DNA of 64,000 nucleotides from Adineta ricciae (lineage: Eukaryota > Rotifera > Eurotatoria > Adinetida > Adinetidae), in contig CAJNOJ010000229.1 of NCBI GenBank assembly GCA_905250025.1, forward strand, positions 104,146 to 168,145, in the 5' to 3' direction. The position numbers were made by a program, and so were the translations under genes. Within the stretch, counting starts at the first letter, position 1; each line of letters begins with the position of its first letter. Shown here piece after piece: positions 1 to 64,000 of this stretch. The notes beneath the pieces are model-generated. The model was not told where the DNA came from, ran no database searches, and saw only the letters and a list, made by a program, of their open reading frames with translations.

Positions 1-871
1 AGTTTTCATAAACAGCGCGATATCTGTAATATTATGCTAGTGTACGAATTGTCATTCACTACTTAACACACACAAGAATTTGGTACTGTTGTAGATCACA
101 TCTTTCATATAGTTGTCGTTGTGTACAAAGTGTGTCCTTGAAAGTCTTGTAGAAGTAGCGTGTAGGGGTTAGAGTGTCGGCAATGAAGGTCAGAAATGGT
201 GATCTACTCATATGTATACCTTCAAAAGAACAATAACAAGTATGAGTTATATATCTATAGAAATGAAACTAAATCAATTGTTATATTCTGAAACTAACAC
301 GAGTCAGATGTCTTGGTAAATATGTATAAATATTTATTTATATTGCATACTTGAATTTTTGAATAGCTGACTTCAAGTTTTAAGATTGACGCTACTGATG
401 AGTATCCAAGGGTACCATTTAGCATATGATTTCAATTCACAATTTATTCTCATATAATAGCGTATGAACCTTAAAGAAAACGACACCATACATTCTTTAG
501 TCGAAGATGTCTTAATATTAGGCATAAAAGGGTTTTTGTTGCAGTAGCAAAACTAAAGAGACTATAATGATTTATCGTAAATAGATTCAAATAGTAGATG
601 GGCTTATTCAAAGAAACTCATCGTGTACCATTTCTATCTTATATGTTAGTTTTAGAACACGAAGATAATTATCATTACTGTTTGCTGTTTACATAGAACT
701 GAAAATGATGTATTTCTCTTTATTTTTTCTCCTACTTTTTTTTTGCATTCTCTCGCTATTTCATCAAACGACTCCACAATAGAAAAAGAATGACTTAAAC
801 ATTTCCATTTTGGATATTAGTCATGTTCATAAGCTCTTCCATAGCTCAATAAGTGCAACGTTGTATTCACC
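1..871. repeat. Non-coding block, H1 copy (partner 8421-9288)
   Basis: This block is nearly the same as 8421-9288, with scattered substitutions and small indels. Similarity starts at the window edge and ends abruptly after TTGTATTCAC at 861-870. No convincing coding sequence is visible. Given the mis-joined pieces, the two are most simply alleles of one intergenic region and not a dispersed repeat. The similarity is read directly; the allelic reading is inference. Confidence 0.8.
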
Positions 872-1916
872 GCGTAGGATACCTTCGGGCAGGATTCGAC
901 ATTTTCTTGAGCGGATTCGTTTCAGCGTAAGTTCCAATCAAATTAACGGTAGTTCCAACTACAACTTGATGAGCGCTATCGATTCCAATCATAAAAAACT
1001 TTCACTCCACCCTCACCCTCAAGGTTTAGATCGATTCTGACGTGCGGTTTCAACGTGCTCGTTTTGAAAAGATGTATCGTTATTCCGTATAAATAGTCGT
1101 TGATCTTGGATCTTTTTATTGTTTATCAGGTATCGTCTGCGGTGTGTTCGTATTTGTTTACCAGGAATGAAAAAGAAAATTCGAGTATATGAAAATTCTT
1201 ACTGTTTCGAATTAGATAATGTTAATAATTATAATTAAACCTTGAACTGCTAATCGTCCTGCGCTCTCTTTCCGTCACGGACGAGAAATGAAGTACTCTT
1301 TCCAATTAAGGATGAGCGAATAACCCCAGTAATTATCCTCTATTTTGGTGAAATAGTGAAAAGAAGAGTGGGTCACAGCATCAATATATTAACAGGCTCT
1401 TGCCTCGACAACGACTCAATTTATTATACCGGCCATACCAGCCGACACACGTTAATATATACATACGAGAGGAAACGAGAAAGAGAGAACAAAAGGCGCT
1501 AACAATGCTTTTTTGCAGTTTTGGGGGATGTTGGGGGCAAGAAAATAACTTTTTGAAAAAAATTTTAGCAATCGATAGAGCTTGTTGAATTCTATGTGGA
1601 ACGATTGTAGTGAATGTTGGAACGCATGCAGGAATGAATGAATCCTAAGAAAACTAGAATCGGGCGATAAGATGTCTTACGTCAAAAGAGTAGGATATTA
1701 ATGCAAATCGAAGAAATATTCAGATCGTCAATGTAAATTGTGATAGAGGATGCATATTAACACATTGAAGGATGATCTTTTTTCGTGATTTTGAGTTTTG
1801 AATACATTGCGATCTGAGTTAGTATTTTCATATGAATCAGCATAAATATCAGTCAAGCGTACGAAAAAAAACATCAGTCATTCGCACTAGAATAGGTCGG
1901 TCATTAGTACTTTTAA
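872..1916. other. Intergenic DNA with a short stretch similar to 11215-11350
   Basis: No gene is recognised here; short open frames look like chance. About 1690-1830 matches 11215-11350 (shared words include AGAAATATTC, GGTCAATGT/CGTCAATGT and GGATGATCTT) at lower identity than the main haplotype blocks. If 1-871 equals 8421-9288 and 1917 onward equals 30416 onward, a large deletion or insertion separating the haplotypes maps to about 1830-1917. Confidence 0.5.
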
Positions 1917-2428
1917 TTCCCATTATCGAAATCGAAAATAATATGTTGCTTATCTGCAATAGCGCAGATATATGCGAAACGAGTTCACGAAAAAGAAAAT
2001 CTACATATCTGTGGTCTTTAGCTGCATGTTACAATCCTCCACTGAATCCAGGGAGGAGTCCATATGAGTATCCGCTCAAGAAATGGGTAGAATCAATTTT
2101 ACGAATTAAAATAGAAACACTGAAGAAAGCATTCGGACTTCATACTTGGGAGGAGTTTTTATATAAAGTTTTAATGAGCGCTAGAAAGTACGCCTGGTTC
2201 TGGTATACAGTCAACAGTTGGTGTGATGTGATTTGTTATGCGTTTCAGAATGTCACTGATAAAAAAAGACTCGCTGCTTTTAAAAAGTTTTTGAACGAAA
2301 AGAATCGTATTGGCAAATTCAAAACATTAGTAAATAATACTGATCGCTACAGATTAGGAAATCGATGGCAGAAAGATATTATAAATAGTCATGAGGCAAA
2401 TAAGTACTTAAGAAAACTACTTGAGTAA
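1917..2428 (+). pseudogene. 3' fragment of the ADA-like amidohydrolase gene, H1
   Basis: The reading frame from the CCCATTATCGAAATCG motif to the TAA at 2428 matches the last ~170 codons of the full gene ending at 30928, with a few amino-acid changes. The deaminase catalytic half is absent. An ATG at 1832 opens the frame in front of the fragment, but the first ~28 codons match nothing and are probably fortuitous. Similarity to H2 begins sharply at 1917/30416 and continues downstream through the WAP gene and tRNA. This is therefore a gene cut by a large rearrangement, with its native 3' flank kept. Expression is doubtful because the native promoter and 5' end are missing. Confidence 0.85.
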
Positions 2429-3064
2429 AACTGTCTTGAACGTATAAGAACTTTTTTGTGTCACTATTCGTTAGTACTTGTGCGGATTCAATTCTATTGG
2501 TTTTTGTCTTCATTTGCTAAACAAAAGAAACTGTTCAATAGATTCTTTGTAGATCGGAATTTGGAATCAACCTGCTTTATTTGTGTAGTTTCCTTTTGTT
2601 CACCTTCTTCCTTTACTTGCCTATGTATTTGTTTGTTTTTTCTTCTTTAAATACATGGTGTGTTGAATATTTTCTTTACAAATACATTTCTCATTCAGAG
2701 CAGATGGCGAGAATGCGTATAAAAGGTGTAATATATTGATCACGTGTCTGAAGGTGAGAAAAAAGCTTAGGATGAAGAGATTGTTATATGTAAATGATAT
2801 GACGCATTGATTGAAGGTAGAGTCTGAGGCTGAAGGTGAATCATATAGGAAGAAGAAATGAATCTTGGTAGTTCGCTTGCAATAAAGAGACATAATCGAA
2901 ATTGTCACCTCACATTATGCACGTCGCAAGGGATAGAAGCTGTGAATGGTGAAGGATTAAAGGCACTGCTGTCCATCTTTTCAACAGACGACGGTCAAAA
3001 AAAAATACGGATATTTCTTAAATGCTCACTGTATATTCAACTAGTTTGTAATGAAATAAATATT
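2429..3064. other. 3' flank of the ADA-like gene, H1
   Basis: Non-coding DNA parallel to 30929-31590. Short open frames such as 2456-2650 occur in both copies at similar length, but look like chance frames in T-rich DNA. H2 carries a ~25-base insertion near 31245-31270. No gene is seen. Confidence 0.5.
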
Positions 3065-3330
3065 GAAGAGTTTAATCCATACCAAAACCGATGATCATGA
3101 TCGCAAGAGAAAAAGCTGTGAACATAAGAATATCCAGATCTATTGTTATTTGTTCAGAAATAGCGTTAATGGTGAATTAGTTGTTGAAGACATTTCACAA
3201 TAAAAATTGCCTATTCCTATCTATTAGTAGAACTATTGAACTTTCTAGACGCCTCTTATATGTGCGTTTGAAATTTAATATTTGAAATAAGTTAAAGAGA
3301 GGCTATTAAGTTCTCCCGGTAAAATGAAAT
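3065..3330 (-). pseudogene. Relic of a class A GPCR gene, 5' end and upstream region (H1)
   Basis: The plus strand here parallels the 5' end and upstream of the GPCR at 6704-7745. ATCCATACCAAAACCG matches 7500-7520, TCCAGATCTATTGTTATTTG matches the first membrane segment near 7690, and GAATTAGTTGTTGAAGACA matches the start-codon region near 7730. Upstream, CCTATCTATTAGTAGAA and GAAATTTAATATTTG are shared with 7765-7820. Roughly 100 bases of receptor coding sequence are missing between the first two matches, and the rest of the receptor is absent. The same relic lies at 31591-31860 in H2, so the decay predates the split of the haplotypes. Confidence 0.7.
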
Positions 3331-3671
3331 CTCATTGGCCAGACATACGTATATTCCACTAATAATCGTGATACTTTTCTTCTTTGCAACTACGCAAATA
3401 GAACGTTTGATTATATTCGAAATTATGGAAAACTGATCGCTAAATCAATAACAAATTTCTATCCTAAGGTTTTTGAATAACAATGATCATGACTGATCAC
3501 AAAAGTTTCAGAAACTTTTAAAAACTGTGTTGTTGCATTGTACGATGAGTACATTGACGTTTGTTTTCTCTCTCGATTGCGATGAAAGCAATTTCATTTT
3601 TTCACTAATGAAAAATAATCTTCAATTGATAATAATCTACTATGGGTGTTTTGTCAGATGGCAGTATATAG
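3331..3671. other. Upstream region of the WAP gene, H1
   Basis: Non-coding DNA parallel to 31861-32195. No gene is seen. It probably holds the WAP gene promoter, since a TATA-like box follows directly. Confidence 0.5.
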
Positions 3672-3678
3672 TATAAAA
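3672..3678 (+). promoter_or_regulatory. TATA box of WAP gene, H1
   Basis: TATAAAA lies 48 bases upstream of the ATG at 3726. It is kept at the same distance in H2 (32196-32202). This spacing supports the ATG at 3726 as the start and not the upstream in-frame ATG at 3684, which would fall almost at the expected transcription start. Confidence 0.55.
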
Positions 3679-3725
3679 ACTGAGTGTATTCATATACTGT
3701 GATTAAATTTCGAATCAATACGAAA

Positions 3726-4193
3726 ATGACTCTCCTCAATATTATTTTCATCGTATGTGCTGCAACGACCGTTACATTCGCTGCTCGCACTCCATCTGAG
3801 CCAAATGCAATTACGTGTATGATTTATTGTCCATATGGTTTCCGTCGTAATGCCGATGGACAATCCATGTGTGCGTGTAAGAAAAGTCCCTGTGATGGAG
3901 AAGAAGCTCCACTCGACGGCTACTTTTGTGGGCGTGGCTTTAATCGTCGTGAATGCCCATCAACGCATCAATGTAAGGTAGCACCAAACGATGCTTACGC
4001 TGTCTGCTGTCCTCGTGCTCAACAAACATCTAAACTTAGTATATCACCAATTAAAATGGGTTCTTGCCCAGTCCCGCCATCAGGTATGATGGGAATTTGC
4101 ATTGCTCGATGTACCGATGATAATGATTGCCCTGGTGCTCAAAAATGCTGTGGTGGATGTCCACGTCAATGCACCAAACCCGTCCTGGCATAA
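3726..4193 (+). CDS. Secreted Cys-rich antistasin/lustrin/WAP-type protein, H1 allele
   Basis: A 155-residue single-exon protein with a hydrophobic signal peptide (MTLLNIIFIVCAATTVTFAA). Three Cys-rich parts follow. The first is antistasin-like (about 29-58, with CPYGF and CAC). The middle part resembles the lustrin-type Cys module (about 60-98, ending VCCPR). The C-terminal part fits a WAP four-disulfide core (about 113-152, with CTDDNDCPGAQKCC then GCPRQC). Antistasin and WAP folds are usually small serine-protease inhibitors outside the cell, so a secreted inhibitor or antimicrobial role is likely. The start is chosen from the signal peptide and TATA spacing. A polyadenylation signal AATAAA lies at 4196-4201, just after the stop. 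The H2 allele (32250-32717) has the same length with some substitutions. tRNA-Arg follows 140 bases downstream on the other strand. Confidence 0.85.
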   Translation: MTLLNIIFIVCAATTVTFAARTPSEPNAITCMIYCPYGFRRNADGQSMCACKKSPCDGEEAPLDGYFCGRGFNRRECPSTHQCKVAPNDAYAVCCPRAQQTSKLSISPIKMGSCPVPPSGMMGICIARCTDDNDCPGAQKCCGGCPRQCTKPVLA

Positions 4194-4330
4194 CAAATAA
4201 AATTTATTTGAAAAAAATAATAAAACCTCTGCCTATGATACGATAAAATATAAGACTAAGCTATATTTACCTGTAGTATTACCTAAGTCATTTTGGATAG
4301 GTGTTTTTCGATAAAAAGTAATATATTCAT

Positions 4331-4579
4331 AGATCGCTCCTGGATGGACTCGAACCAACAATCCTCCGGTTAGGAACCGGTTGCGTTAACCATTGCGCCA
4401 CAAGAGCAGATAAAGAACAGCGCGAAAATAATTTTATTTTTGCTACAGTCACTGAATAAAATCAGAGTATGTGAAGACGGTTATAATGCAAATGAAAGAT
4501 AAACAGAACTTTGAATGATAGACGATCTGCGCACTTTCACAGTTAAGATGATAGAACATTCAAATCTTGAAACTTTGTC
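4331..4579. repeat. End of piece c1, identical to the start of c3 (34821-35069)
   Basis: These 249 bases read identical to 34821-35069, and both stretches end or begin exactly at an N. The other haplotype (from 32853) differs, for example GACGGTTATAATG here against GACGATTGTAATG there. Exact identity limited to piece ends is the signature of an unmerged contig overlap and not of a biological repeat (inference). Confidence 0.85.
4335..4407 (-). tRNA. tRNA-Arg (anticodon CCU), copy in the c1 end overlap
   Basis: The minus strand folds as a 73-nt tRNA. The acceptor GCTCTTG pairs with CAGGAGC (one G-U), the D arm is GCG...CGC, and the anticodon stem CCGG/CCGG has loop TTCCTAA, giving anticodon CCT (reads AGG, Arg). 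The T arm contains GGTTCGAGTCC, with one mismatch in the stem. There is no intron. This copy is part of the 249-base end overlap and is probably the same physical gene as 34825-34897. Confidence 0.9.
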
Positions 4580-4580
4580 N
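4580..4580. other. Single-N assembly gap
   Basis: One N separates c1 from c2. Sequence to the left continues at 35070; sequence to the right is unrelated to it. The decayed ART frame is cut at this base. It is treated here as a probable wrong join. Confidence 0.8.
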
Positions 4581-4947
4581 GGAGATCCAGAGTTTACGCC
4601 ATTACTGGATTGATACGTATCAGTTAAATCCATAAGGTTTCCTCTGATTTTGATTTGCAGCACGATCTCTATTACTCCATGTGAAATAAACTTCTGTAGG
4701 TTTCGATGAATCGTGACATAACTATTTGTACAGTGCGTCAACGATTCTATATTTTTTGCCTTTCGTTTTACGATTAAAGTGTAACACAAGCGTTCGATAA
4801 GAGAATTCATTTGGCTTTTTCCAACGTGAGGCCTTTGTTCTGTCGTCAGTTGTATTGCAAATACAACGTGAAAACGAACGAAGTTGATACTAAACGATTT
4901 CAAAATCGAAATCTGCAGGGTTTACATTTATTAACGCGATTATAGAA
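4581..4947. other. Upstream region of the ART-fold-like gene
   Basis: No gene is recognised. A minus-strand open frame over 4481-4903 runs across the N and cannot be real as drawn. Confidence 0.4.
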
Positions 4948-5691
4948 ATGGCAACTAACTATTGGCTTGAAGAAGATCTTGAACGTGTTATACAATCATT
5001 TAATCCAGCTAGTTTTTTTGGACTTCCTGCTTCTATGTTTAACTCAAAAGGTGATCTGCGCTACTGCAATACGGAACCTCTGAAATTAACCCGTGGACAT
5101 TGGGACTATTTCACCCCTTTCAAAGGATGGATACGCTATGGCTTAGACATCGACAAGTTTGGTAATAGTGGTGCACAATGGCTGGCTTGCGATGGTGCTG
5201 CCGGTGAATGGGCAGTTGGCTTCCATGGTCTTCGACGTGATGTATTAGAAGTGTTGAGACGCATAGCGTTCGAAGGATTCAAAGTCTTTCAAGGAAAGCA
5301 CAGTGAATGGGGCGCGAAGTCAAAGGATACTGGTCCCAATGCATCTTTATTTCAAGAGAAAATTTGTGGCAATGGTATATTTTTAACACCGCAACTGAGA
5401 TATTTGACAGACAACATCGAAAACTGTAGATTAATGAAACCAATTCAATATAATAAGTATTATTATATAGATGTTGCTCTACAATGCCGCATACAACCGA
5501 AAAAGATTCGAGTGCCTGAATGTGCTGGCAACCAATATTATGTTATTAACAATCCAATATACGCGCGTCCATATGGAATTCTTGTTCGATTTATGACCGA
5601 AGCCGAAGCAATCACTATTTTTGCTGATAATAACTATAGCCTAGATCCAGTTATTCCATTTGTCGAAGAGAACGTAACTCCCGTGAACTAA
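4948..5691 (+). CDS. Single-exon protein with a possible ADP-ribosyltransferase-like fold
   Basis: A 247-residue protein without signal peptide or membrane segment, so probably cytosolic. The central part has GEWAVGFHGLRR (about 89-100), then EGFKVF and later GNGIFLTPQLRY (about 144-155). This order, HG followed by an EGF turn and then G-x-G-I-x-x-x-P, resembles the NAD-binding core of PARP-like folds (HGT...GF...G.G.YFS). The C-terminal part ends RPYGILVRF. The family is not firmly recognised: similar proteins of unknown function exist in protists, fungi and rotifers as far as I recall. The usual third PARP residue (Glu) is not obvious, so activity is uncertain. A polyadenylation signal AATAAA lies at 5694-5699. 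No counterpart appears in H1 within this window. Confidence is high that it is a gene and low for function. Confidence 0.7.
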   Translation: MATNYWLEEDLERVIQSFNPASFFGLPASMFNSKGDLRYCNTEPLKLTRGHWDYFTPFKGWIRYGLDIDKFGNSGAQWLACDGAAGEWAVGFHGLRRDVLEVLRRIAFEGFKVFQGKHSEWGAKSKDTGPNASLFQEKICGNGIFLTPQLRYLTDNIENCRLMKPIQYNKYYYIDVALQCRIQPKKIRVPECAGNQYYVINNPIYARPYGILVRFMTEAEAITIFADNNYSLDPVIPFVEENVTPVN

Positions 5692-5868
5692 TCAATAAAT
5701 CCACCTTGTATTTGCGAACAACCAATACATGATCGTGTAAAATACGATATTGCTGTCTCTGAAAAGCTCGTTGAGAATGAATTTGATACAATGATTTTAT
5801 ACGTTCGTTCTTTTCTTCATTGTGTTTTATCATTTATCCCCATAATTGTTTCTACGAATAAACCAACA

Positions 5869-6646
5869 ATGAAAGTTGCTTGTTTTCATGATACAAATGA
5901 TGTACGCATAGAACAAACACCAATTCCGTCGGTGAAGTTTGTCGGAATCTGTCGAACAGATGCGCATGAATATTCTCATGGTACATTGATTGTTCCTATG
6001 AAAGAACCGCAACCAGTAAACGGGCATTGTGGTGCAACAATAATGAGACATGAGTTTTCTGGTGTAGTTGTCGAAGTCGGAGAGAATGTTTGCAGTGGTA
6101 ATGATAAACCAGGTGACTGAGTTGTCGTAGAACCACTTTTGAGAAATCAAGGGAGCATTTATACGTACAAAAACTGGAGAACACAATCTGTCCTAGTCAA
6201 TGGTGCATATGCTGTTCATTTGAGTGACTTGAAATCAGGTATCTATTCGTCATGAGTTATGTGCTATCACTTCTCCTTGATTCGAGGTGAAACATGTGTC
6301 ATATTTTATGCTGGTCCAATCGGTCTGCTGTGTCTTCAAGCAGCCGTAGCTGCCGATGCTACTCATGCTATTGTTGTAAAGATTTCGGACAAACGTCTCA
6401 AGAAAGCTCGGGAAATGGATGCGTCATTGGTTATCAATGGGAAAGAAGAAAGTGTTCCGCAGCAAATCAAAAACTAATTACATTGATGATCTTGGTGCAC
6501 ATGTTTATTTCGATGCAACTGGTTTAGAATCAACATTTACAATAGGCATTGCATCTTTGAGAAACGATGCTAGGGCTATACTGATAGCCATGGTTGAAGA
6601 ACCAGTCAAATATTTTCAAATGTGTTTATATCTTGCTACAAATTAA
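5869..6646 (+). pseudogene. Broken zinc alcohol dehydrogenase, butanediol/sorbitol dehydrogenase type
   Basis: The frame starts MKVACFHDTNDVRIEQTPIP, typical of medium-chain Zn dehydrogenases that oxidise secondary alcohols with NAD. It then has a catalytic-Cys region reading GICRTDAHEY (families usually have GICGTD), HEFSGVVVEVGENV and, after a TGA at 6118-6120, VVVEP. Further on, in other frames, lie the nucleotide-binding AGPIGLLCLQAA and DATGLESTFTIG. Lesions are a short deletion after the first 24 residues, the in-frame TGA, at least two further frame changes, and loss of the last third (usual length about 350). The gene is clearly dead. The lesions do not look like introns because no GT-AG pair restores the frame at 6118. 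Confidence 0.85.
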
Positions 6647-6703
6647 AATAATTACACACGAAACAGATACAATGCACGTTCGTAGGGAACAGTTTTTAAC
6701 TGT

Positions 6704-7745
6704 CTATGCGCTTTCAGGCAGTGGAGCAACCTGGTTAACCAATACTATGTTTCTTTGCCAGCGATTTCGGTAGATTGTTGAAGTCACATGAATTAGCTGT
6801 TGGCGAAATCGACTCGAGACGCAGATGTATACATAAAATTGACTCTACAATTACACAAACAGAAAAAAAGTATTTCGCTGTCCTATATTGACTTACTGAA
6901 AAATTCAAGTAAAATATGCAAAGAGCCAAAGTCGTGGCGAATTGCAATATTTCACTAGCGAACGGATTGTGCCTTATGTTGTTGTCTAAGCTGAGTATGT
7001 TAACAATGAGATAAGGAGTCGAAACGAAAACGATGCTAATGGCTTGCATCAGCACTATTGTTGTCATTTGCTTGTCTAATTCACGTCGCACCAGTGGCAC
7101 CATTCGATAAGATAAGTTTCTTACATTGTGATACGCCAATAAAGCGAATAAGACATCGATAAAAATAGGTAGAAAGCCAATGAATACAAGCGTATAACCT
7201 TTGACGTTGTAATCTTGAAATACTACATTGGAACTGATGCAAGAAAATTTGCCGGTAGCTGATGATTGGACATGGTCATAATAAATCAAATATGGAATAC
7301 TATAGAGCATCCAAATGACGACGAACGAGATGCTTGTACGATGAGCTATTTTGATGCTGTTAAATGATCGCCAACGAGGACTGGAGCAAGTAGCGAAGTA
7401 TTGATCAACTGTTGCCAAACAGATACAAGTGAACGTTATTAATGAACATGCTGAACCAAGATATACTCGGAATTTACAGTAGACTACGGATTGAAGAGTC
7501 CAATCAATACCGAAACCGGAGATCATAATACGAGAGAGAAAAGATGCGAACAATTGACCAATACTAACGATTGACATAACAATCAAGTAAAATGCACAGG
7601 AATTTTCTCGAAACGTGCGAAGACTGAGAAAAACAATGAGATTTAATGCATTACCAATCAGACCAGCGATGAGCATAGGAATACCCAGATAGATTATTAT
7701 TTGTTGAGAAATAATGGTCCATGATGAATTAGCTGTTGATGACAT
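6704..7745 (-). CDS. Class A GPCR (rotifer-type orphan receptor)
   Basis: A seven-membrane-segment receptor at the plasma membrane, predicted as 329 residues in two exons: 7745-6897 and 6844-6704. The intron (6896-6845, 52 bp, phase 0) starts GTAAGT and ends TTGTAG. Splicing restores the end of segment 7 and helix 8 (SQFYVYICVSSRFRQQL); unspliced, the frame runs into unrelated residues. The N-terminus has an N-glycosylation site (NSS). The DRY motif at the end of segment 3 is DQY (LATVDQYFAT). Cysteines suited to the conserved disulfide are in VVYCKFRVY and FSCISS. The family is of the FMRFamide-receptor-like type expanded in rotifers; the ligand is unknown. Relics of a paralogue lie at 3065-3330 and 31591-31860. 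Confidence 0.85.
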
Positions 7746-8420
7746 GTCGGAATCAAAAGTCCCTACTCCTATCTATTAGTAGAAGATTTCTCATATGTGT
7801 ATTTGAAATTTAATATTTGATGAATTAAAAAGGGGCTAGTGAGTTCGCTCAGCGAAATAGAAGACTTTGTAAATGACAAGAAAATCTTTTAAGTATGACG
7901 AAGATCTCACAATTTGCTTCAGTCAGGATTAGAGAAGCTCGGAGAATGTTTGCTCTGATAATCGACAGAAGGGAAATAAAACGAGATGTGACAATTTTCA
8001 TCGTATTCACCGAGTGGTTAATTAGATGTTGCATACCTCTACGAAGTTCTCGCTGCTATTGCATCTTTTTATTTGTAAATAGGTCAATAGAGTGTTTAAT
8101 TAAATTCCAAACCGTGGGAAATGTGCTCGCGCAACTAATAAAAAAATGCTATCTTGGTCGTCTCAGTAAATAATGATTATAAGTGTAAAAAAAAAACTAA
8201 TTATGAAAAAGTTTTCTTTATTCCCATATTCATGTCATGTAAGACACAAATAATTGAGAAAGTTTAACTTTTGACTTGAATACTTCATCAAAATTCATTC
8301 AACTTGGTTCTTCATACGCATATAAGTTGAAATCTAAATTCAACTTTCATTTCAGTATTCGATTATTCTTTTCAATATGAATCTGACTTGATGAGATACA
8401 TTAAGTGCCAAAAACTTATT
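7746..8420. other. Intergenic DNA upstream of the GPCR
   Basis: About 7750-7850 is the GPCR upstream region shared with the relics. Overlapping open frames on both strands at 7849-8173 have no recognisable features. Nothing else is supported. Confidence 0.4.
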
Positions 8421-9288
8421 AGCTTTCATAAACAGCGCGATATTTGTAATATTATGCTAGTGTATGAATTGTCATTCACTACTTAACATACACAAGAATC
8501 TGATACTGTTGTAGATCACATCTTTCATATAGTTGTCGTTGTGAACAAAGTGTGTTCTTGCAAGCCTTGTAGAAGTAGCGTGTAGGGGTTAGAGTGTCGG
8601 CAGTGAAAGTCAGAAGTTGTGATCTACTCAAATGTATACCTTCAAAAGAACAATAACAAATATGAGTTATATATGTATAGAAATGAAACTAAATCAATTC
8701 CTATATGCTTAAACTAACACGAGTCAGATGTCTTGGTAAATATGTATAAATATTCATTTATATTGCATACTCGAATTTTTGAATAACTGACTTCAAGTTT
8801 TAAGTTTGACGCTACTGATGAGTATCCAAGGGTACCGTTTAGCATATGATTTCAATTCACAATTTATTCTCATATAATAGCGTATGAACCCTAAAGAAAA
8901 CGACACCACATTCTTTAGTTGAAGACGTTTTAATAAAAGACATAGATGGGTTTTTGTTGCAGTAGCAAAACTAAAGAGACTATAATGGTTTATCGTAAAT
9001 AGATTCAAATAGTAGGTGGCTTATTCAAAGAAACTCATCGTGTACCATTTCTATCTCATGTGTTAGTTTTAAAACACGAAGATAATTATCATTACTGTTT
9101 GCTGTTTACATAGAACTGAAAATGATGTATTTTTCTTTATTTTTTCTCCTATTTTTTTGCATTCTCTCGCTATTTCATCAAACGACTCCACAATAGAAAA
9201 AGAATGACGACTTACACATTTCCATTTTGGATATTAGTCATGTTCATAAGCCCTTCCATAGTCCGATAAGTGCAACGTTGTATTCACC
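8421..9288. repeat. Non-coding block, H2 copy (partner 1-871)
   Basis: This is the counterpart of 1-871, with a few percent differences and small indels, for example a shorter T run near 9150. No coding sequence is seen. It is probably the allele of 1-871. Confidence 0.8.
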
Positions 9289-11925
9289 TGTGATAAATTG
9301 ATTCTGAAAGTACAGGTTGACAATGTAGCGTTTCAATATGTGGATAATTATTTTCTCCGACGTTTCTGCTGTCATATAGAACATTATTGAGGCAGTTATC
9401 TGCACCAAATTTATTTTCACCATCTATAATTCAAATTTGTACAAATCTAACAGATGTGAAGTGAATCTTTACGAGCCACCGTCCATTTCTCAACCTGTGA
9501 TACAATAAATCTTGTAGGATGACAGTATTTCTTTCAAGTTTGCTAACGAAAATCAGCAACACATTAATATTAATTGAGGAGACGACATTCCAGGTCGACC
9601 AGGGATCGGTGCTAATCGATTATTTGTATTTGAAAATTTCTGTATTGCATTGACTAAGGAAAGATATGTATGATTCGAATTTCATTCTTTTAGAAAGAAA
9701 AGTAGTACCTTTCATTGAATAAATTTCGTCATAGTAGTGCCTTGAAGCTTAATTAGTGTATATATTTCGGATACTTGTGAATTTACTATGCTAATTGATT
9801 ACGTAGTAGAGGTGTCTACAGGGCAGGGTGGCTCTACTATTCATGCGTCAACTATGAACTCATAAAAACAGCTGTTTTAGTTAAAGGATAAAGAAAATAC
9901 TTCAAGAACATTGTCTTGCTTACTAATGATGCCTGATTTGCTCATCAGTTGTACACTTATGAAACTCTATTCAATTTGTGAGAGAATTCTAACTACATTA
10001 ACATGGTTATAACAATATAATGAATCTCTCCTATCGACTATCCTGCAGGACAGGGCAGGGTAGGACAGTACAAGGCAGGATAAAGAAACGTGTCGTATGA
10101 TTACCTTTATTACGTAGCTGCGAAGGATTTATATTGGAATTAGTCATCGGGAAAATATTTTCATTTTGCGCGAAATATTGAGTATCTTCATGACTGTAAT
10201 GCGCATTATTATTTCAGATTGACAGTTCGACAGGAGGTAAAAAATCAGCGATTAATAGGACTGCAATTACTGTCAATTAAGAATCTTCCATACCGAACAA
10301 GGTGTGTACAGGTGAAGAGAGAAAAGAAAGCGCTGTTATCGTTCTTGTTTGAGTAAACACTTGATAATTGAGCAAATATTCGTACTTTGCTCTTTTGTGT
10401 CACAGTGAAACAAATTTTTCTCTCGAAATTGTGAAAAAGATTAACTAAATTTTATTTACTCTATGGAACTTTACCAGATATACAGTATTACTCAGCTTCA
10501 AGAGTAAAAATAATCTCTGTTGGTATGCCATGGTACAGAAGAGAAAGTTACAATGACCTGTAGCGCATCATTATCGTATCGTGTATAAGCCTGTGGATTA
10601 TGATTGATTTTGTTAAAGAAAGTTATTTATCAATTTAGAATTTGTTTTGATGAAATTCATAATAAAGTAGAAACTTACTTTCTAGTTTGTATAAATCGCG
10701 AAAAACAACAAGACGATCAATTAGTGAAGTGAAGGACTTATAAACACCAGAATGGTCATAGTCATAGGTCATCATTAAACTGCTAGTACACGAAGCGCTG
10801 TGTTTTCTGCCTCCATTGATACAGCGACTCGTTGGTTGATTATTGCACTAGTACTGGGTTGGTTCTATTAGAAAGATGACACATTCACGGTTCGTCACAT
10901 TCTGTTTTTTTTTTATAAATTTTTGCGGGACGAGTAAAAAGCTTAGTTGACTTCAGCAGGATAAAACCATCACTTTGATCCTTCAGAACAAAACTAAGCA
11001 CAAAAGCATAAAATGATTGAAAATATATGACAGCAATATGTTTGAAATAAATTATGAATACAGATGAAAATGTTATTGAAGCATAGATATTTCTTTACAG
11101 ATAAATTGACGATTTGCAACGATCGATCGGCAGCTTTCCAACAGGAATCATAATCACTCGTTAGATTCTATTCGAATTTGATATAATGAATTGTGAGGAT
11201 TCTACACGAAAACGATATTAATAAGAAGCAAAGAAATATTCGGATGGTCAATGTGAATCATGATAGGGAGTTCATGTTACCACACTTTAGGATGATCTTA
11301 TGGACGATTTGAGTGTTAAAGACGCTGCCATTTGAGTGAGTACGTTTATACTGAGCTAACATTGGAGCTAACTATTCGTACTCTTAACTATCATCGACTT
11401 TAATCGAAAACAAGTCACAAACACCGGTGATTGCTCATCCATAGCTAACCAATACCAAACGAAAACATTCTTCGTCAAATGGAGAAAAATTGAGAAAAAG
11501 CAACAAAAAGTATGGGTGAATAAAAGAAACGAAAAGAGAAATGAAAGGGATCTCCATTTGCATATAAGCAGCTGCATCGTCGATATTTTCTCATTCAAAC
11601 GAAAGCAACTTCGACGCAATAATAAGTCCCGGCCAAACTGCCTTATCGAAATCAGTAAGGACATAAAAGCTTTTCTCAGACTCCGTCTTTCAGCGTAAAC
11701 AAATGTTTCACTACTGGAGGGATCTGCATGTATATGGGCTTAACAAGCATCGAGCTCTTTCATATAGAATGGGATGATGACATATGGTTTGTTTATTCAA
11801 CAGACTTTGAAGATTAGGAATTTGATTACACGAACACTGTGCTGTGACCAACTCGTGTTCGAAGAAAATGTGGATCATAGTTGTCTAAAGCACATGACAG
11901 CCATATCCACCCCGGAAACCTCCAT
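9289..11925. other. Gene-poor DNA with GGCAGG-type patches
   Basis: No gene is recognised in 2.6 kb. Two short patches (about 9820-9835 and 10044-10085) are built from CAGGACAGGGCAGGG words, the reverse complement of the minisatellite at 11930-12100. The stretch 11215-11350 matches 1690-1830. Open frames at 11368-11698 overlap on both strands and look like chance. Confidence 0.4.
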
Positions 11926-11929
11926 CTTG

Positions 11930-12100
11930 TCCTGCCCTGCCGCGTCTTGCCCTGCCCTGCCCTGCCGCGTCTTGTCCTGCCCTGCCCTGCCGCGTCTTGC
12001 CCTGCCCTGCCGCGTCTTGTCCTGCCCTGCCCTGCCCTGCCGCGTCTTGTCCTGCCCTGCCCTACCGCGTCTTGCCCTGCCCTGCCGCGCCCTGTTTTGT
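11930..12100. repeat. C/T-rich minisatellite
   Basis: A tandem array made of CCTGC words and CCGCGTCTTG spacers, in variable units of about 15, 20 and 25 bases. It is strongly GC-rich against the AT-rich surroundings. Overlapping plus-strand open frames over it are products of the repeat. Related words in the opposite orientation occur near 10044-10085. Confidence 0.85.
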
Positions 12101-12191
12101 CTCAGAATAAGGGAGGACAGATCGGAATGATATGCCCTGTAAGCAACTCCGATGTGAACGCAGTACTGTCAGTGACAGTAGGTAACAATTA

Positions 12192-13930
12192 CTAGTTATT
12201 CCCTTTTCTGAAAGAAAGGGTTACAGCGTTCTAAAATTGGTGGCTCAAAAGCTAAACGTTTGTGAGTTTGTCCAATCCAATCAGATTGCAGCTTTTTATA
12301 AACCAATGAAACCTTAGTGGTGACTATCTGGAAATGATTTACCTGAGGTAATCAAGGTCAAGGATCATGAATCCGGTGTTAGTTTTTTAAAATTTCAATT
12401 AGCTAATTACTAATTAAGTAGCGAAAACTATTTCGGTTGTGGAGTAAGAGCTGACCGAACGGTCATTGATATCAAAGAATTCGAATTTGAGATTAGTTTT
12501 TCGTTACTCAACAAGATGCGTCTTATACCTTTCTGTTTCTAATGCAAGTATTTATTTCTGTATTTTCTAAAATATTGTGTAGAAGATGGTGGACGAAACG
12601 CCATCCCTAGACACGATGTGTGCGAAGATAGTGGCTTAAGCCTTTGCGCAAAAAGATTTAGTATGTCTTACATTATGGTATTTGCAATGGAAGAAATCAG
12701 AAAAAAACAGTATCTATTTAATATTGTATTTGTCTTGTGAGCTTTGATAAGTCAGACCTTTCTATAGGATTTTCAGGAAAATAGGCCTTCCAAAAGTTAT
12801 GCTCCTCAGTGCAATTTCATCTTATTAACCATAGAGACAATTGCTAGGTAAATAGTAAAATAATATTGTAAACATATGAAGCAATATGACGGATGCTCTT
12901 TCCATGACAAATCATAATATAAAACTTTCTACCTAGTTTCTTTCAGCGATCAAATGAATGGCAAGCCACTACTTTAAAAGCGAGAATGAAAGGAAACATA
13001 GTCGTTTACTTTGAAAGTTAATCGAAGGTGAAAGGCATAGTAGAGGTAACCATGGCAATGGCTATTCGTGAGTGAAAGATCGGTTAATAGATAGACATTT
13101 ATTTGGAGAATCGGGTTGAAAATGAGGATTGAAATAGCCAGACAGTCAATGATTTTCTGAAGAAATGTAATTGCTATATTGTTGTGAACGAGATTAATCT
13201 ATTATCAGCTGCTAATACTGGAGAGAAGAATAAAGTGTATGCTTTAGATTACACTATCGTCTGAAATTTGAATAACTCTGAGGAGAACTGACCCATGATA
13301 ATCGAGTTGACTTTTTGGCCTGGAAATAGGAAACTGATTATGTAAGCATCAACGACTAGGCGTTAATATCCCAGATTAACTTTATAGTATACATCTGGAA
13401 CAACCGTACCAAACTTGAATAAAGATTTTTAAGAGGGATTTCATGGATGTTCCTTCATGAAAGTATTCAAAAGAGTATCATTTTCGTGAAAGTAGAGAAA
13501 AGAATCAATTGTTAGCTAAAAAGCACAGGCTAATATGCAAACTTAGCAAGTCGACAATTATACACCTTTCTTTTGTGGGCAACGTAGTAAAGTGTCCTGA
13601 AAAACCTTCATGTGTATAATATGAAAGTAGAAAACAGACTATAAAGATTCATGTGTAGCCGTGAGTGACTGGCTAGGGGAGGAGGCCTACGAATGATTAA
13701 CCATTAAGTGATGGAGTTTTTAGTAAACATAGCTAGTACTTGAAAACTATTCTCTAAAAAATGGGTAATTGATTCGGTTCATGAAACAAGAAGAATGTTT
13801 GTCTTGTATTAATTCTCGTGCGGGACACGATGCCATGGTCTAGCCGAAATTCAGTAATAACCGCAGTGCCCTATTTGTTTTTCAATGTGTCTGAATATAT
13901 TCGGCAGTAGAACAATTCTTTCAGAAAAGG
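12192..13930 (-). mobile_element. Helitron-like non-autonomous repeat, copy 1
   Basis: This region shares blocks with 63335-64000 and 47150-48500: the start (CCCTTTTCTGA, then AATCAGATTGCAGC), GAAGATGGTG and neighbouring words near 12580, GAAAGTTAATCGAAGGTG near 13015, and GTCTGAATATATTC near 13890. Read on the minus strand, the left end is a hairpin (CCCTTTCT-TTCA-GAAAAGGG), then AATAA, then CTAG followed by T. This resembles the Helitron 3' terminus (hairpin then CTRR, insertion before T). No coding capacity is seen. The right end is approximate. The shared family is seen directly; the Helitron class is inference. Confidence 0.5.
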
Positions 13931-14294
13931 ATCGGCGAATCCATAGAATGAGTGTTACTTGTGATGTATTTATATCACTGTGAACGGAAAAAGGATTAGA
14001 TGACACTTTAGAAAATCAAAACCATCTGCAAAGAATCTATGTGATGAGCGCTATTTAGTTACAGCTTTCAGTTTTTTTTAGACCTTGTCTCATTTTGATA
14101 ATGATATTATCCTGTAATAGAGAGAAAATGTAGCATAGAAATAAGTAGACACAAAACGAGCACGACAGCACGGTTAAAATATTCATAAAATACATATAGG
14201 TTGGATTGCTCGTGCACTGATTGAATTTGATGATATTTTTGATGACGCGGAACCACTATTCAGTACATAGCCTTTGCTCTTCTTTAACACAGTG
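13931..14294. other. Upstream region of the Cys-rich module gene
   Basis: No gene is recognised. It ends at the ATG at 14295 and presumably holds that gene's promoter, though no clear TATA box is visible. Confidence 0.35.
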
Positions 14295-17235
14295 ATGAAA
14301 AATTGGCTCCGCAATAATGATCGTACTCAACAGGCGCAGCCAGCGGCTAGTCCACAGTATAAATACATAATTGTGAATCTTTCTTTTTCGCATTTCTGTT
14401 TCGAAGGCTTCTCAAAAAATGGCCATTAATAATGGCTATACTGTTGGCATTCTGTGGCTTATTTGCAATCGCTACGATGATTGTCTTGTCGACAATCCCG
14501 GTGTACCTCTCTGCCAAAGATATCGGTTCTCCAACAGGGATCAACAACGATGGTATGTAAATTAGTGCTACTAATATTTTTCATTCTCACTATCTATGCT
14601 TGGGTAGGAAAAATATTCGCGATGGCGTTTGCTACCAACTATATTGGCAACACGCCATCTGGCATAACCAATTACAAATCAGTCGCGCAACAAGTACGTT
14701 TGTATTTCTTAGTGAAATGACGCCATTTGATTATATACATACTATAGATCAACGGATATATGGGCTACAGATGGAACAGCATTGGTATTCAATCAATTAC
14801 CCTAAATGGTGTTGGCAAAAGAAAGAAGCGGGACACAACGTGAGTTGTTTGAGTATCATTTTTATTTATTGTCGCCTGTTTCATAATTTCGGTCGTGTCT
14901 AGTTCTGACGCCTTTTGTAATATTAACAATGGAACAAACTACAGTACAGCAAATGGCTCTGCTATGGAGATGTCCATTATCATCAACAATTGCCCAAGAA
15001 CGCGATGTATCACAAACCATTGCATTCAGGAATGCTTACCTGAAATAAAATCCCACCTATCATCAGTGTTTGGTTCGGACCCCGTTTCATTAAATCTTCA
15101 AACTAGCGATGGACAAAGTATCAGGCTTTCCTGCAGATTTTGCCAGTTTGGCAACATCAGTTCAGGTAAATGCTGTTCGTTTAATATATATAAACTGTCT
15201 ACAATGACACTTAAAGAACCTGATCGCGAAGGCCTGGAAGAACGAGAGAGAGGTTCATCGCTTTCGTTCCTCCTTAATTTGTTTAAATGAGCTGCTCCAC
15301 ATGAGCACCATATATTGCATTTCACTTCATCTCAATAGTAGAATCACCCACCGAAAGACAAAACCTGGATAATTTTTAACGATCGGTTCTCTAACACACG
15401 AGTCTAAATAATTTACTCTCCTAGGTCCAACGTGTGCTGATGGCGTTCAAAATGGTCAGGAGACAGGTCCGGACTGTGGTGGTGCCACATGCCTATCACA
15501 AGAGAAGACATGCGCCAATGGCTTAGGTTGTAGCAGTGCTACAGATTGTACAAGTCGTTTGTGTGCTGGCGGATTATGCCGAGGTGAGATTGTTTTTTAC
15601 AGGAAAACTGTCATCGATTCTTTCTATCGCTTCTAGCACCAACTATAGAACCGACTGTAGCGCCAATCGCAGCACCAACATGCACCGATGGACTGAAAAA
15701 TGGATTAGAGACAGATGTAGATTGTGGTGGTGCTACTTGTGTATCACAAAACAAGGCATGCGCAGATACCTTAGGGTGCACAAGTGGTACAGACTGCATG
15801 AGTGGAGTCTATACTGGTGGATCATGTCAAGGTAAGTGATTATGTGGTAGAAAAGTTAATCCGTAGTATATTCTGGTTCGTAGCACCAACATGCACTGAC
15901 GGAGTGAAAAATGGACTGGAGACAGGTGTAGATTGTGGTGGCGCTACTTGTGTATCACAAAACAAGGCATGCGCAGATACCTTAGGGTGCACAAGTGGTA
16001 CAGACTGCATGAGTGGGGTCTGTACTAGTGGATCATGCCAAGGTAAGTGATTATATGGTGGAGAAAGTTAATCTGCGGCATATTCTGGTTTGTAGCACCA
16101 ACATGCGCTGATGGCGTTAAAAATGGGTTGGAGACAGGTGTAGATTGTGGTGGTGTTACTTGTGTGTCACAAAACAAGGCATGCGCTGATAACGTAAGTT
16201 GTAGCACTGGTACAGATTGCATGAGTCGAATATGTACCAGCGGATCATGTCAAGGTAAGTGGTTGTGAGGTAGAAAAAGTTAATCCGTGGTATATTCTGA
16301 CTCGTAGTATCAACATGCACTGACGGAGTGAAAAATGGACTGGAGACAGGTGTAGATTGTGGTGGCGCTACTTGTGTATCACAAAACAAGGCATGTGCAG
16401 ATAGCTTAGGCTGCACAAGTGGTACAGACTGCACGAGTGGAGTCTGTACTAGTGGATCATGCCAAGGTAAGTGATTATATGGTGGAGAAAGTTAATCCGT
16501 GATATATTCTGGTTCTTAGCACCAACATGCACTGACGGAGTGAAAAATGGGTTGGAGACAGCTCTAGATTGTGGCGGCAACACTTGTGTGTCACAAAACA
16601 AGCAATGTGCAGATAATTTAAGTTGCATAATTCGTACCGACTGCACAAGCGGAGTCTGTACTAGTGGATCATGTCAAAGTAAGTGATTATGTGGTGGATA
16701 AAGTTAATCCGCGGTATATTCTGGTTCTTAGCACCAACATGCACTGACGGAGTGAAAAATGGGTTGGAGACAGCTCTAGATTGTGGCGGTAGCACTTGTG
16801 CATCACAAAAGAAGGCATGCGCTGATAACGTAAGTTGCAATACTGGTATAGACTGCATGAGTGGAGTCTGTACTAGTGGATCATGCCAAGGTAAGTGATT
16901 AGGTGGTGGGGAAAGTTAATCTGCGGCATATTCTGGTTCTTAGCACCAACATGCACTGACGGAGTGAAAAATGGACTGGAGACAGGTGTAGATTGTGGTG
17001 GTAGCATTTGTGTGTCACAAGGCAAGAAATGTGCAGATGGCTCAGGTTGTACAATGGGTTCAGATTGTACAAGTTTGGGCTGTAATGGCGGCGTTTGTGG
17101 AGGTTAGTTGTCACTTTCATTAACATATGACATATTCTCGATCATGAGTCGCTGTCACCCCCAATGATTGATTTCTACTGTCTGCCAGATAACTCGAAAG
17201 CGACAAGAAGAATGCAGACTTTTTTGTCTCGGTAG
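14295..17235 (+). CDS. Type II membrane protein with eight tandem Cys-rich modules
   Basis: Predicted exons: 14295-14356, 14407-14552, 14608-14693, 14748-14839, 14903-15165, 15425-15583, 15637-15831, 15884-16042, 16096-16254, 16308-16466, 16520-16678, 16732-16890, 16944-17102, 17189-17235, giving 667 residues. All junctions are GT-AG and keep frame. The N-terminus has a short polar tail, then a membrane segment (about 27-50), then a region with N-glycosylation sites and several Cys. Each later exon encodes one ~53-residue module with eight Cys, pattern PTC-DGVKNGLETGVDCGG-TC-(C)-C-DC-C-C, flanked by phase-1 introns. The module resembles DGxxNGxETDxDCGG repeats of secreted or surface proteins, so an adhesive or binding role outside the cell is inferred. 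Module 2 has a Pro-rich linker and Tyr in place of its seventh Cys (15810-15812). The last exon is less certain; reading through would stop at 17108. No allele is seen in H1. Confidence 0.8.
15884..17102 (+). repeat. Six-unit tandem exon duplication, exact 212-bp period
   Basis: Exons starting at 15884, 16096, 16308, 16520, 16732 and 16944 are each 159 bp and spaced exactly 212 bp apart. The 53-bp introns between them are nearly identical (GTAAGTGATTATGTGGTGGA type, ending TTCTGGTTCTTAG or TTCTGGTTCGTAG). Similarity of introns as well as exons points to recent duplication of whole exon-intron units by unequal exchange or gene conversion. Confidence 0.95.
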
Positions 17236-20200
17236 ACAATTGAATGATAGAGAATTCAATGTTGGTGATCAATAATGTACTTTATTTCGGGTGTGCTGCT
17301 CTTTTAGTCGCTGGAACGATAAATAGTTTAATGGCTGCTTAATGGCAGAATTCCAGTTTCGCAGAAACTATTCTGTCGAAAAGATATGTATTCCATTTAA
17401 GACTTTTTAGTATTATGTTCCGACCGTTCCTGTAAATTGAGCGAAGCGGTGCTTCCGAATCATATTTGATAATTGAAAAAACGTATAGCTAAGGATGCCT
17501 CGACACAATGAAAGGTAATAGTTTGTATCGGATCGCGGCATCAAATCTGTCTTTCTTTTTATAAAGGACGAAAACAAAGTTCTGGTCTCATCGGAGTCGT
17601 CTGTGCTGCAGTTAGAGACATAATAGTTTAGTTTCTTTGTTTTTGTCGTCATCGTGGAGAGAGCTAAATCGTTCTTCGATGTGATGATGATATTAGGTAA
17701 AACGATGAAAAATCGTCTCCTATTGATCGATTTTTATTGATATGTTTGAGTTATTTAGTTTGGAGTGTGTTCGAGGTGAGTATAGCGCTGTAGGCCCGCG
17801 TGAAGCTATTGAGAATAGGGTCGCGTTGCGGTTGTGTATAAGAGACAGGGCAATCATTACACTATTGGTTAAGGAAGTGACTCGTGACAGGTGAACATTT
17901 GAGTGTGTCTATAGATTAATTATGAAAGAAAGATTGAACAACACAGTCGAGTTGGATGCGTAAGCAACCTAAGTTCAGACTAGTCGTAGATAAATAGCTC
18001 TACAATGTATTTATATTTTTTTCAAAGGGGTAGCGTATCTGTTATTTCCAATGATTCAATTGAATTACCGTAACTGAATAAATGACACTTTGAGGTTTTG
18101 TGTTAGACCAATCGATTGCGGACTCTCCATGCTTTTAAGGTTGAGGTGTCGACAATGTTATTGTTGACAAAAATTAGACGGAATGATTTCGAAGTGAAAA
18201 CTTGAATAGTTGGGAACTAAATTCACTTTCAGTCTTTGACAGTTCTGTGACTTCTGAACTTTTCGGCTCCAAGGTTTTGTAGTATTCTGCATGAACTTGA
18301 GACTTGCTTCGCATTTCTATACCCTTTTCAGATCTGGTATCGTACTGAATGGATGAAGCGTGTAAGCCTAAAGAAATGCTTTTCCTCAGATAGTTGACAT
18401 TTATTAAAATAGCTAGAGACTTACTCAATTGCATTACCGAACAAGGGAAATTCCAAGATCTCATCTAAATTTGATTCTAATGATTTCTTCACGCGTGCGA
18501 ATTCACTATATCATTCCGAATCAATTGAAAAACAATCTGCTTGACACTGTTTACCTTCGATAAAATAAAATGAGTTGCCAAAACGGTAACTTCGATGGAT
18601 GTCAGAACTTTAGCACGATAAATTAGTTACGCATACTTTAAATGTTCGCTTAATTTGCAAAACTACTATGTTATCAAAGCTATACGGAAAGCGGGGTCTA
18701 ATAGAGAAAGATCTCTATACAAAAAAAAACATTGACAGAAAAGATCCACGAACATAACAAAAGGTACAGTATTGTGTTGAGTACTTGTGCGAAATAGTGT
18801 TGTGCTTACTATGTGTGTTCCTTACATGAATTCCGTGAATCCATTCAAATCCTAGAGTATAAACGCTAACAAAGAAATAATCATCCAATCTCGTTTGTAA
18901 GAAATAAAATGTTCAACATTATCTATTTTGCTTTTAGTCCCACCAACAGTAGTCATTCGTTCTCCACAAAGATTGAGGAATCCAGTGCTTACAAATCTTG
19001 TGCACTAGATCAATAAAATATACGGACAAATTCCGTGCTGTAATTATTCCAAAACTACTTCTTTCGCAATTATTGTATGACTTATGATGTGTTAGTTCGT
19101 AAGAAGAAAGTTCCTAGTATGTATTCTTATACGGTCAGATCATCCATCATGCGATGAAAGTCACATAATTGACGGTGACATTCATTTTGAAAGTATGCAA
19201 TATAGTTGAATTCGACGCTTTTAATAGAACGTCACTAATGGCGCAACCTTTGAAAATGTTTACGAACTCTCATTACTTAGACTGAGAAACTATACAACTG
19301 AACACTACTTTGCTAAGTCTTCTTCATTCATCGAATGTTTTTAAAAGTTACCATGAGTAGAAAAGAAGTACACGGAGATAAACAATATATTCAAAGTGAA
19401 TCTTCTTGATAACCATTCATTTGTTCAGTTTCTAGTCATCCCATTATACTAAAAATACACATAAAATAATAGTAACGAGGCTCACTCGAACAGATTTCTT
19501 GTGTGAATAGTTCATTTACTATACACTTTCCTATGATTTCCTCGACTATAAATGTTTGCTTTAAAGTCTTCGCTATAGCCAGCTGAAATAATTGTTAAAA
19601 TGATTCATTGTCTATGGAGTCATTTATTGACTATTGGGATGATAACTCTAACCGTACGTTAGCGATATACCTGAATTTGATTTTGGCAAACACTCCATGG
19701 ATATACTATGCGTTTGCTGTCCACCTCATTCATTGAGGATTTCTTGTTGGAAACGAATTGTATATTGAAATAAAACCATACTCAGATCTATTCATTTCAC
19801 ACATGATTTGATAAAGTTAATCAACATATGCCTTCTCTTCGATACGTATAACATAAGCAAACAAAGTCATTGTAGCACTCATACATTTACAATATTTGCT
19901 GGAGATCATTTGATAGTTAAAAACTACTTTTCTACACAAATGACAAATATGAATAGGATCCAATAACAGGTATCCATTTAGAATGTGTTCTTTGATCAGA
20001 TTATAAGGAGCACATATTTTAGCTGACGGAAAATACCCGAATTTACCATTGCTGACGATTGTTTTCTTTCTATGTGCCGGATTACGTTCATCACCACTAA
20101 CTATCATTACAAAGTGACAGATAAATTCGAATAGGATTTTTGTTGTACGGTTTCTATTATTATGTTATTTTGGCGTAATGATAACGGTAGCAGACTAAAT

Positions 20201-21059
20201 CTAAACGACTTGATAAATTTGAACACGGTTATTATGGCAATTATGCTTTTTCTCCGTGTCTATAAGTCGTCCGATTCATTCATGAGCGACTACATAAACG
20301 ATATACTCGAATAGATTACTTATAAGAATTGTTCATTTGTTACGTATACTAAAACTCATTACACGCTTACGAAGTTTTTGCTGTTATTGGCACACAAATA
20401 CGGACAAACATATAGTTAAAACTAATCAAATATGATATAACGCTGGGTCAAGTAAATAAATATCAACGATTGCTTAAAAACAGGCGTTGTTGATGAATGC
20501 AGCGATGGTATAAATTGTACAGTTACCATATGACATTTTTTGGAGACCACAATCTGTTCAATTCTATTTTAAAGCAGAGTCATTTTTGGTAAAAGATCTT
20601 CTTAGGTTTAGTTACTTTCTATGTATAACATATCATTATATTATTAACGATAAATTAGTAGGTGTAATGATTAACATAATTGGTCCTAGTTTTCTTGAGT
20701 AATTTTCATTTATAATAACACTGTAAGCTATGAGCCTAGATATGAACAACAATTTTGAAATGATCAACATACTTGAGACGCAGTATTCTAGAATTATTTC
20801 ATTTGTCACATACTCTTCGGTTATATGGTCGCAACTAAGCCTTCCCGGGTGCTAAACGAACTTTTCGAGCATATTTATTTTTGCTACACCATTCAAACTC
20901 ATCAGGCTCTGATCAAACCTCTTTATGAATTATTCATGCAAGTTATGGAAACAATATATCCGATACGGACATCAAAAACTGTTATATACATATCTGATCT
21001 CAAATAGCTTCTTTTCTGCAACAGAAAACCTTTATTTCTCAAGCAATCACATACTCTAA
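17236..21059. other. Gene-poor DNA
   Basis: No gene is recognised in 3.8 kb. Minus-strand open frames at 17413-17652, 18174-18464 and 19817-20107 lack recognisable domains. A 16-base match to the Tn5/Nextera mosaic end lies at 17833-17848 (see findings). Confidence 0.4.
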
Positions 21060-23135
21060 ACACATCTGAATAACAGCAATACACTTGTGATGTATTGTTG
21101 TGTGTTACCATGGAAAAGACATCTTTGTTTGAGCATCAACTATTTACTCTAAATAAATGTTGGTAACAACTATTCGTTTGTGATGTAATATCGTGTGATA
21201 TCATGGGAAAATATTTTTGTTTAACCATCAGCTGTTTACTCTAAATAAATGTTGGTAACAACTATTCGCTTGTGATGTAATATCGTGTGATATCATGGAA
21301 AAAACATCTTTGTTTAACCATCAGCTGTTTACTCTTAACAAATCTTCCTAACAAGTATTCATTTGTAACGTGTTCTCGTAAGATATCATCGAAGGGATAT
21401 CGTTCCTTTGGCATCAGCTGTATACTCCGAACAAGTCCTCCTAATATTTGTTCACTTGTGACATGCTGTCGTAAGATGCCATGGAAAATATCTTTTTGTT
21501 TTGACATGAGCTGTATACACCAAATAAATTTTTATAGTAATTAGTCACTGACGACGTGTTGTCGTATGGTATCATGGAAGAGAAATCTTTGTTTTGGCAG
21601 CAACTGAATATTCCAAAGAAATCTTATTAACAACTATTCATCTATGATATGTCGTCGTATGATATCATGTAAAAGATATTTTCGCTTTGACATCAACTGT
21701 ATGCACGAAACAATTTTTTATAGTAATTGATCATTGATTACGTGCTGTCGTATGACATCGTGTAAAAGCTATCTTTTTCTTTGACATCAATTGTATATTC
21801 CAAACAAATCTTAGTAACATCTATTCATTTGTCATATCTTCTTGCGTCATGGAATTTAACATTAGCCCCTTTTTAACAAGTATAACATACTTTAACGTAA
21901 TTTTGATCGGCGACATACAGGTAGCATATTATCATTGATTTGTAACTGAGACTGAAATATCTCCTTGCATGTGAAGAAAATATTTAATAGATATATTGCT
22001 GGCGTATATTCAATCGCCGTGTGTTTGTAAGAGATGTCATCTGTAGAAAATTTTTGTGCGAGTTGGACTATCTACTAGTCCGGAACCATGCTAAACGTTA
22101 TTCATTTCTCACGCGTGATGTAGGCGTGTTTGAAAAGATCAGTCTTTCTTCTAAGGTGAACAATATATATGATACGAACAATTGGCTTAACACTAACATA
22201 TCACATAAAACAAGAGTTAATGTCCATGATTTGTTGATGTAGCAAAAGGAAGGTTCTATTTGAATACAATCTTAGTGAAATCTGTTCGTCTGTGATATGT
22301 TGCCACAAGATATTGTGGAAAAGAAATCTTTGTTTTGACGTCAACTGTTTACTCCAAGCAAATCTTAGTAACAACTATTCGTCTGTGATGTGTTCTCGTG
22401 TAATATTATAGAAAAGATATTCTTGCTTTGACGTCAGCTGTTTACTCGAAACAAATCTTAGTAACAACTATTCGTCTGTGATGTGTTCTCGTGTAATATT
22501 ATAGAAAAGATATTCTTGCTTTGACGTCAGCTGTTCATTCGAAACAAATTTTGTTAATTATTATTCACTTGTGATGTGTCCTGGTGTGATATCATGGAAT
22601 ATAAATCTTTGTTTAAGCATCAACTGTTTACTCCAAGCAAATCATGGTAACAACTATTCACCTGTGATATGCTGTCCCAAGATATCACGGGAAAGACTTT
22701 TTTGTTTTCACATGAACTTTATACGCCAAACAAACTTTTTTAATAGCTGTTCACTTGTGATATGTTGTCGTAACATACCATAGAGAAGATATTTTTGTTT
22801 TGACCTGAACTTTATACTCCAAACAAATCTTCTTAATAACTGTTCACTTGTGATGTATCGTCGTATGACATCATGGTAAAGAAATCTTTGCTTTACCGTC
22901 AGCTCTATACTCTAAACAAATCTTACTACTTACTATTCACTGATGATGTGATGACGTCAGATACCATAAAGAAGAAATTTTTGTCTTAAGATGAGCTGTA
23001 CGCTTGAAATAAATCTTCCTAATAACTATTCACTTATGGTGTGTTGTTGTATGACATTATGGAAACGAAACCTTTGTTTTTTACATCAGCACTATATTTT
23101 AAATAGGTCTTGTTAACAACTATTCGCTGGTGATG
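21060..23135. repeat. Satellite-like array, period about 93 bp
   Basis: About 18-20 diverged units share TGTTTACTC-AAACAAATCTT-GTAACAACTATTC-CTTGTGATGTG-TCGTATGATATCATGGAAAAG-ATCTTTGTTTTGACATCA. Examples of the TTTACTC landmark are near 21232, 21325, 21418, 22343, 22437, 22531 and 22624, giving spacing of 93-94. The array is interrupted by unrelated DNA at about 21850-22255. Because the period is 31 codons, open frames on both strands become periodic. Confidence 0.85.
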
Positions 23136-26100
23136 CATTCTCATGCAGCTTCACGAATTAAAAGCCTTTACCAGAACATCGAGAGGAAAGACGAGAGGAT
23201 GCTTTCTGTAAGTGGTTCAGTTTTTACGAAATGATTGTATAGGTTATAAAGGAAATATTGTGTTGCAGGATGAGTGATACACTAGAAAACATAGGTTGGA
23301 GTTGAATTCAGTTGAGATATGTGTCAAAGGTGGAAAAGTTCTGATAAAGTTTCAGAGCAATGAATTGATATATTTGACATGAATGTTATTAGCAGTTCAC
23401 TGATAATGTAGGAAAATGGCATCTTCTGAATAAAGTAATATTTACTAACAATAGCGATATATTGAAATGATCATTTTCGGGATAGCATGGAACCTATGGA
23501 GCAAGTGATGGAAAAGAAAAATACCACTCCTGAAGATATAAATGGACTTAAAGAGACTTTGATAAGAATTGTTCATCATATGTATGGTGTCTTTAAGATG
23601 ATTAGTGACGGCAATCCTATTGTAAGAGAGACTGAATACTTTTGAATAAGCGTCTATTCCAGCTCATTCGACCGTGCTGTGATAATAAAGGATGGTATTT
23701 CTTGTGAAAGCTTATTAGAAGATGTTGAAGGTAACGGAGTGAAGTCAAACATGGCGGTATTCTCCTATGTTGCGTTCGCCAGTCAACTTTATATAATGTT
23801 TCTTTACACGAAGCACCTGCGATGCTTGAACTCAGCATCTTGTTTTCTCACTGTTCACGTCTGACGCAAAGTTTGCGAACTCGATCAGTTACGGTGTTCT
23901 TGATCCAAGTTTCAACTATTTGTAAATGAATTTCTTTTGAAATAATTTATTAATAAAATCATCTTTAATGAATCTGATAGTTGGAAATATTTATTTTAAA
24001 GATAGAGAGACTTTGAACGATATCATTACTTGTATTTTATCGATCAGCTAACCAATTCTCGTTTTTCTTTGGAATTCATTATTTTCTGTCGCTAACAAAG
24101 TGAAAATTCTTTTTTAAATAAATGAAATGTGAGTTTCAATATTTCTTATTGGAGATGTGTATTTTTTTCGCACGAAGAAGAGCTGAATTATGAAAAACTT
24201 CCTAAATGTATTTTTGAATATAATTCCAGCGTTTCACACCATACTTCGACTCTGTTCATAGATTTCATGAAGTAAATTTGACTTCATTCTTCAAAAGCGG
24301 CCTTTGCACAATGAAGCTACTTAACTAGAATGGTATGCTACACAAATAGCAAATGTTTTGCACTGCATTGTCGGTGAGATTATCTGAAGTACTTTCAATG
24401 TTGGACTAATGTCAGTGAACAATCTAGCATGAGTCAATCGTGATCGATGCATGTCTCAATTGTACGATCGTAAATGCTACTTGTGTACGTAGTGAATAAT
24501 TAGACGACGGCTAAGTTCGAAGCTCTTGTTAATATTAGTTTGACCAAATAAGTTTCAGTATATATCGTGCTTGAGAAATACTTTGTATTTGGCCAGTACA
24601 GAGTTCATTCGATATTCTTTCACGCTCTGGAATAAGCTAGAGCATGCAGCGTCTGTCGACGTATGGTTTGGAGTCCATTTTCTTCGTCATGTACCATCAT
24701 CATTCTCGACCGGATATTCGAGAATAACACATTTCTAGCAATTCGACATCGGTATGGAAATCATTAGCTTTATGTGACATTTAGCTAGCTCTGCCAAACA
24801 GCCGATTCGAAGTCGGAACAGTATCATTAGCACACCCATGAAAGATACACGTAGAAAATAGAGTTTCAAGAAACATCTTGCCTGAGATAATGAACTTGCT
24901 GTTGATGAACTAGTTGCTTTGATTTGATGTGTTATAGCGTTTTCCGAGAAATTGGGAAATTCTAACTTAAGCCTATAATACCCAATATGAAAGTGCACAA
25001 CAGCCGAAATGGTCCTAATGCTCATTAGGGACATTCCATAATGGGGCATAACAGGCGTAAACGGCATCGATACGCACCCTCACTGAGAGAGATCCCTTCA
25101 GTAGACAGAATCACATCTTTTCAGTGGCTCATACCCCAATTATGCCGCATTATGTCCATTATGCTCTATATGAGAATTAGAGCTGCTCAGACTGTTCAGT
25201 TTGGCCGATCAGTAGATTCAATCTCCGGGAAATCAGTTCGTACCCAAAACATATAGAATTTCCCGGTAAACGCTATAACACATCATATGATCTTGGTCGG
25301 CTTTTCAAATACTATTGCAGCCAATTTCACAAACTGACACTAACTCTTTCAGTAATAATTTGTATACGTTTCATGTACTTGGTTTAAATTATCCTCACTG
25401 TCAAGTTTTCCGGATGAAATTTGCTGATGAAAATAGTCTTTTGTCATACAACTGAATATCAATTTAAGTGAAATTTTGAATCTGACTTCGTGAGAACAAG
25501 GGCGAGGGCGGGTGTGAGTGTGATGGTGAGTGTATGATTCTGTTAAGAAATTCGCAAATTGGCAGAAATTCAGTTCCAACATATATGACATCGCAATTAG
25601 AGAAGATGCCGAAGTCGATTCCGAGACTCGAGCAGATTCCACAAGGTACAGTACTAAAGAATAGGATGTAGTTTCGTAGAAAAATTAAAGAAAATCATAT
25701 GCCACTCTATTGCATACATCTTAAAAACAAATTTCGCTTCGTGTCAACTAATAAGGATAATTGATAATAATATTGAATCAATTGAACTTGCTTTTCATGG
25801 TCATATTTTGTAATCGATTGAGCACCTTTTGGATTACTCAAGCTTTTGCGAGCTTTTCGTCAAATTCCAGAACTGTTGTGAATCAAACCATCGTGAACGT
25901 CTTTTACTTATGCTCACAGTGACCATTCATGCAAAAGAAAAGAAAAAAAAGTTGCCAGAAAAATAAACTTATTGGGGTAGTATTATTTCTTGAACGACTT
26001 CATGTGGTCGTCTGTTTACTTTTGTTGAAGATTTGTTTCTTTTAAATCTGTTATTGCCACCCTTCTATTTTTCGGGTAAGATATTTTTGATAAATTAATG

Positions 26101-27133
26101 GAAGAATGATCATAACGAAGCAGTTGGACTGGCAGATCAGACATCGAAAATTACACAAGTAAGCACTTTTTGTACAAGAAAGAGCAGAGCAAACCATCAA
26201 ACAGCCGCTTTGTCTACTTATTCATTTTAAACAACCTAGTGTCACTCTACTATATAAATACCGTTTCTTCCAAATGATAATTTGCTTCATCTGGCTCCAC
26301 AATTATAAAACAATGACGTACATAGAAGAAAAGATAACTATATCTTTTGTGTTTGAAAAGAAAGAAGCAGACGTGTTTATAATGACACAGATGGGATCAT
26401 ATTTTTACTTCGTCAATAGAACCTTTTGTGAGTGTTACAGAAGGCTCGAAATAGGACGCCATTAGTTCTGAGCGATGGCATAATGTATTATTGCCTACAT
26501 TTATATAAAACGTTGCTTAACTAGTTTATACCAGAGATAATATTTTTTACAAATAGATTGTTATGCTTAATTTGACTATAGTATAATCATCAGTCATAAT
26601 TGCGTTCATATTTGTAGTCAGTCAAAATCATTCCGATAACAACAGTTCTGTTTGTAGCATAGCTTAGATCGAAAACCTTTCTACTTCATCTACAATGATT
26701 GTATTATAATTACACAACCAGTTATTCGTAGCGACGATGTTATTCTGTCCACTTTCTTTGGTTTTCTCCTTATACTGTCTGTATCTTTCTCTTATACATT
26801 TGCTCTCTTTTTTCCTTCCGTGAATAAGTCATTAGACGTTTTTGTGTGTAAAAGATGCTATTCTAGTGTAGGGTAGATAAGGGAAAGCGCAGTGTCACCA
26901 GTGCCAACACTTCTTTCATAAAAATCGCCAGAATCGTACCTTCTATATGAAAACCTTTAAGGTTTCATCTACAAATTCTATTCAACGTACGACAAATTGA
27001 GAGAAAGCAAGTACGAAGCGAAAAGGATGTCCTATAGCATATCTTCTACGTGGAACTTTTTCTCTGTCGAATCAATTGCAGATAAATATTGGTTCCTTAT
27101 ATTTTAATTTTTTTTAAGATAAAACAAGATCTA
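23136..27133. other. Gene-poor DNA before the ADA-like gene
   Basis: No firm gene. Two short plus-strand frames, 23487-23645 (starts MEPMEQVMEKKNTTPEDING) and about 23680-23864, have a coding-like composition but no recognised domain. An imperfect inverted repeat spans 24921-25287. A GT-rich patch lies near 25490-25535. T-rich sequence ending TTTTAAG just before 27120 could be a 5' UTR splice acceptor for the ADA-like gene. Confidence 0.4.
24921..25287. repeat. Imperfect inverted repeat
   Basis: TGATGTGTTATAGCGTTTTC at about 24925-24945 is matched by the reverse complement at about 25262-25287, followed by GAAATT/GGGAAATTCTA on both arms. Inside, AACAGCC...CATAATGGGGCATAA at about 24998-25052 is roughly mirrored by 25125-25200. 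Identity falls away between the matched patches. It may be an old foldback element; no coding content is seen. Confidence 0.5.
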
Positions 27134-30100
27134 ATGGCAGATTCACCAAATTCGAAACGACAGCGTATCGGTAGACTAATCTCTTCGCATTATATTGAAA
27201 ACTTTTCAGAAACTAACATTTTAGTCTCCACGGAAGATGAGCGTACAGCTTCACAACTAATACATTGTCTTGAAGAGCAGGACGAGTTATATGAATTGCA
27301 TACGCATCTGTTAGGTATGGGCAATGCTTCCTTCTGGATCCACAGCATCTTAACAGATCAAGCCAAACTACCTCCCCAAACTGACTTTTTAAGTAACGAC
27401 CGAATAAGAAAACATTTGGGACCATTAGTGTGGAATAAGCAAGTACACAAATTTATTGATCAATCGGAAACAAAACAATTCTTTGACGAACTCTGCACTG
27501 GAGAAAAGTTAAATGATGTCTTCAGTTCATACCGCTATAAAATGTTTAAACATTTGCAATCCGAAGATTTCTTCAAAAATCTAAAGCGTCACGACCTGAC
27601 GTTTAAAGACCATTTTTCCTATGATATAATTTTTTCAATAGAAAAGCTCTGTTATGCGCTCGAATTAAGTCCAACACAATCAAAAGATACAATTCAGGCA
27701 ATGATTGAAGAAAAATTAGGAGTGTACACAAGAAACGATTGGCAAGAGCGTAAATTCTTTAAATACTGGATTATATTTAATGCACGAGATCAGACATTTG
27801 AAGTGGTTTACGGTATGAGAGCAGAAGATCTCCGACTGCTTATTGGTGGGGCAAAACCAATTAATCAATTAACTGACCCTGCACAACGCGATGCACGTGC
27901 ACATATTATAAATGCATTTTCAATGATGAATGCAGATGGTAGTGAGCCACGTTCAATAGATTTCCATTCATTTCGCGGTTCATTCACGCCACAATTTTAT
28001 CCACGACGATTTGCTTTGAAAGATTCAATATATTCCCAAAGACTCGACTTTTTAGCGCTTCTGTTACGCAATGCTCTTCACCGGTTCTCAACATGTTTAC
28101 CGCCAATTAAATATTGCGAATTTTCTGTTGGCTGCGGTGATTTAAGTCGCGCATGGGTGCTTGACGTTTTATCTACATTTTGCAAAAGCAAATCCCTTGC
28201 AGGCACATTTAAAACATTAGTGAATAATGGCTGTTTTCCTTGGCTTAAAACATATTGTGTTAATCAAGATATCGACTATCGGTTTTTGGCAGGATTCAAT
28301 CGCACAATATCTAAAGTCAGTAAAGGCTATTCCACAGATGACGCACTTACGTTTTTATTGGAACTTCCACACTGTGCGATACATCGCATGCTCCGAGAAT
28401 TTTACAACAGCGATAATAGACGACCTACTACATTGTTCACTGAACATGTGCAGCAACTCGAACGATTAAAGAAGAAAGCATATGAAGATCGAAACTTTTT
28501 TTATTGGGTAGTAGGATTTGATCTATTTGGTGACGAATTGGGATATCCTTATTGTCCTTTTGTCGCATATGAGTTTTTAGATTTTTTTCAAGAGGCGAGG
28601 AAACATAATGCTAACTTCGGTGTACGTATTCATTGCGCTGAAAACGTACCATTTATTCGTCCAGAGTTACCTGGATACCGTCTCTTTGTTGCACATATGT
28701 ATATCGTCTATCGCTGTCTCGATTTTCTGAAACAAAAGTTAGGGCATAGTATTCGAGTAGGTCACGGTATCGCTTTTGATATACTACTTTCTATTAAGAA
28801 CTATACATATCGAAAATCTAGTGTACTCGTAGCGCAAATGCAAAATGCTCGAAGATTGCTATCATCGATTCCATTTGAAGTAAACATAACTAGTAACTTT
28901 TATCTTCTCGGCGATGCTATTAGAAATACGACAAATTCGAAGCCCCTCCACGTCTTGAAACAATTCGATATTCCAATCGTTTTATCAACAGACGACGATG
29001 GAATATGGCCCATTGATCGGTGTCCTCTTGGACACCAAGGTCATCATTCCCTAGCTGCTGAGTATTGTCGTGCCATTACAACTAGTTTTATTACTGAAGA
29101 AAACCAATTAAAAATCATGACGCAGGGAGCTAAAAGGTTCTGCTTTAAAGACAAAAAAGAATTGGCTCAATCTGTAGCTAAATATTCTCAAAATAACGAA
29201 AATAAGTCTTTTCCTACAGAGGTCGTCTTACATCCCGATGTTTTCCGTACACTTCTTCCGAGAGCACAAAATAAAAAGGGGCAAATTTTATCTAATTGCA
29301 AATGTATCAAATATTACGAGAATATTTATGGCACGGAAACAGTTGACAGCAACAAGTATAATCGGAATGGTTGGAAAGAACACTGTGGGCTTATTGCTCC
29401 CGTAGCTGTAGCCTGCTTCTATCTGACGCGTTTACTACCTTTTAAGCAGTTTAAGAAAGAATGTGACGTTTTATTTAAGGACCGTTGTAATGTCGAAGAA
29501 ATATTTAAGGTGTGTGAATATGTGTATTCATACTTAATGAGTGATGCACCTGGTCAAGCTGTACGAATGCAAGTGCAGGTGAATAACAGGGATTATTTAT
29601 TCTTTTCTGAACACTCAAATAATTTTAAAGAGTCACCTGATTTTTTTTTAAATATTATAGAGAAATTTCTCACAAGCTGCACTGAAAAGGCGGTAGTGTT
29701 CGGATTTCTTCCATGTATTCATTTGAGTAATCCACAAATAAGGTTAAATGTAGAAAATATAGATAAAAAACTTGAGAATAAGAATGTCAAAGTCTGTATT
29801 CATACGAACGGAAACAAAGATACAATTCCACCAGATTACACGAGCGAAAGAATATACATCAATGATAAACCTAGTAGACGCACAGATCCAGATGAAAAGT
29901 TAGTTGAATGTATGATCTACGCTGTTTGTCCTCACAGCAGTGCCGCTACTAGTGCATTGATTTTCCTTGCCAAACACATCAATGACTCTATTGTATTTAG
30001 TCCGCAACATACACTACTGCGCACATTAATTGTTCCTTTTCTACCATTACGATACGGTTATTCGGCCGACGACGATGAGACAAATATAAAAACAGCATTT

Positions 30101-30928
30101 TTAGATAAGTATGCGCTGTCGAGCACGAAGTTGAAAAGTAAAATTGTTGTAAAAAAGAAAAGAATTTGTAAAGTTTTATTTGATTCTTCACTCAATTTTT
30201 TATATTCTGAAGTTAAATATGCTGAACAGATAGACATAAAAGATCTTGCTGAAAAAGTACATGTAGAGGAAGAAACATTCGTTGAAATTCTACGATTGTT
30301 GTGTAAATCGATCGATGAGTTTGATTTATGGCCCAGATCTTTTGTCATAATAGAGAAAACGAGTGACTATGAATCATACCTAAAAATCGTTAACGAAAAC
30401 CGAAACAAAGTTCCAGTTCCCATTATCGAAATCGAAAATAATATGTTGCTTATCTGCAATAGCGCAGATATATACGAAACGAGTTCACCAAAAAGAAAAT
30501 CTGCATATCTGTGGTCTTTAGCTGCATGTTACAATCCTCCACTGAATCCAGGGAGGAGTCCATATGAGTATCCGCTCAAGAAATGGGTAGAATCAATTGT
30601 ACGAATTGAAATAGAAACTCTGAATAAAAAATTCGGACCCCATACTTGGGAGGAGTTTTTATATAAAGTTTTAATGAGCGCTAGAAAGTACGCCTGGTTC
30701 TGGTATACAGTCAACAGTTGGTGTGATGTGATTTGTTATGCGTTTCAGAATGTCACTGATAAAAAGAGACTCGCTGCTTTTAAAAAGTTTTTGAATGAAA
30801 AGAATCGTATTGACAAATTCAAAACATTAGTAAATAATACTGATCGCTACAGATTAGGAAATCGATGGCAGAAAGATATTATAAATAGTCATGAGGCAAA
30901 TAAGTACTTAAGAAAACTACTTGAGTAA
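27134..30928 (+). CDS. Large intronless adenosine/AMP deaminase-like amidohydrolase, H2
   Basis: A 1264-residue protein in one open exon. The N-terminal ~700 residues carry the metal-binding and catalytic motifs of the adenosine deaminase superfamily in order: HTH (56-58, in LHTHLLGMG), HCAE (about 500-503), GHG (about 543) and STDDD (about 618-622). A hydrolytic deaminase on a purine nucleoside or nucleotide is therefore likely; the substrate is unknown. Normal adenosine deaminases are about 350 residues, so this is an unusually long relative. The C-terminal ~550 residues have no recognised domain. The start at 27134 (MADSPNSKRQRIG) is preferred to the in-frame ATG at 27089, which adds a hydrophobic stretch spanning a splice-acceptor-like sequence. 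The absence of introns in 3.8 kb is odd for this genome and could mean retroposition or horizontal transfer. H1 keeps only the 3' end (1917-2428). Confidence 0.85.
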   Translation: MADSPNSKRQRIGRLISSHYIENFSETNILVSTEDERTASQLIHCLEEQDELYELHTHLLGMGNASFWIHSILTDQAKLPPQTDFLSNDRIRKHLGPLVWNKQVHKFIDQSETKQFFDELCTGEKLNDVFSSYRYKMFKHLQSEDFFKNLKRHDLTFKDHFSYDIIFSIEKLCYALELSPTQSKDTIQAMIEEKLGVYTRNDWQERKFFKYWIIFNARDQTFEVVYGMRAEDLRLLIGGAKPINQLTDPAQRDARAHIINAFSMMNADGSEPRSIDFHSFRGSFTPQFYPRRFALKDSIYSQRLDFLALLLRNALHRFSTCLPPIKYCEFSVGCGDLSRAWVLDVLSTFCKSKSLAGTFKTLVNNGCFPWLKTYCVNQDIDYRFLAGFNRTISKVSKGYSTDDALTFLLELPHCAIHRMLREFYNSDNRRPTTLFTEHVQQLERLKKKAYEDRNFFYWVVGFDLFGDELGYPYCPFVAYEFLDFFQEARKHNANFGVRIHCAENVPFIRPELPGYRLFVAHMYIVYRCLDFLKQKLGHSIRVGHGIAFDILLSIKNYTYRKSSVLVAQMQNARRLLSSIPFEVNITSNFYLLGDAIRNTTNSKPLHVLKQFDIPIVLSTDDDGIWPIDRCPLGHQGHHSLAAEYCRAITTSFITEENQLKIMTQGAKRFCFKDKKELAQSVAKYSQNNENKSFPTEVVLHPDVFRTLLPRAQNKKGQILSNCKCIKYYENIYGTETVDSNKYNRNGWKEHCGLIAPVAVACFYLTRLLPFKQFKKECDVLFKDRCNVEEIFKVCEYVYSYLMSDAPGQAVRMQVQVNNRDYLFFSEHSNNFKESPDFFLNIIEKFLTSCTEKAVVFGFLPCIHLSNPQIRLNVENIDKKLENKNVKVCIHTNGNKDTIPPDYTSERIYINDKPSRRTDPDEKLVECMIYAVCPHSSAATSALIFLAKHINDSIVFSPQHTLLRTLIVPFLPLRYGYSADDDETNIKTAFLDKYALSSTKLKSKIVVKKKRICKVLFDSSLNFLYSEVKYAEQIDIKDLAEKVHVEEETFVEILRLLCKSIDEFDLWPRSFVIIEKTSDYESYLKIVNENRNKVPVPIIEIENNMLLICNSADIYETSSPKRKSAYLWSLAACYNPPLNPGRSPYEYPLKKWVESIVRIEIETLNKKFGPHTWEEFLYKVLMSARKYAWFWYTVNSWCDVICYAFQNVTDKKRLAAFKKFLNEKNRIDKFKTLVNNTDRYRLGNRWQKDIINSHEANKYLRKLLE

Positions 30929-31590
30929 AACTGTCTTGAACGTATAAGAACTTTTTTGTGTCACTATTCGTTAGTACTTGTGCGGATTCAATTCTATTGG
31001 TTTTTCTCTTCATTTGCTAAACAAAAGAAACTGTTCAATAGATTCTTTGTAGATCGGAATTTGGAATCAACCTGCTTTATTTGTGTAGTTTCCGTTTGTT
31101 CACCTTCTTCCTTTACTTGCCTATGTATTTGTTTGTTTTTTCTTCTTTAAATACACGGTGTGTTGAATATTTTCTTTACAAATACATTTCTCATTCAGAG
31201 CAGATGGTGAGAATGCATATAAAAGGTATAATATATTGATCACAATACTGAAGGAAATGAAAGATAGATTATGATGCGTGTCTGAAGGTGAGAACAAAGC
31301 TTAGGATGAAGAGGTTGTTATATGTAAATGATATGACGCATTGATTGAAGGTAGAGTCTGAGGCTGAAGATGAATCATATAGGAAGAAGAAATGAATCTT
31401 GGTAGTTCTCTTGCAATAAAGAGACATAATCGAAATTGTCACCTCACATTATGCACGTCGCAAGGGATAGGAGCTGTGAATGGTGAAGGATTAAAGGCAC
31501 TGCTGTCCATCTTTTCAACAGACGACGGTCAATACGGATATTTCTTAAATGCTCACTGTATATTCCACTAGTTTGTAATGAAATAAATAT
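30929..31590. other. 3' flank of the ADA-like gene, H2
   Basis: Allelic to 2429-3064. Non-coding; no gene is seen. Confidence 0.5.
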
Positions 31591-31860
31591 TGAAGAGTTT
31601 AATCCATACCAAAATCGATGATCATGATCGCAAGAGAAAAAGCTGTGAACATAAGTATATCCAGATATATTGTTATTTGTTCAGAAATAGCGTTAATGGT
31701 GAATTAGTTGTTGAAGACACTTCACAATAAAAATTGCCTATTCCTATCTATTAGTAGAACTATTGAACTTTCTAGACGCCTCTTATATGTGCGTTTGAAA
31801 TTTAATATTTGTTATAAGTTAAAGAGAGGCTATCAAGTTCTTCCGGTGAAATAAAATCTC
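31591..31860 (-). pseudogene. GPCR relic, H2 copy
   Basis: The same remnant as 3065-3330, with a few substitutions. It shows the receptor start region and upstream DNA in the orientation of the GPCR at 6704-7745, with an internal deletion and no downstream coding sequence. Sharing by both haplotypes shows the loss is old. Confidence 0.7.
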
Positions 31861-32195
31861 ATTGACCAGACATATATTCCACTAATAATCGTGATACTTT
31901 TCTTCTTTGCAACTACGCAAATAGAACGTTTGATTATATTCGAAATTATCAAAAACTGATCGCCAAATCAATAACAAATTTCTATCCTAACCTCTTTGAA
32001 TAACAATGATCATGACTGATCACCAAAGTTTCAGAAACATTAAAAAACTGTTTTGTTGCATTATACGATGAGTACATTGACATTTGTTTTCTCTCTCTAT
32101 TGCGATGAAAACAATTTCATTTTTTCACTAATGAAAAAATAATCTTCAATTTATATTAGCCTACTATGGGTGTTTTGTCAGATGGCAATATATAG
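31861..32195. other. Upstream region of the WAP gene, H2
   Basis: Allelic to 3331-3671. No gene is seen. Confidence 0.5.
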
Positions 32196-32202
32196 TATAA
32201 AA
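32196..32202 (+). promoter_or_regulatory. TATA box of WAP gene, H2
   Basis: TATAAAA lies 48 bases before the ATG at 32250, the same spacing as in H1. Confidence 0.55.
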
Positions 32203-32249
32203 ACTGAGTGTATTCATATACTGTGATTAAATTTCGAATCAATACGAAA

Positions 32250-32717
32250 ATGACTCGCCTCAATATTGTTTTCATCGTATGTGCTGCAACGATCGTTACA
32301 TTCGCTGCCGGCGCTCCGTCTGAGCCAAATGCAATTACGTGTATGATTTATTGTCCATATGGTTTCCGTGTTAATGCCGATGGACAATCCATGTGTGCGT
32401 GTAAGAAAAGTCCCTGTGATGGAGAAGAAGCTCCACTCAATGGTTACTTTTGTGGGCGTGGTGTTAATCGTCGTCAATGCCCATCAACGCATCAATGTAA
32501 GGTAGCACCAAACGATGCTTACGCTGTCTGCTGTCCTCGTGCTCAACAAACATCTAAACTTAGTATATCACCAGTTAAAAAGGGTTCTTGTCCAGTCCCG
32601 CCATCAGATATGATGGGCATTTGCATTGCACGATGTACCAATGATAGTGATTGCCCTGGTGCTCAAAAATGCTGTGGTGGATGTCCACGTCAATGCACGA
32701 AACCCGTCTTGGCATAA
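32250..32717 (+). CDS. Secreted Cys-rich antistasin/lustrin/WAP-type protein, H2 allele
   Basis: 155 residues, allelic to 3726-4193. Signal peptide MTRLNIVFIVCAATIVTFAA. The Cys pattern of all three modules is unchanged, while several other residues differ (for example DDNDC reads NDSDC). Preserved cysteines with scattered neutral changes suggest both alleles are functional. The role is inferred as an extracellular protease inhibitor, as for H1. Confidence 0.85.
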   Translation: MTRLNIVFIVCAATIVTFAAGAPSEPNAITCMIYCPYGFRVNADGQSMCACKKSPCDGEEAPLNGYFCGRGVNRRQCPSTHQCKVAPNDAYAVCCPRAQQTSKLSISPVKKGSCPVPPSDMMGICIARCTNDSDCPGAQKCCGGCPRQCTKPVLA

Positions 32718-32856
32718 CATGAAATTTATTTAAAAAAATAATAAAAACCTCTGCATAAGATACGATAATATATAAAACTAAGCTGTATTCACCTGTAGTA
32801 TTGCTTAAGTAATTGTGGATAGATGTGTTTCGATAAAAAGTAAAATATTCATAGAT

Positions 32857-32929
32857 CGCTCCTGGATGGACTCGAACCAACAATCCTCCGGTTAGGAACC
32901 GGTTGCGTTAACCATTGCGCCACAAGAGC
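32857..32929 (-). tRNA. tRNA-Arg (anticodon CCU), H2
   Basis: The sequence and fold are identical to the copies at 4335-4407 and 34825-34897. It sits between the WAP gene and the decayed ART gene, as in H1. This is the H2 allele. Confidence 0.9.
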
Positions 32930-33026
32930 AGATAAAGAACAGCGCGAAAATAATTTTATTTTTGCTACAGTCACTGAATAAAATCAGAGTATGTGAAGAC
33001 GATTGTAATGCAAATGAAAGATAAAC

Positions 33027-34343
33027 AGAACCTATGCAAAAGCTCAACCGCAGGATATTCGTATGTCGATCAATGGTATGAGAACGTTTCAACAATCAGA
33101 AGAATGTGAGAATTACGTTAAACTCTTGATCGATGATCGGTATAGTGTAATGATTGCTGGCCAACAACAATTCGAGCTGATGATTAACCATGTCAAACCT
33201 CTTGTTCATGTTTTGATTATCTATATTTGTCCGAATATTCAAAGGTGATTGACCATCATTGCGAAACTCACTATAAAGTTTTCATATGTATCGACACATT
33301 TTACGTGAGAATCATCGTTTCGCTCGAAGAATTAGTTGGTCAATTAGAAACAAGCTTCAGACGACGTCGAAAAAGATTCGAGGAAACGCTAGCAATGAGT
33401 ATTTATAATCCAAATCTTAGTGGAGATGTCATGCATTCTCAACTATTCATTGATCTTCTTTCTTGCATGGGATCTAAATCGACAGACAAGGAGGAACTTA
33501 TTATGAAATCCAAAAACAAAAAATATGAAAATAATGAATCAGCATAAAAGATGGCCAACGAAGATGCTATGAAATCATATACGCTAAAGAAGGATTTCTA
33601 TATTGTATACCGAATCGAGCTCTTTTTCTTTCGATTTCTCATTATTGTTTTACATAACAGTCAGTCTGTCCGACCGTCAACGGTTTTCCGTTATCAAATG
33701 ATGTCGCCCGATGAATTGAAGGTACTTCGCCAGTCGACTGGCAACTTGATCTCTATGTAGTCGTTTCATAAACAACATTTCACCGATGGAATCAAATGTT
33801 TCCAAACTATTTGCGTATATTCAAGCAGAGAACGATTTTTCCAAGGAAGCGGAGATTCTATTGTTAAGATGTCGGTCAAACACCTGCTTATACATGTTGG
33901 TTCTCTCTCATGACGTCATACGGATCTTTCCCAATCCTTTCTCTGACAGCAGTTTTCGAACATATATATATGTATCGATTTTTCATCTAATAAACAGAGT
34001 TCGATACACATCGAGAGAAGAAATCTACATTCAGCGACTTCTGAGCAGTTCAGACGGCGGCGATACTCTTGTAAAAGGTTGTTATGTCGAACTAGAACAT
34101 TTAGCTTGTATGACAGGTCAAGTCGTTGAAAGTCTTGATTCTGACAAAACAGCTTTTGATATTTACAAAAAGCTTTATGGAGACCGCTACATGAGTATAG
34201 CTACAGTTTTTGTTCAACAAGCACGACTCAAAGATGCTGTCAGGTTCGTTGGTAAGGCTCCTACAATGATGCAACAGTGCTGCCACCTGCTCATCCGATC
34301 ATGGTTACGTCGAGAAAGTGTTGATAAACAATTATTGTTCTAG
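33027..34343 (+). pseudogene. Decayed NAD-arginine ADP-ribosyltransferase/TPR-type gene, H2
   Basis: Fragments in several frames fit the long bdelloid ART family, which has an N-terminal region of its own, an ART domain and often TPR repeats. 33090-33230 gives IDDRYSVMIAGQQQ and VLIIYICPNIQR. 33340-33545 gives ETLAMSIYNPNLSGDVMHSQLFIDLL. 33560-33760 gives YQMMSPDELKVLRQSTGNLISM, resembling the ART segment after the NAD-binding Arg. 34050-34320 gives a region with a TPR-like run. Stops and frame changes separate the fragments, and about 109 bases near the start are deleted relative to H1 (35000-35108). Family assignment is from memory of the family pattern, not alignment. Confidence 0.6.
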
Positions 34344-34715
34344 CAAAATAAAAAATGTGAAGACAATCAGTGCTATTATCTAATGAATCTAAATAAATTT
34401 CGTTCTTTTATATTACATCCACTCAATTACCCTAAAAGTGTGAATGCGAATGTATCAGTCGACTTTTATTCTCTCTTACAAAGGCCATCTGTCTGTTCTC
34501 ATCATGATAAATCAATTAGTTTTATCACTTACGCAAAGAAAAAAACAAAGCACATCGTCATACTATATGCCAAAGTACACTATCTTCTATAACAAGCAAT
34601 GTTTTGGTGCATCTAGTAAAGTGTGATTATGTCATTTGTCCTAGAGTATATAAAGCAAGCTCTAAAAATATTTTTTCATTCTCTAGAGAGAGTGCACTTC
34701 GTCCCATTCACATTC
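34344..34715. promoter_or_regulatory. Lipase upstream region, H2, with TATA box at 34647-34653
   Basis: Non-coding, allelic to 36030-36403. TATATAA lies 69 bases before the lipase ATG at 34716, at the same spacing as in H1 (36335-36341). A 69-codon frame present in both alleles has mostly amino-acid-changing differences and is not considered coding. Confidence 0.5.
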
Positions 34716-34819
34716 ATGTCTCGCATAACTTTCTTATTGTACGTGCTGTTCAACGTTTCGTTGGCAATGACTAGTGTTCCATCAAACGTTTGCTATCAGG
34801 ATCTTGGATGCTACATACC
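34716..34819 (+). pseudogene. Lipase exon 1, H2, 5' part ending at the N
   Basis: Encodes the signal peptide ([17 protein letters not shown]) and the first ~17 mature residues of the lipase, then stops at the N at 34820. The missing remainder of the exon resumes at 55031 after about 39 bases by comparison with 36509-36547. This is probably the true 5' end of the H2 lipase. Confidence 0.8.
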
Positions 34820-34820
34820 N
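34820..34820. other. Single-N assembly gap
   Basis: The N lies inside lipase exon 1. The base after it starts the 249-base duplicate of 4331-4579. Probable wrong join. Confidence 0.8.
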
Positions 34821-34824
34821 AGAT

Positions 34825-34897
34825 CGCTCCTGGATGGACTCGAACCAACAATCCTCCGGTTAGGAACCGGTTGCGTTAACCATTGCGCCACAAGAGC
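34825..34897 (-). tRNA. tRNA-Arg (anticodon CCU), start of c3
   Basis: Identical to 4335-4407 and probably the same locus counted twice through the unmerged overlap. Anticodon loop TTCCTAA, 73 nt, no intron. Confidence 0.85.
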
Positions 34898-34989
34898 AGA
34901 TAAAGAACAGCGCGAAAATAATTTTATTTTTGCTACAGTCACTGAATAAAATCAGAGTATGTGAAGACGGTTATAATGCAAATGAAAGA

Positions 34990-36020
34990 TAAACAGAACT
35001 TTGAATGATAGACGATCTGCGCACTTTCACAGTTAAGATGATAGAACATTCAAATCTTGAAACTTTGTCGATTGTATGGTTAGATAGTTCACACGATGCA
35101 ACTAAAACCTATGCAAAAGCTCAACCGCTGGATGTTCGTATGCCGATCAATGATCGGCTTATTGTAGTAATTGCTGGCCAACAACAATTCGAGTCGATTA
35201 ATCGTGTCAAATCTCTTGTTCATGTTTTGATTATCTATATTTGTCCGAATATTCAAAGATGATTGTCCATCATTGCGAAACTCACTATAAAGTTTTCGTA
35301 TGTATGAACACATTTTAGGTGAGAATCATCGTTTCTCTCGAAGAATTAGCTGTTCAACTATTCATTGATCTTCTTCCTTGCATAGGATCTAAACCGACAG
35401 ACAAGGAGGAACTCATTATGAAATGCAAAAACAAAAATACGAAAATAATGAATCAGCATAAAAGATGACCGACAAATTTGCCACGACTCGCGTGAAAGAA
35501 GATGCTATGAAATCACACACTAAAGAAGGATTTCTATATTGTATACTGAATCGAGCTCTTTATCTTTCGATTTCTCGTTATTGATTTTCAAAGCAGTTTG
35601 TCTGTTCCGACCATCGATGGTTTTCCGTTATCAAATGACGTCGCCCAATACATTGAAGGTACTTGATCAGTCGACTGGCAGCTTAATCTCTATGTAGTCG
35701 TTTCTATAGATAACACTTCACCGAGAGAGGTAAATGTTTCAAAGCTACTTGCGTATATTCTATCAGAGAACGATTTTTCCAAGGAAGCGGAGAGTCCATT
35801 CATGCTTGAAAGTATCTTTTACCTGAAAGGTATCCGTGAAGATGCGCCTATCTGACAGATCAAGTTGTTGACAGTCTTGATTCCGACAGAACAGTTTTTG
35901 TTGAACAAGAACGACTCAAAGATACTGCCTGGTTCGCTGGTGCGATTCTTGTAATGATGTAACAGTATTGCCATCTGCTCATCCAATCATGGTCACATCG
36001 AGAAAGTGTTGATAAATAAT
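34990..36020 (+). pseudogene. Decayed NAD-arginine ADP-ribosyltransferase/TPR-type gene, H1
   Basis: Allele of 33027-34343 and more decayed. 35005-35262 reads NLETLSIVWLDSSHD...VIAGQQQFESINR, matching the N-terminal region of the bdelloid ART family. Later fragments (35340-35460 and 35630-36010) repeat the H2 fragments with further deletions. No long open frame remains. A truncated duplicate of its first ~75 bases lies at 4503-4579. Confidence 0.6.
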
Positions 36021-36334
36021 TATTGTTCTAGCAAAATAAAAAACGTGAAGACAATCAGTGCTATTATCTAATGAATCTAAATAAATTTCGTTCTTTCCTA
36101 TTACATTCACTCAATTACCCTAAAAGTGTAAATGCGAATGTATCAGTCGACTTTTCTTCTCTCTTACAAAGGCCATCTGTCTGTTCTCATCATGATAAAT
36201 CAATTAGTTTTATCATTTACGCAAAGAAAAAAACAAAGCGCATCGTCATACTATATACCAAAGTACACTATCTTCTATAACGAGCCATGTTCTGGTGCAT
36301 CTAGTAAAGTATGGTTATGTCATTTGTCCTAGAG

Positions 36335-36341
36335 TATATAA
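36335..36341 (+). promoter_or_regulatory. TATA box of lipase, H1
   Basis: TATATAA, 69 bases before the ATG at 36404 and conserved in H2. The in-frame ATG at 36311 lies upstream of it, so 36404 is chosen as the start. Confidence 0.55.
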
Positions 36342-36403
36342 AGCAAGCTCTAAAAATATTTTTTCATTCTCTAGAGAGAGTGCACTTCGTCCCATTCACA
36401 TTC

Positions 36404-38279
36404 ATGTCTCGCATAACTTTCTTATTGTACGTGCTGTTCAACGTTTCGTTGGCAACGACTACTGTTCCATCAAACGTTTGCTATCAGGATCTTGGATGCT
36501 ACATACCGCGACCTGGTTTTACACTGTTACCTCAATCTCCTGAGAAGATCAATACGAAATTCTCTCTCTTCAAAAGGTAAATAGCGTGCTTGATCGATGA
36601 AGAGAGGATAGTCATCAGTTGCTTTTCCTTTCCAACGACTTAGAAAGCAACCTATTCAAGCAGAAATAATCTCTTCTTCAAATTTGGGTTCGTTCGACCG
36701 TACGAAACCGATCAAATTGATTATTCATGGTTTTACCGATCAATCATCGAGTGCTTGGGTGGTTAACATGACGCAAGAGCTGTTGAAACAGGTTAGTAGC
36801 CATTTTCTAATCAATAGCTAAATACACTTTTCAATAATTGGATTTTGTAGGAAGATATGAATGTCATTACTGTTGATTGGTCTGGTGGCAATCAATTTCC
36901 CTATGGCCAGGCCGTGGCCAACACCGTCATTGTTGCAGCTGTTATTCGACAACTTCTTCAAGCGATGGTCAATGCCGGTGCAAAACCGCAACAAATGCAT
37001 TTAATTGGTCATAGTTTGGGTGCGCATGTATCAAGTTATGTAGGACGAGATTTTCACAATTTAGGAAGAATATCTGGCTTAGGTATTGATACATGCGAGA
37101 AAGTTCAAAGCATTTATACGCTTTTTCCTAAGTATAGATCCTGCCGGACCGGAATTCTATAATTCTCTCATTTCTGATCGCCTTGATCCATCCGATGCTA
37201 TATTTGTGGATGTCATTCATACTGACGGTGCACCACGGGTTCAGTCTGGTTTCGGTCATTTAGATGCATTAGGACATGTTGATTTCTATCCTAACGGTGG
37301 TTCCGCCCAGCCAAGTGAGTCTCTCTAAATTCAGTGATAAATATCACGTTTTCCTTTTTCTCCAATCAAGCTTGTGGTAGCAATACCGGAGATGTTCTTC
37401 TCCAATCAGCATGGAACTTAATCAGTACTTTCAATATAGGAAGTGAGTCTAATCTTATCTCTGGTGTTTTCATGTGAACTGCCGATTTCTGGAGTTTAGA
37501 TGCTGCTAGCTCAATGGCTTGCAATCATATGTCAGCAGTATACTATTATACTGATTCGATTAATTCACATTCGCCAGCTTTTGCTTATCCTTGTTCGGAT
37601 TATAAAAGTTTTGAACGAGGCCTTTGCACATCTTGTGGTTCGCAGTTTGATCAATGTCAACGTGCCGGTTACCACGCTTCATCGTTGAAAACACTTGGTA
37701 AACTGTATCTTATGACTTTGAACGGAGTCAAACCGCCACATTTTGGTCTGTCATACTGTGCCAACAGAAAGATGATGAACGATTTAAGTTGAATTTTAGG
37801 TTTTCAATTCAAAGTAACACTTGAATCAAATATGAACGACAGTAAACAACAAACACGCGGTATCATAAAAATCAAATTCGACGAACAAGAAGAGGAGACA
37901 TCGCTATTTGAGTATGAGAGTGTACATACGTTCTTTTATATGAACCTATATCTGGTCTATTTAGTGAAAAAATACTATTCAAAAGTAGTTCCGTCAATTC
38001 AAAAACGATTCTCATTGCTCGTCAACCTGCATCACTGAAAGAGATTACCATTTCGTTCAAAAAAAGCCTAAGTTCAAATTTCGGTCTTGGTCTCTCTAAT
38101 CAATGGAACTTTCGTTCGGTCAGCATTCTTGATATGCAATCTCATCTAAGGCAAGTCGTCTACTGACGAATCGCGTCGTAGTATTTAGTTGTTTTTCTTT
38201 GTTTAGTTACACATTTTGTCCAACAACAAATTCAGCGACGATCAAGAGCGGTTCAAAATTGATCTATAAATTGTGTTGA
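36404..38279 (+). CDS. Pancreatic-type triacylglycerol lipase, H1 allele
   Basis: A secreted lipase. Predicted exons: 36404-36576, 36644-36791, 36851-37082, 37138-37314, 37371-37442, 37500-37745, then 37800 onward. Signal peptide [17 protein letters not shown]. The catalytic triad is visible: Ser in GHSLGAH (exon 3), Asp in GLDPAGPEF (created by splicing exons 3-4, acceptor TATAG), and His in [13 protein letters not shown] (exon 6). The C-terminal part resembles a PLAT lipid-binding domain ([23 protein letters not shown]; then, in another frame, [14 protein letters not shown], and a last exon YTFCPTTNS...LIYKLC after an AG-GCAAGT, GC-type donor near 38150). The junction near 37918-37980 does not keep frame with any GT-AG pair I can find. 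So either the end is frameshifted or the protein stops at 38038 or 37792. Hydrolysis of dietary or storage lipids is inferred from the family. Confidence 0.75.
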
Positions 38280-38828
38280 ATCCTCATAGTGTGTCGAAGA
38301 TCGGTTGACATTGATTTTTCTATACAGAATTATTAAGTATAACAATAAACAGTTGAAAAGAAAAACCTGGCCAAAACGAAATCTGTCACCAGTTATTATA
38401 AATAAAAAAGAATAATACGACGTGACATACAGCGACATCTGGTTGTTCTGAAGAAAAATTCTGGGAAGATGCAATGTATGAAAAGAATCTATCATTTTCA
38501 AATATCTTTTCAAATTAGATAAGTAAAGCTCATTAATGTAACCAACCGTGTATCGTCTACCATGGTAACGCTATCATATCTAGTCTTTTTGTTGGAAAAA
38601 ATTGCCATTAATCCTTAAAAGTGCGTCGAACGCATATAGTTATTTTGATATTATGTAACAAACGTAATTTCAGGATGAGGTTGATTCTGAATCACGAAGA
38701 GATGCCCATGCTCTCTCTCACATTATCAATAATGCCTCTTTGTTCCCGACAGTGACACTCACGCCTCTCCCAGCAGATTGTCTATCTCGTTTCAAAAGAC
38801 ACTTTTAAAATCTATTTTAGACTAAAAT
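38280..38828. other. Spacer between lipase and ART-PARP, H1
   Basis: Non-coding, allelic to 56767-57199. It contains about 118 bases upstream of and including the ART-PARP start codon that are missing in H2. No gene is seen. Confidence 0.5.
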
Positions 38829-40612
38829 ATGGCAAGCTCAACAACTGCGGAGAAAAAGTCCCGCTACAGTGATATCGTTGATGAACCTGTGCATAATCTT
38901 CTCGCACCCATAAAAGGTTACCAAGATAAACCACTCGTTTCACTTTCAGACGCGATTGATCCAGTTGCTGGTTTCTTCAATGAAATCGAAGACAATGCTT
39001 TAGTTGCTTTACATAATTGTCAAAATCCAGCTGATGGTCTGACTCAACAAGAATCAGCTTCCATACATCTTTACACAATGGAGTTCGATGGTGGACCAAG
39101 TTTATATCGGTTATTCACGGCAAATGCGAGTGTGGCGTGGTATCCGTGATGTCAATCTATCTTCAAAGTATAAGATTGGCACGAAGTTTGCTTGGTGGGG
39201 AGTAAGTTCCTGTACTAGTGATATGAAACTGCTCGAGTCCGAAAAATTCTTGGGTAAGACCGGACAGCGAACTCTATTTTCAATTGAATGTATCAATGGA
39301 AGACGTATTGTGGCACATTCGTATTTCAAAAACACCGAACAGGAAATTGTTTTAATGCCTGGTTCATATTTTGAAGTGTTAGGTCAATTGAATCCAGCAC
39401 CAGGTCTTCATATTATTGAATTAAAAGAAATTATACCACCGATGACGCTGATCAAACCGCCATTTTCTAAACCAAACGTAGCATCGAGCTGTTCACATAT
39501 GCCAGCAGCAGAAGCCTCTACAATATCAAAGAAAAAACCATTACTAGAATCGGGTACAGAAATTCTGTTCGTTTTCTCTTGTATACTGGATTGTATTAGC
39601 TTAACTTGACAGGTTGGAAGTCACATGTCTAATAGGAGTCACATTGAAAAACTAAATACAGGGCTTTTAAGAGGCAAGAACGACTAGTCGGCTGCATATG
39701 GTCTCTCTTTTACCATATTTGCCGACGTTTTCATTATAATAATTTAAGTATCTCATAATTCATTTTAGGAGTGTATACCGAACTACTCTCAAGTAACAAC
39801 GAAGATTTCAAAACTGTCAGTCGAATGTTCTTAGATGGTTGGCCAGGTGAATTGAAACGTGACATCAAAGTCAAAGCAATTTATCAAATTCATAACGATA
39901 TACTAGAATCACGTTTTCAACAATTTGTTCATTCCAATCCCAAATTTTCAACAGGAAATTCTATAGGATGGCACGGTACGTCGTCTAATTGCCAGAATGG
40001 TTCGTGCTCATCTTCGGAGTGTCATCTATGTCAAATTATTCGAAAGGGATTTAAACAGCAGTTTGCACGCCGTAATACGATTTCATACAAATGCTGGGGA
40101 CCAGCTACCTATTTTTCGAACCAAAGTTTTGTTTGCCATACTTATAACGGTGGTTCAGAATGTGATACCAAAAGGCGCTGCACAATAATGACAAAAATCA
40201 ATTCTGGACACGCGCTAGACTATTGGAGGATCGCAGAACATTGCACTCCTGACCCCGCAAATTGCATTCCTGCTTTGATAAAAAAATATAAATACGATAG
40301 CGTGGCTTTAACCCCAAATTACTATATAACGAGCTAGCTGCATTACCGATATATATAGTTGTGTACTCTGTTCGAAAAACCTTACAAGTAAGACGCTCTG
40401 CAGGTGAGTATTGCAGCTTTCATCGGGAACACCATACGGTGAATGCTCATTGTGATGGTCATCAATGTCAAAGCTTGGAATGTGTCGATAAAATATGTCT
40501 AGATCACAATCACTTCACACAATACGATCATATAGATCCCAATACTTATGTTACGCACGAGTCATGCTACAGAGAGATCTTGGATGAATTGGGCTCAACT
40601 GTTTATCCATAA
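38829..40612 (+). pseudogene. ART-PARP fusion gene, H1 allele, frameshifted
   Basis: Allele of 57200-59206. It keeps the native-looking start (MASSTTAEKKSRYSD). At 39109-39114 it lacks about 92 bases present in H2, which shifts frame and removes the residues just before the NAD-binding Arg. At about 40321-40331 it lacks 28 bases between two ATTACTATAT copies, which shifts frame again and truncates the C-terminus. The intron is 39554-39768 (G-GTACAG to TTTTAG). Remaining motifs are the same as in H2: VWRGI, SSCTS, EQE and HGTS. It is unlikely to make a full product. Confidence 0.85.
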
Positions 40613-41080
40613 AATTTTGAACTTTTTGAGAAAAATGCGCAAGAAGAACTATAGCTATTTTTATCAGAAGGGCGTAAGAGTGAAAATCGATATAGATGTA
40701 TCTTCCACTCATACTCTTATTCTCAGAATAATACTACAGCAAACAAATAATTGTTTTTTATTATAAGGTTGATTCATATTTTGATAACATATCTTTACCA
40801 CTTTTTTATATTTGATGGATGATGATTGAAAAGAACAATAAATAATAAGCTGTTCTGATTCGTATTTCGATAAAAGTATTCAGTATTAATGAGACACGAT
40901 GTGCATATTGATTCTCGCAATAATTAGTTTCTAAAATTTGTCTACTAACAATGCTAGGCTTCGACTGCCTGAACATCGTAGGTTAAACGGCTGTGTAAGT
41001 CTGGGCACCGATTTAGTGTCCACATTTTAAAAATATTTGAATTCAGATTTGTATTTATTAACGACACAAAAAGAAAATAC
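40613..41080. other. Intergenic DNA, H1
   Basis: Allelic to 59207-59510 but with a ~110-base insertion near 40690-40850 relative to H2. No gene is seen. Confidence 0.4.
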
Positions 41081-41520
41081 TTCGATTAGTGTAAGTGATC
41101 AAAAAATCGTTCTGATTTCTCATGTACAGTAAATCTACATTTCAATTTTCCGTTCATCATAAAGTTATTCTTATAATTGCGATTACATCTGATTCATTTC
41201 GTTCTGTCGATGTATTTCTTTCTGTATGACACTCTATCCTTGCATGTATGTACATATGTAATTTACGTGTACAAAAGACACAGAGTGATTATGCCATCCA
41301 TGCGGTTAAGGCAAATTGAAATCTTGTATTGACTGTTTTACACCGTATATACCGTCTCAATTTGACTGTATTTGAATAAATGCAACAAAAAGAAAATAAG
41401 GAAACGGACTAATAGAACATCAAGGGGATAATTCAAGCGAAAAATGGTTAGCTTTCAAGCTGGGTGACTTTTGGAATTACGAAGATCACGGTAGGTTTCT
41501 TTACAAAATAAATAGTTACG
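41080..41520 (+). pseudogene. Carbonic anhydrase 5' relic (promoter and end of exon 1)
   Basis: The sequence parallels the upstream region of both carbonic anhydrase genes (48510-48960 and 59505-59950). It ends with coding for (F)WNYEDHG at about 41474-41493, followed by the intron-1 start. The signal peptide part is lost, and nothing of exons 2-4 follows. The upstream part resembles 59500-59700 most closely. Confidence 0.7.
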
Positions 41521-41681
41521 AGCCATTAGTAAAGGTAAAGTACCAGCTGTGATTAAAATATATGATATACAAAACACAACATAAACTTGAATGTTAACTA
41601 TACGAATGATTGTGGGCAACTTGCAAAGCATCAATCTTGACATGGTGAGTGACAGATATTGAATCAGCACTGCAATTCCAC

Positions 41682-42680
41682 TTATGTAACATGGAGTTGT
41701 CTATTTGTTTGAGCTGTCGAGTGAACTTCTCTTTTCCTTGCCACAAAATTGAACAGTTCATGGCGAAATTCGCTGAACGTTGCTAAGTAGATCGGAAAGT
41801 CCAGCAAAGGATATATGTACCCAATCGTGTCAAACGTATTTAAGATGCGCTGACCCCAAATACTTCCACCAAGCTGATCAAAGAAAAAGCTGTAGATCAT
41901 TTTCGATGGTACACTTGTTACGAGGAACAGAAAAGCTGTAATGATAAGCGTAATGGATATAGATCGATGTCGAATACGTGAATTTTGTACCAAAGTTGTA
42001 TTTCGTAGTTGAATGAGATGGTATATTGAAATACTGTTGAATGACATCATAAGCAAGAAAGGGAGACAAATACCGATGGCCATATTCACTCGGCTGTATG
42101 TAGGATAGACACGAAAAAGAGTTGAATCTATGACGATTTGACCGCTAGTATCACGATAGCATACAAATATTAAAAAGTGCAAATTAAAGAGAATGAAGAA
42201 TACAATGGTGCCAGCGATAATGGTGAGTATGTTTCTTGATCGATTGAACCACGTATTGGGTTGCATTCGACTTAGAGCTAAGTATCGATCAAGACAAATG
42301 AATACACGTATCCATGCCGATGCTTGCATTAAAACAGTATTAAAAAATATGGAGAATTTGCAAGATGCGATTGTATAAGAATAAGCCAGAGTAAACCCGT
42401 GAATGATCTGTAAATAGTTGTCTAAATTCCACCCATACACACTTAGCAAATCCATTACCATGATTAGACGCATATAATGCGTTACTGGACGTGTTTTTGT
42501 GTCGCGGAACGTTCGTCGACATAATACGGCGAATCCTAATACATTAAATAATGTACCGAAAATTACTATAAATAGGCTGCAATAACCATAAAAAGTTATA
42601 TCACTGATATAATCATTTGAAGGTAAGATAGTTGTAGTGTTTATATAAGTGGTAACGTTGTTATAACTAATATCCACCAT
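41682..42680 (-). CDS. Class A GPCR, orphan, H1 only
   Basis: A single-exon seven-segment receptor of 332 residues from MVDISYNN; an in-frame ATG at 42728 would add 16 hydrophobic residues. The N-terminus has N-glycosylation sites (NVT, NTT). Segment 3 ends with a normal DRY (CLDRYLAL). Disulfide cysteines fit ASCKFSI and FVCYRD. Segment 7 reads YPLLDFPIYLATFSEFRHEL, so the NPxxY motif is modified to DFPIY. It is a rhodopsin-type receptor with unknown ligand. It lies between the carbonic anhydrase relic and the transposon block and is absent from H2, where the region was apparently removed by recombination. Confidence 0.85.
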   Translation of the reverse strand: MVDISYNNVTTYINTTTILPSNDYISDITFYGYCSLFIVIFGTLFNVLGFAVLCRRTFRDTKTRPVTHYMRLIMVMDLLSVYGWNLDNYLQIIHGFTLAYSYTIASCKFSIFFNTVLMQASAWIRVFICLDRYLALSRMQPNTWFNRSRNILTIIAGTIVFFILFNLHFLIFVCYRDTSGQIVIDSTLFRVYPTYSRVNMAIGICLPFLLMMSFNSISIYHLIQLRNTTLVQNSRIRHRSISITLIITAFLFLVTSVPSKMIYSFFFDQLGGSIWGQRILNTFDTIGYIYPLLDFPIYLATFSEFRHELFNFVARKREVHSTAQTNRQLHVT

Positions 42681-42728
42681 CGTGCTCAAGAAAAATGTCA
42701 GATAATCTAGAAAAACAATCCATAACAT

Positions 42729-44590
42729 TCTGTCATGTAGAACAATTATTTCTTTTCACTTTATATATATTCGTAACTCCCCTTGTTACTGGAAATGCTG
42801 AGCAGGTAAGAACATATAAAGTTTCTCATAGATGGTGGTATTCTGCGACTAATGACAAAATATCAGTTTCTAATTTATCCTTCAGAAAAAATCCGAAAAA
42901 TAACCGTCAGTAACAACATTCACGCAAGAATGAGAAGAGAAGAACTGCGCAATTTATAATATTATCATCGTTTAATGTAGCGTGCTGAAGTATTATGAAA
43001 TGAGCATGTAATCTGACGAATATGTAGATCAAAGATTCTGAGATAAAACCCCACTTCATTTCTCAATTAATTGCAAGCGCTAATGGGAATTCTAATATCT
43101 AAAAGTCGAATCGAAATTTTCCACATTTACATAACTACTAATTAGATCTGAAAATATGAGTCGATCTTTGAATAATCTATGGACAAGACCTGAATGAGCT
43201 TTCAAGTCAAGATAGTGCCCAACATATGCCGAGAGAAAAAGTGAACATTACTCTACAACATTGGTCATTATTTATAGCTTTCAGTCAATCACGCAATAAT
43301 CATAGGAATAGGGTAAGAGACAAGATAACATTTTTCATGTCCCTTGATTCTCAGACTTATTAGTACGGTCAGTTGTGTCGTGAAGATCGCCATACGTGTC
43401 TCAATTATCAGTGCACTTTTTCAATAGCACAATCTTACTTTTGATGCTGTACAAAACAAACTTCTATAGAGTGCATACGATAGGAGACATCATAACTTAT
43501 AAGAACGTTTAGTGTCTTGAACACAGAAAAGGATATCTAGCTATGCGTGTAAGCGACAACGCTTTTCTTCGATCGTATACTATATTTATATCCACATTTG
43601 CGCTCACGGATTGTAAAAGCCTCATATTCTTCGGATCAATAAACTAAAGTCTTTTGGCAGAGCCTGAATTCTATGAATTACCAACCCGTGAGGAGTATAG
43701 AATTCGAACTGATGTCGTTCTCAAACGAAAATTCTAACAGCCTGAATGTCTCAAAGAATGCAATAGGATCAATGATCTTACTTGTGTTGCATTTAGCATA
43801 CAGTTAATATGTTCAATAAATGTTCATATCTCGCATCGGACATATAAGTAATGGATAGCCCAACGGGGAAGTGCCGAGTTCTACTTTTGCAATTTAAACT
43901 TTGAGATTATTGAAGAGATAGGCTACAATTGAAAGTATTCAGAAAAAATAAATATGATGAAGAGCAATACGAGGCATACTCTGAGCTAGAAGCTGAGTGT
44001 CATTTGGAGCACGAAGTCATTGTGATCACGGAGTGTTGTTTCTTCTTTGTGGCGACAATACGCTCGACTGAGGATGAGGGTATGACGATAATGATGAGAA
44101 TATGATTTTCATACAAGAGTGCGCTGGCATGACTTCGAAGCTGATGAATGAGATTGGTTCAATTAAATGATAACAATAATAATTATAAATCTGACAATCA
44201 TTTAAACGTGGAGTTGTGCTTAAAAGATGTTGATCATTGGAAACGGTGCGAAACCTAAGAGTATTTGGAGATGAAATACTAGCCATTCTGTCTATATCAC
44301 AGAATAGTTTCCCTATAGGACAAAAAAAGTCAACCGAAAAGCACTCACATAGTTGATCGCGGCTCAGCAGGTTTCGCAAATTATCAGGATTCTTTGGGTT
44401 GTTGAAGTTAGGCAAACTTTATAGCAGCTTGTTGCAGTAAAATTGTGAATAACGTAGAATAGCACTTTGAAATCCTCATAAGCTTATGATTCAGAAAATT
44501 CGGACAGATTTCAGCTCTATTTGTATTATTACTAAATTTTGGATCTGGAATCATCAGGAACTATTACAAAAAAATTTTTTACATAAGGGT
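42729..44590. other. Gene-poor DNA, H1
   Basis: No gene is recognised. A 129-codon minus-strand frame at 44026-44415 has no known domain. An upstream exon for the GPCR was not found. Confidence 0.4.
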
Positions 44591-45225
44591 TTACCGAAGG
44601 TTTTGAGGGTAAGAAACTCGAATCTACTGCAAGTTTTTTAAAATTTTTCATGAAAAAAATATTTTTTTAAACGAAGGGCCGGTTTTTACAAAGAGCTTTT
44701 TTTTTATAAAATTTGGCTAATGAGTTTTTGGGTGGATGAACTCGAATCTGGCGTTACTTTTTTTCAAATGTTTACATGGATCAATTTTTTTACACAAAGG
44801 ACGACTTTTTTGTAAAAAACAGTTTTTTTATAAAATTTTACTAAAGGGTTTTTGAGGTCAAGGAATTTAAATCTGATGTTAGTTTCTCGAAATTTTTTTA
44901 TAAAAAAATTCTTTTTCATGAAACTTGACCAAAGGTTTTCTGGATCGAGGAATTCAAATCTGATGTTAGTTACTCGAAATTTTTTGTGGATGATCTTTTT
45001 TTAGGCAAAGGACAATTTTTTTCGGAAAAAGTCTTTTTTATAAGGTTGACTCAACGGTTTCTGAGATCGAGAAATACGAATCTGATGTTAGCTTTTTGAA
45101 ATTTTTCATAAAAAAACTTTTTAGGAGAAGGGTTATTTTTTACGGAAAAATTGTTTTTTGGTGAAGTTTGACCGAAGGGTTTTCGAAGTCGGGAATTACA
45201 AATCTCAAATCAGGTTTTACATGTT
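44590..45225. repeat. Tandem array, about 115-bp period, inside a transposon family
   Basis: Six diverged units begin near 44597, 44715, 44829, 44928, 45047 and 45165. Each carries (ga)CCGAAGG-TTTTTGAG-TCGAGGAATTC-AATCTGATGTTAG-T-TCGAAATTTTT. The same motif occurs once or twice in the Helitron-like copies (about 12345-12480 and 63490-63640), so the array is an expansion of an internal segment of that family. Confidence 0.75.
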
Positions 45226-45425
45226 ATATAAACAGAAACTTCAGTGATATTCATAGAGGATGATATCTACGAGAAAGAGCTGAGCGAGTCCACAGGCGAG
45301 CGTTACTTGCTGTAGCAATCGTTTCTTTTCTCTCACTGTAGCAGACACTTCTATCGTGTTTTCTTATTTTCTTTTTTCATGTAATAACTTAAGATTCTCT
45401 CTCGTTAACAATTCTTCGTCGTAAA

Positions 45426-46974
45426 ATGCGCAACAACTCCAATACTATATCATTTATTTCTTCGAACAAACATAATCCAGAAAAGGTTCATAACGATTTC
45501 ATCTTCAAAAATGAATAAGAAAACTTCGACGAAAAAGTATTGGAAATGCACAGCGACAAACTGCAACGCTCATATCCACACGAATACAAATCACGCATTT
45601 TTGAACATAAGAGGCGAACACAACCATCTGTTAGAGCCGGAGGATTTGAAAGCCAAAAAATTTCGAACAGTACTTAAGAAACGGATGATTAATGAAACGG
45701 TTCCGATACAAAAGATTCATGACGAAGAAACCTTTAAAGACAAATTTGATCAAGAAACTCTTGCATGCATTCCACTTGCTGAGCATATACATATGATTCG
45801 AATTACTTATGTCATATGCGTTTTTATATTCCCTTTCTAGAACCTGGACTGAATCAGGCTCGACGAAAACTCACACCGGCATTACCAACATCTGATTCAT
45901 TCGAGATTCCTAAAGTGTATCATACCAACACGTCTGGTGAAACTTTTTTAATTTGTGACAAATCAACTTCACGAAAGAAATGAATGCTGGTGTTCGGTAG
46001 TCCTAGACAACTTCATGTGTTATTCGAGATTTCAATGATTTTTCTTGACGGAATATTTCTCTCGACTCCGCCTTTTTTGAACATGTTTTCACCATTCATG
46101 GAATGAAATTCGATTGCGGTATGCTAAACTTTCTATTTCACAAATACATAATGATATTTTTTGTCTTTTGGCTTTTACGTGCATGTTTGCTCTGTTACCA
46201 GATCGAAAAAAATCGACTTATGAGGAGTTATTTCAGGAGAAACATGAGCGAATTATATCGGACTTTGAAGTCGGTTTGATTCCAGCTATATCTGTTGAGG
46301 TAAGATTTATCGTCATTCGAGAAAAACATATTTTTTTATTTTAGTTTCCTGAAAGCATTCATTCTGGTTGTTTTTTTTTCATTATCAACAGTGTCTCTAT
46401 CGTCGCATTCAATCTCTCGGTCAAGCAACAGCCTATTGAGACGATGAATTAGGTCGCAATCGTTGCCGCGAATTGATGGTCTTACCGCTCTTACCTGTCG
46501 ACAAAATTGAAGACTCATTTTATCATTTACGTTCGACAATAGATTCAGCGGTTAAAAAGCAACTTTGAGATTTATTTATGTACTTTGATAATTATTGGAT
46601 CAATACTATACCACTTCACGTGTGGAACGTTCACAATAGTCCTTACAGAACGAATAATATATGTGAAGGTACATACATTTCCGCTTTTCATAATATTAAC
46701 ACGAAAATATTCATATTTAGGCTTTCACAATTGGCTAAACAGACGAATAGAACGCCCACACGCAAATATATGGTCCTTTATCCGGTGTATTCTTGGCGAA
46801 CACACCCTATTTCAACACTTATATGTACAAATTATCATAGGCGGTAAGCGTCGACCAAATTCAAATGCTGCCAATCGTATTCAACAGCGAATCGACATTC
46901 TGGCAGCACGTTACAATAACAACATAGATACCGAAGAACTATTAAATAATTTTTCTTTACTCATCGCAAACTGA
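45426..46974 (+). pseudogene. Broken FLYWCH/MULE-type transposase-like gene
   Basis: A FLYWCH-like zinc finger is visible (HNPEKVHND, then after a 1-base frame change KYWKCTATNCNAHIHT...HNHL). A transposase-like body follows in pieces: FEIPKVYHTN, LHVLFEISMIFLDGIFLSTP (resembles the MULE DGTF-type motif), LLPDRKKSTYEELF, IISDFEVGLIPAISVEFP, GCFFHYQQCLYRRIQ and the C-terminal RTNNICEGFHNWLNRRI. Two introns look real (46301-46344 and about 46667-46721). In-frame stops at several places (for example after TSRKK near 45980 and within AYXDDELG near 46440) show it is dead. It lies between the tandem array and the repeat block, in one orientation with them. Confidence 0.75.
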
Positions 46975-48505
46975 AGATGAACTTCGTAATGAACAAGCAT
47001 CTATGCGCCAATTAACTCTATTTTTTATCTCATTTTCTCGTTACTAATGAATATGTTCTTCGGTTTTTTCTTTCATTCGAAAGGTTCTACCCGTTCGACA
47101 TTTTTTCTTTCGACGTTTTCGATACATACCATAATCAGGGTCGAGGATTTCGAATATGACCTTAGTATTTTCGTGGTCGCGAATCTTCGGCTTCTTTCTC
47201 ACTAGTCTCTAAAAGAGGTATTTTTCTGTATCTTCCTAAAATCTTTTGCAGAGGCTGGTGGTGTGAAAGCTACTGCTGGCTGTGGTGTAGGCCAATATGG
47301 TAGTTTGGAGTTTACAGAAAAATATTTAATACACCATACATCATGATATTTCTAATTGAAGAAATCAGCAGAAGTGGTATGATCTAAGTATCATTTTTGT
47401 CCTGTATGCTGCGATAGTTCATGTCTTTTAGAAGGAATTCAGTGGAAATAGTTTGCAAAGTCATATACCCGTCAGTACAGGGTGCTAAATAATGTTATAG
47501 AAGGGGTGACGCTATAATTGCGATTCAGAGGTATGGTGAATTTTATACCAAATGGAAGCCCGTGAAAAATGGGATCTACTGAGACTAAACAGTAAGACCT
47601 TAAGAGGATTTCGTAGGTGAAACTTGAAAATAACGAAATTTTCTCTGAAAAAAAATCGCTAAGAATCTCTTTTATCGAATAGTATTTGAAACAAGGAACA
47701 TATGACAAAGGAGTTTACTTTCTTATTACTTGGTGAATACAATCAATAATAATTATGGTATCCATTAGCCTTCTTTACTGCACAAAGTCTGGATGGATAC
47801 GAACACAAAAGAGTTTCAAATAGTTCGGTATCTTCTTTCATGCCAGTCATAACATTTTCAATGTGCATCTTGAGTGTCTTCAAGACATCGAATCAGTAGA
47901 TCCCATTTTTCACGGGCTTTCATTTGGTATAAAATTCATCATACATCTGAATCGGAATTATAGCGTCACCCCCTTCTATAATATTATTTACCGCCCTGTA
48001 CAATTCGGTCTCAATAACTACAGAGACATGGACTACATACAAATACTGTTGTAAATATAGGGAGCACTGATGAATATTTGCTTGAGAACAAATCATAAAA
48101 TAAGACTTATCATCTATTTTCTTTTGGTAATCAAATGAATGAAAAATCACCATTTTCGAAGTAGCAATGAAAGGAAGCACAGTTATTCAGGTTTAAAGTT
48201 AATCAGAGGTGAAAAGCATAACAGAGATATCATGGGAACGGCGAGCCGTTAGTGACCGACCGGAGGGAGGCCGACAAACGACTATACGTTTAAGTTCAAG
48301 ATTAATCTTCAAGTGTACATTTGGAATAACCTTATTAGACTGCAAAGGTTTCTGGAAAATGACAAATTGGTACGGTTCTTGAAAAAGAAACCTCTGTCCT
48401 CTATCTACTCTAGCGTGTGACATAGTGGCATGATTCAGCTGAATACTAGTAGCAATCAGTGCCTGATCTGTCTTTCAAAGTTTCTGAATGTATTTAATAT
48501 TAGAA
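46975..48505. mobile_element. Helitron-like repeat family, copy 2 (right part), with nested MITE
   Basis: About 47150-47475 and 48001-48505 follow the order of copy 1 (12480-13920), with blocks such as TTTTGCAGAGGCTGGTGG, AGTTAATCAGAGGTGAAAAGC and TCTGAATGTATTTAATATT. The middle is interrupted by the MITE at 47478-47998. The left part may be the tandem array and FLYWCH gene, making 44590-48505 one larger element (inference). The right edge abuts the carbonic anhydrase upstream region. Confidence 0.5.
47478..47998. mobile_element. MITE with ~105-bp terminal inverted repeats, TA target duplication
   Basis: The left arm starts CAGGGTGCTAAATAATGTTA; the right arm reads GGTAAATAATATTATAGAAG in reverse complement after CAGGGC. 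The arms match for about 105 bases, down to TGGGATCTACTGA. Both ends are flanked by TA (47476-47477 and 47999-48000). The ~310-base centre has no coding capacity. The TA duplication and CAGGG ends fit a Tc1/mariner-related non-autonomous element (inference). A related uninterrupted sequence lies at 63939-63985. Confidence 0.85.
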
Positions 48506-48796
48506 AAATAAAGAATACTTTAATTTGTGTAACAAATTGAAACGTTGTTCTACGTCCTTTTTTTCTATAAATCTACATTGCAATTTTGCGCTCACCATTG
48601 AGTTATTCTTATAATTGCGATTACATCTGATTCATTCTGTTCTGTCGATGTATTTCTTTCTGTATGACACTATGATTACATGTATGTACATATGTAATAT
48701 ACGTGCGCAAAAGACGAAGAGTGATTATGACACTCGAGACGAACTGAAATAGTACATTGGCTGTTTTACACAATATTCTGTCTCCGGTCAACTCTG

Positions 48797-48804
48797 TATA
48801 AATA
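48797..48804 (+). promoter_or_regulatory. TATA box of carbonic anhydrase, H1
   Basis: TATAAATA, 72 bases before the ATG at 48869. In H2 the same position reads TATAAATG. Confidence 0.5.
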
Positions 48805-48868
48805 AATCAAAAGAAAAGAGAGGAAGTGAGCGAAAAATATCAAACCAGACGACAGAATTCGATCGAGA

Positions 48869-49930
48869 ATGAAAACATACTTGTCGTTCGTCTTATTACT
48901 CACTGTTGTTGATAAAATTTTTGCAGGCAATGGTGAATATTGGAATTATGAAGATCACGGTTCGTTTCTTCGCAAACTAAATACTTTTAGGCAGACTCTC
49001 ATATGCACATACATTAATAGGTCCTTACACATGGTCACAAACATATCCTGAATGTGCTGGCTGGCGTCAATCGCCACTCAATCTAGATTACTTTGATGTT
49101 GTCTACAAAAAATTTCCACCCTTCGTATTCTCTTCAAGTTTCGATCGTCCTCATGTTTTTAATTTGAAAAATAACGGACATACAGTTGTCGGCGAATTAC
49201 CAACGGGAATGCCACGAAATGAAATTCCACAACTAAGTGGCGGTGATCTGCCTGGAATTTTTCGATTTACAAACTTTCATTTACATTGGTGTGTACTTTT
49301 GTATGCATTGCAGGGATAGTTTCGTAAATCGTGTTTTCTTTTGTAGGGGTGAGTCACCGTCAGAAGGATCTGAACATACGATAAATCATGTACACGGTGC
49401 TGGAGAAGCACACTTCGTGTTTACTAATGAAGTAACAAAGCAAACAGCTGTATTTGCATTTATCATTACCATGTTGCCCGAAGGAGAATCGAGCGCATGG
49501 GAGGCATATGTTCATAACGCGGTCAAACTCATTCGTCACGGTACACACACACAGTTTGTAGGAAATCTAATGAAACTGATGGAAAATGGAAATTATTTTC
49601 GAGATTTTTGGAGATACAATGGTTCGTTAACGACGCCACCTTGTTCAGAAGGAATCATTTGTAAGCAGCAGTACAAATACAACTTCTCATTTTTGCTTTT
49701 CTTTCTATAAAGGGACGATATTCAGTCATCATATCATTTTTTCATACAATGAACTACAAGCCTTGTCATTGAATGTTTTACATAAAGATTTTCGTCCAAT
49801 TCAATTGAGAAATAATCGAGTTATTTATCATTCAACACTTGGCAATACTGCTGATTCCCTCCGATACTGTTTCTCCTGGCTACGAGCAATGCCGACAATT
49901 TTTATCATTGTGATCTTTTTAGACTTTTAA
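48869..49930 (+). CDS. Alpha carbonic anhydrase, secreted or membrane-anchored, H1
   Basis: Predicted exons 48869-48959, 49021-49288, 49347-49660 and 49713-49930; 296 residues, all GT-AG and frame-keeping. Signal peptide MKTYLSFVLLLTVVDKIFA, then YWNYEDHGGPYTW and QSPLNL. The three zinc histidines are visible: two in FHLHWG (made by splicing exons 2-3) and one in EAHFVF. GSEHT and LTTPPCSEG are also typical. The C-terminus is hydrophobic (FIIVIFLDF), suggesting a GPI anchor or membrane tail. The enzyme interconverts CO2 and bicarbonate at the cell surface. Next gene downstream is the proton channel Hv1. The allele at 59859-60920 has the same structure. Confidence 0.9.
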
Positions 49931-50427
49931 AAAGAAATCTTTATTATATACCGTCCTTTTAATGTCAAAAATGATCGGTAACACAATGGAAAATAATAAA
50001 CAAGGAGATTGGTCGATTTTGTTGAATTATATCGTATTGACACAACGTACTATTCTATGTTTATAAAGTTTAATTAAGCTCTCTTTAATATGCATATTTT
50101 ATCTTGTGATAAGTGTTGTTTTTTCTCATTCTTTACTCTCTGTGTTAGACTTCGACTAAAAAAGCACGCGGAAAAAAAGCGATTTCTTCGCTGACGAGAG
50201 AAAGAAATTTTTTGTTCTGTGTGCGTCATGGTTTCTTTCCTTCCTATTTGCTTGTCGTCCCAAAAAAGAATGTACTTTTCAATGCCTTTCGCGATCTACA
50301 AGCGGAACTATATAATTCCGAGCACTCATCATTCACTACACGACGGTGAAAAAGAAAATACCAGTGTAGCAATAACAGCCTAAATTGAAAAATTGACACA
50401 GAAAAACTTACTGAGCATTCTTTATCG
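49931..50427. other. Spacer between carbonic anhydrase and Hv1, H1
   Basis: Non-coding, allelic to 60921-61417. AATAAA at about 49994 may be the carbonic anhydrase polyadenylation signal. Nothing else is seen. Confidence 0.5.
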
Positions 50428-51557
50428 ATGCCTAATGCCATAGTCGGCGATGCTGATTTAGCGGGTAAGATTTCATACACGTTAGTACAACAAACAGAAA
50501 CGAATAGACTTTAATAATTGTTCGTTCATCGTCGTTTCTTTTCTAGTACAAGGAACAAAAGAAGTTGAGTTGTCGGAAAATACAAGCCAACCCATTTCAT
50601 TACACGAGAATGGTTCAGTGACCGTTCCACTTTTCACGAAAACATCAACGACTAGCTTGACAGACCATCCTGAAGTGAACAACAAAGGATGTTGTGTAAT
50701 TGTTCATCGATGGTGGAACGTTGATTATCGTTGTCAACACCAAATTATTGAATTTGTCGAAAGACCCATATTTCATATGTTCATTATAATGTTTGTGTTA
50801 ATCGATTGCTTTCTTGTCATAGGTGAGCTCATGTTCGACTTTTTTAAACTTCGAGAACCTTGTCATTCGAAAAATTCTCATCATGAACACCATCATCAAT
50901 TTGAAATGATTGCTGAAATCCTCCATTATTCGTCATTGATCTTACTGGGAATGTTTCTTCTCGAAGTTGTTGTAAAAATTTATGCATTCGGCCGGCAATG
51001 GTGGAATTTTCATAACAAGAAAATGGAATGGCTAGATGCAATCATTGTGATCGTATCGTTTGCTGTTGATCTACTACTATTGCATAAAACGAGTATGATT
51101 GCTGAGATTTCTCTGCTGTTCATTTCTATTCGTCTATGGAGATTCGTAAGTGAAAGACATTATTCGATCGAAAAGCATCACATTTGTTTCATTTTTAGAT
51201 TCGAATAGTCAACAGTGAGTATCTTTGTTTCTTTTCTCTTGTTCGATTACAATATTTCTATTCTTTTTATGAATAGGCGTGGCACAATCTGTTCGATCAC
51301 AAGATGAAACTCGAAGAGAACATTTGGCAGCAACATACATTCAAATGATTGAGTTACTGTTAAAAATCTCCGAACAAAAGACCAATACGATGTCGGAGTT
51401 TTGTAATGACTTCGAATTCGAAAGTCGAATTCAAAACTACATCCAAATCGATCAGCAATGTCATCTTATGATTGAACATTGCTCAAAACCATCATCATTG
51501 AACACTATTCATGACATGATCCATCGCTTACAGAATGCCATCGATCAGATGGAATAA
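50428..51557 (+). CDS. Voltage-gated proton channel Hv1-like, H1
   Basis: Predicted exons 50428-50464, 50547-51145, 51199-51214 and 51277-51557; 310 residues. It has a cytosolic N-terminus and four membrane segments forming a voltage-sensor domain without a pore domain. S1 holds the Asp needed for proton selectivity in Hv1 (VLIDCFLVIGELMFD). S4 has the Hv1 signature R-x-W-R-x-x-R-x-x-N (IRLWRFIRIVNS), assembled across a 16-base exon. The C-terminal ~90 residues are helical with heptad character (LLLKISEQKTNTM), fitting the coiled coil that dimerises Hv1. It lets protons leave the cell on depolarisation. Exon 1 is short (12 codons), and its start has support only from frame and splice sites. 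The allele is 61418-62547. Confidence 0.9.
51199..51214 (+). other. 16-base microexon in Hv1 S4, H1
   Basis: ATTCGAATAGTCAACA, flanked by TTTTTAG and GTGAGT. It encodes IRIVN plus one base and supplies the third S4 Arg and the Asn. Identical in H2 at 62189-62204. Confidence 0.85.
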
Positions 51558-51740
51558 AAACGAGTGAAAGTCAGAAGTTTATTTTAGCATACCAAAGCTA
51601 TTTCCAGATTTCGTACAAAAAAGGCGAAGTGCGCCTGTGTTATTACTGTTTTGTATGACACTATAGCCCAAAACTATACCAACCAACACTCAAGAAAAAC
51701 GTCTTCTTAAAACTTAGTAATAACATATTCTTTATGTAAA

Positions 51741-52330
51741 TTATAATTTCTGGTCCAGGCCAATTTCGAATTTTTGTACTCGATAATTTTCTTGACGATC
51801 AAAGAATAAATCTGTAAGATTATTTAAGTACCCTAACCATCTTCCTTTACCGTTATCATTAATAACAACTTTCTCTCGCGCATCACCCTCTGCACCAACG
51901 TGCAATATTCGGCGATTCCACCAACCTGAGACATACAGTTGACCCTGATGATCCTTCGCTATTCCTGCAAAGACTTTTCCTATAGTATGCTTATTTGCAT
52001 ATTTTCCTCATTCTACGATACGATCATTCTCTTTATCTTTTATATACAGAGAATAATTATCATGAACCCAAATAAACATAGGATTATGTATTTGATCCAG
52101 ACGAGAGCTGCAGAACCACGTCCGCCCGCATCTATTGTCCCGACTGTCTCTCCTTGTCTCTATCGTTTGACACTATAAGATTCCACATCCGACACATAGA
52201 GAGAACCATCTTTATCCATTGCTAAACTATGACAGAATATTTGATAGACTATAACTTGTGGGTTTTTACTCCCATTATAAGACCATCGAAGTATTCGACC
52301 AGAGCCAGGACGAAAGTACATTTACTTGGC
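51741..52330 (-). pseudogene. NHL-repeat protein gene, H1, broken
   Basis: Allele of 62731-63339. On the minus strand the frame gives GRILRWSYNG, QIFCHS and LYVSDVESYSVKR, then TAG at 52162-52160 where H2 has TGG (Trp). A 27-base deletion near 52005 removes nine residues. NHL proteins form beta-propellers, often extracellular in rotifers. Upstream of the NHL homology the flank differs from H2. Confidence 0.8.
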
Positions 52331-52849
52331 ATCGAATACTCGTACGTGTACGCGTACGGAATAAAGCAAATTTGTGTACTTGTTGTCCAAGTACAAGTCG
52401 CATACTTTTCAAGTACCTCGGATCATTTTCGAAAATACACAGCTGTGTATACAGTTCACAGAAATAGTTCAACTTTCAATGATTGCAACTATGTCGTTAC
52501 TGAGTCTTCATGTGGTTTCACAGCATAAATAATGTGATCTTATTACGAGTTGTATGAACTTTGTCTATATACCGTTGTCTTTCCGCTTCTTTGTTCGAGA
52601 ACAACGTCGAGAATGAGACATCATAAAGATATTAGTAAAACAACAAACAGAAACAACACCTAGAAATGAGGAGGAGAGGACTAAACTTTTATCGCAGAGA
52701 GTAGACAAAGATCGTCTCGTCCTTCGCCTGAAAGCACGTAAAAAAGAATCACCTGAAACACAATAGACTAGAGAGTACACGCAATAAAGAAATAAAAGAC
52801 AACTGACGGTCACAGTATCTGCTGATTAACACGTAAAAAAAACTAACGT
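52331..52849. other. Intergenic DNA beside the hAT fragment
   Basis: No gene is recognised. A palindromic CGTACGTGTACGCGTACG-like stretch lies near 52340-52360. Part may belong to the hAT element. Confidence 0.35.
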
Positions 52850-53640
52850 CTAGACGAGTTCCGTGAGTATTGAAGTTCGTCTGGGTGATAGAATTAATCC
52901 TGCTTGGCTAAAAGCTCTCTCGACAGGAGCTGATGAAGCCTGAATGGAAAATACACGTCTGACAACAGTTTCCAACGAAGACAATTGAGAACGTTGCCAA
53001 TACACTGAGAATTTCGCTCGCACAGGATCGGCTAAATACATGTTCAGCTCATCGATCGGACTGAGATTTGACTCAAATATCGAATTAACACCGTCATCAT
53101 AATGGAAAAGCTTTAGTCTTTTCACCCCTTGGACATTACCTGATTCTGTGGTAGAATTGTTGAAAGTACGAGGCGACGATGATGAGCGTCTTGTACGATA
53201 TTGCACTAAATTTGAACTGGCGTCACTGATCTGTCTGCAGTTGTCTAACACTCTTTCGGCCAACAGCTGCTTCATCTTCGATTCAATGCTGGGATTGTAA
53301 TTCATTTGCTGAAGCCAGTGAAACTTGAGCTGATGATCCAGGACAGTTCCCGCAAAATAGTCTGGGTCATAATAGGACTCGTCATCGGACACAGATTGAT
53401 GCATTAGATACTGAACAATGCCGGAAAATCGTTTGTTTATTGACAGATCGAGTTGCGTAATCAGTTTCTTGAGATAAACCAAAGATTCTTTCATGTTCTT
53501 CAAGTGATCCAGGAGATGAACGACCGACGGCACGACAAGGCATACCGATGAGTAAAAAGATGTATAACCACGTTGAATATCTCTGATGTTTTCAGAGTGC
53601 TTGCTGGTTGTTGCGTTTCGATGTCTTCTTCAAGTATAAA
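52850..53640 (-). mobile_element. hAT transposase fragment (C-terminal part)
   Basis: The minus-strand frame contains YTSFYSSVCLVVPSVVHLLDHL, then a charged linker, then SSAPVERAFSQAGLILSPRRTS, the hAT C-terminal dimerisation motif. The frame ends in a TAG at about 52850 just short of the usual end, and the N-terminal zinc-finger and catalytic half is missing. A dead cut-and-paste transposon. Terminal repeats were not found. Confidence 0.85.
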
Positions 53641-55029
53641 CAGATTGTACTGATGTAAATAATTGTACAATTGCTGGCATAACGAGATAGAGAGTAATAT
53701 TTTCTAGGCTTTTGTTGTTGGTCTGAAAGTTGAGAATAATATTCTCATATGAAAATAAACTCTTCGGTCACGTCTGATGACGTCTACTTTATTATTTAAT
53801 ATTGAACAGGACTTTCGTAGTTTGTCTTGTTGCTTTTACAGTCATTTTCATTTGAGCGGACGTGACGCAGTAAATGCATCATAGGAAATCGATGATATTT
53901 GATGCTGAATAGAGAAACTAAAAGAGATATGTACAAAGTAGATGATAGTTTGAATCAGCTGAGAACACGTATACAAAAGAGGGTGATGATCCAATCCAAG
54001 ATGGTTTTCTGGACTTTATGAGAATGATTTCTTTTATATTAAAATCAAGTATTTTTTCATACTTATGGTAACATATGTCGTTTTGCGCATTTCCTTTCTC
54101 TTAACAAATTCAATTAAACAATTAATGCATAGATGTTATCAATGTTTAGAGAAACGAAAAAGTCATGTACTTATTCTTTTTCCATGAAGAAAGTACTTTA
54201 TAAGAACGTCGTCTATCTTCGAGAAACGAGAGTGAGCTTGACGTAATATATAATTATTACAGTTAGTTAACAACATCTAGTTTTGACGTTGAATGCTGAT
54301 ATGATCACACAAAATTTTTAAATAATGATTGTCGAGGAAAACTCGTGTCCTGTTCAGCTTGGCTTGATCTCATAGTTGTTGCATAAACAGATTAAGAAAA
54401 TTAATAGTATATAGATAATTTGTGTCACTTTAAGAGTCGTTGTAGAACAATAATATTCGATCCAACATCAATTACGGAAGAATATTTCAGAAATATCGTG
54501 CTTCTTTCCAACGACGAGAATGATGAATCTCATGTGATACGCAAATAGATGAGCTTATATGTAAACAAGAGAAGACTATTTCGCAAATGATTTTCATGAC
54601 ATCGATCAGTAACAACACTGATGACATCAATGTGTTTCACCATGCCCTAGGGAAAATCTTGGAGCTTTCAGCCACTGAACCTTGCAGGAACAGACGCGGG
54701 TCTTGCAAGGATCCACTGGTTTTTCCTGAGGAAACGCGAAAATCCTGAAAGAAGTGTGTAGCCACGGTTTTCCAGGATCCTGTCAAGTTTTCAGTTGAAC
54801 GAACGACAGATAATAGTAGGATTCATCACTGTTTTAATGCCAGGATTCGACCAAGAAATCAAAAAATCCTGGAAGAAGTGTGTAGCCACAGAATTAAAGG
54901 ATCCTGACAAGATATTGAACAGAAAAATCAAGGAATTATCAAGTTTATTGTCGTAATCTTTAAAGGATCCTTCCAGGATTTAACAAACTAAAAAGCAAAA
55001 AAAAACTAATTCAAGATCCTATGCTGTCC
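53641..55029. other. Non-coding DNA with AGGATCCT-type repeats at the end of c3
   Basis: No gene. In 54650-55020 the words AATCCTG(A/G)AAGAAGTGTGTAGCCAC (54741 and 54865) and AGGATCCT recur, giving about two units of roughly 124 bases plus partial ones. This ends at the N at 55030, so repeat-caused assembly breakage is plausible. Confidence 0.5.
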
Positions 55030-55030
55030 A
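55030..55030. other. Single-N assembly gap
   Basis: Left of it is repeat DNA unrelated to the lipase; right of it is the middle of lipase exon 1. Probable wrong join; the right side fits the end of c2 at 34819. Confidence 0.8.
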
Positions 55031-56766
55031 GCTTTTAGGATCTTGCCAGNGATCAATACGCAATTCTCTCTCTTCAAAAGGTAAATAGTGTGTTTGATCG
55101 ATGAGGAGAGTATACTCATCAGTTGCTTTTCCTTTGCGACGATTTAGAAAGCAACCTATTCAAGCAGAAATAATCTCTTCTTCAAATTTGGGCTCGTTCG
55201 ACCGTGCGAAACCGATCAAACTGATTATTCATGGTTTTACTGATCAATCATCGAGTGCTTGGGTAGTTAACATGACGCAAGAACTGTTGAAACAGGTTAG
55301 TAGCCATTTTCTAATCAATAACTAAATACACTTTTCTCTAATTGGATTTGTAGGAAGATATGAATGTCATTACTGTTGATTGGTCTGGTGGCAATCAATT
55401 TCCTTATGGACAGGCCGTGGCCAACACCGTCATTGTTGCAGCTGTTATTCGACAACTTCTTCAAGCAATGGTCAATACCGGTGCAAAACCGCAACAAATG
55501 CATTTAATTGGTCATAGTTTGGGTGCGCATGTATCAAGTTATGTAGGACGAGATTTTCACAATTTAGGAAGAATATCTGGCTTAGGTATTGATCCATGTG
55601 AGGAAGTTCAAAGCATTTATACGCTTTTTCCTAAGTATAGATCCTGCCGGACCGGAATTCTATAATTCTCTCATTTCTGATCGCCTTGATCCATCCGATG
55701 CTATATTTGTGGATGTCATTCATACTGATGGTGCACCACGGGTTCAGTCCGGTTTCGGTCATTTAGATACATTAGGACATGTTGATTTCTATCCTAACGG
55801 CGGTTCTGCCCAGCCAAGTGAGTTTCTATACATTCATTGACAAATATCACGTTTTCCTTTTCTCCAATCAAGCTTGTGGTAGCAATACCGGAGATGTTCT
55901 TCTACAATCAGCATGAAACTTAATCAGTACTTTCAATATAGGACGTGAGTCTAACCTCATCTCTAGCGTTTTCATATGAGCTGCCGATTTCTGGAGTTTA
56001 GATGCCGCTAGCTCAATGTCCTGCAATCATATGTCAGCAGTATACTATTACACTGATTCGATTAATTCACATTCGCCAGCTTTTGCTTATCCTTGTTCGG
56101 ATTATAAAAGTTTTGAACGAGGCCTTTGCACATCTTGTGGTTCGGCGTTTGATCAATGTCAACGCGCCGGTTACCACGCTTCATCGTTGAAAACACTTGG
56201 TAAACTGTATCTTATGACTTTGAACGGAGTCAAACCGCCACATTTCGGTCTGTCATACTGTATCAACAGAAAGATGATGAACGACTTAAGTTGAATTTTA
56301 GGTTTTAAATTCAAGGGAACACTTGAATNTAAACAACAAACACGCGGTATCATAAAAATCAAATTCGACGAACAAGAAGAGGAGACATCGCTATTTGAGT
56401 ATGATAGTGTACATACGTTCTTTTATAAGAACCTATATCTGGTCTATTTAGTGAAAAAATACTATTCAGAAGTAGCTCCGTCAATTCAAAAACGATTCTC
56501 ATTGCTCGTCAACCTGCATCATTGAAAGAGATTACCATTTCGTTCAAAAAAAGCCTAAGTTCAAATTTCGGTCTTGGTCTCTCTAATCAATGGAACTTTC
56601 GTTCGGTCAGCATTCTTGATATGCAATCTCATATAAGGCAAGTCATCTACTGACGAATCGTGTCGTAGTATTTGGTTATTTTTCTTTGTTTAGTTACACA
56701 TTTTGTCCAACAACAAATTCAGCGACGATCAAGAGCGGTTCAAAATTGGTCTATAAATTGTGTTGA
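55031..56766 (+). pseudogene. Pancreatic-type lipase, H2, exons 1(part)-end, nonsense codon
   Basis: Continues the exon cut at 34819. Exons: 55031-55080, 55148-55295, 55354-55585, 55641-55817, 55873 onward, then the counterparts of the H1 exons to TGA 56764-56766. GHSLGAH, DPAGPEF and the exon-6 His are kept. In exon 5, TGG of H1 reads TGA at 55914-55916, so the product would end before the catalytic His. An N at 56329 replaces about 16 bases of the PLAT region. Probably a dead allele whose partner (36404-38279) is better preserved. Confidence 0.8.
56329..56329. other. Single-N assembly gap
   Basis: Compared with 37828-37845, about 16 bases (CAAATATGAACGACAG) are replaced by one N. Both sides are colinear with H1, so this join is right in order and only imperfect. 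Confidence 0.75.
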
Positions 56767-57199
56767 ATCCTCATAGTGTGTCGAAGACCGGTCGACATTG
56801 ATTGTTCTATACAGAATTATTAAGTATAATAATAAATAGTTGAAAAGCAAAATCTGATCAAAACGAAATCTGTCACCAGTTTTAATAAATAATAATAATA
56901 AAAAATAATGCCACGTGACATACAGCGACATCTGGTTATTCTGGAAAAAAAACTTCTGGCAAGGTACAATGTATAAAAAAGTATCTATCATTTTCAAATA
57001 TCTTTTTAAATTAGATTAGTAAAGCTCATTAATGTAACCAACCGTGTATCGTCTATCATGGTAACGCTATCGCATCTAGTATTTTTGTTGGAAAAAAATT
57101 GCCATTAATCCTTAAAAGTGCGTCGAACGCATATATTTTGATATTATGTAGCAAACGTAATTTCAGGATTAGGTTGATTCTGAATCACGAAGAGATGCC
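56767..57199. other. Spacer between lipase and ART-PARP, H2
   Basis: Allelic to 38280-38828 with a ~118-base deletion just before 57225 that removes the native ART-PARP start. No gene is seen. Confidence 0.5.
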
Positions 57200-59206
57200 A
57201 TGCTCTCACTCTCATTATCAATAATACCGGAGAAAAAGTCCCGCTACAGTGATATCGTTGATGAACCCGTGCATAATCTTCTCGCACCCATAAAAGGCTA
57301 CCAAGATAAACCACTCGTTTCACTTTCGGAAGCTATTGATCCAGTTGCTGGTTTCTTTAATGAAATCGAAGACAATGCTTTAGTTGCTTTACATAATTGT
57401 CAAAATCCAGCTGATGGTCTGACTCAGCAAGAATCAGCTTCCATACATCTTTACACAATGGAGTTCGATGGTGGACCAAGTTTATATCGACTACTCAATC
57501 GATCTCTCAGGGCTGAGATTCGCGAAGATTTGAAACCATGGTTTGCCTATTTGAAATTATTTCTTACGGCTCTGTACAAATTACCTTCACGGCAAATGCG
57601 AGTGTGGCGTGGTATCCGTGATGTCAATCTATCTTCGAAATATAAGATTGGCACGAAGTTTGCTTGGTGGGGAGTAAGTTCTTGCACGAGTGATATGAAA
57701 CTGCTCGAGTCCGAAAAATTCTTGGGTAAGACCGGACAGCGAACTCTATTTTCAATTGAATGTATCAATGGAAAATGTATTGTTGCACATTCGTATTTCA
57801 AAAACACCGAACAGGAAATTGTTTTAATGCCTGGTTCATATTTTGAAGTGTTAGGTCAATTGAATCCAGCACCTGGTCTTCATATTATTGAATTAAAAGA
57901 AATTACACCACCGATGACGCTGATCAAACCGCCATTTTCTAAATCGAACGTAGCATCGAGTTCTTCACATATGCCAGCAGCAGAAGTCTCTACAATACCA
58001 AAGAAAAAACCATTACTAGAATCTGGTACAGAAATTCTGTTCATTGTCTCTTGTATACTGGATGGTATTAGCTTAAGTTGACAGGTTAGAAGTCACATGT
58101 CTAATAGGAGTCACATTGGAAAACTAAATGCAGGGCTTTTATGAGGCGAGAACGATTAGTCGGCTGCATATGGTAAGAAGTTTTGATGTGTTCTGCGACT
58201 ATGAAGATACATGATAGACTATTGAAAGTACTCTATTTAAACTGTTTAATTTAACACTAGTTATACATCTATCTTTAACCATATTTGCCGACGTTTTCAT
58301 TAGAATAATTTAAGTATCTCATAATTCGTTTTAGGAGCATATACCGAACTACTCTCAAGTAATAACGAAGATTTCAAAACCGTCAGTCGAATGTTCTTAG
58401 ATGGTTGGCCAGGTGAATTGAAACATGACGTCAAAGTTGAAGCAATTTATCAAATTCATAACGATATACTAGAATCACGTTTTCAACAATTTGTTCATTC
58501 CAATCCCAAATTTGCGACAGGAAATTCTATAGGATGGCACGGTACATCATCGAATTGTCAGAATGGTTCGTGTTCATCTTCGGAGTGTCATCTATGTCAA
58601 ATTATTCGAAAAGGATTTAAACAACAGTTTGCACGTCGTAATACTATTTCATACAAATGTTGGGGACCAACTACCTATTTTTCGAACCGAAGTTTTGTTT
58701 GCCATACCTACAACGGTGGTTCAGAATGTGATACCAAAAGGCGATGCACAATAATGACAAAAATAAATTCTGGACACGCGCTAGACTATTGGAGGATCGC
58801 AAGATATTGCACTCCTGACCCCGCAAATTATATTCCGGCTTTGGTAAAAACATATAAATACGATAGCGTGGCTTTAACCCGAAATTACTATATTGCTCCA
58901 GCAGATTATATATTACTATATAACGAGTTAGCTGCATTGCCGATATATATAGTTGTGTACTCTGCTCGAAAAACCTTACAAGTAAGACAATCTGCAGGTG
59001 AGTATTGCAGTTTTCATCGGGAGCACCATATGGTAAATGCTGGTTGTGATGGTCATCAATGTCAAAGTTTGAAATGTGTCGATAAAATATGTCTAGATCA
59101 CAATCACTTCACACAATACGATCATATAGATCCCAATACTTATGTTAAGCACAAGTCACACTACAGAGAAATCTTGGATGAATTGGGCTCAACTGTTTAT
59201 CCATAA
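57200..59206 (+). CDS. ART-PARP fusion: two ADP-ribosyltransferase-type domains in one protein, H2
   Basis: Predicted exons 57200-58025 and 58335-59206; 565 residues. Domain 1 (about 1-235) is an Arg-specific mono-ADP-ribosyltransferase with the R-S-E triad: Arg in VWRGI (137), Ser in GVSSCTS (160-161) and ExE in NTEQEIVLMPGS (204-206). After a short linker rich in Ser and Lys, domain 2 (about 280-460) looks PARP-like: FLDGW...IYQIHN, GWHGTSSNC with the NAD-binding His, IRKGF, and YFSN with the conserved Tyr. The C-terminal ~90 residues are Cys/His-rich (CSFHREHH, CDGHQC, CVDKICLDHNH), perhaps metal-binding. It has no signal peptide, so probably acts in the cytosol on protein targets; substrates are unknown. 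The native ATG (as at 38829) is deleted, and the start used here (MLSLSLSIIPEKK) is a replacement. The H1 allele is frameshifted. Confidence 0.75.
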
Positions 59207-59858
59207 AATTTTGAACTTTTTGAGAAAAATACTCATGAAGAACTATAGCTATTTTTATCAGAAGGGCGTAAGAGTGAAAATCGATTCTGATTCGTATTTC
59301 GATAAAAATATTCATCATTAATGAGACACGATGTGCATATTGATTCTTGTAATAAGTAGTTTCTAGAATTTGTCTACTATCAAGCATTGACTGTCAGAAC
59401 ATCATAGGTTAAAAGACTTTGTAAGTCTGGGCACCGATTTAGTGTCCATATTTTAAAAATATTTGAATTCAAATTTGTATTTATTAAGGACACAAAAAGA
59501 AAATACTTTGATTAGTGTAAGTGATCAAAAAGTCGTTCTGATTTCTCATGTACAGTAAATCTACATTTCAATTTTCCGTTTATCATAAAGTTATTCTTAT
59601 AATTGCGATTACATCTGATTCATTCCGTTCTGTCGATGTATTTCTTTCTGTATGACACTCTATGCTTGCATGTATGTACATATGTAATTTACGTGTACAA
59701 AAGACAAAGAGCGATTATGACACTCGCGACGAACTGAAATAGTACATTGACTGTTTTACACAATATTCTGTCTCCGGTCAACTCTGTATAAATGAATCAA
59801 AAGAAAAGAAAGGAAGCGAGCGAAAAATATCAAACCAGACGACAGAATTCGATCAAAA
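59207..59858. other. Upstream region of carbonic anhydrase, H2; recombinant junction
   Basis: To about 59700 the sequence follows H1 40613-41275; from about 59715 it follows 48720-48868. The switch lies in TACGTGTACAAAAGAC...GATTATGACACTCG. This fits loss of the 7 kb between the two carbonic anhydrase 5' regions. No separate gene is seen. Confidence 0.7.
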
Positions 59859-60920
59859 ATGAAAACATACTTGTCGTTCGTCGTATTACTCACTGTTGTT
59901 GATATAATTTTTGCAGGCAATGGTGAATATTGGAATTATGAAGATCACGGTTCGTTTCTTCGCAAACTAAATACTTTTAGATAGACTCTCATGTTCACAT
60001 ACATTAATAGGTCCTTACACATGGTCACAAATATATCCTGAATGTGCTGGCTGGCGTCAATCGCCACTCAATCTAGATTATTTTGATGTTGTATACAAAA
60101 AATTTCCACCCTTCTTATTCTCTTCAAGTTTTGATCGTTCTCATGTTTTTAATTTGAAAAATAACGGACATACAATTGTCGGCGAATTACCAATGGGAAT
60201 GCCACGAAATGAAATTCCACAACTAAGTGGCGGTGATCTGCCTGGAACTTTTCGATTTACAAACTTTCATTTACATTGGTGTGTACTTTTGTATACATTG
60301 CAGGGATAGTTTCGTATATCGTGTTTTCTTTTGCAGGGGTGAGTCACCGTCAGAAGGATCTGAACATACGATAAATCATGTACACGGTGCTGGAGAAGCA
60401 CACTTCGTGTTTACTAATGAAGTAACAAAGCAAACAGCTGTATTTGCATTTGTTATTACTATGTCGCCCGATAGAGAATCGAGCGCATGGGAGACATATG
60501 TTCATAACGCGGTCAAACTCATTCGTCACGGTACACATACACAATTTATAGGAAATCTAATGAAATTGATGGAAAATGGAAATTACTTTCGAGATTTTTG
60601 GAGGTACAATGGTTCGTTAACGACACCACCTTGTTCAGAAGGAGTCATTTGTAAGCAGCAGTACAAGTCCAACTTCTCATTCTTGTTTTTCTTTCTATAA
60701 AGGGACGATATTCAATCATCATATCATTTTTTCATACAATGAGCTGCAAGCCTTGTCATTGAATGTTCTACATAAAGATTTTCGCCCAATTCAATCGAGG
60801 AATAATCGAATTGTTTATCATTCAACACTTGGTAATACTGCTGATTCCCTTCGATACTGTTTCTCCTGGCTACGAGTAATGTCGACAATTTTTATCATTG
60901 TGATCTGTTTAGATTTTTAA
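59859..60920 (+). CDS. Alpha carbonic anhydrase, H2
   Basis: Exons 59859-59949, 60011-60278, 60337-60650 and 60703-60920; 296 residues, same structure as the H1 allele. Zinc histidines in FHLHWG and EAHFVF, LTTPPCSEG and the hydrophobic C-terminal tail are kept. Substitutions such as PPFVF to PPFLF and PEGES to PDRES lie outside the active site. Probably functional. Confidence 0.9.
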
Positions 60921-61417
60921 AAAGAAACCTTTACGATATACCCTCCTTTTAATGTCAAAAATGATCGGTAACACAATGAAAAATAATAAACAAGGAGATT
61001 GGTCAACTTTGTTGAATTATAGCATATTGACACAACGTATTATTCTATGTTTATAAAGTTTAATTAAGCTCTCTTTAATATGCATATTTTATCTTGTGAT
61101 AAGTGTTGTTTTTTTTCTCGTTCTTTACTCTCTGTGTTAGACTTCGACTAAAAAGCACGCGGAAAAAAGCGATTTCTTCGCTACCGAGAAAAAGAAAATT
61201 TTTTTTCTGTGTGTGTTATGGTTTCTTTCCTTCCTATTTACTTGTCGTCCCAAAAAAGAATGTACTTTTCAATGCCTTTCACGATCTACAAGCGGAACTA
61301 TATAATTCCGAGTACTCATCATTCACTACACGACGGTGAAATAGAAAAGACCAGTGTATCAATAACAGCCTAAATTGAAAAATTGACACAGAAAAACGTA
61401 CTGAGCATCCTTTATCG
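60921..61417. other. Spacer between carbonic anhydrase and Hv1, H2
   Basis: Allelic to 49931-50427. No gene is seen. Confidence 0.5.
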
Positions 61418-62547
61418 ATGCCTAATGCCATAGTCGGCGACGCTGATTTAGCAGGTAAGATTTCGTACACGTTAGTAAAACAAAGAGAAACAAATAGACT
61501 TTAGCAAATGTTCGTTCACCGTCCTTTCTTTTCTAGTACAAGGAACAAAAGAAGTTGACTTGTCCGAAAATACAAGCCAACCTATTTCATTACACGAGAA
61601 TGGTTCAGTGACCGTTCCACTTTTCATGAAAACATCAACGACTAGCTTGACAGACCATCCTGAAGTGAATAACAAAGGATGTTGTGTAATTGTTCATCGA
61701 TGGTGGAACGTTGATTATCGTTGTCAACACCAAATCATTGAATTTGTTGAGAGACCCATATTTCATATGTTCATTATAATGTTTGTCTTAATCGATTGCT
61801 TTCTTGTCATAGGTGAGCTCATGTTCGACTTTTTTAAACTTCGAGAACCTTGTCATTCGAAAAATTCTCATCATGAGCGCCATCATCAATTTGAAATGAT
61901 TGCTGAAATCCTCCATTATTCGTCATTGATCTTACTGGGAATGTTTCTTCTTGAAGTTGTTGTAAAAATTTATGCATTCGGACGGCAATGGTGGAATTTT
62001 CACAACAAGAAAATGGAATGGTTAGATGCAACCATTGTGATCGTATCGTTTGCTGTTGATCTACTACTATTGCATAAAACGAGTATGATTGCTGAGATTT
62101 CTCTGCTGTTCATTTCTATTCGTCTATGGAGATTCGTAAGTGAAAGACATCATTCGATCGAGAAGCATCACATTTGTTTCGTTTTTAGATTCGAATAGTC
62201 AACAGTGAGTGTCGTTGTTTCTTTTCCCTTGTTCGATTACAATATTTCTATTCTTTTTATGAATAGGCGTGGCACAATCTGTTCGATCACAAGATGAAAC
62301 TAGAAGAGAACATTTGGCATCAACATACATTGAAATGGTTGAGTTACTATTAAAAATCTCCGAACAAAAGACCAATACAATGTCGGAGTTTTGTAATGAC
62401 TTTGAATTCGAAAGACGAATTGAAAACTACATCCAAATCGATCAGCAATGTCATCTTATGATTGAACATTGTTCAAAACCATCGTCATTGAACACTGTTC
62501 ATGACATGATCCATCGCTTACAGAATGCCATCGATCAGATGAAATAA
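61418..62547 (+). CDS. Voltage-gated proton channel Hv1-like, H2
   Basis: Exons 61418-61454, 61537-62135, 62189-62204 and 62267-62547; 310 residues. S1 Asp (VLIDCFLVIGELMFD) and S4 RLWRFIRIVN are the same as in H1. Differences are few (for example HEHHH to HERHH, DAIIV to DATIV, SRIQN to RRIEN). The 16-base third exon is identical. Probably functional. Confidence 0.9.
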
Positions 62548-62730
62548 AAACGAGCGAAAGTCAGAAGTTTATTTTAGAATACCAAAGCTATTTCGAGATT
62601 TCGTACAGAAAAGTCGAAGGCGAAGTGCGCCTGTGCTATTACTGTTTTGTATGACACTAAACCAAAACTTTACCAACACTCAAGAAAAAAGTCTTTTTAA
62701 AAGTTAGTAATAACATATTCTTTATGTAAA

Positions 62731-63339
62731 TTATAATTTCTGGTCCAGGTCAATTTTGAATTTTTGTACTCGATAATTTCCTTGACGATCAAAGAATAAA
62801 TCTGTAAGATTATTTACGTACCCTAACCATCTTCCTTTACCGTTATCATTAATAACAACTTTCTCTCGCGCATCACCCTCTGCACCAACGTGCAATATTC
62901 GGCGATTCCACCAATCTGAGACATACAGTTGACCCAGATGATCCTTCGCTATTCCTGTAAAGACTTTTCCTATAGTATGCTTATTTGCATCTGTTAAAAC
63001 AGGTCCGTCGGTTGTATCTTTTCCCCATTCTACGATACGATTATTCTCTTTATCTTTTATATACAGAGAATAATTATCATCAACCCAAATAAACGTAGGA
63101 TTATGTAATTGATCCAGACGAGAGCCAGAACCACGCCCGCCCGCAACTATTGTTCCGGCTGTCTCTCCTTGTCTCCATCGTTTGGCACTATAAGATTCCG
63201 CATCCGACACATAGAGAGAACCATCTTTGCCTATTGCTAAACTATGACAGAATATTTGAGAGGCTATAACTTGTGAATTTTTATTCCCATTATACGACCT
63301 TTGAAGTATTCGACAATTAAAACTATCACAAATAATCAA
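62731..63339 (-). pseudogene. NHL-repeat protein, H2, 5' end cut by a repeat
   Basis: About 200 residues with three to four NHL-type blades: DGSLYVSDAESYSAKRW, NYSLYIKDKENNRIVEW, LGQLYVSDWWNRRILH and a last LFFDRQGNYRVQKF. No stops occur, but the frame begins inside a blade (MIICDSFNCRIL), directly where the Helitron-like repeat starts at about 63335. The signal peptide and earlier blades expected in such proteins are absent. It is therefore a truncated gene; the ATG at its edge is probably by chance. The allele 51741-52330 has a nonsense codon. Confidence 0.75.
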
Positions 63340-64000
63340 TCAATTATTCCCTTTTCTGAAAAAAAAGGGTTATAGCCGCGTTAAAACTGGTTAAAGTTTG
63401 TTTGTTTGTTTGTCCAAGCTAATCAGATTGCAGCATTTCATAAATCAATGAAAACTTAACGATGTTCCTTACAAAGTGATTCTTGCAAGGTAATCGAGGT
63501 CAAGAATCTCGAATCTGATGTTAGTTTCTGGAAACTGCAATTCGCTAATTAGTTAATTGCTAATTAAGAAATGAAAACCTTTCTGGTTGTCGAGTCAGGG
63601 TAGACCGAAGGGTTTCTGACATCGGGAAATTCGAATTTGAGGGCGAATTTGATTTTATGCACTGTGCCTGGGCTGATTCCTTCCTCTTTACAAAGGAAAT
63701 ATTGGTCTTGAGCTGTTCTGAAATCTTTTGTAGAAGATGGTGAGCTGAACGCTATTCATAGACGTCATGCGTACAAAGATAGTAGCTCAAGAACTTACAA
63801 GAAAAGATCTAATGCATTGTACATAATGATGTTTCTAATTCAAGAAGTCCGAAAAGTGGTATGAGCTTAGTATCATCTTTGCTTCGTAGTCTACATACAC
63901 CATGTGTTTTCATGGGAATTTAGTAGAAGTAGTTCGCAAAGTGATATACCCGTCGGTGGAATTCCATCTTAGTAACTACAGACGCGTGGGCTATACAAAC
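63335..64000 (-). mobile_element. Helitron-like non-autonomous repeat, copy 3 (runs off the window)
   Basis: Same family as 12192-13930: CCCTTTTCTGAAAAAAAAGGG hairpin, AATCAGATTGCAGC, AATCTGATGTTAGTTTCTGG, GAAGATGGTGAGC and GATATACCCGTCGG. On the minus strand it ends with the hairpin, AATAA, then TTGA followed by T, against CTAG in copy 1, so the terminus is one base off CTRR. It abuts the cut NHL gene. Confidence 0.6.

What the first reader, a model, noticed from the sequence alone, without database searches (positions are those of the whole stretch)
4331..55031. Two haplotypes appear interleaved in one scaffold
The end of c1 (4331-4579) and the start of c3 (34821-35069) are 249 bases that read identical, both bounded by an N. 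Separately, lipase exon 1 stops at 34819 and resumes at 55031 with only ~39 bases missing. Joining c1+c3 and c2+c4+c5 yields two colinear gene orders (ADA 3' end, GPCR relic, WAP, tRNA, decayed ART, lipase, ART-PARP, CA, Hv1, NHL). The apparent 28-kb and 11-20-kb duplications would then be alleles and not duplications.
Basis: partly seen in the sequence, partly recalled or inferred. Interest (0 to 1): 0.85.

Follow-up and report, generated by a model that had tools for sequence, protein, structure and literature searches.

The report
Two parental haplotypes shuffled into one scaffold
The apparent large duplications in this stretch are the two versions of one chromosome region laid one after the other by the assembly software, a known kind of error that matters because it makes false gene duplications in a rotifer genome.

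Summary
The finding holds. The 249-base identity (4331-4579 = 34821-35069) is exact and flush to an N at both ends. The lipase exon breaks at 34819 and resumes at 55051 (not 55031), with 39 bases missing. The window is the 3' end of a 168-kb scaffold of 14 pieces with 12 single-N joins and one 64-N gap. Only three piece pairs overlap exactly end to start (150, 221, 249 bases); two of these skip exactly one piece, and that piece is the other allele. Re-sorted, path A (p6-p7-p8-p10-p12) and path B (p5-p9-p11-p13-p14) share 29 of 30 matches in one colinear chain, none inverted (44.3 kb, 92.6% identity). Three queries of shared sequence find no full-length allele-like copy outside this scaffold. 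At one control locus the allele lies on another contig at 95%, plus two copies at about 68%, the bdelloid 2+2 pattern. Assembly statistics fit Adineta ricciae ARIC003 (inferred). So this is a known class of misassembly. Allele-specific segments (about 21 and 7 kb) remain inside it. Reads were not available.

The parts
1..4579 (.). c1: 3' end of contig piece p10 (C229:99044-108724), haplotype A
   Evidence: bounded by N at 4580; 94-98% identical to parts of c2; upstream part of p10 also matches c2
4331..4579 (.). suffix of p10, exact 249-base overlap with the start of p12
   Evidence: 249/249 identical, flush
4580..4580 (.). single-N join p10|p11 (haplotype A to B switch)
4581..34819 (.). c2 = piece p11, haplotype B
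   Evidence: start is homologous to p10 position 1072 (upstream of the window), end to c3 36507
9289..30416 (.). about 21.1 kb present on haplotype B only; c1 has 1,045 bases (872-1916) there
   Evidence: 20000-21000 gave one match in the genome, itself
27086..30928 (+). 1,280-codon open frame (stop to stop), weakly adenosine-deaminase-like; on haplotype A only its 3' part (from about 1917) remains
   Evidence: Pfam A_deaminase E 0.0017, below cut-off
872..1916 (.). haplotype-A-specific 1,045 bases containing dispersed repeats
34820..34820 (.). single-N join p11|p12 (B to A switch)
34821..55049 (.). c3 = piece p12, haplotype A, continues c1
   Evidence: flush 249-base overlap with c1; allele of c2 end, c4 and c5
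34821..35069 (.). prefix of p12, second print of the 249-base overlap
36508..36546 (.). the 39 bases of c3 that are missing between the end of c2 and the start of c4, inside the lipase exon
41294..48567 (.). about 7.3 kb on haplotype A without counterpart on c5, flanked by a 164-base direct repeat (41130-41293 and 48568-48729, 89%); contains a FLYWCH domain and dispersed repeats
55050..55050 (.). single-N join p12|p13 (A to B switch)
55051..56328 (.). c4 = piece p13, haplotype B, continues c2
   Evidence: 95.3% to p12 1727-3006 = window 36547-37826; 39-base gap to c2
56329..56329 (.). single-N join p13|p14 within haplotype B; 16 bases missing by homology
56330..64000 (.). c5 = piece p14, haplotype B, end of scaffold
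   Evidence: contig ends at 168145 = window 64000; 93-97% to c3 where they match
4334..4408 (-). tRNA-Arg(CCT), same gene copy as 34824-34898
32856..32930 (-). tRNA-Arg(CCT), haplotype B allele
34824..34898 (-). tRNA-Arg(CCT), haplotype A allele (second print of 4334-4408)

Best explanation
The scaffold mixes the two homologous haplotypes of one locus. Shown: contig pieces of haplotype A (p6-p7-p8-p10-p12) and haplotype B (p5-p9-p11-p13-p14) alternate along C229; three of the four A links are exact end-to-start overlaps (p7 to p8 is not); the B pieces abut with small gaps (363, about 850, 39 and 16 bases by homology). Inferred: the contig assembler split the strongly heterozygous region into haplotype contigs that tended to break where the haplotypes are identical over about 120 bases or more. 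The scaffolder, whose read links tie each contig to neighbours of both haplotypes, then laid them in one line and wrote a single N where the implied gap was zero or negative. The apparent duplications in the window are alleles; the 249 bases are one piece of DNA printed twice.
For: (1) Three flush exact suffix-prefix overlaps, p6 to p7 150, p8 to p10 221 (skips p9), p10 to p12 249 (skips p11), the only ones of 20 bases or more among all 14 x 13 ordered pairs of C229 pieces. Inside them the skipped allele differs: p9 is 96.0% over 223 bases; p11 aligns to p12 only to base 179, at 98.9%. (2) 29 of 30 A-B matches of at least 150 bases form one colinear chain, none inverted, 44,252 columns at 92.64%; the odd one is a 75% internal repeat. 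(3) Three queries of shared sequence find full-length allele-level copies only on C229; off C229 the best were 92% over 76 of 249 bases around the tRNA, 79-87% over 53-126 bases and 81% or less. (4) Control: C230:10001-14000 has its allele on C213 at 95% over all 4,000 bases and copies on C106 and C151 at 67-77%. (5) A. ricciae allelic heterozygosity is given as 5.5% (passage of PMC7953838), near the divergence here. (6) 9 of 17 piece ends tested have an A-B exact tract of at least 120 bases within 250 bases, against 9.5% of homologous windows (naive test). (7) In C229:54146-168145 no pair of at least 87% identity and more than 200 bases lies within one gap-free piece.
Against: No reads, coverage or second assembly could be examined. 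Path B has no sequence overlaps and A lacks one at p7-p8, so absence of phase switches there rests on order and small gaps alone. p7 end and p8 start have no exact allele match of 40 bases within 250 bases. Three of the 20 ends of p5-p14 were left out of the end test (p5 start, p12 end, p14 end); p12 end has no allele match, so counting it gives 9 of 18. A 246-base identical tract occurs between haplotypes away from contig ends, so the 249-base identity by itself is not proof. p1-p4 were not sorted into the two paths, and some inverted matches exist there (p1 and p3 against p5 start, up to 372 bases, in a roughly 163-base repeat). The similar case on C94 has no flush overlap. A C3 locus had no second copy outside its tRNA.
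Confidence: 0.96

Rival explanations
1. Real recent tandem segmental duplications on one chromosome, each with its own allele on the homologue.
For: The copies are same-strand and on one scaffold.
Against: Further alleles would be expected elsewhere (unless collapsed), but three queries find full-length allele-level copies only on C229. True duplications would not end exactly at Ns with flush overlaps that skip a piece, nor tile the other copy with 16-850 base gaps.
Confidence: 0.02
2. Real physical linkage of homologous blocks, the ameiotic architecture reported for the 2013 Adineta vaga assembly.
For: The organism is probably a bdelloid and homologous blocks do sit on one scaffold. It also explains why no second allele is found elsewhere.
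Against: Flush overlaps across skipped pieces are not explained; alternation of blocks would need several switch points, each falling on an N; the control locus has its allele on another contig. Nowell et al. 2018 found only 2 linked homologous blocks in the earlier A. ricciae assembly (section read).
Confidence: 0.015
3. Chimeric DNA from whole-genome amplification (ARIC003 DNA was amplified) joined the haplotypes.
For: The sample history as published (passage), if the identification is right.
Against: The switches coincide with scaffold Ns and not with gap-free chimeric junctions; 0 of 30 A-B matches of at least 150 bases are inverted. Amplification chimeras being often inverted is recalled, not from a call.
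Confidence: 0.01

Closest known systems
False segmental duplication by haplotype misassembly (Genome Biol 2010, PMC2864568; passages read; authors Kelley and Salzberg are recalled)
   Same: Two haplotype contigs of a heterozygous region placed side by side; overlapping contig ends (their DOC) with a single contained contig (their DCC) between them. p8-p9-p10 has that layout.
   Different: Here the alternation runs over ten pieces and about 135 kb of scaffold, at 92.6% allelic identity, and p11 is not fully contained because of a 21-kb allele-specific segment. Mate pairs could not be tested.
Homologous blocks on one scaffold in bdelloid assemblies (A. vaga 2013 as described in Nowell et al. 2018, PMC5916493; sections 9 and 16 and part 1 of section 6 read)
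   Same: Homologous (allelic) blocks on the same scaffold of an Adineta genome, in tandem, with scaffold gaps between.
   Different: No palindrome among the A-B matches here; the joins carry direct signs of scaffolding error. That paper already suspected scaffold gaps behind some breaks.
False duplications in vertebrate assemblies (PMC9516828, PMC8081667; search listing only)
   Same: False duplications linked to haplotypes, by their titles and abstract starts.
   Different: Not compared in detail.

Membership tests
Haplotype misassembly (false segmental duplication) | Similar contigs placed near each other in one scaffold | tested here: met
Haplotype misassembly (false segmental duplication) | Contigs overlap at their very ends, adjacent or with one contained haplotype contig between | tested here: met
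   p8 to p10 221 bases with p9 contained; p10 to p12 249 with p11 (only partly contained) between; p6 to p7 150 adjacent. The identity and length cut-offs of the published pipeline were not applied
Haplotype misassembly (false segmental duplication) | No further allele elsewhere in the genome | tested here: met
   three shared-sequence queries, no full-length allele-level copy off C229
Haplotype misassembly (false segmental duplication) | Mate pairs more consistent after merging; half coverage on each copy | not testable with these tools
   no reads at hand
Real tandem segmental duplication | Each copy has its own allele | tested here: not met
   two allele-level copies, both on C229; collapse of identical alleles cannot be excluded without coverage
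Linked homologous blocks / palindromes (A. vaga 2013 type) | Inverted orientation (palindrome) | tested here: not met
   0 of 30 A-B matches inverted
Linked homologous blocks / palindromes (A. vaga 2013 type) | Junction lies in gap-free sequence | tested here: not met
   no such pair within one gap-free piece of C229:54146-168145
Bdelloid degenerate tetraploid genome | Two close alleles plus two distant homoeologues per locus | tested here: met
   C230 locus: C213 95%, C106 and C151 about 68%; of the two control loci on contigs C230 and C3, the C3 one had no second copy outside its tRNA
Adineta ricciae ARIC003 assembly | 135.6 Mb, N50 283.8 kb at rank 129, GC 35.5% | tested here: inconclusive
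   held: 130.46 Mb in 1,033 contigs; C128 283,933, C129 277,305, C130 281,877, C1033 10,113 bases; window GC 36.1%. Fits, but no reference sequence was compared

The most novel reading that the evidence does not exclude
The alternation is real: homologous blocks lie in tandem on one chromosome of this bdelloid, so the chromosome cannot be split into haploid sets, as once claimed for A. vaga, and the Ns merely fall at hard-to-assemble switch points.
Probability: 0.02. Interest if true: 0.75.

Novelty: not a real feature. Interest (0 to 1): 0.22.

Why it matters
The duplications are false, so gene counts, tRNA counts (one locus appears three times), copy numbers of the lipase, ART-like and carbonic anhydrase genes and any 'linked homologues' read from this scaffold are wrong. 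In bdelloids this matters more than usual: homologous blocks on one scaffold were used as evidence for genomes incompatible with meiosis (as described in PMC5916493). The flush overlap that skips a piece is a read-free signature that could be run over whole assemblies to help sort real from false linkage. Of five contigs looked at here (C229, C94, C164, C230, C3; not chosen at random), C94 and C164 also carry same-contig allele-like pairs, so the error may not be rare in this assembly.

Tried and rejected
Telomere-repeat pattern as an organism marker: 38 matches against 44 for the reversed control, uninformative. Rfam small-subunit rRNA search of the genome: not answered twice. Looking in print for the single-N convention of scaffolders: search and passages of PMC6733440 and PMC8110574 did not state it; that SSPACE writes one n for a negative gap is recalled, not shown. 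The idea that a 249-base identity alone proves one locus was dropped, because a 246-base identical tract occurs between haplotypes away from ends. Real duplication, real linkage and amplification chimeras were considered and rejected (see rivals). p1-p4 of the scaffold were aligned but not sorted into paths: p2 and p4 are 96-97% matches of parts of p3 and lie beside it. A search for papers naming at least two of ARIC003, its accession and the species found 3. Of PMC7943196 I saw passages, part 1 of section 5 and section 17; nothing in what I saw mentions interleaved haplotypes. Supplements were not read.
Full report
OBSERVATION. The window has four single Ns (4580, 34820, 55050, 56329). The last 249 bases of c1 equal the first 249 of c3, flush at both ends. 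The c2 end (34819) is homologous to c3 36507 and the c4 start (55051) to c3 36547, so 39 bases are missing inside the first lipase exon. Its coordinates for the 249-base repeat are right.

BEYOND THE WINDOW. The window is bases 104146-168145 of contig C229, which ends at 168145. The rest was fetched. C229 has 13 N runs, twelve of length 1 and one of 64, giving 14 pieces p1-p14. c1 is the end of p10, c2 = p11, c3 = p12, c4 = p13, c5 = p14. Among all ordered pairs of pieces only three have an exact suffix-prefix overlap of 20 bases or more: p6 to p7 (150, adjacent), p8 to p10 (221, skipping p9), p10 to p12 (249, skipping p11). The skipped pieces are alleles of what they interrupt: p9 is 96.3% identical to the end of p8; p11 matches p10 at 91-98% and the first 1.7 kb of p12 at 84-99%, piece by piece.

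TWO PATHS. Path A is p6-p7-p8-p10-p12. Path B is p5-p9-p11-p13-p14. In path B the gaps measured on path A are 363, about 850, 39 and 16 bases (from the coordinates). Comparing all A with all B pieces gives 30 matches of 150 bases or more; 29 form a single colinear chain (44,252 columns, 92.64% identity) and none is inverted; the one left out is a 75% internal repeat. Three of the four A links are sequence-supported: at p8-p10 and p10-p12 the other haplotype differs inside the overlap (96.0% over 223 bases for p9; p11 stops aligning after base 179 of 249). The link p7-p8 and all B links rest on order and gap size.

A CAUTION ON LENGTH. Among exact tracts of at least 60 bases between A and B pieces (102 tracts; 3 of at least 150), one is 246 bases long and lies away from any end. 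So identity over 249 bases could occur between haplotypes. The argument rests on flushness to both piece ends, threefold occurrence, and haplotype-specific bases in the overlap.

HOW THE BREAKS AROSE. 9 of 17 piece ends tested have an exact A-B tract of at least 120 bases within 250 bases, against 9.5% of homologous windows. The test is naive: ends facing each other are not independent, and three of the 20 ends of p5-p14 were left out (p5 start, p12 end, p14 end), of which p12 end has no allele match. The result fits contigs breaking where the haplotypes become indistinguishable. The step from there to the printed order (scaffolding links that do not respect phase, one N for a zero or negative gap) is inferred; the one-N convention is recalled.

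COPY NUMBER. c3 36547-41293 finds, at allele level, only itself and c4/c5; there is also an 80% match over 241 bases further along c3, and off C229 nothing longer than 218 bases or above 87%. The 249 bases find C229 at two places with 100% and one with 99% over 179, then C164 at 92% over 71-76 bases around the tRNA. An upstream p5 query of 4,145 bases finds itself, p8 at 94%, and nothing else above 81%. Sequence inside the c2-only segment (20000-21000) is single-copy, and the adenosine-deaminase-like region 26500-30400 is found once, plus weaker matches of 67-75% on C188, C256 and C299.

CONTROLS. C230:10001-14000 has its allele on C213 at 95% over 4,000 bases and distant copies on C106 and C151; the 40 kb of C230 read have no N and no internal pair except a short repeat at the start. 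A C3 locus (3,075 bases) has no second copy outside its tRNA stretch. A C94 locus has its 91-95% counterpart on the same contig 15.6 kb away on the same strand; reading 27 kb there shows two pieces whose starts are homologous, separated by 44 Ns, but no flush overlap. Two C164 loci 4.8 kb apart are 92.7% identical over 1,573 bases, the second beginning directly after a run of 73 Ns. These contigs were not chosen at random: C94 came from a repeat pattern, C164 and C3 from tRNA hits, C230 because it is next in number.

ORGANISM. The 2+2 copy pattern is that of bdelloid rotifers. The held assembly (130.46 Mb, 1,033 contigs; C1033 10.1 kb, C128 283.9 kb, C129 277.3 kb, C130 281.9 kb) fits Adineta ricciae ARIC003 (135.6 Mb, N50 283.8 kb, rank 129, GC 35.5%; table read) if only the longer scaffolds are held, and does not fit the earlier nAr.v1.8 (174.5 Mb, N50 276.8 kb at rank 176; here C176 is 221.7 kb). 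This is inferred from statistics, not from sequence comparison. ARIC003 DNA came from about 200 animals descended from one and was whole-genome amplified (passage). The methods section names Redundans and SSPACE for two other species and does not say how ARIC003 was scaffolded.

WHAT IS REAL. The tRNA appears three times in the window but is one locus with two alleles. Two allele-specific segments remain: about 21.1 kb on B (9289-30416) against 1,045 bases of repeat-bearing sequence on A (872-1916), which leaves the 1,280-codon frame of B with only its 3' part on A; and about 7.3 kb on A (41294-48567), flanked by a 164-base direct repeat at 89% that is single on c5, as a deletion between repeats on B or an insertion on A would leave. 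Both lie inside gap-free pieces, so they are probably true heterozygous indels, but this was not tested with reads.

COMPARISON. This is the error class described in PMC2864568, including overlapping ends with one contained contig between (passages). Nowell et al. 2018 reported only two same-scaffold homologous blocks in the earlier A. ricciae assembly, both in tandem, and noted that many breaks span scaffold gaps (section read). PMC7953838 states that its palindrome list includes false positives from misassembly (passages).

VERDICT. Observation confirmed, interpretation supported, apparent duplications not real. Interest is low as biology and moderate as a warning and a test.

Noticed in passing
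G000 C94:6193-32000 (L032-L034): A second same-strand allele-like pair on one contig (6214-16400 against 21897-32000, 89-95%), pieces separated by 44 Ns, no flush overlap: probably the same error.
   Followed up: partly
G000 C164:213024-220914 (L004, L005): Two loci 4.8 kb apart, same strand, 92.7% identical over 1,573 bases, the second starting right after 73 Ns; candidate third case.
   Followed up: partly
window 9289-30416 against 872-1916: About 21 kb present on one haplotype only; the adenosine-deaminase-like frame there is cut to its 3' part on the other haplotype.
   Followed up: partly
window 41130-48729: About 7.3 kb on haplotype A only, flanked by a 164-base direct repeat (89%), with a FLYWCH domain frame and stretches repeated in dozens of places in the genome.
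   Followed up: partly
window 52850-53629: hAT-family dimerisation domain on c3 beyond the point where c3 and c5 stop matching.
   Followed up: no
window 872-1021: A roughly 150-base dispersed repeat with some 40 matches elsewhere, mostly 82-90% (capped list).
   Followed up: no
window 15667-17038: Tandem array with a 212-base period, 6.5 copies, inside the 21-kb segment.
   Followed up: no
C229:16856-19025 and 31858-33258 (p2, p4): Two short pieces that match parts of p3 at 96-97% and lie beside it: probably small versions of the same misplacement upstream of the window.
   Followed up: partly
C229 p1, p3 and p5 start; C230:2-633: Tandem repeat of about 163 bases near piece starts of C229 (inverted in p5) and at the start of C230; whether one family was not tested.
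   Followed up: no
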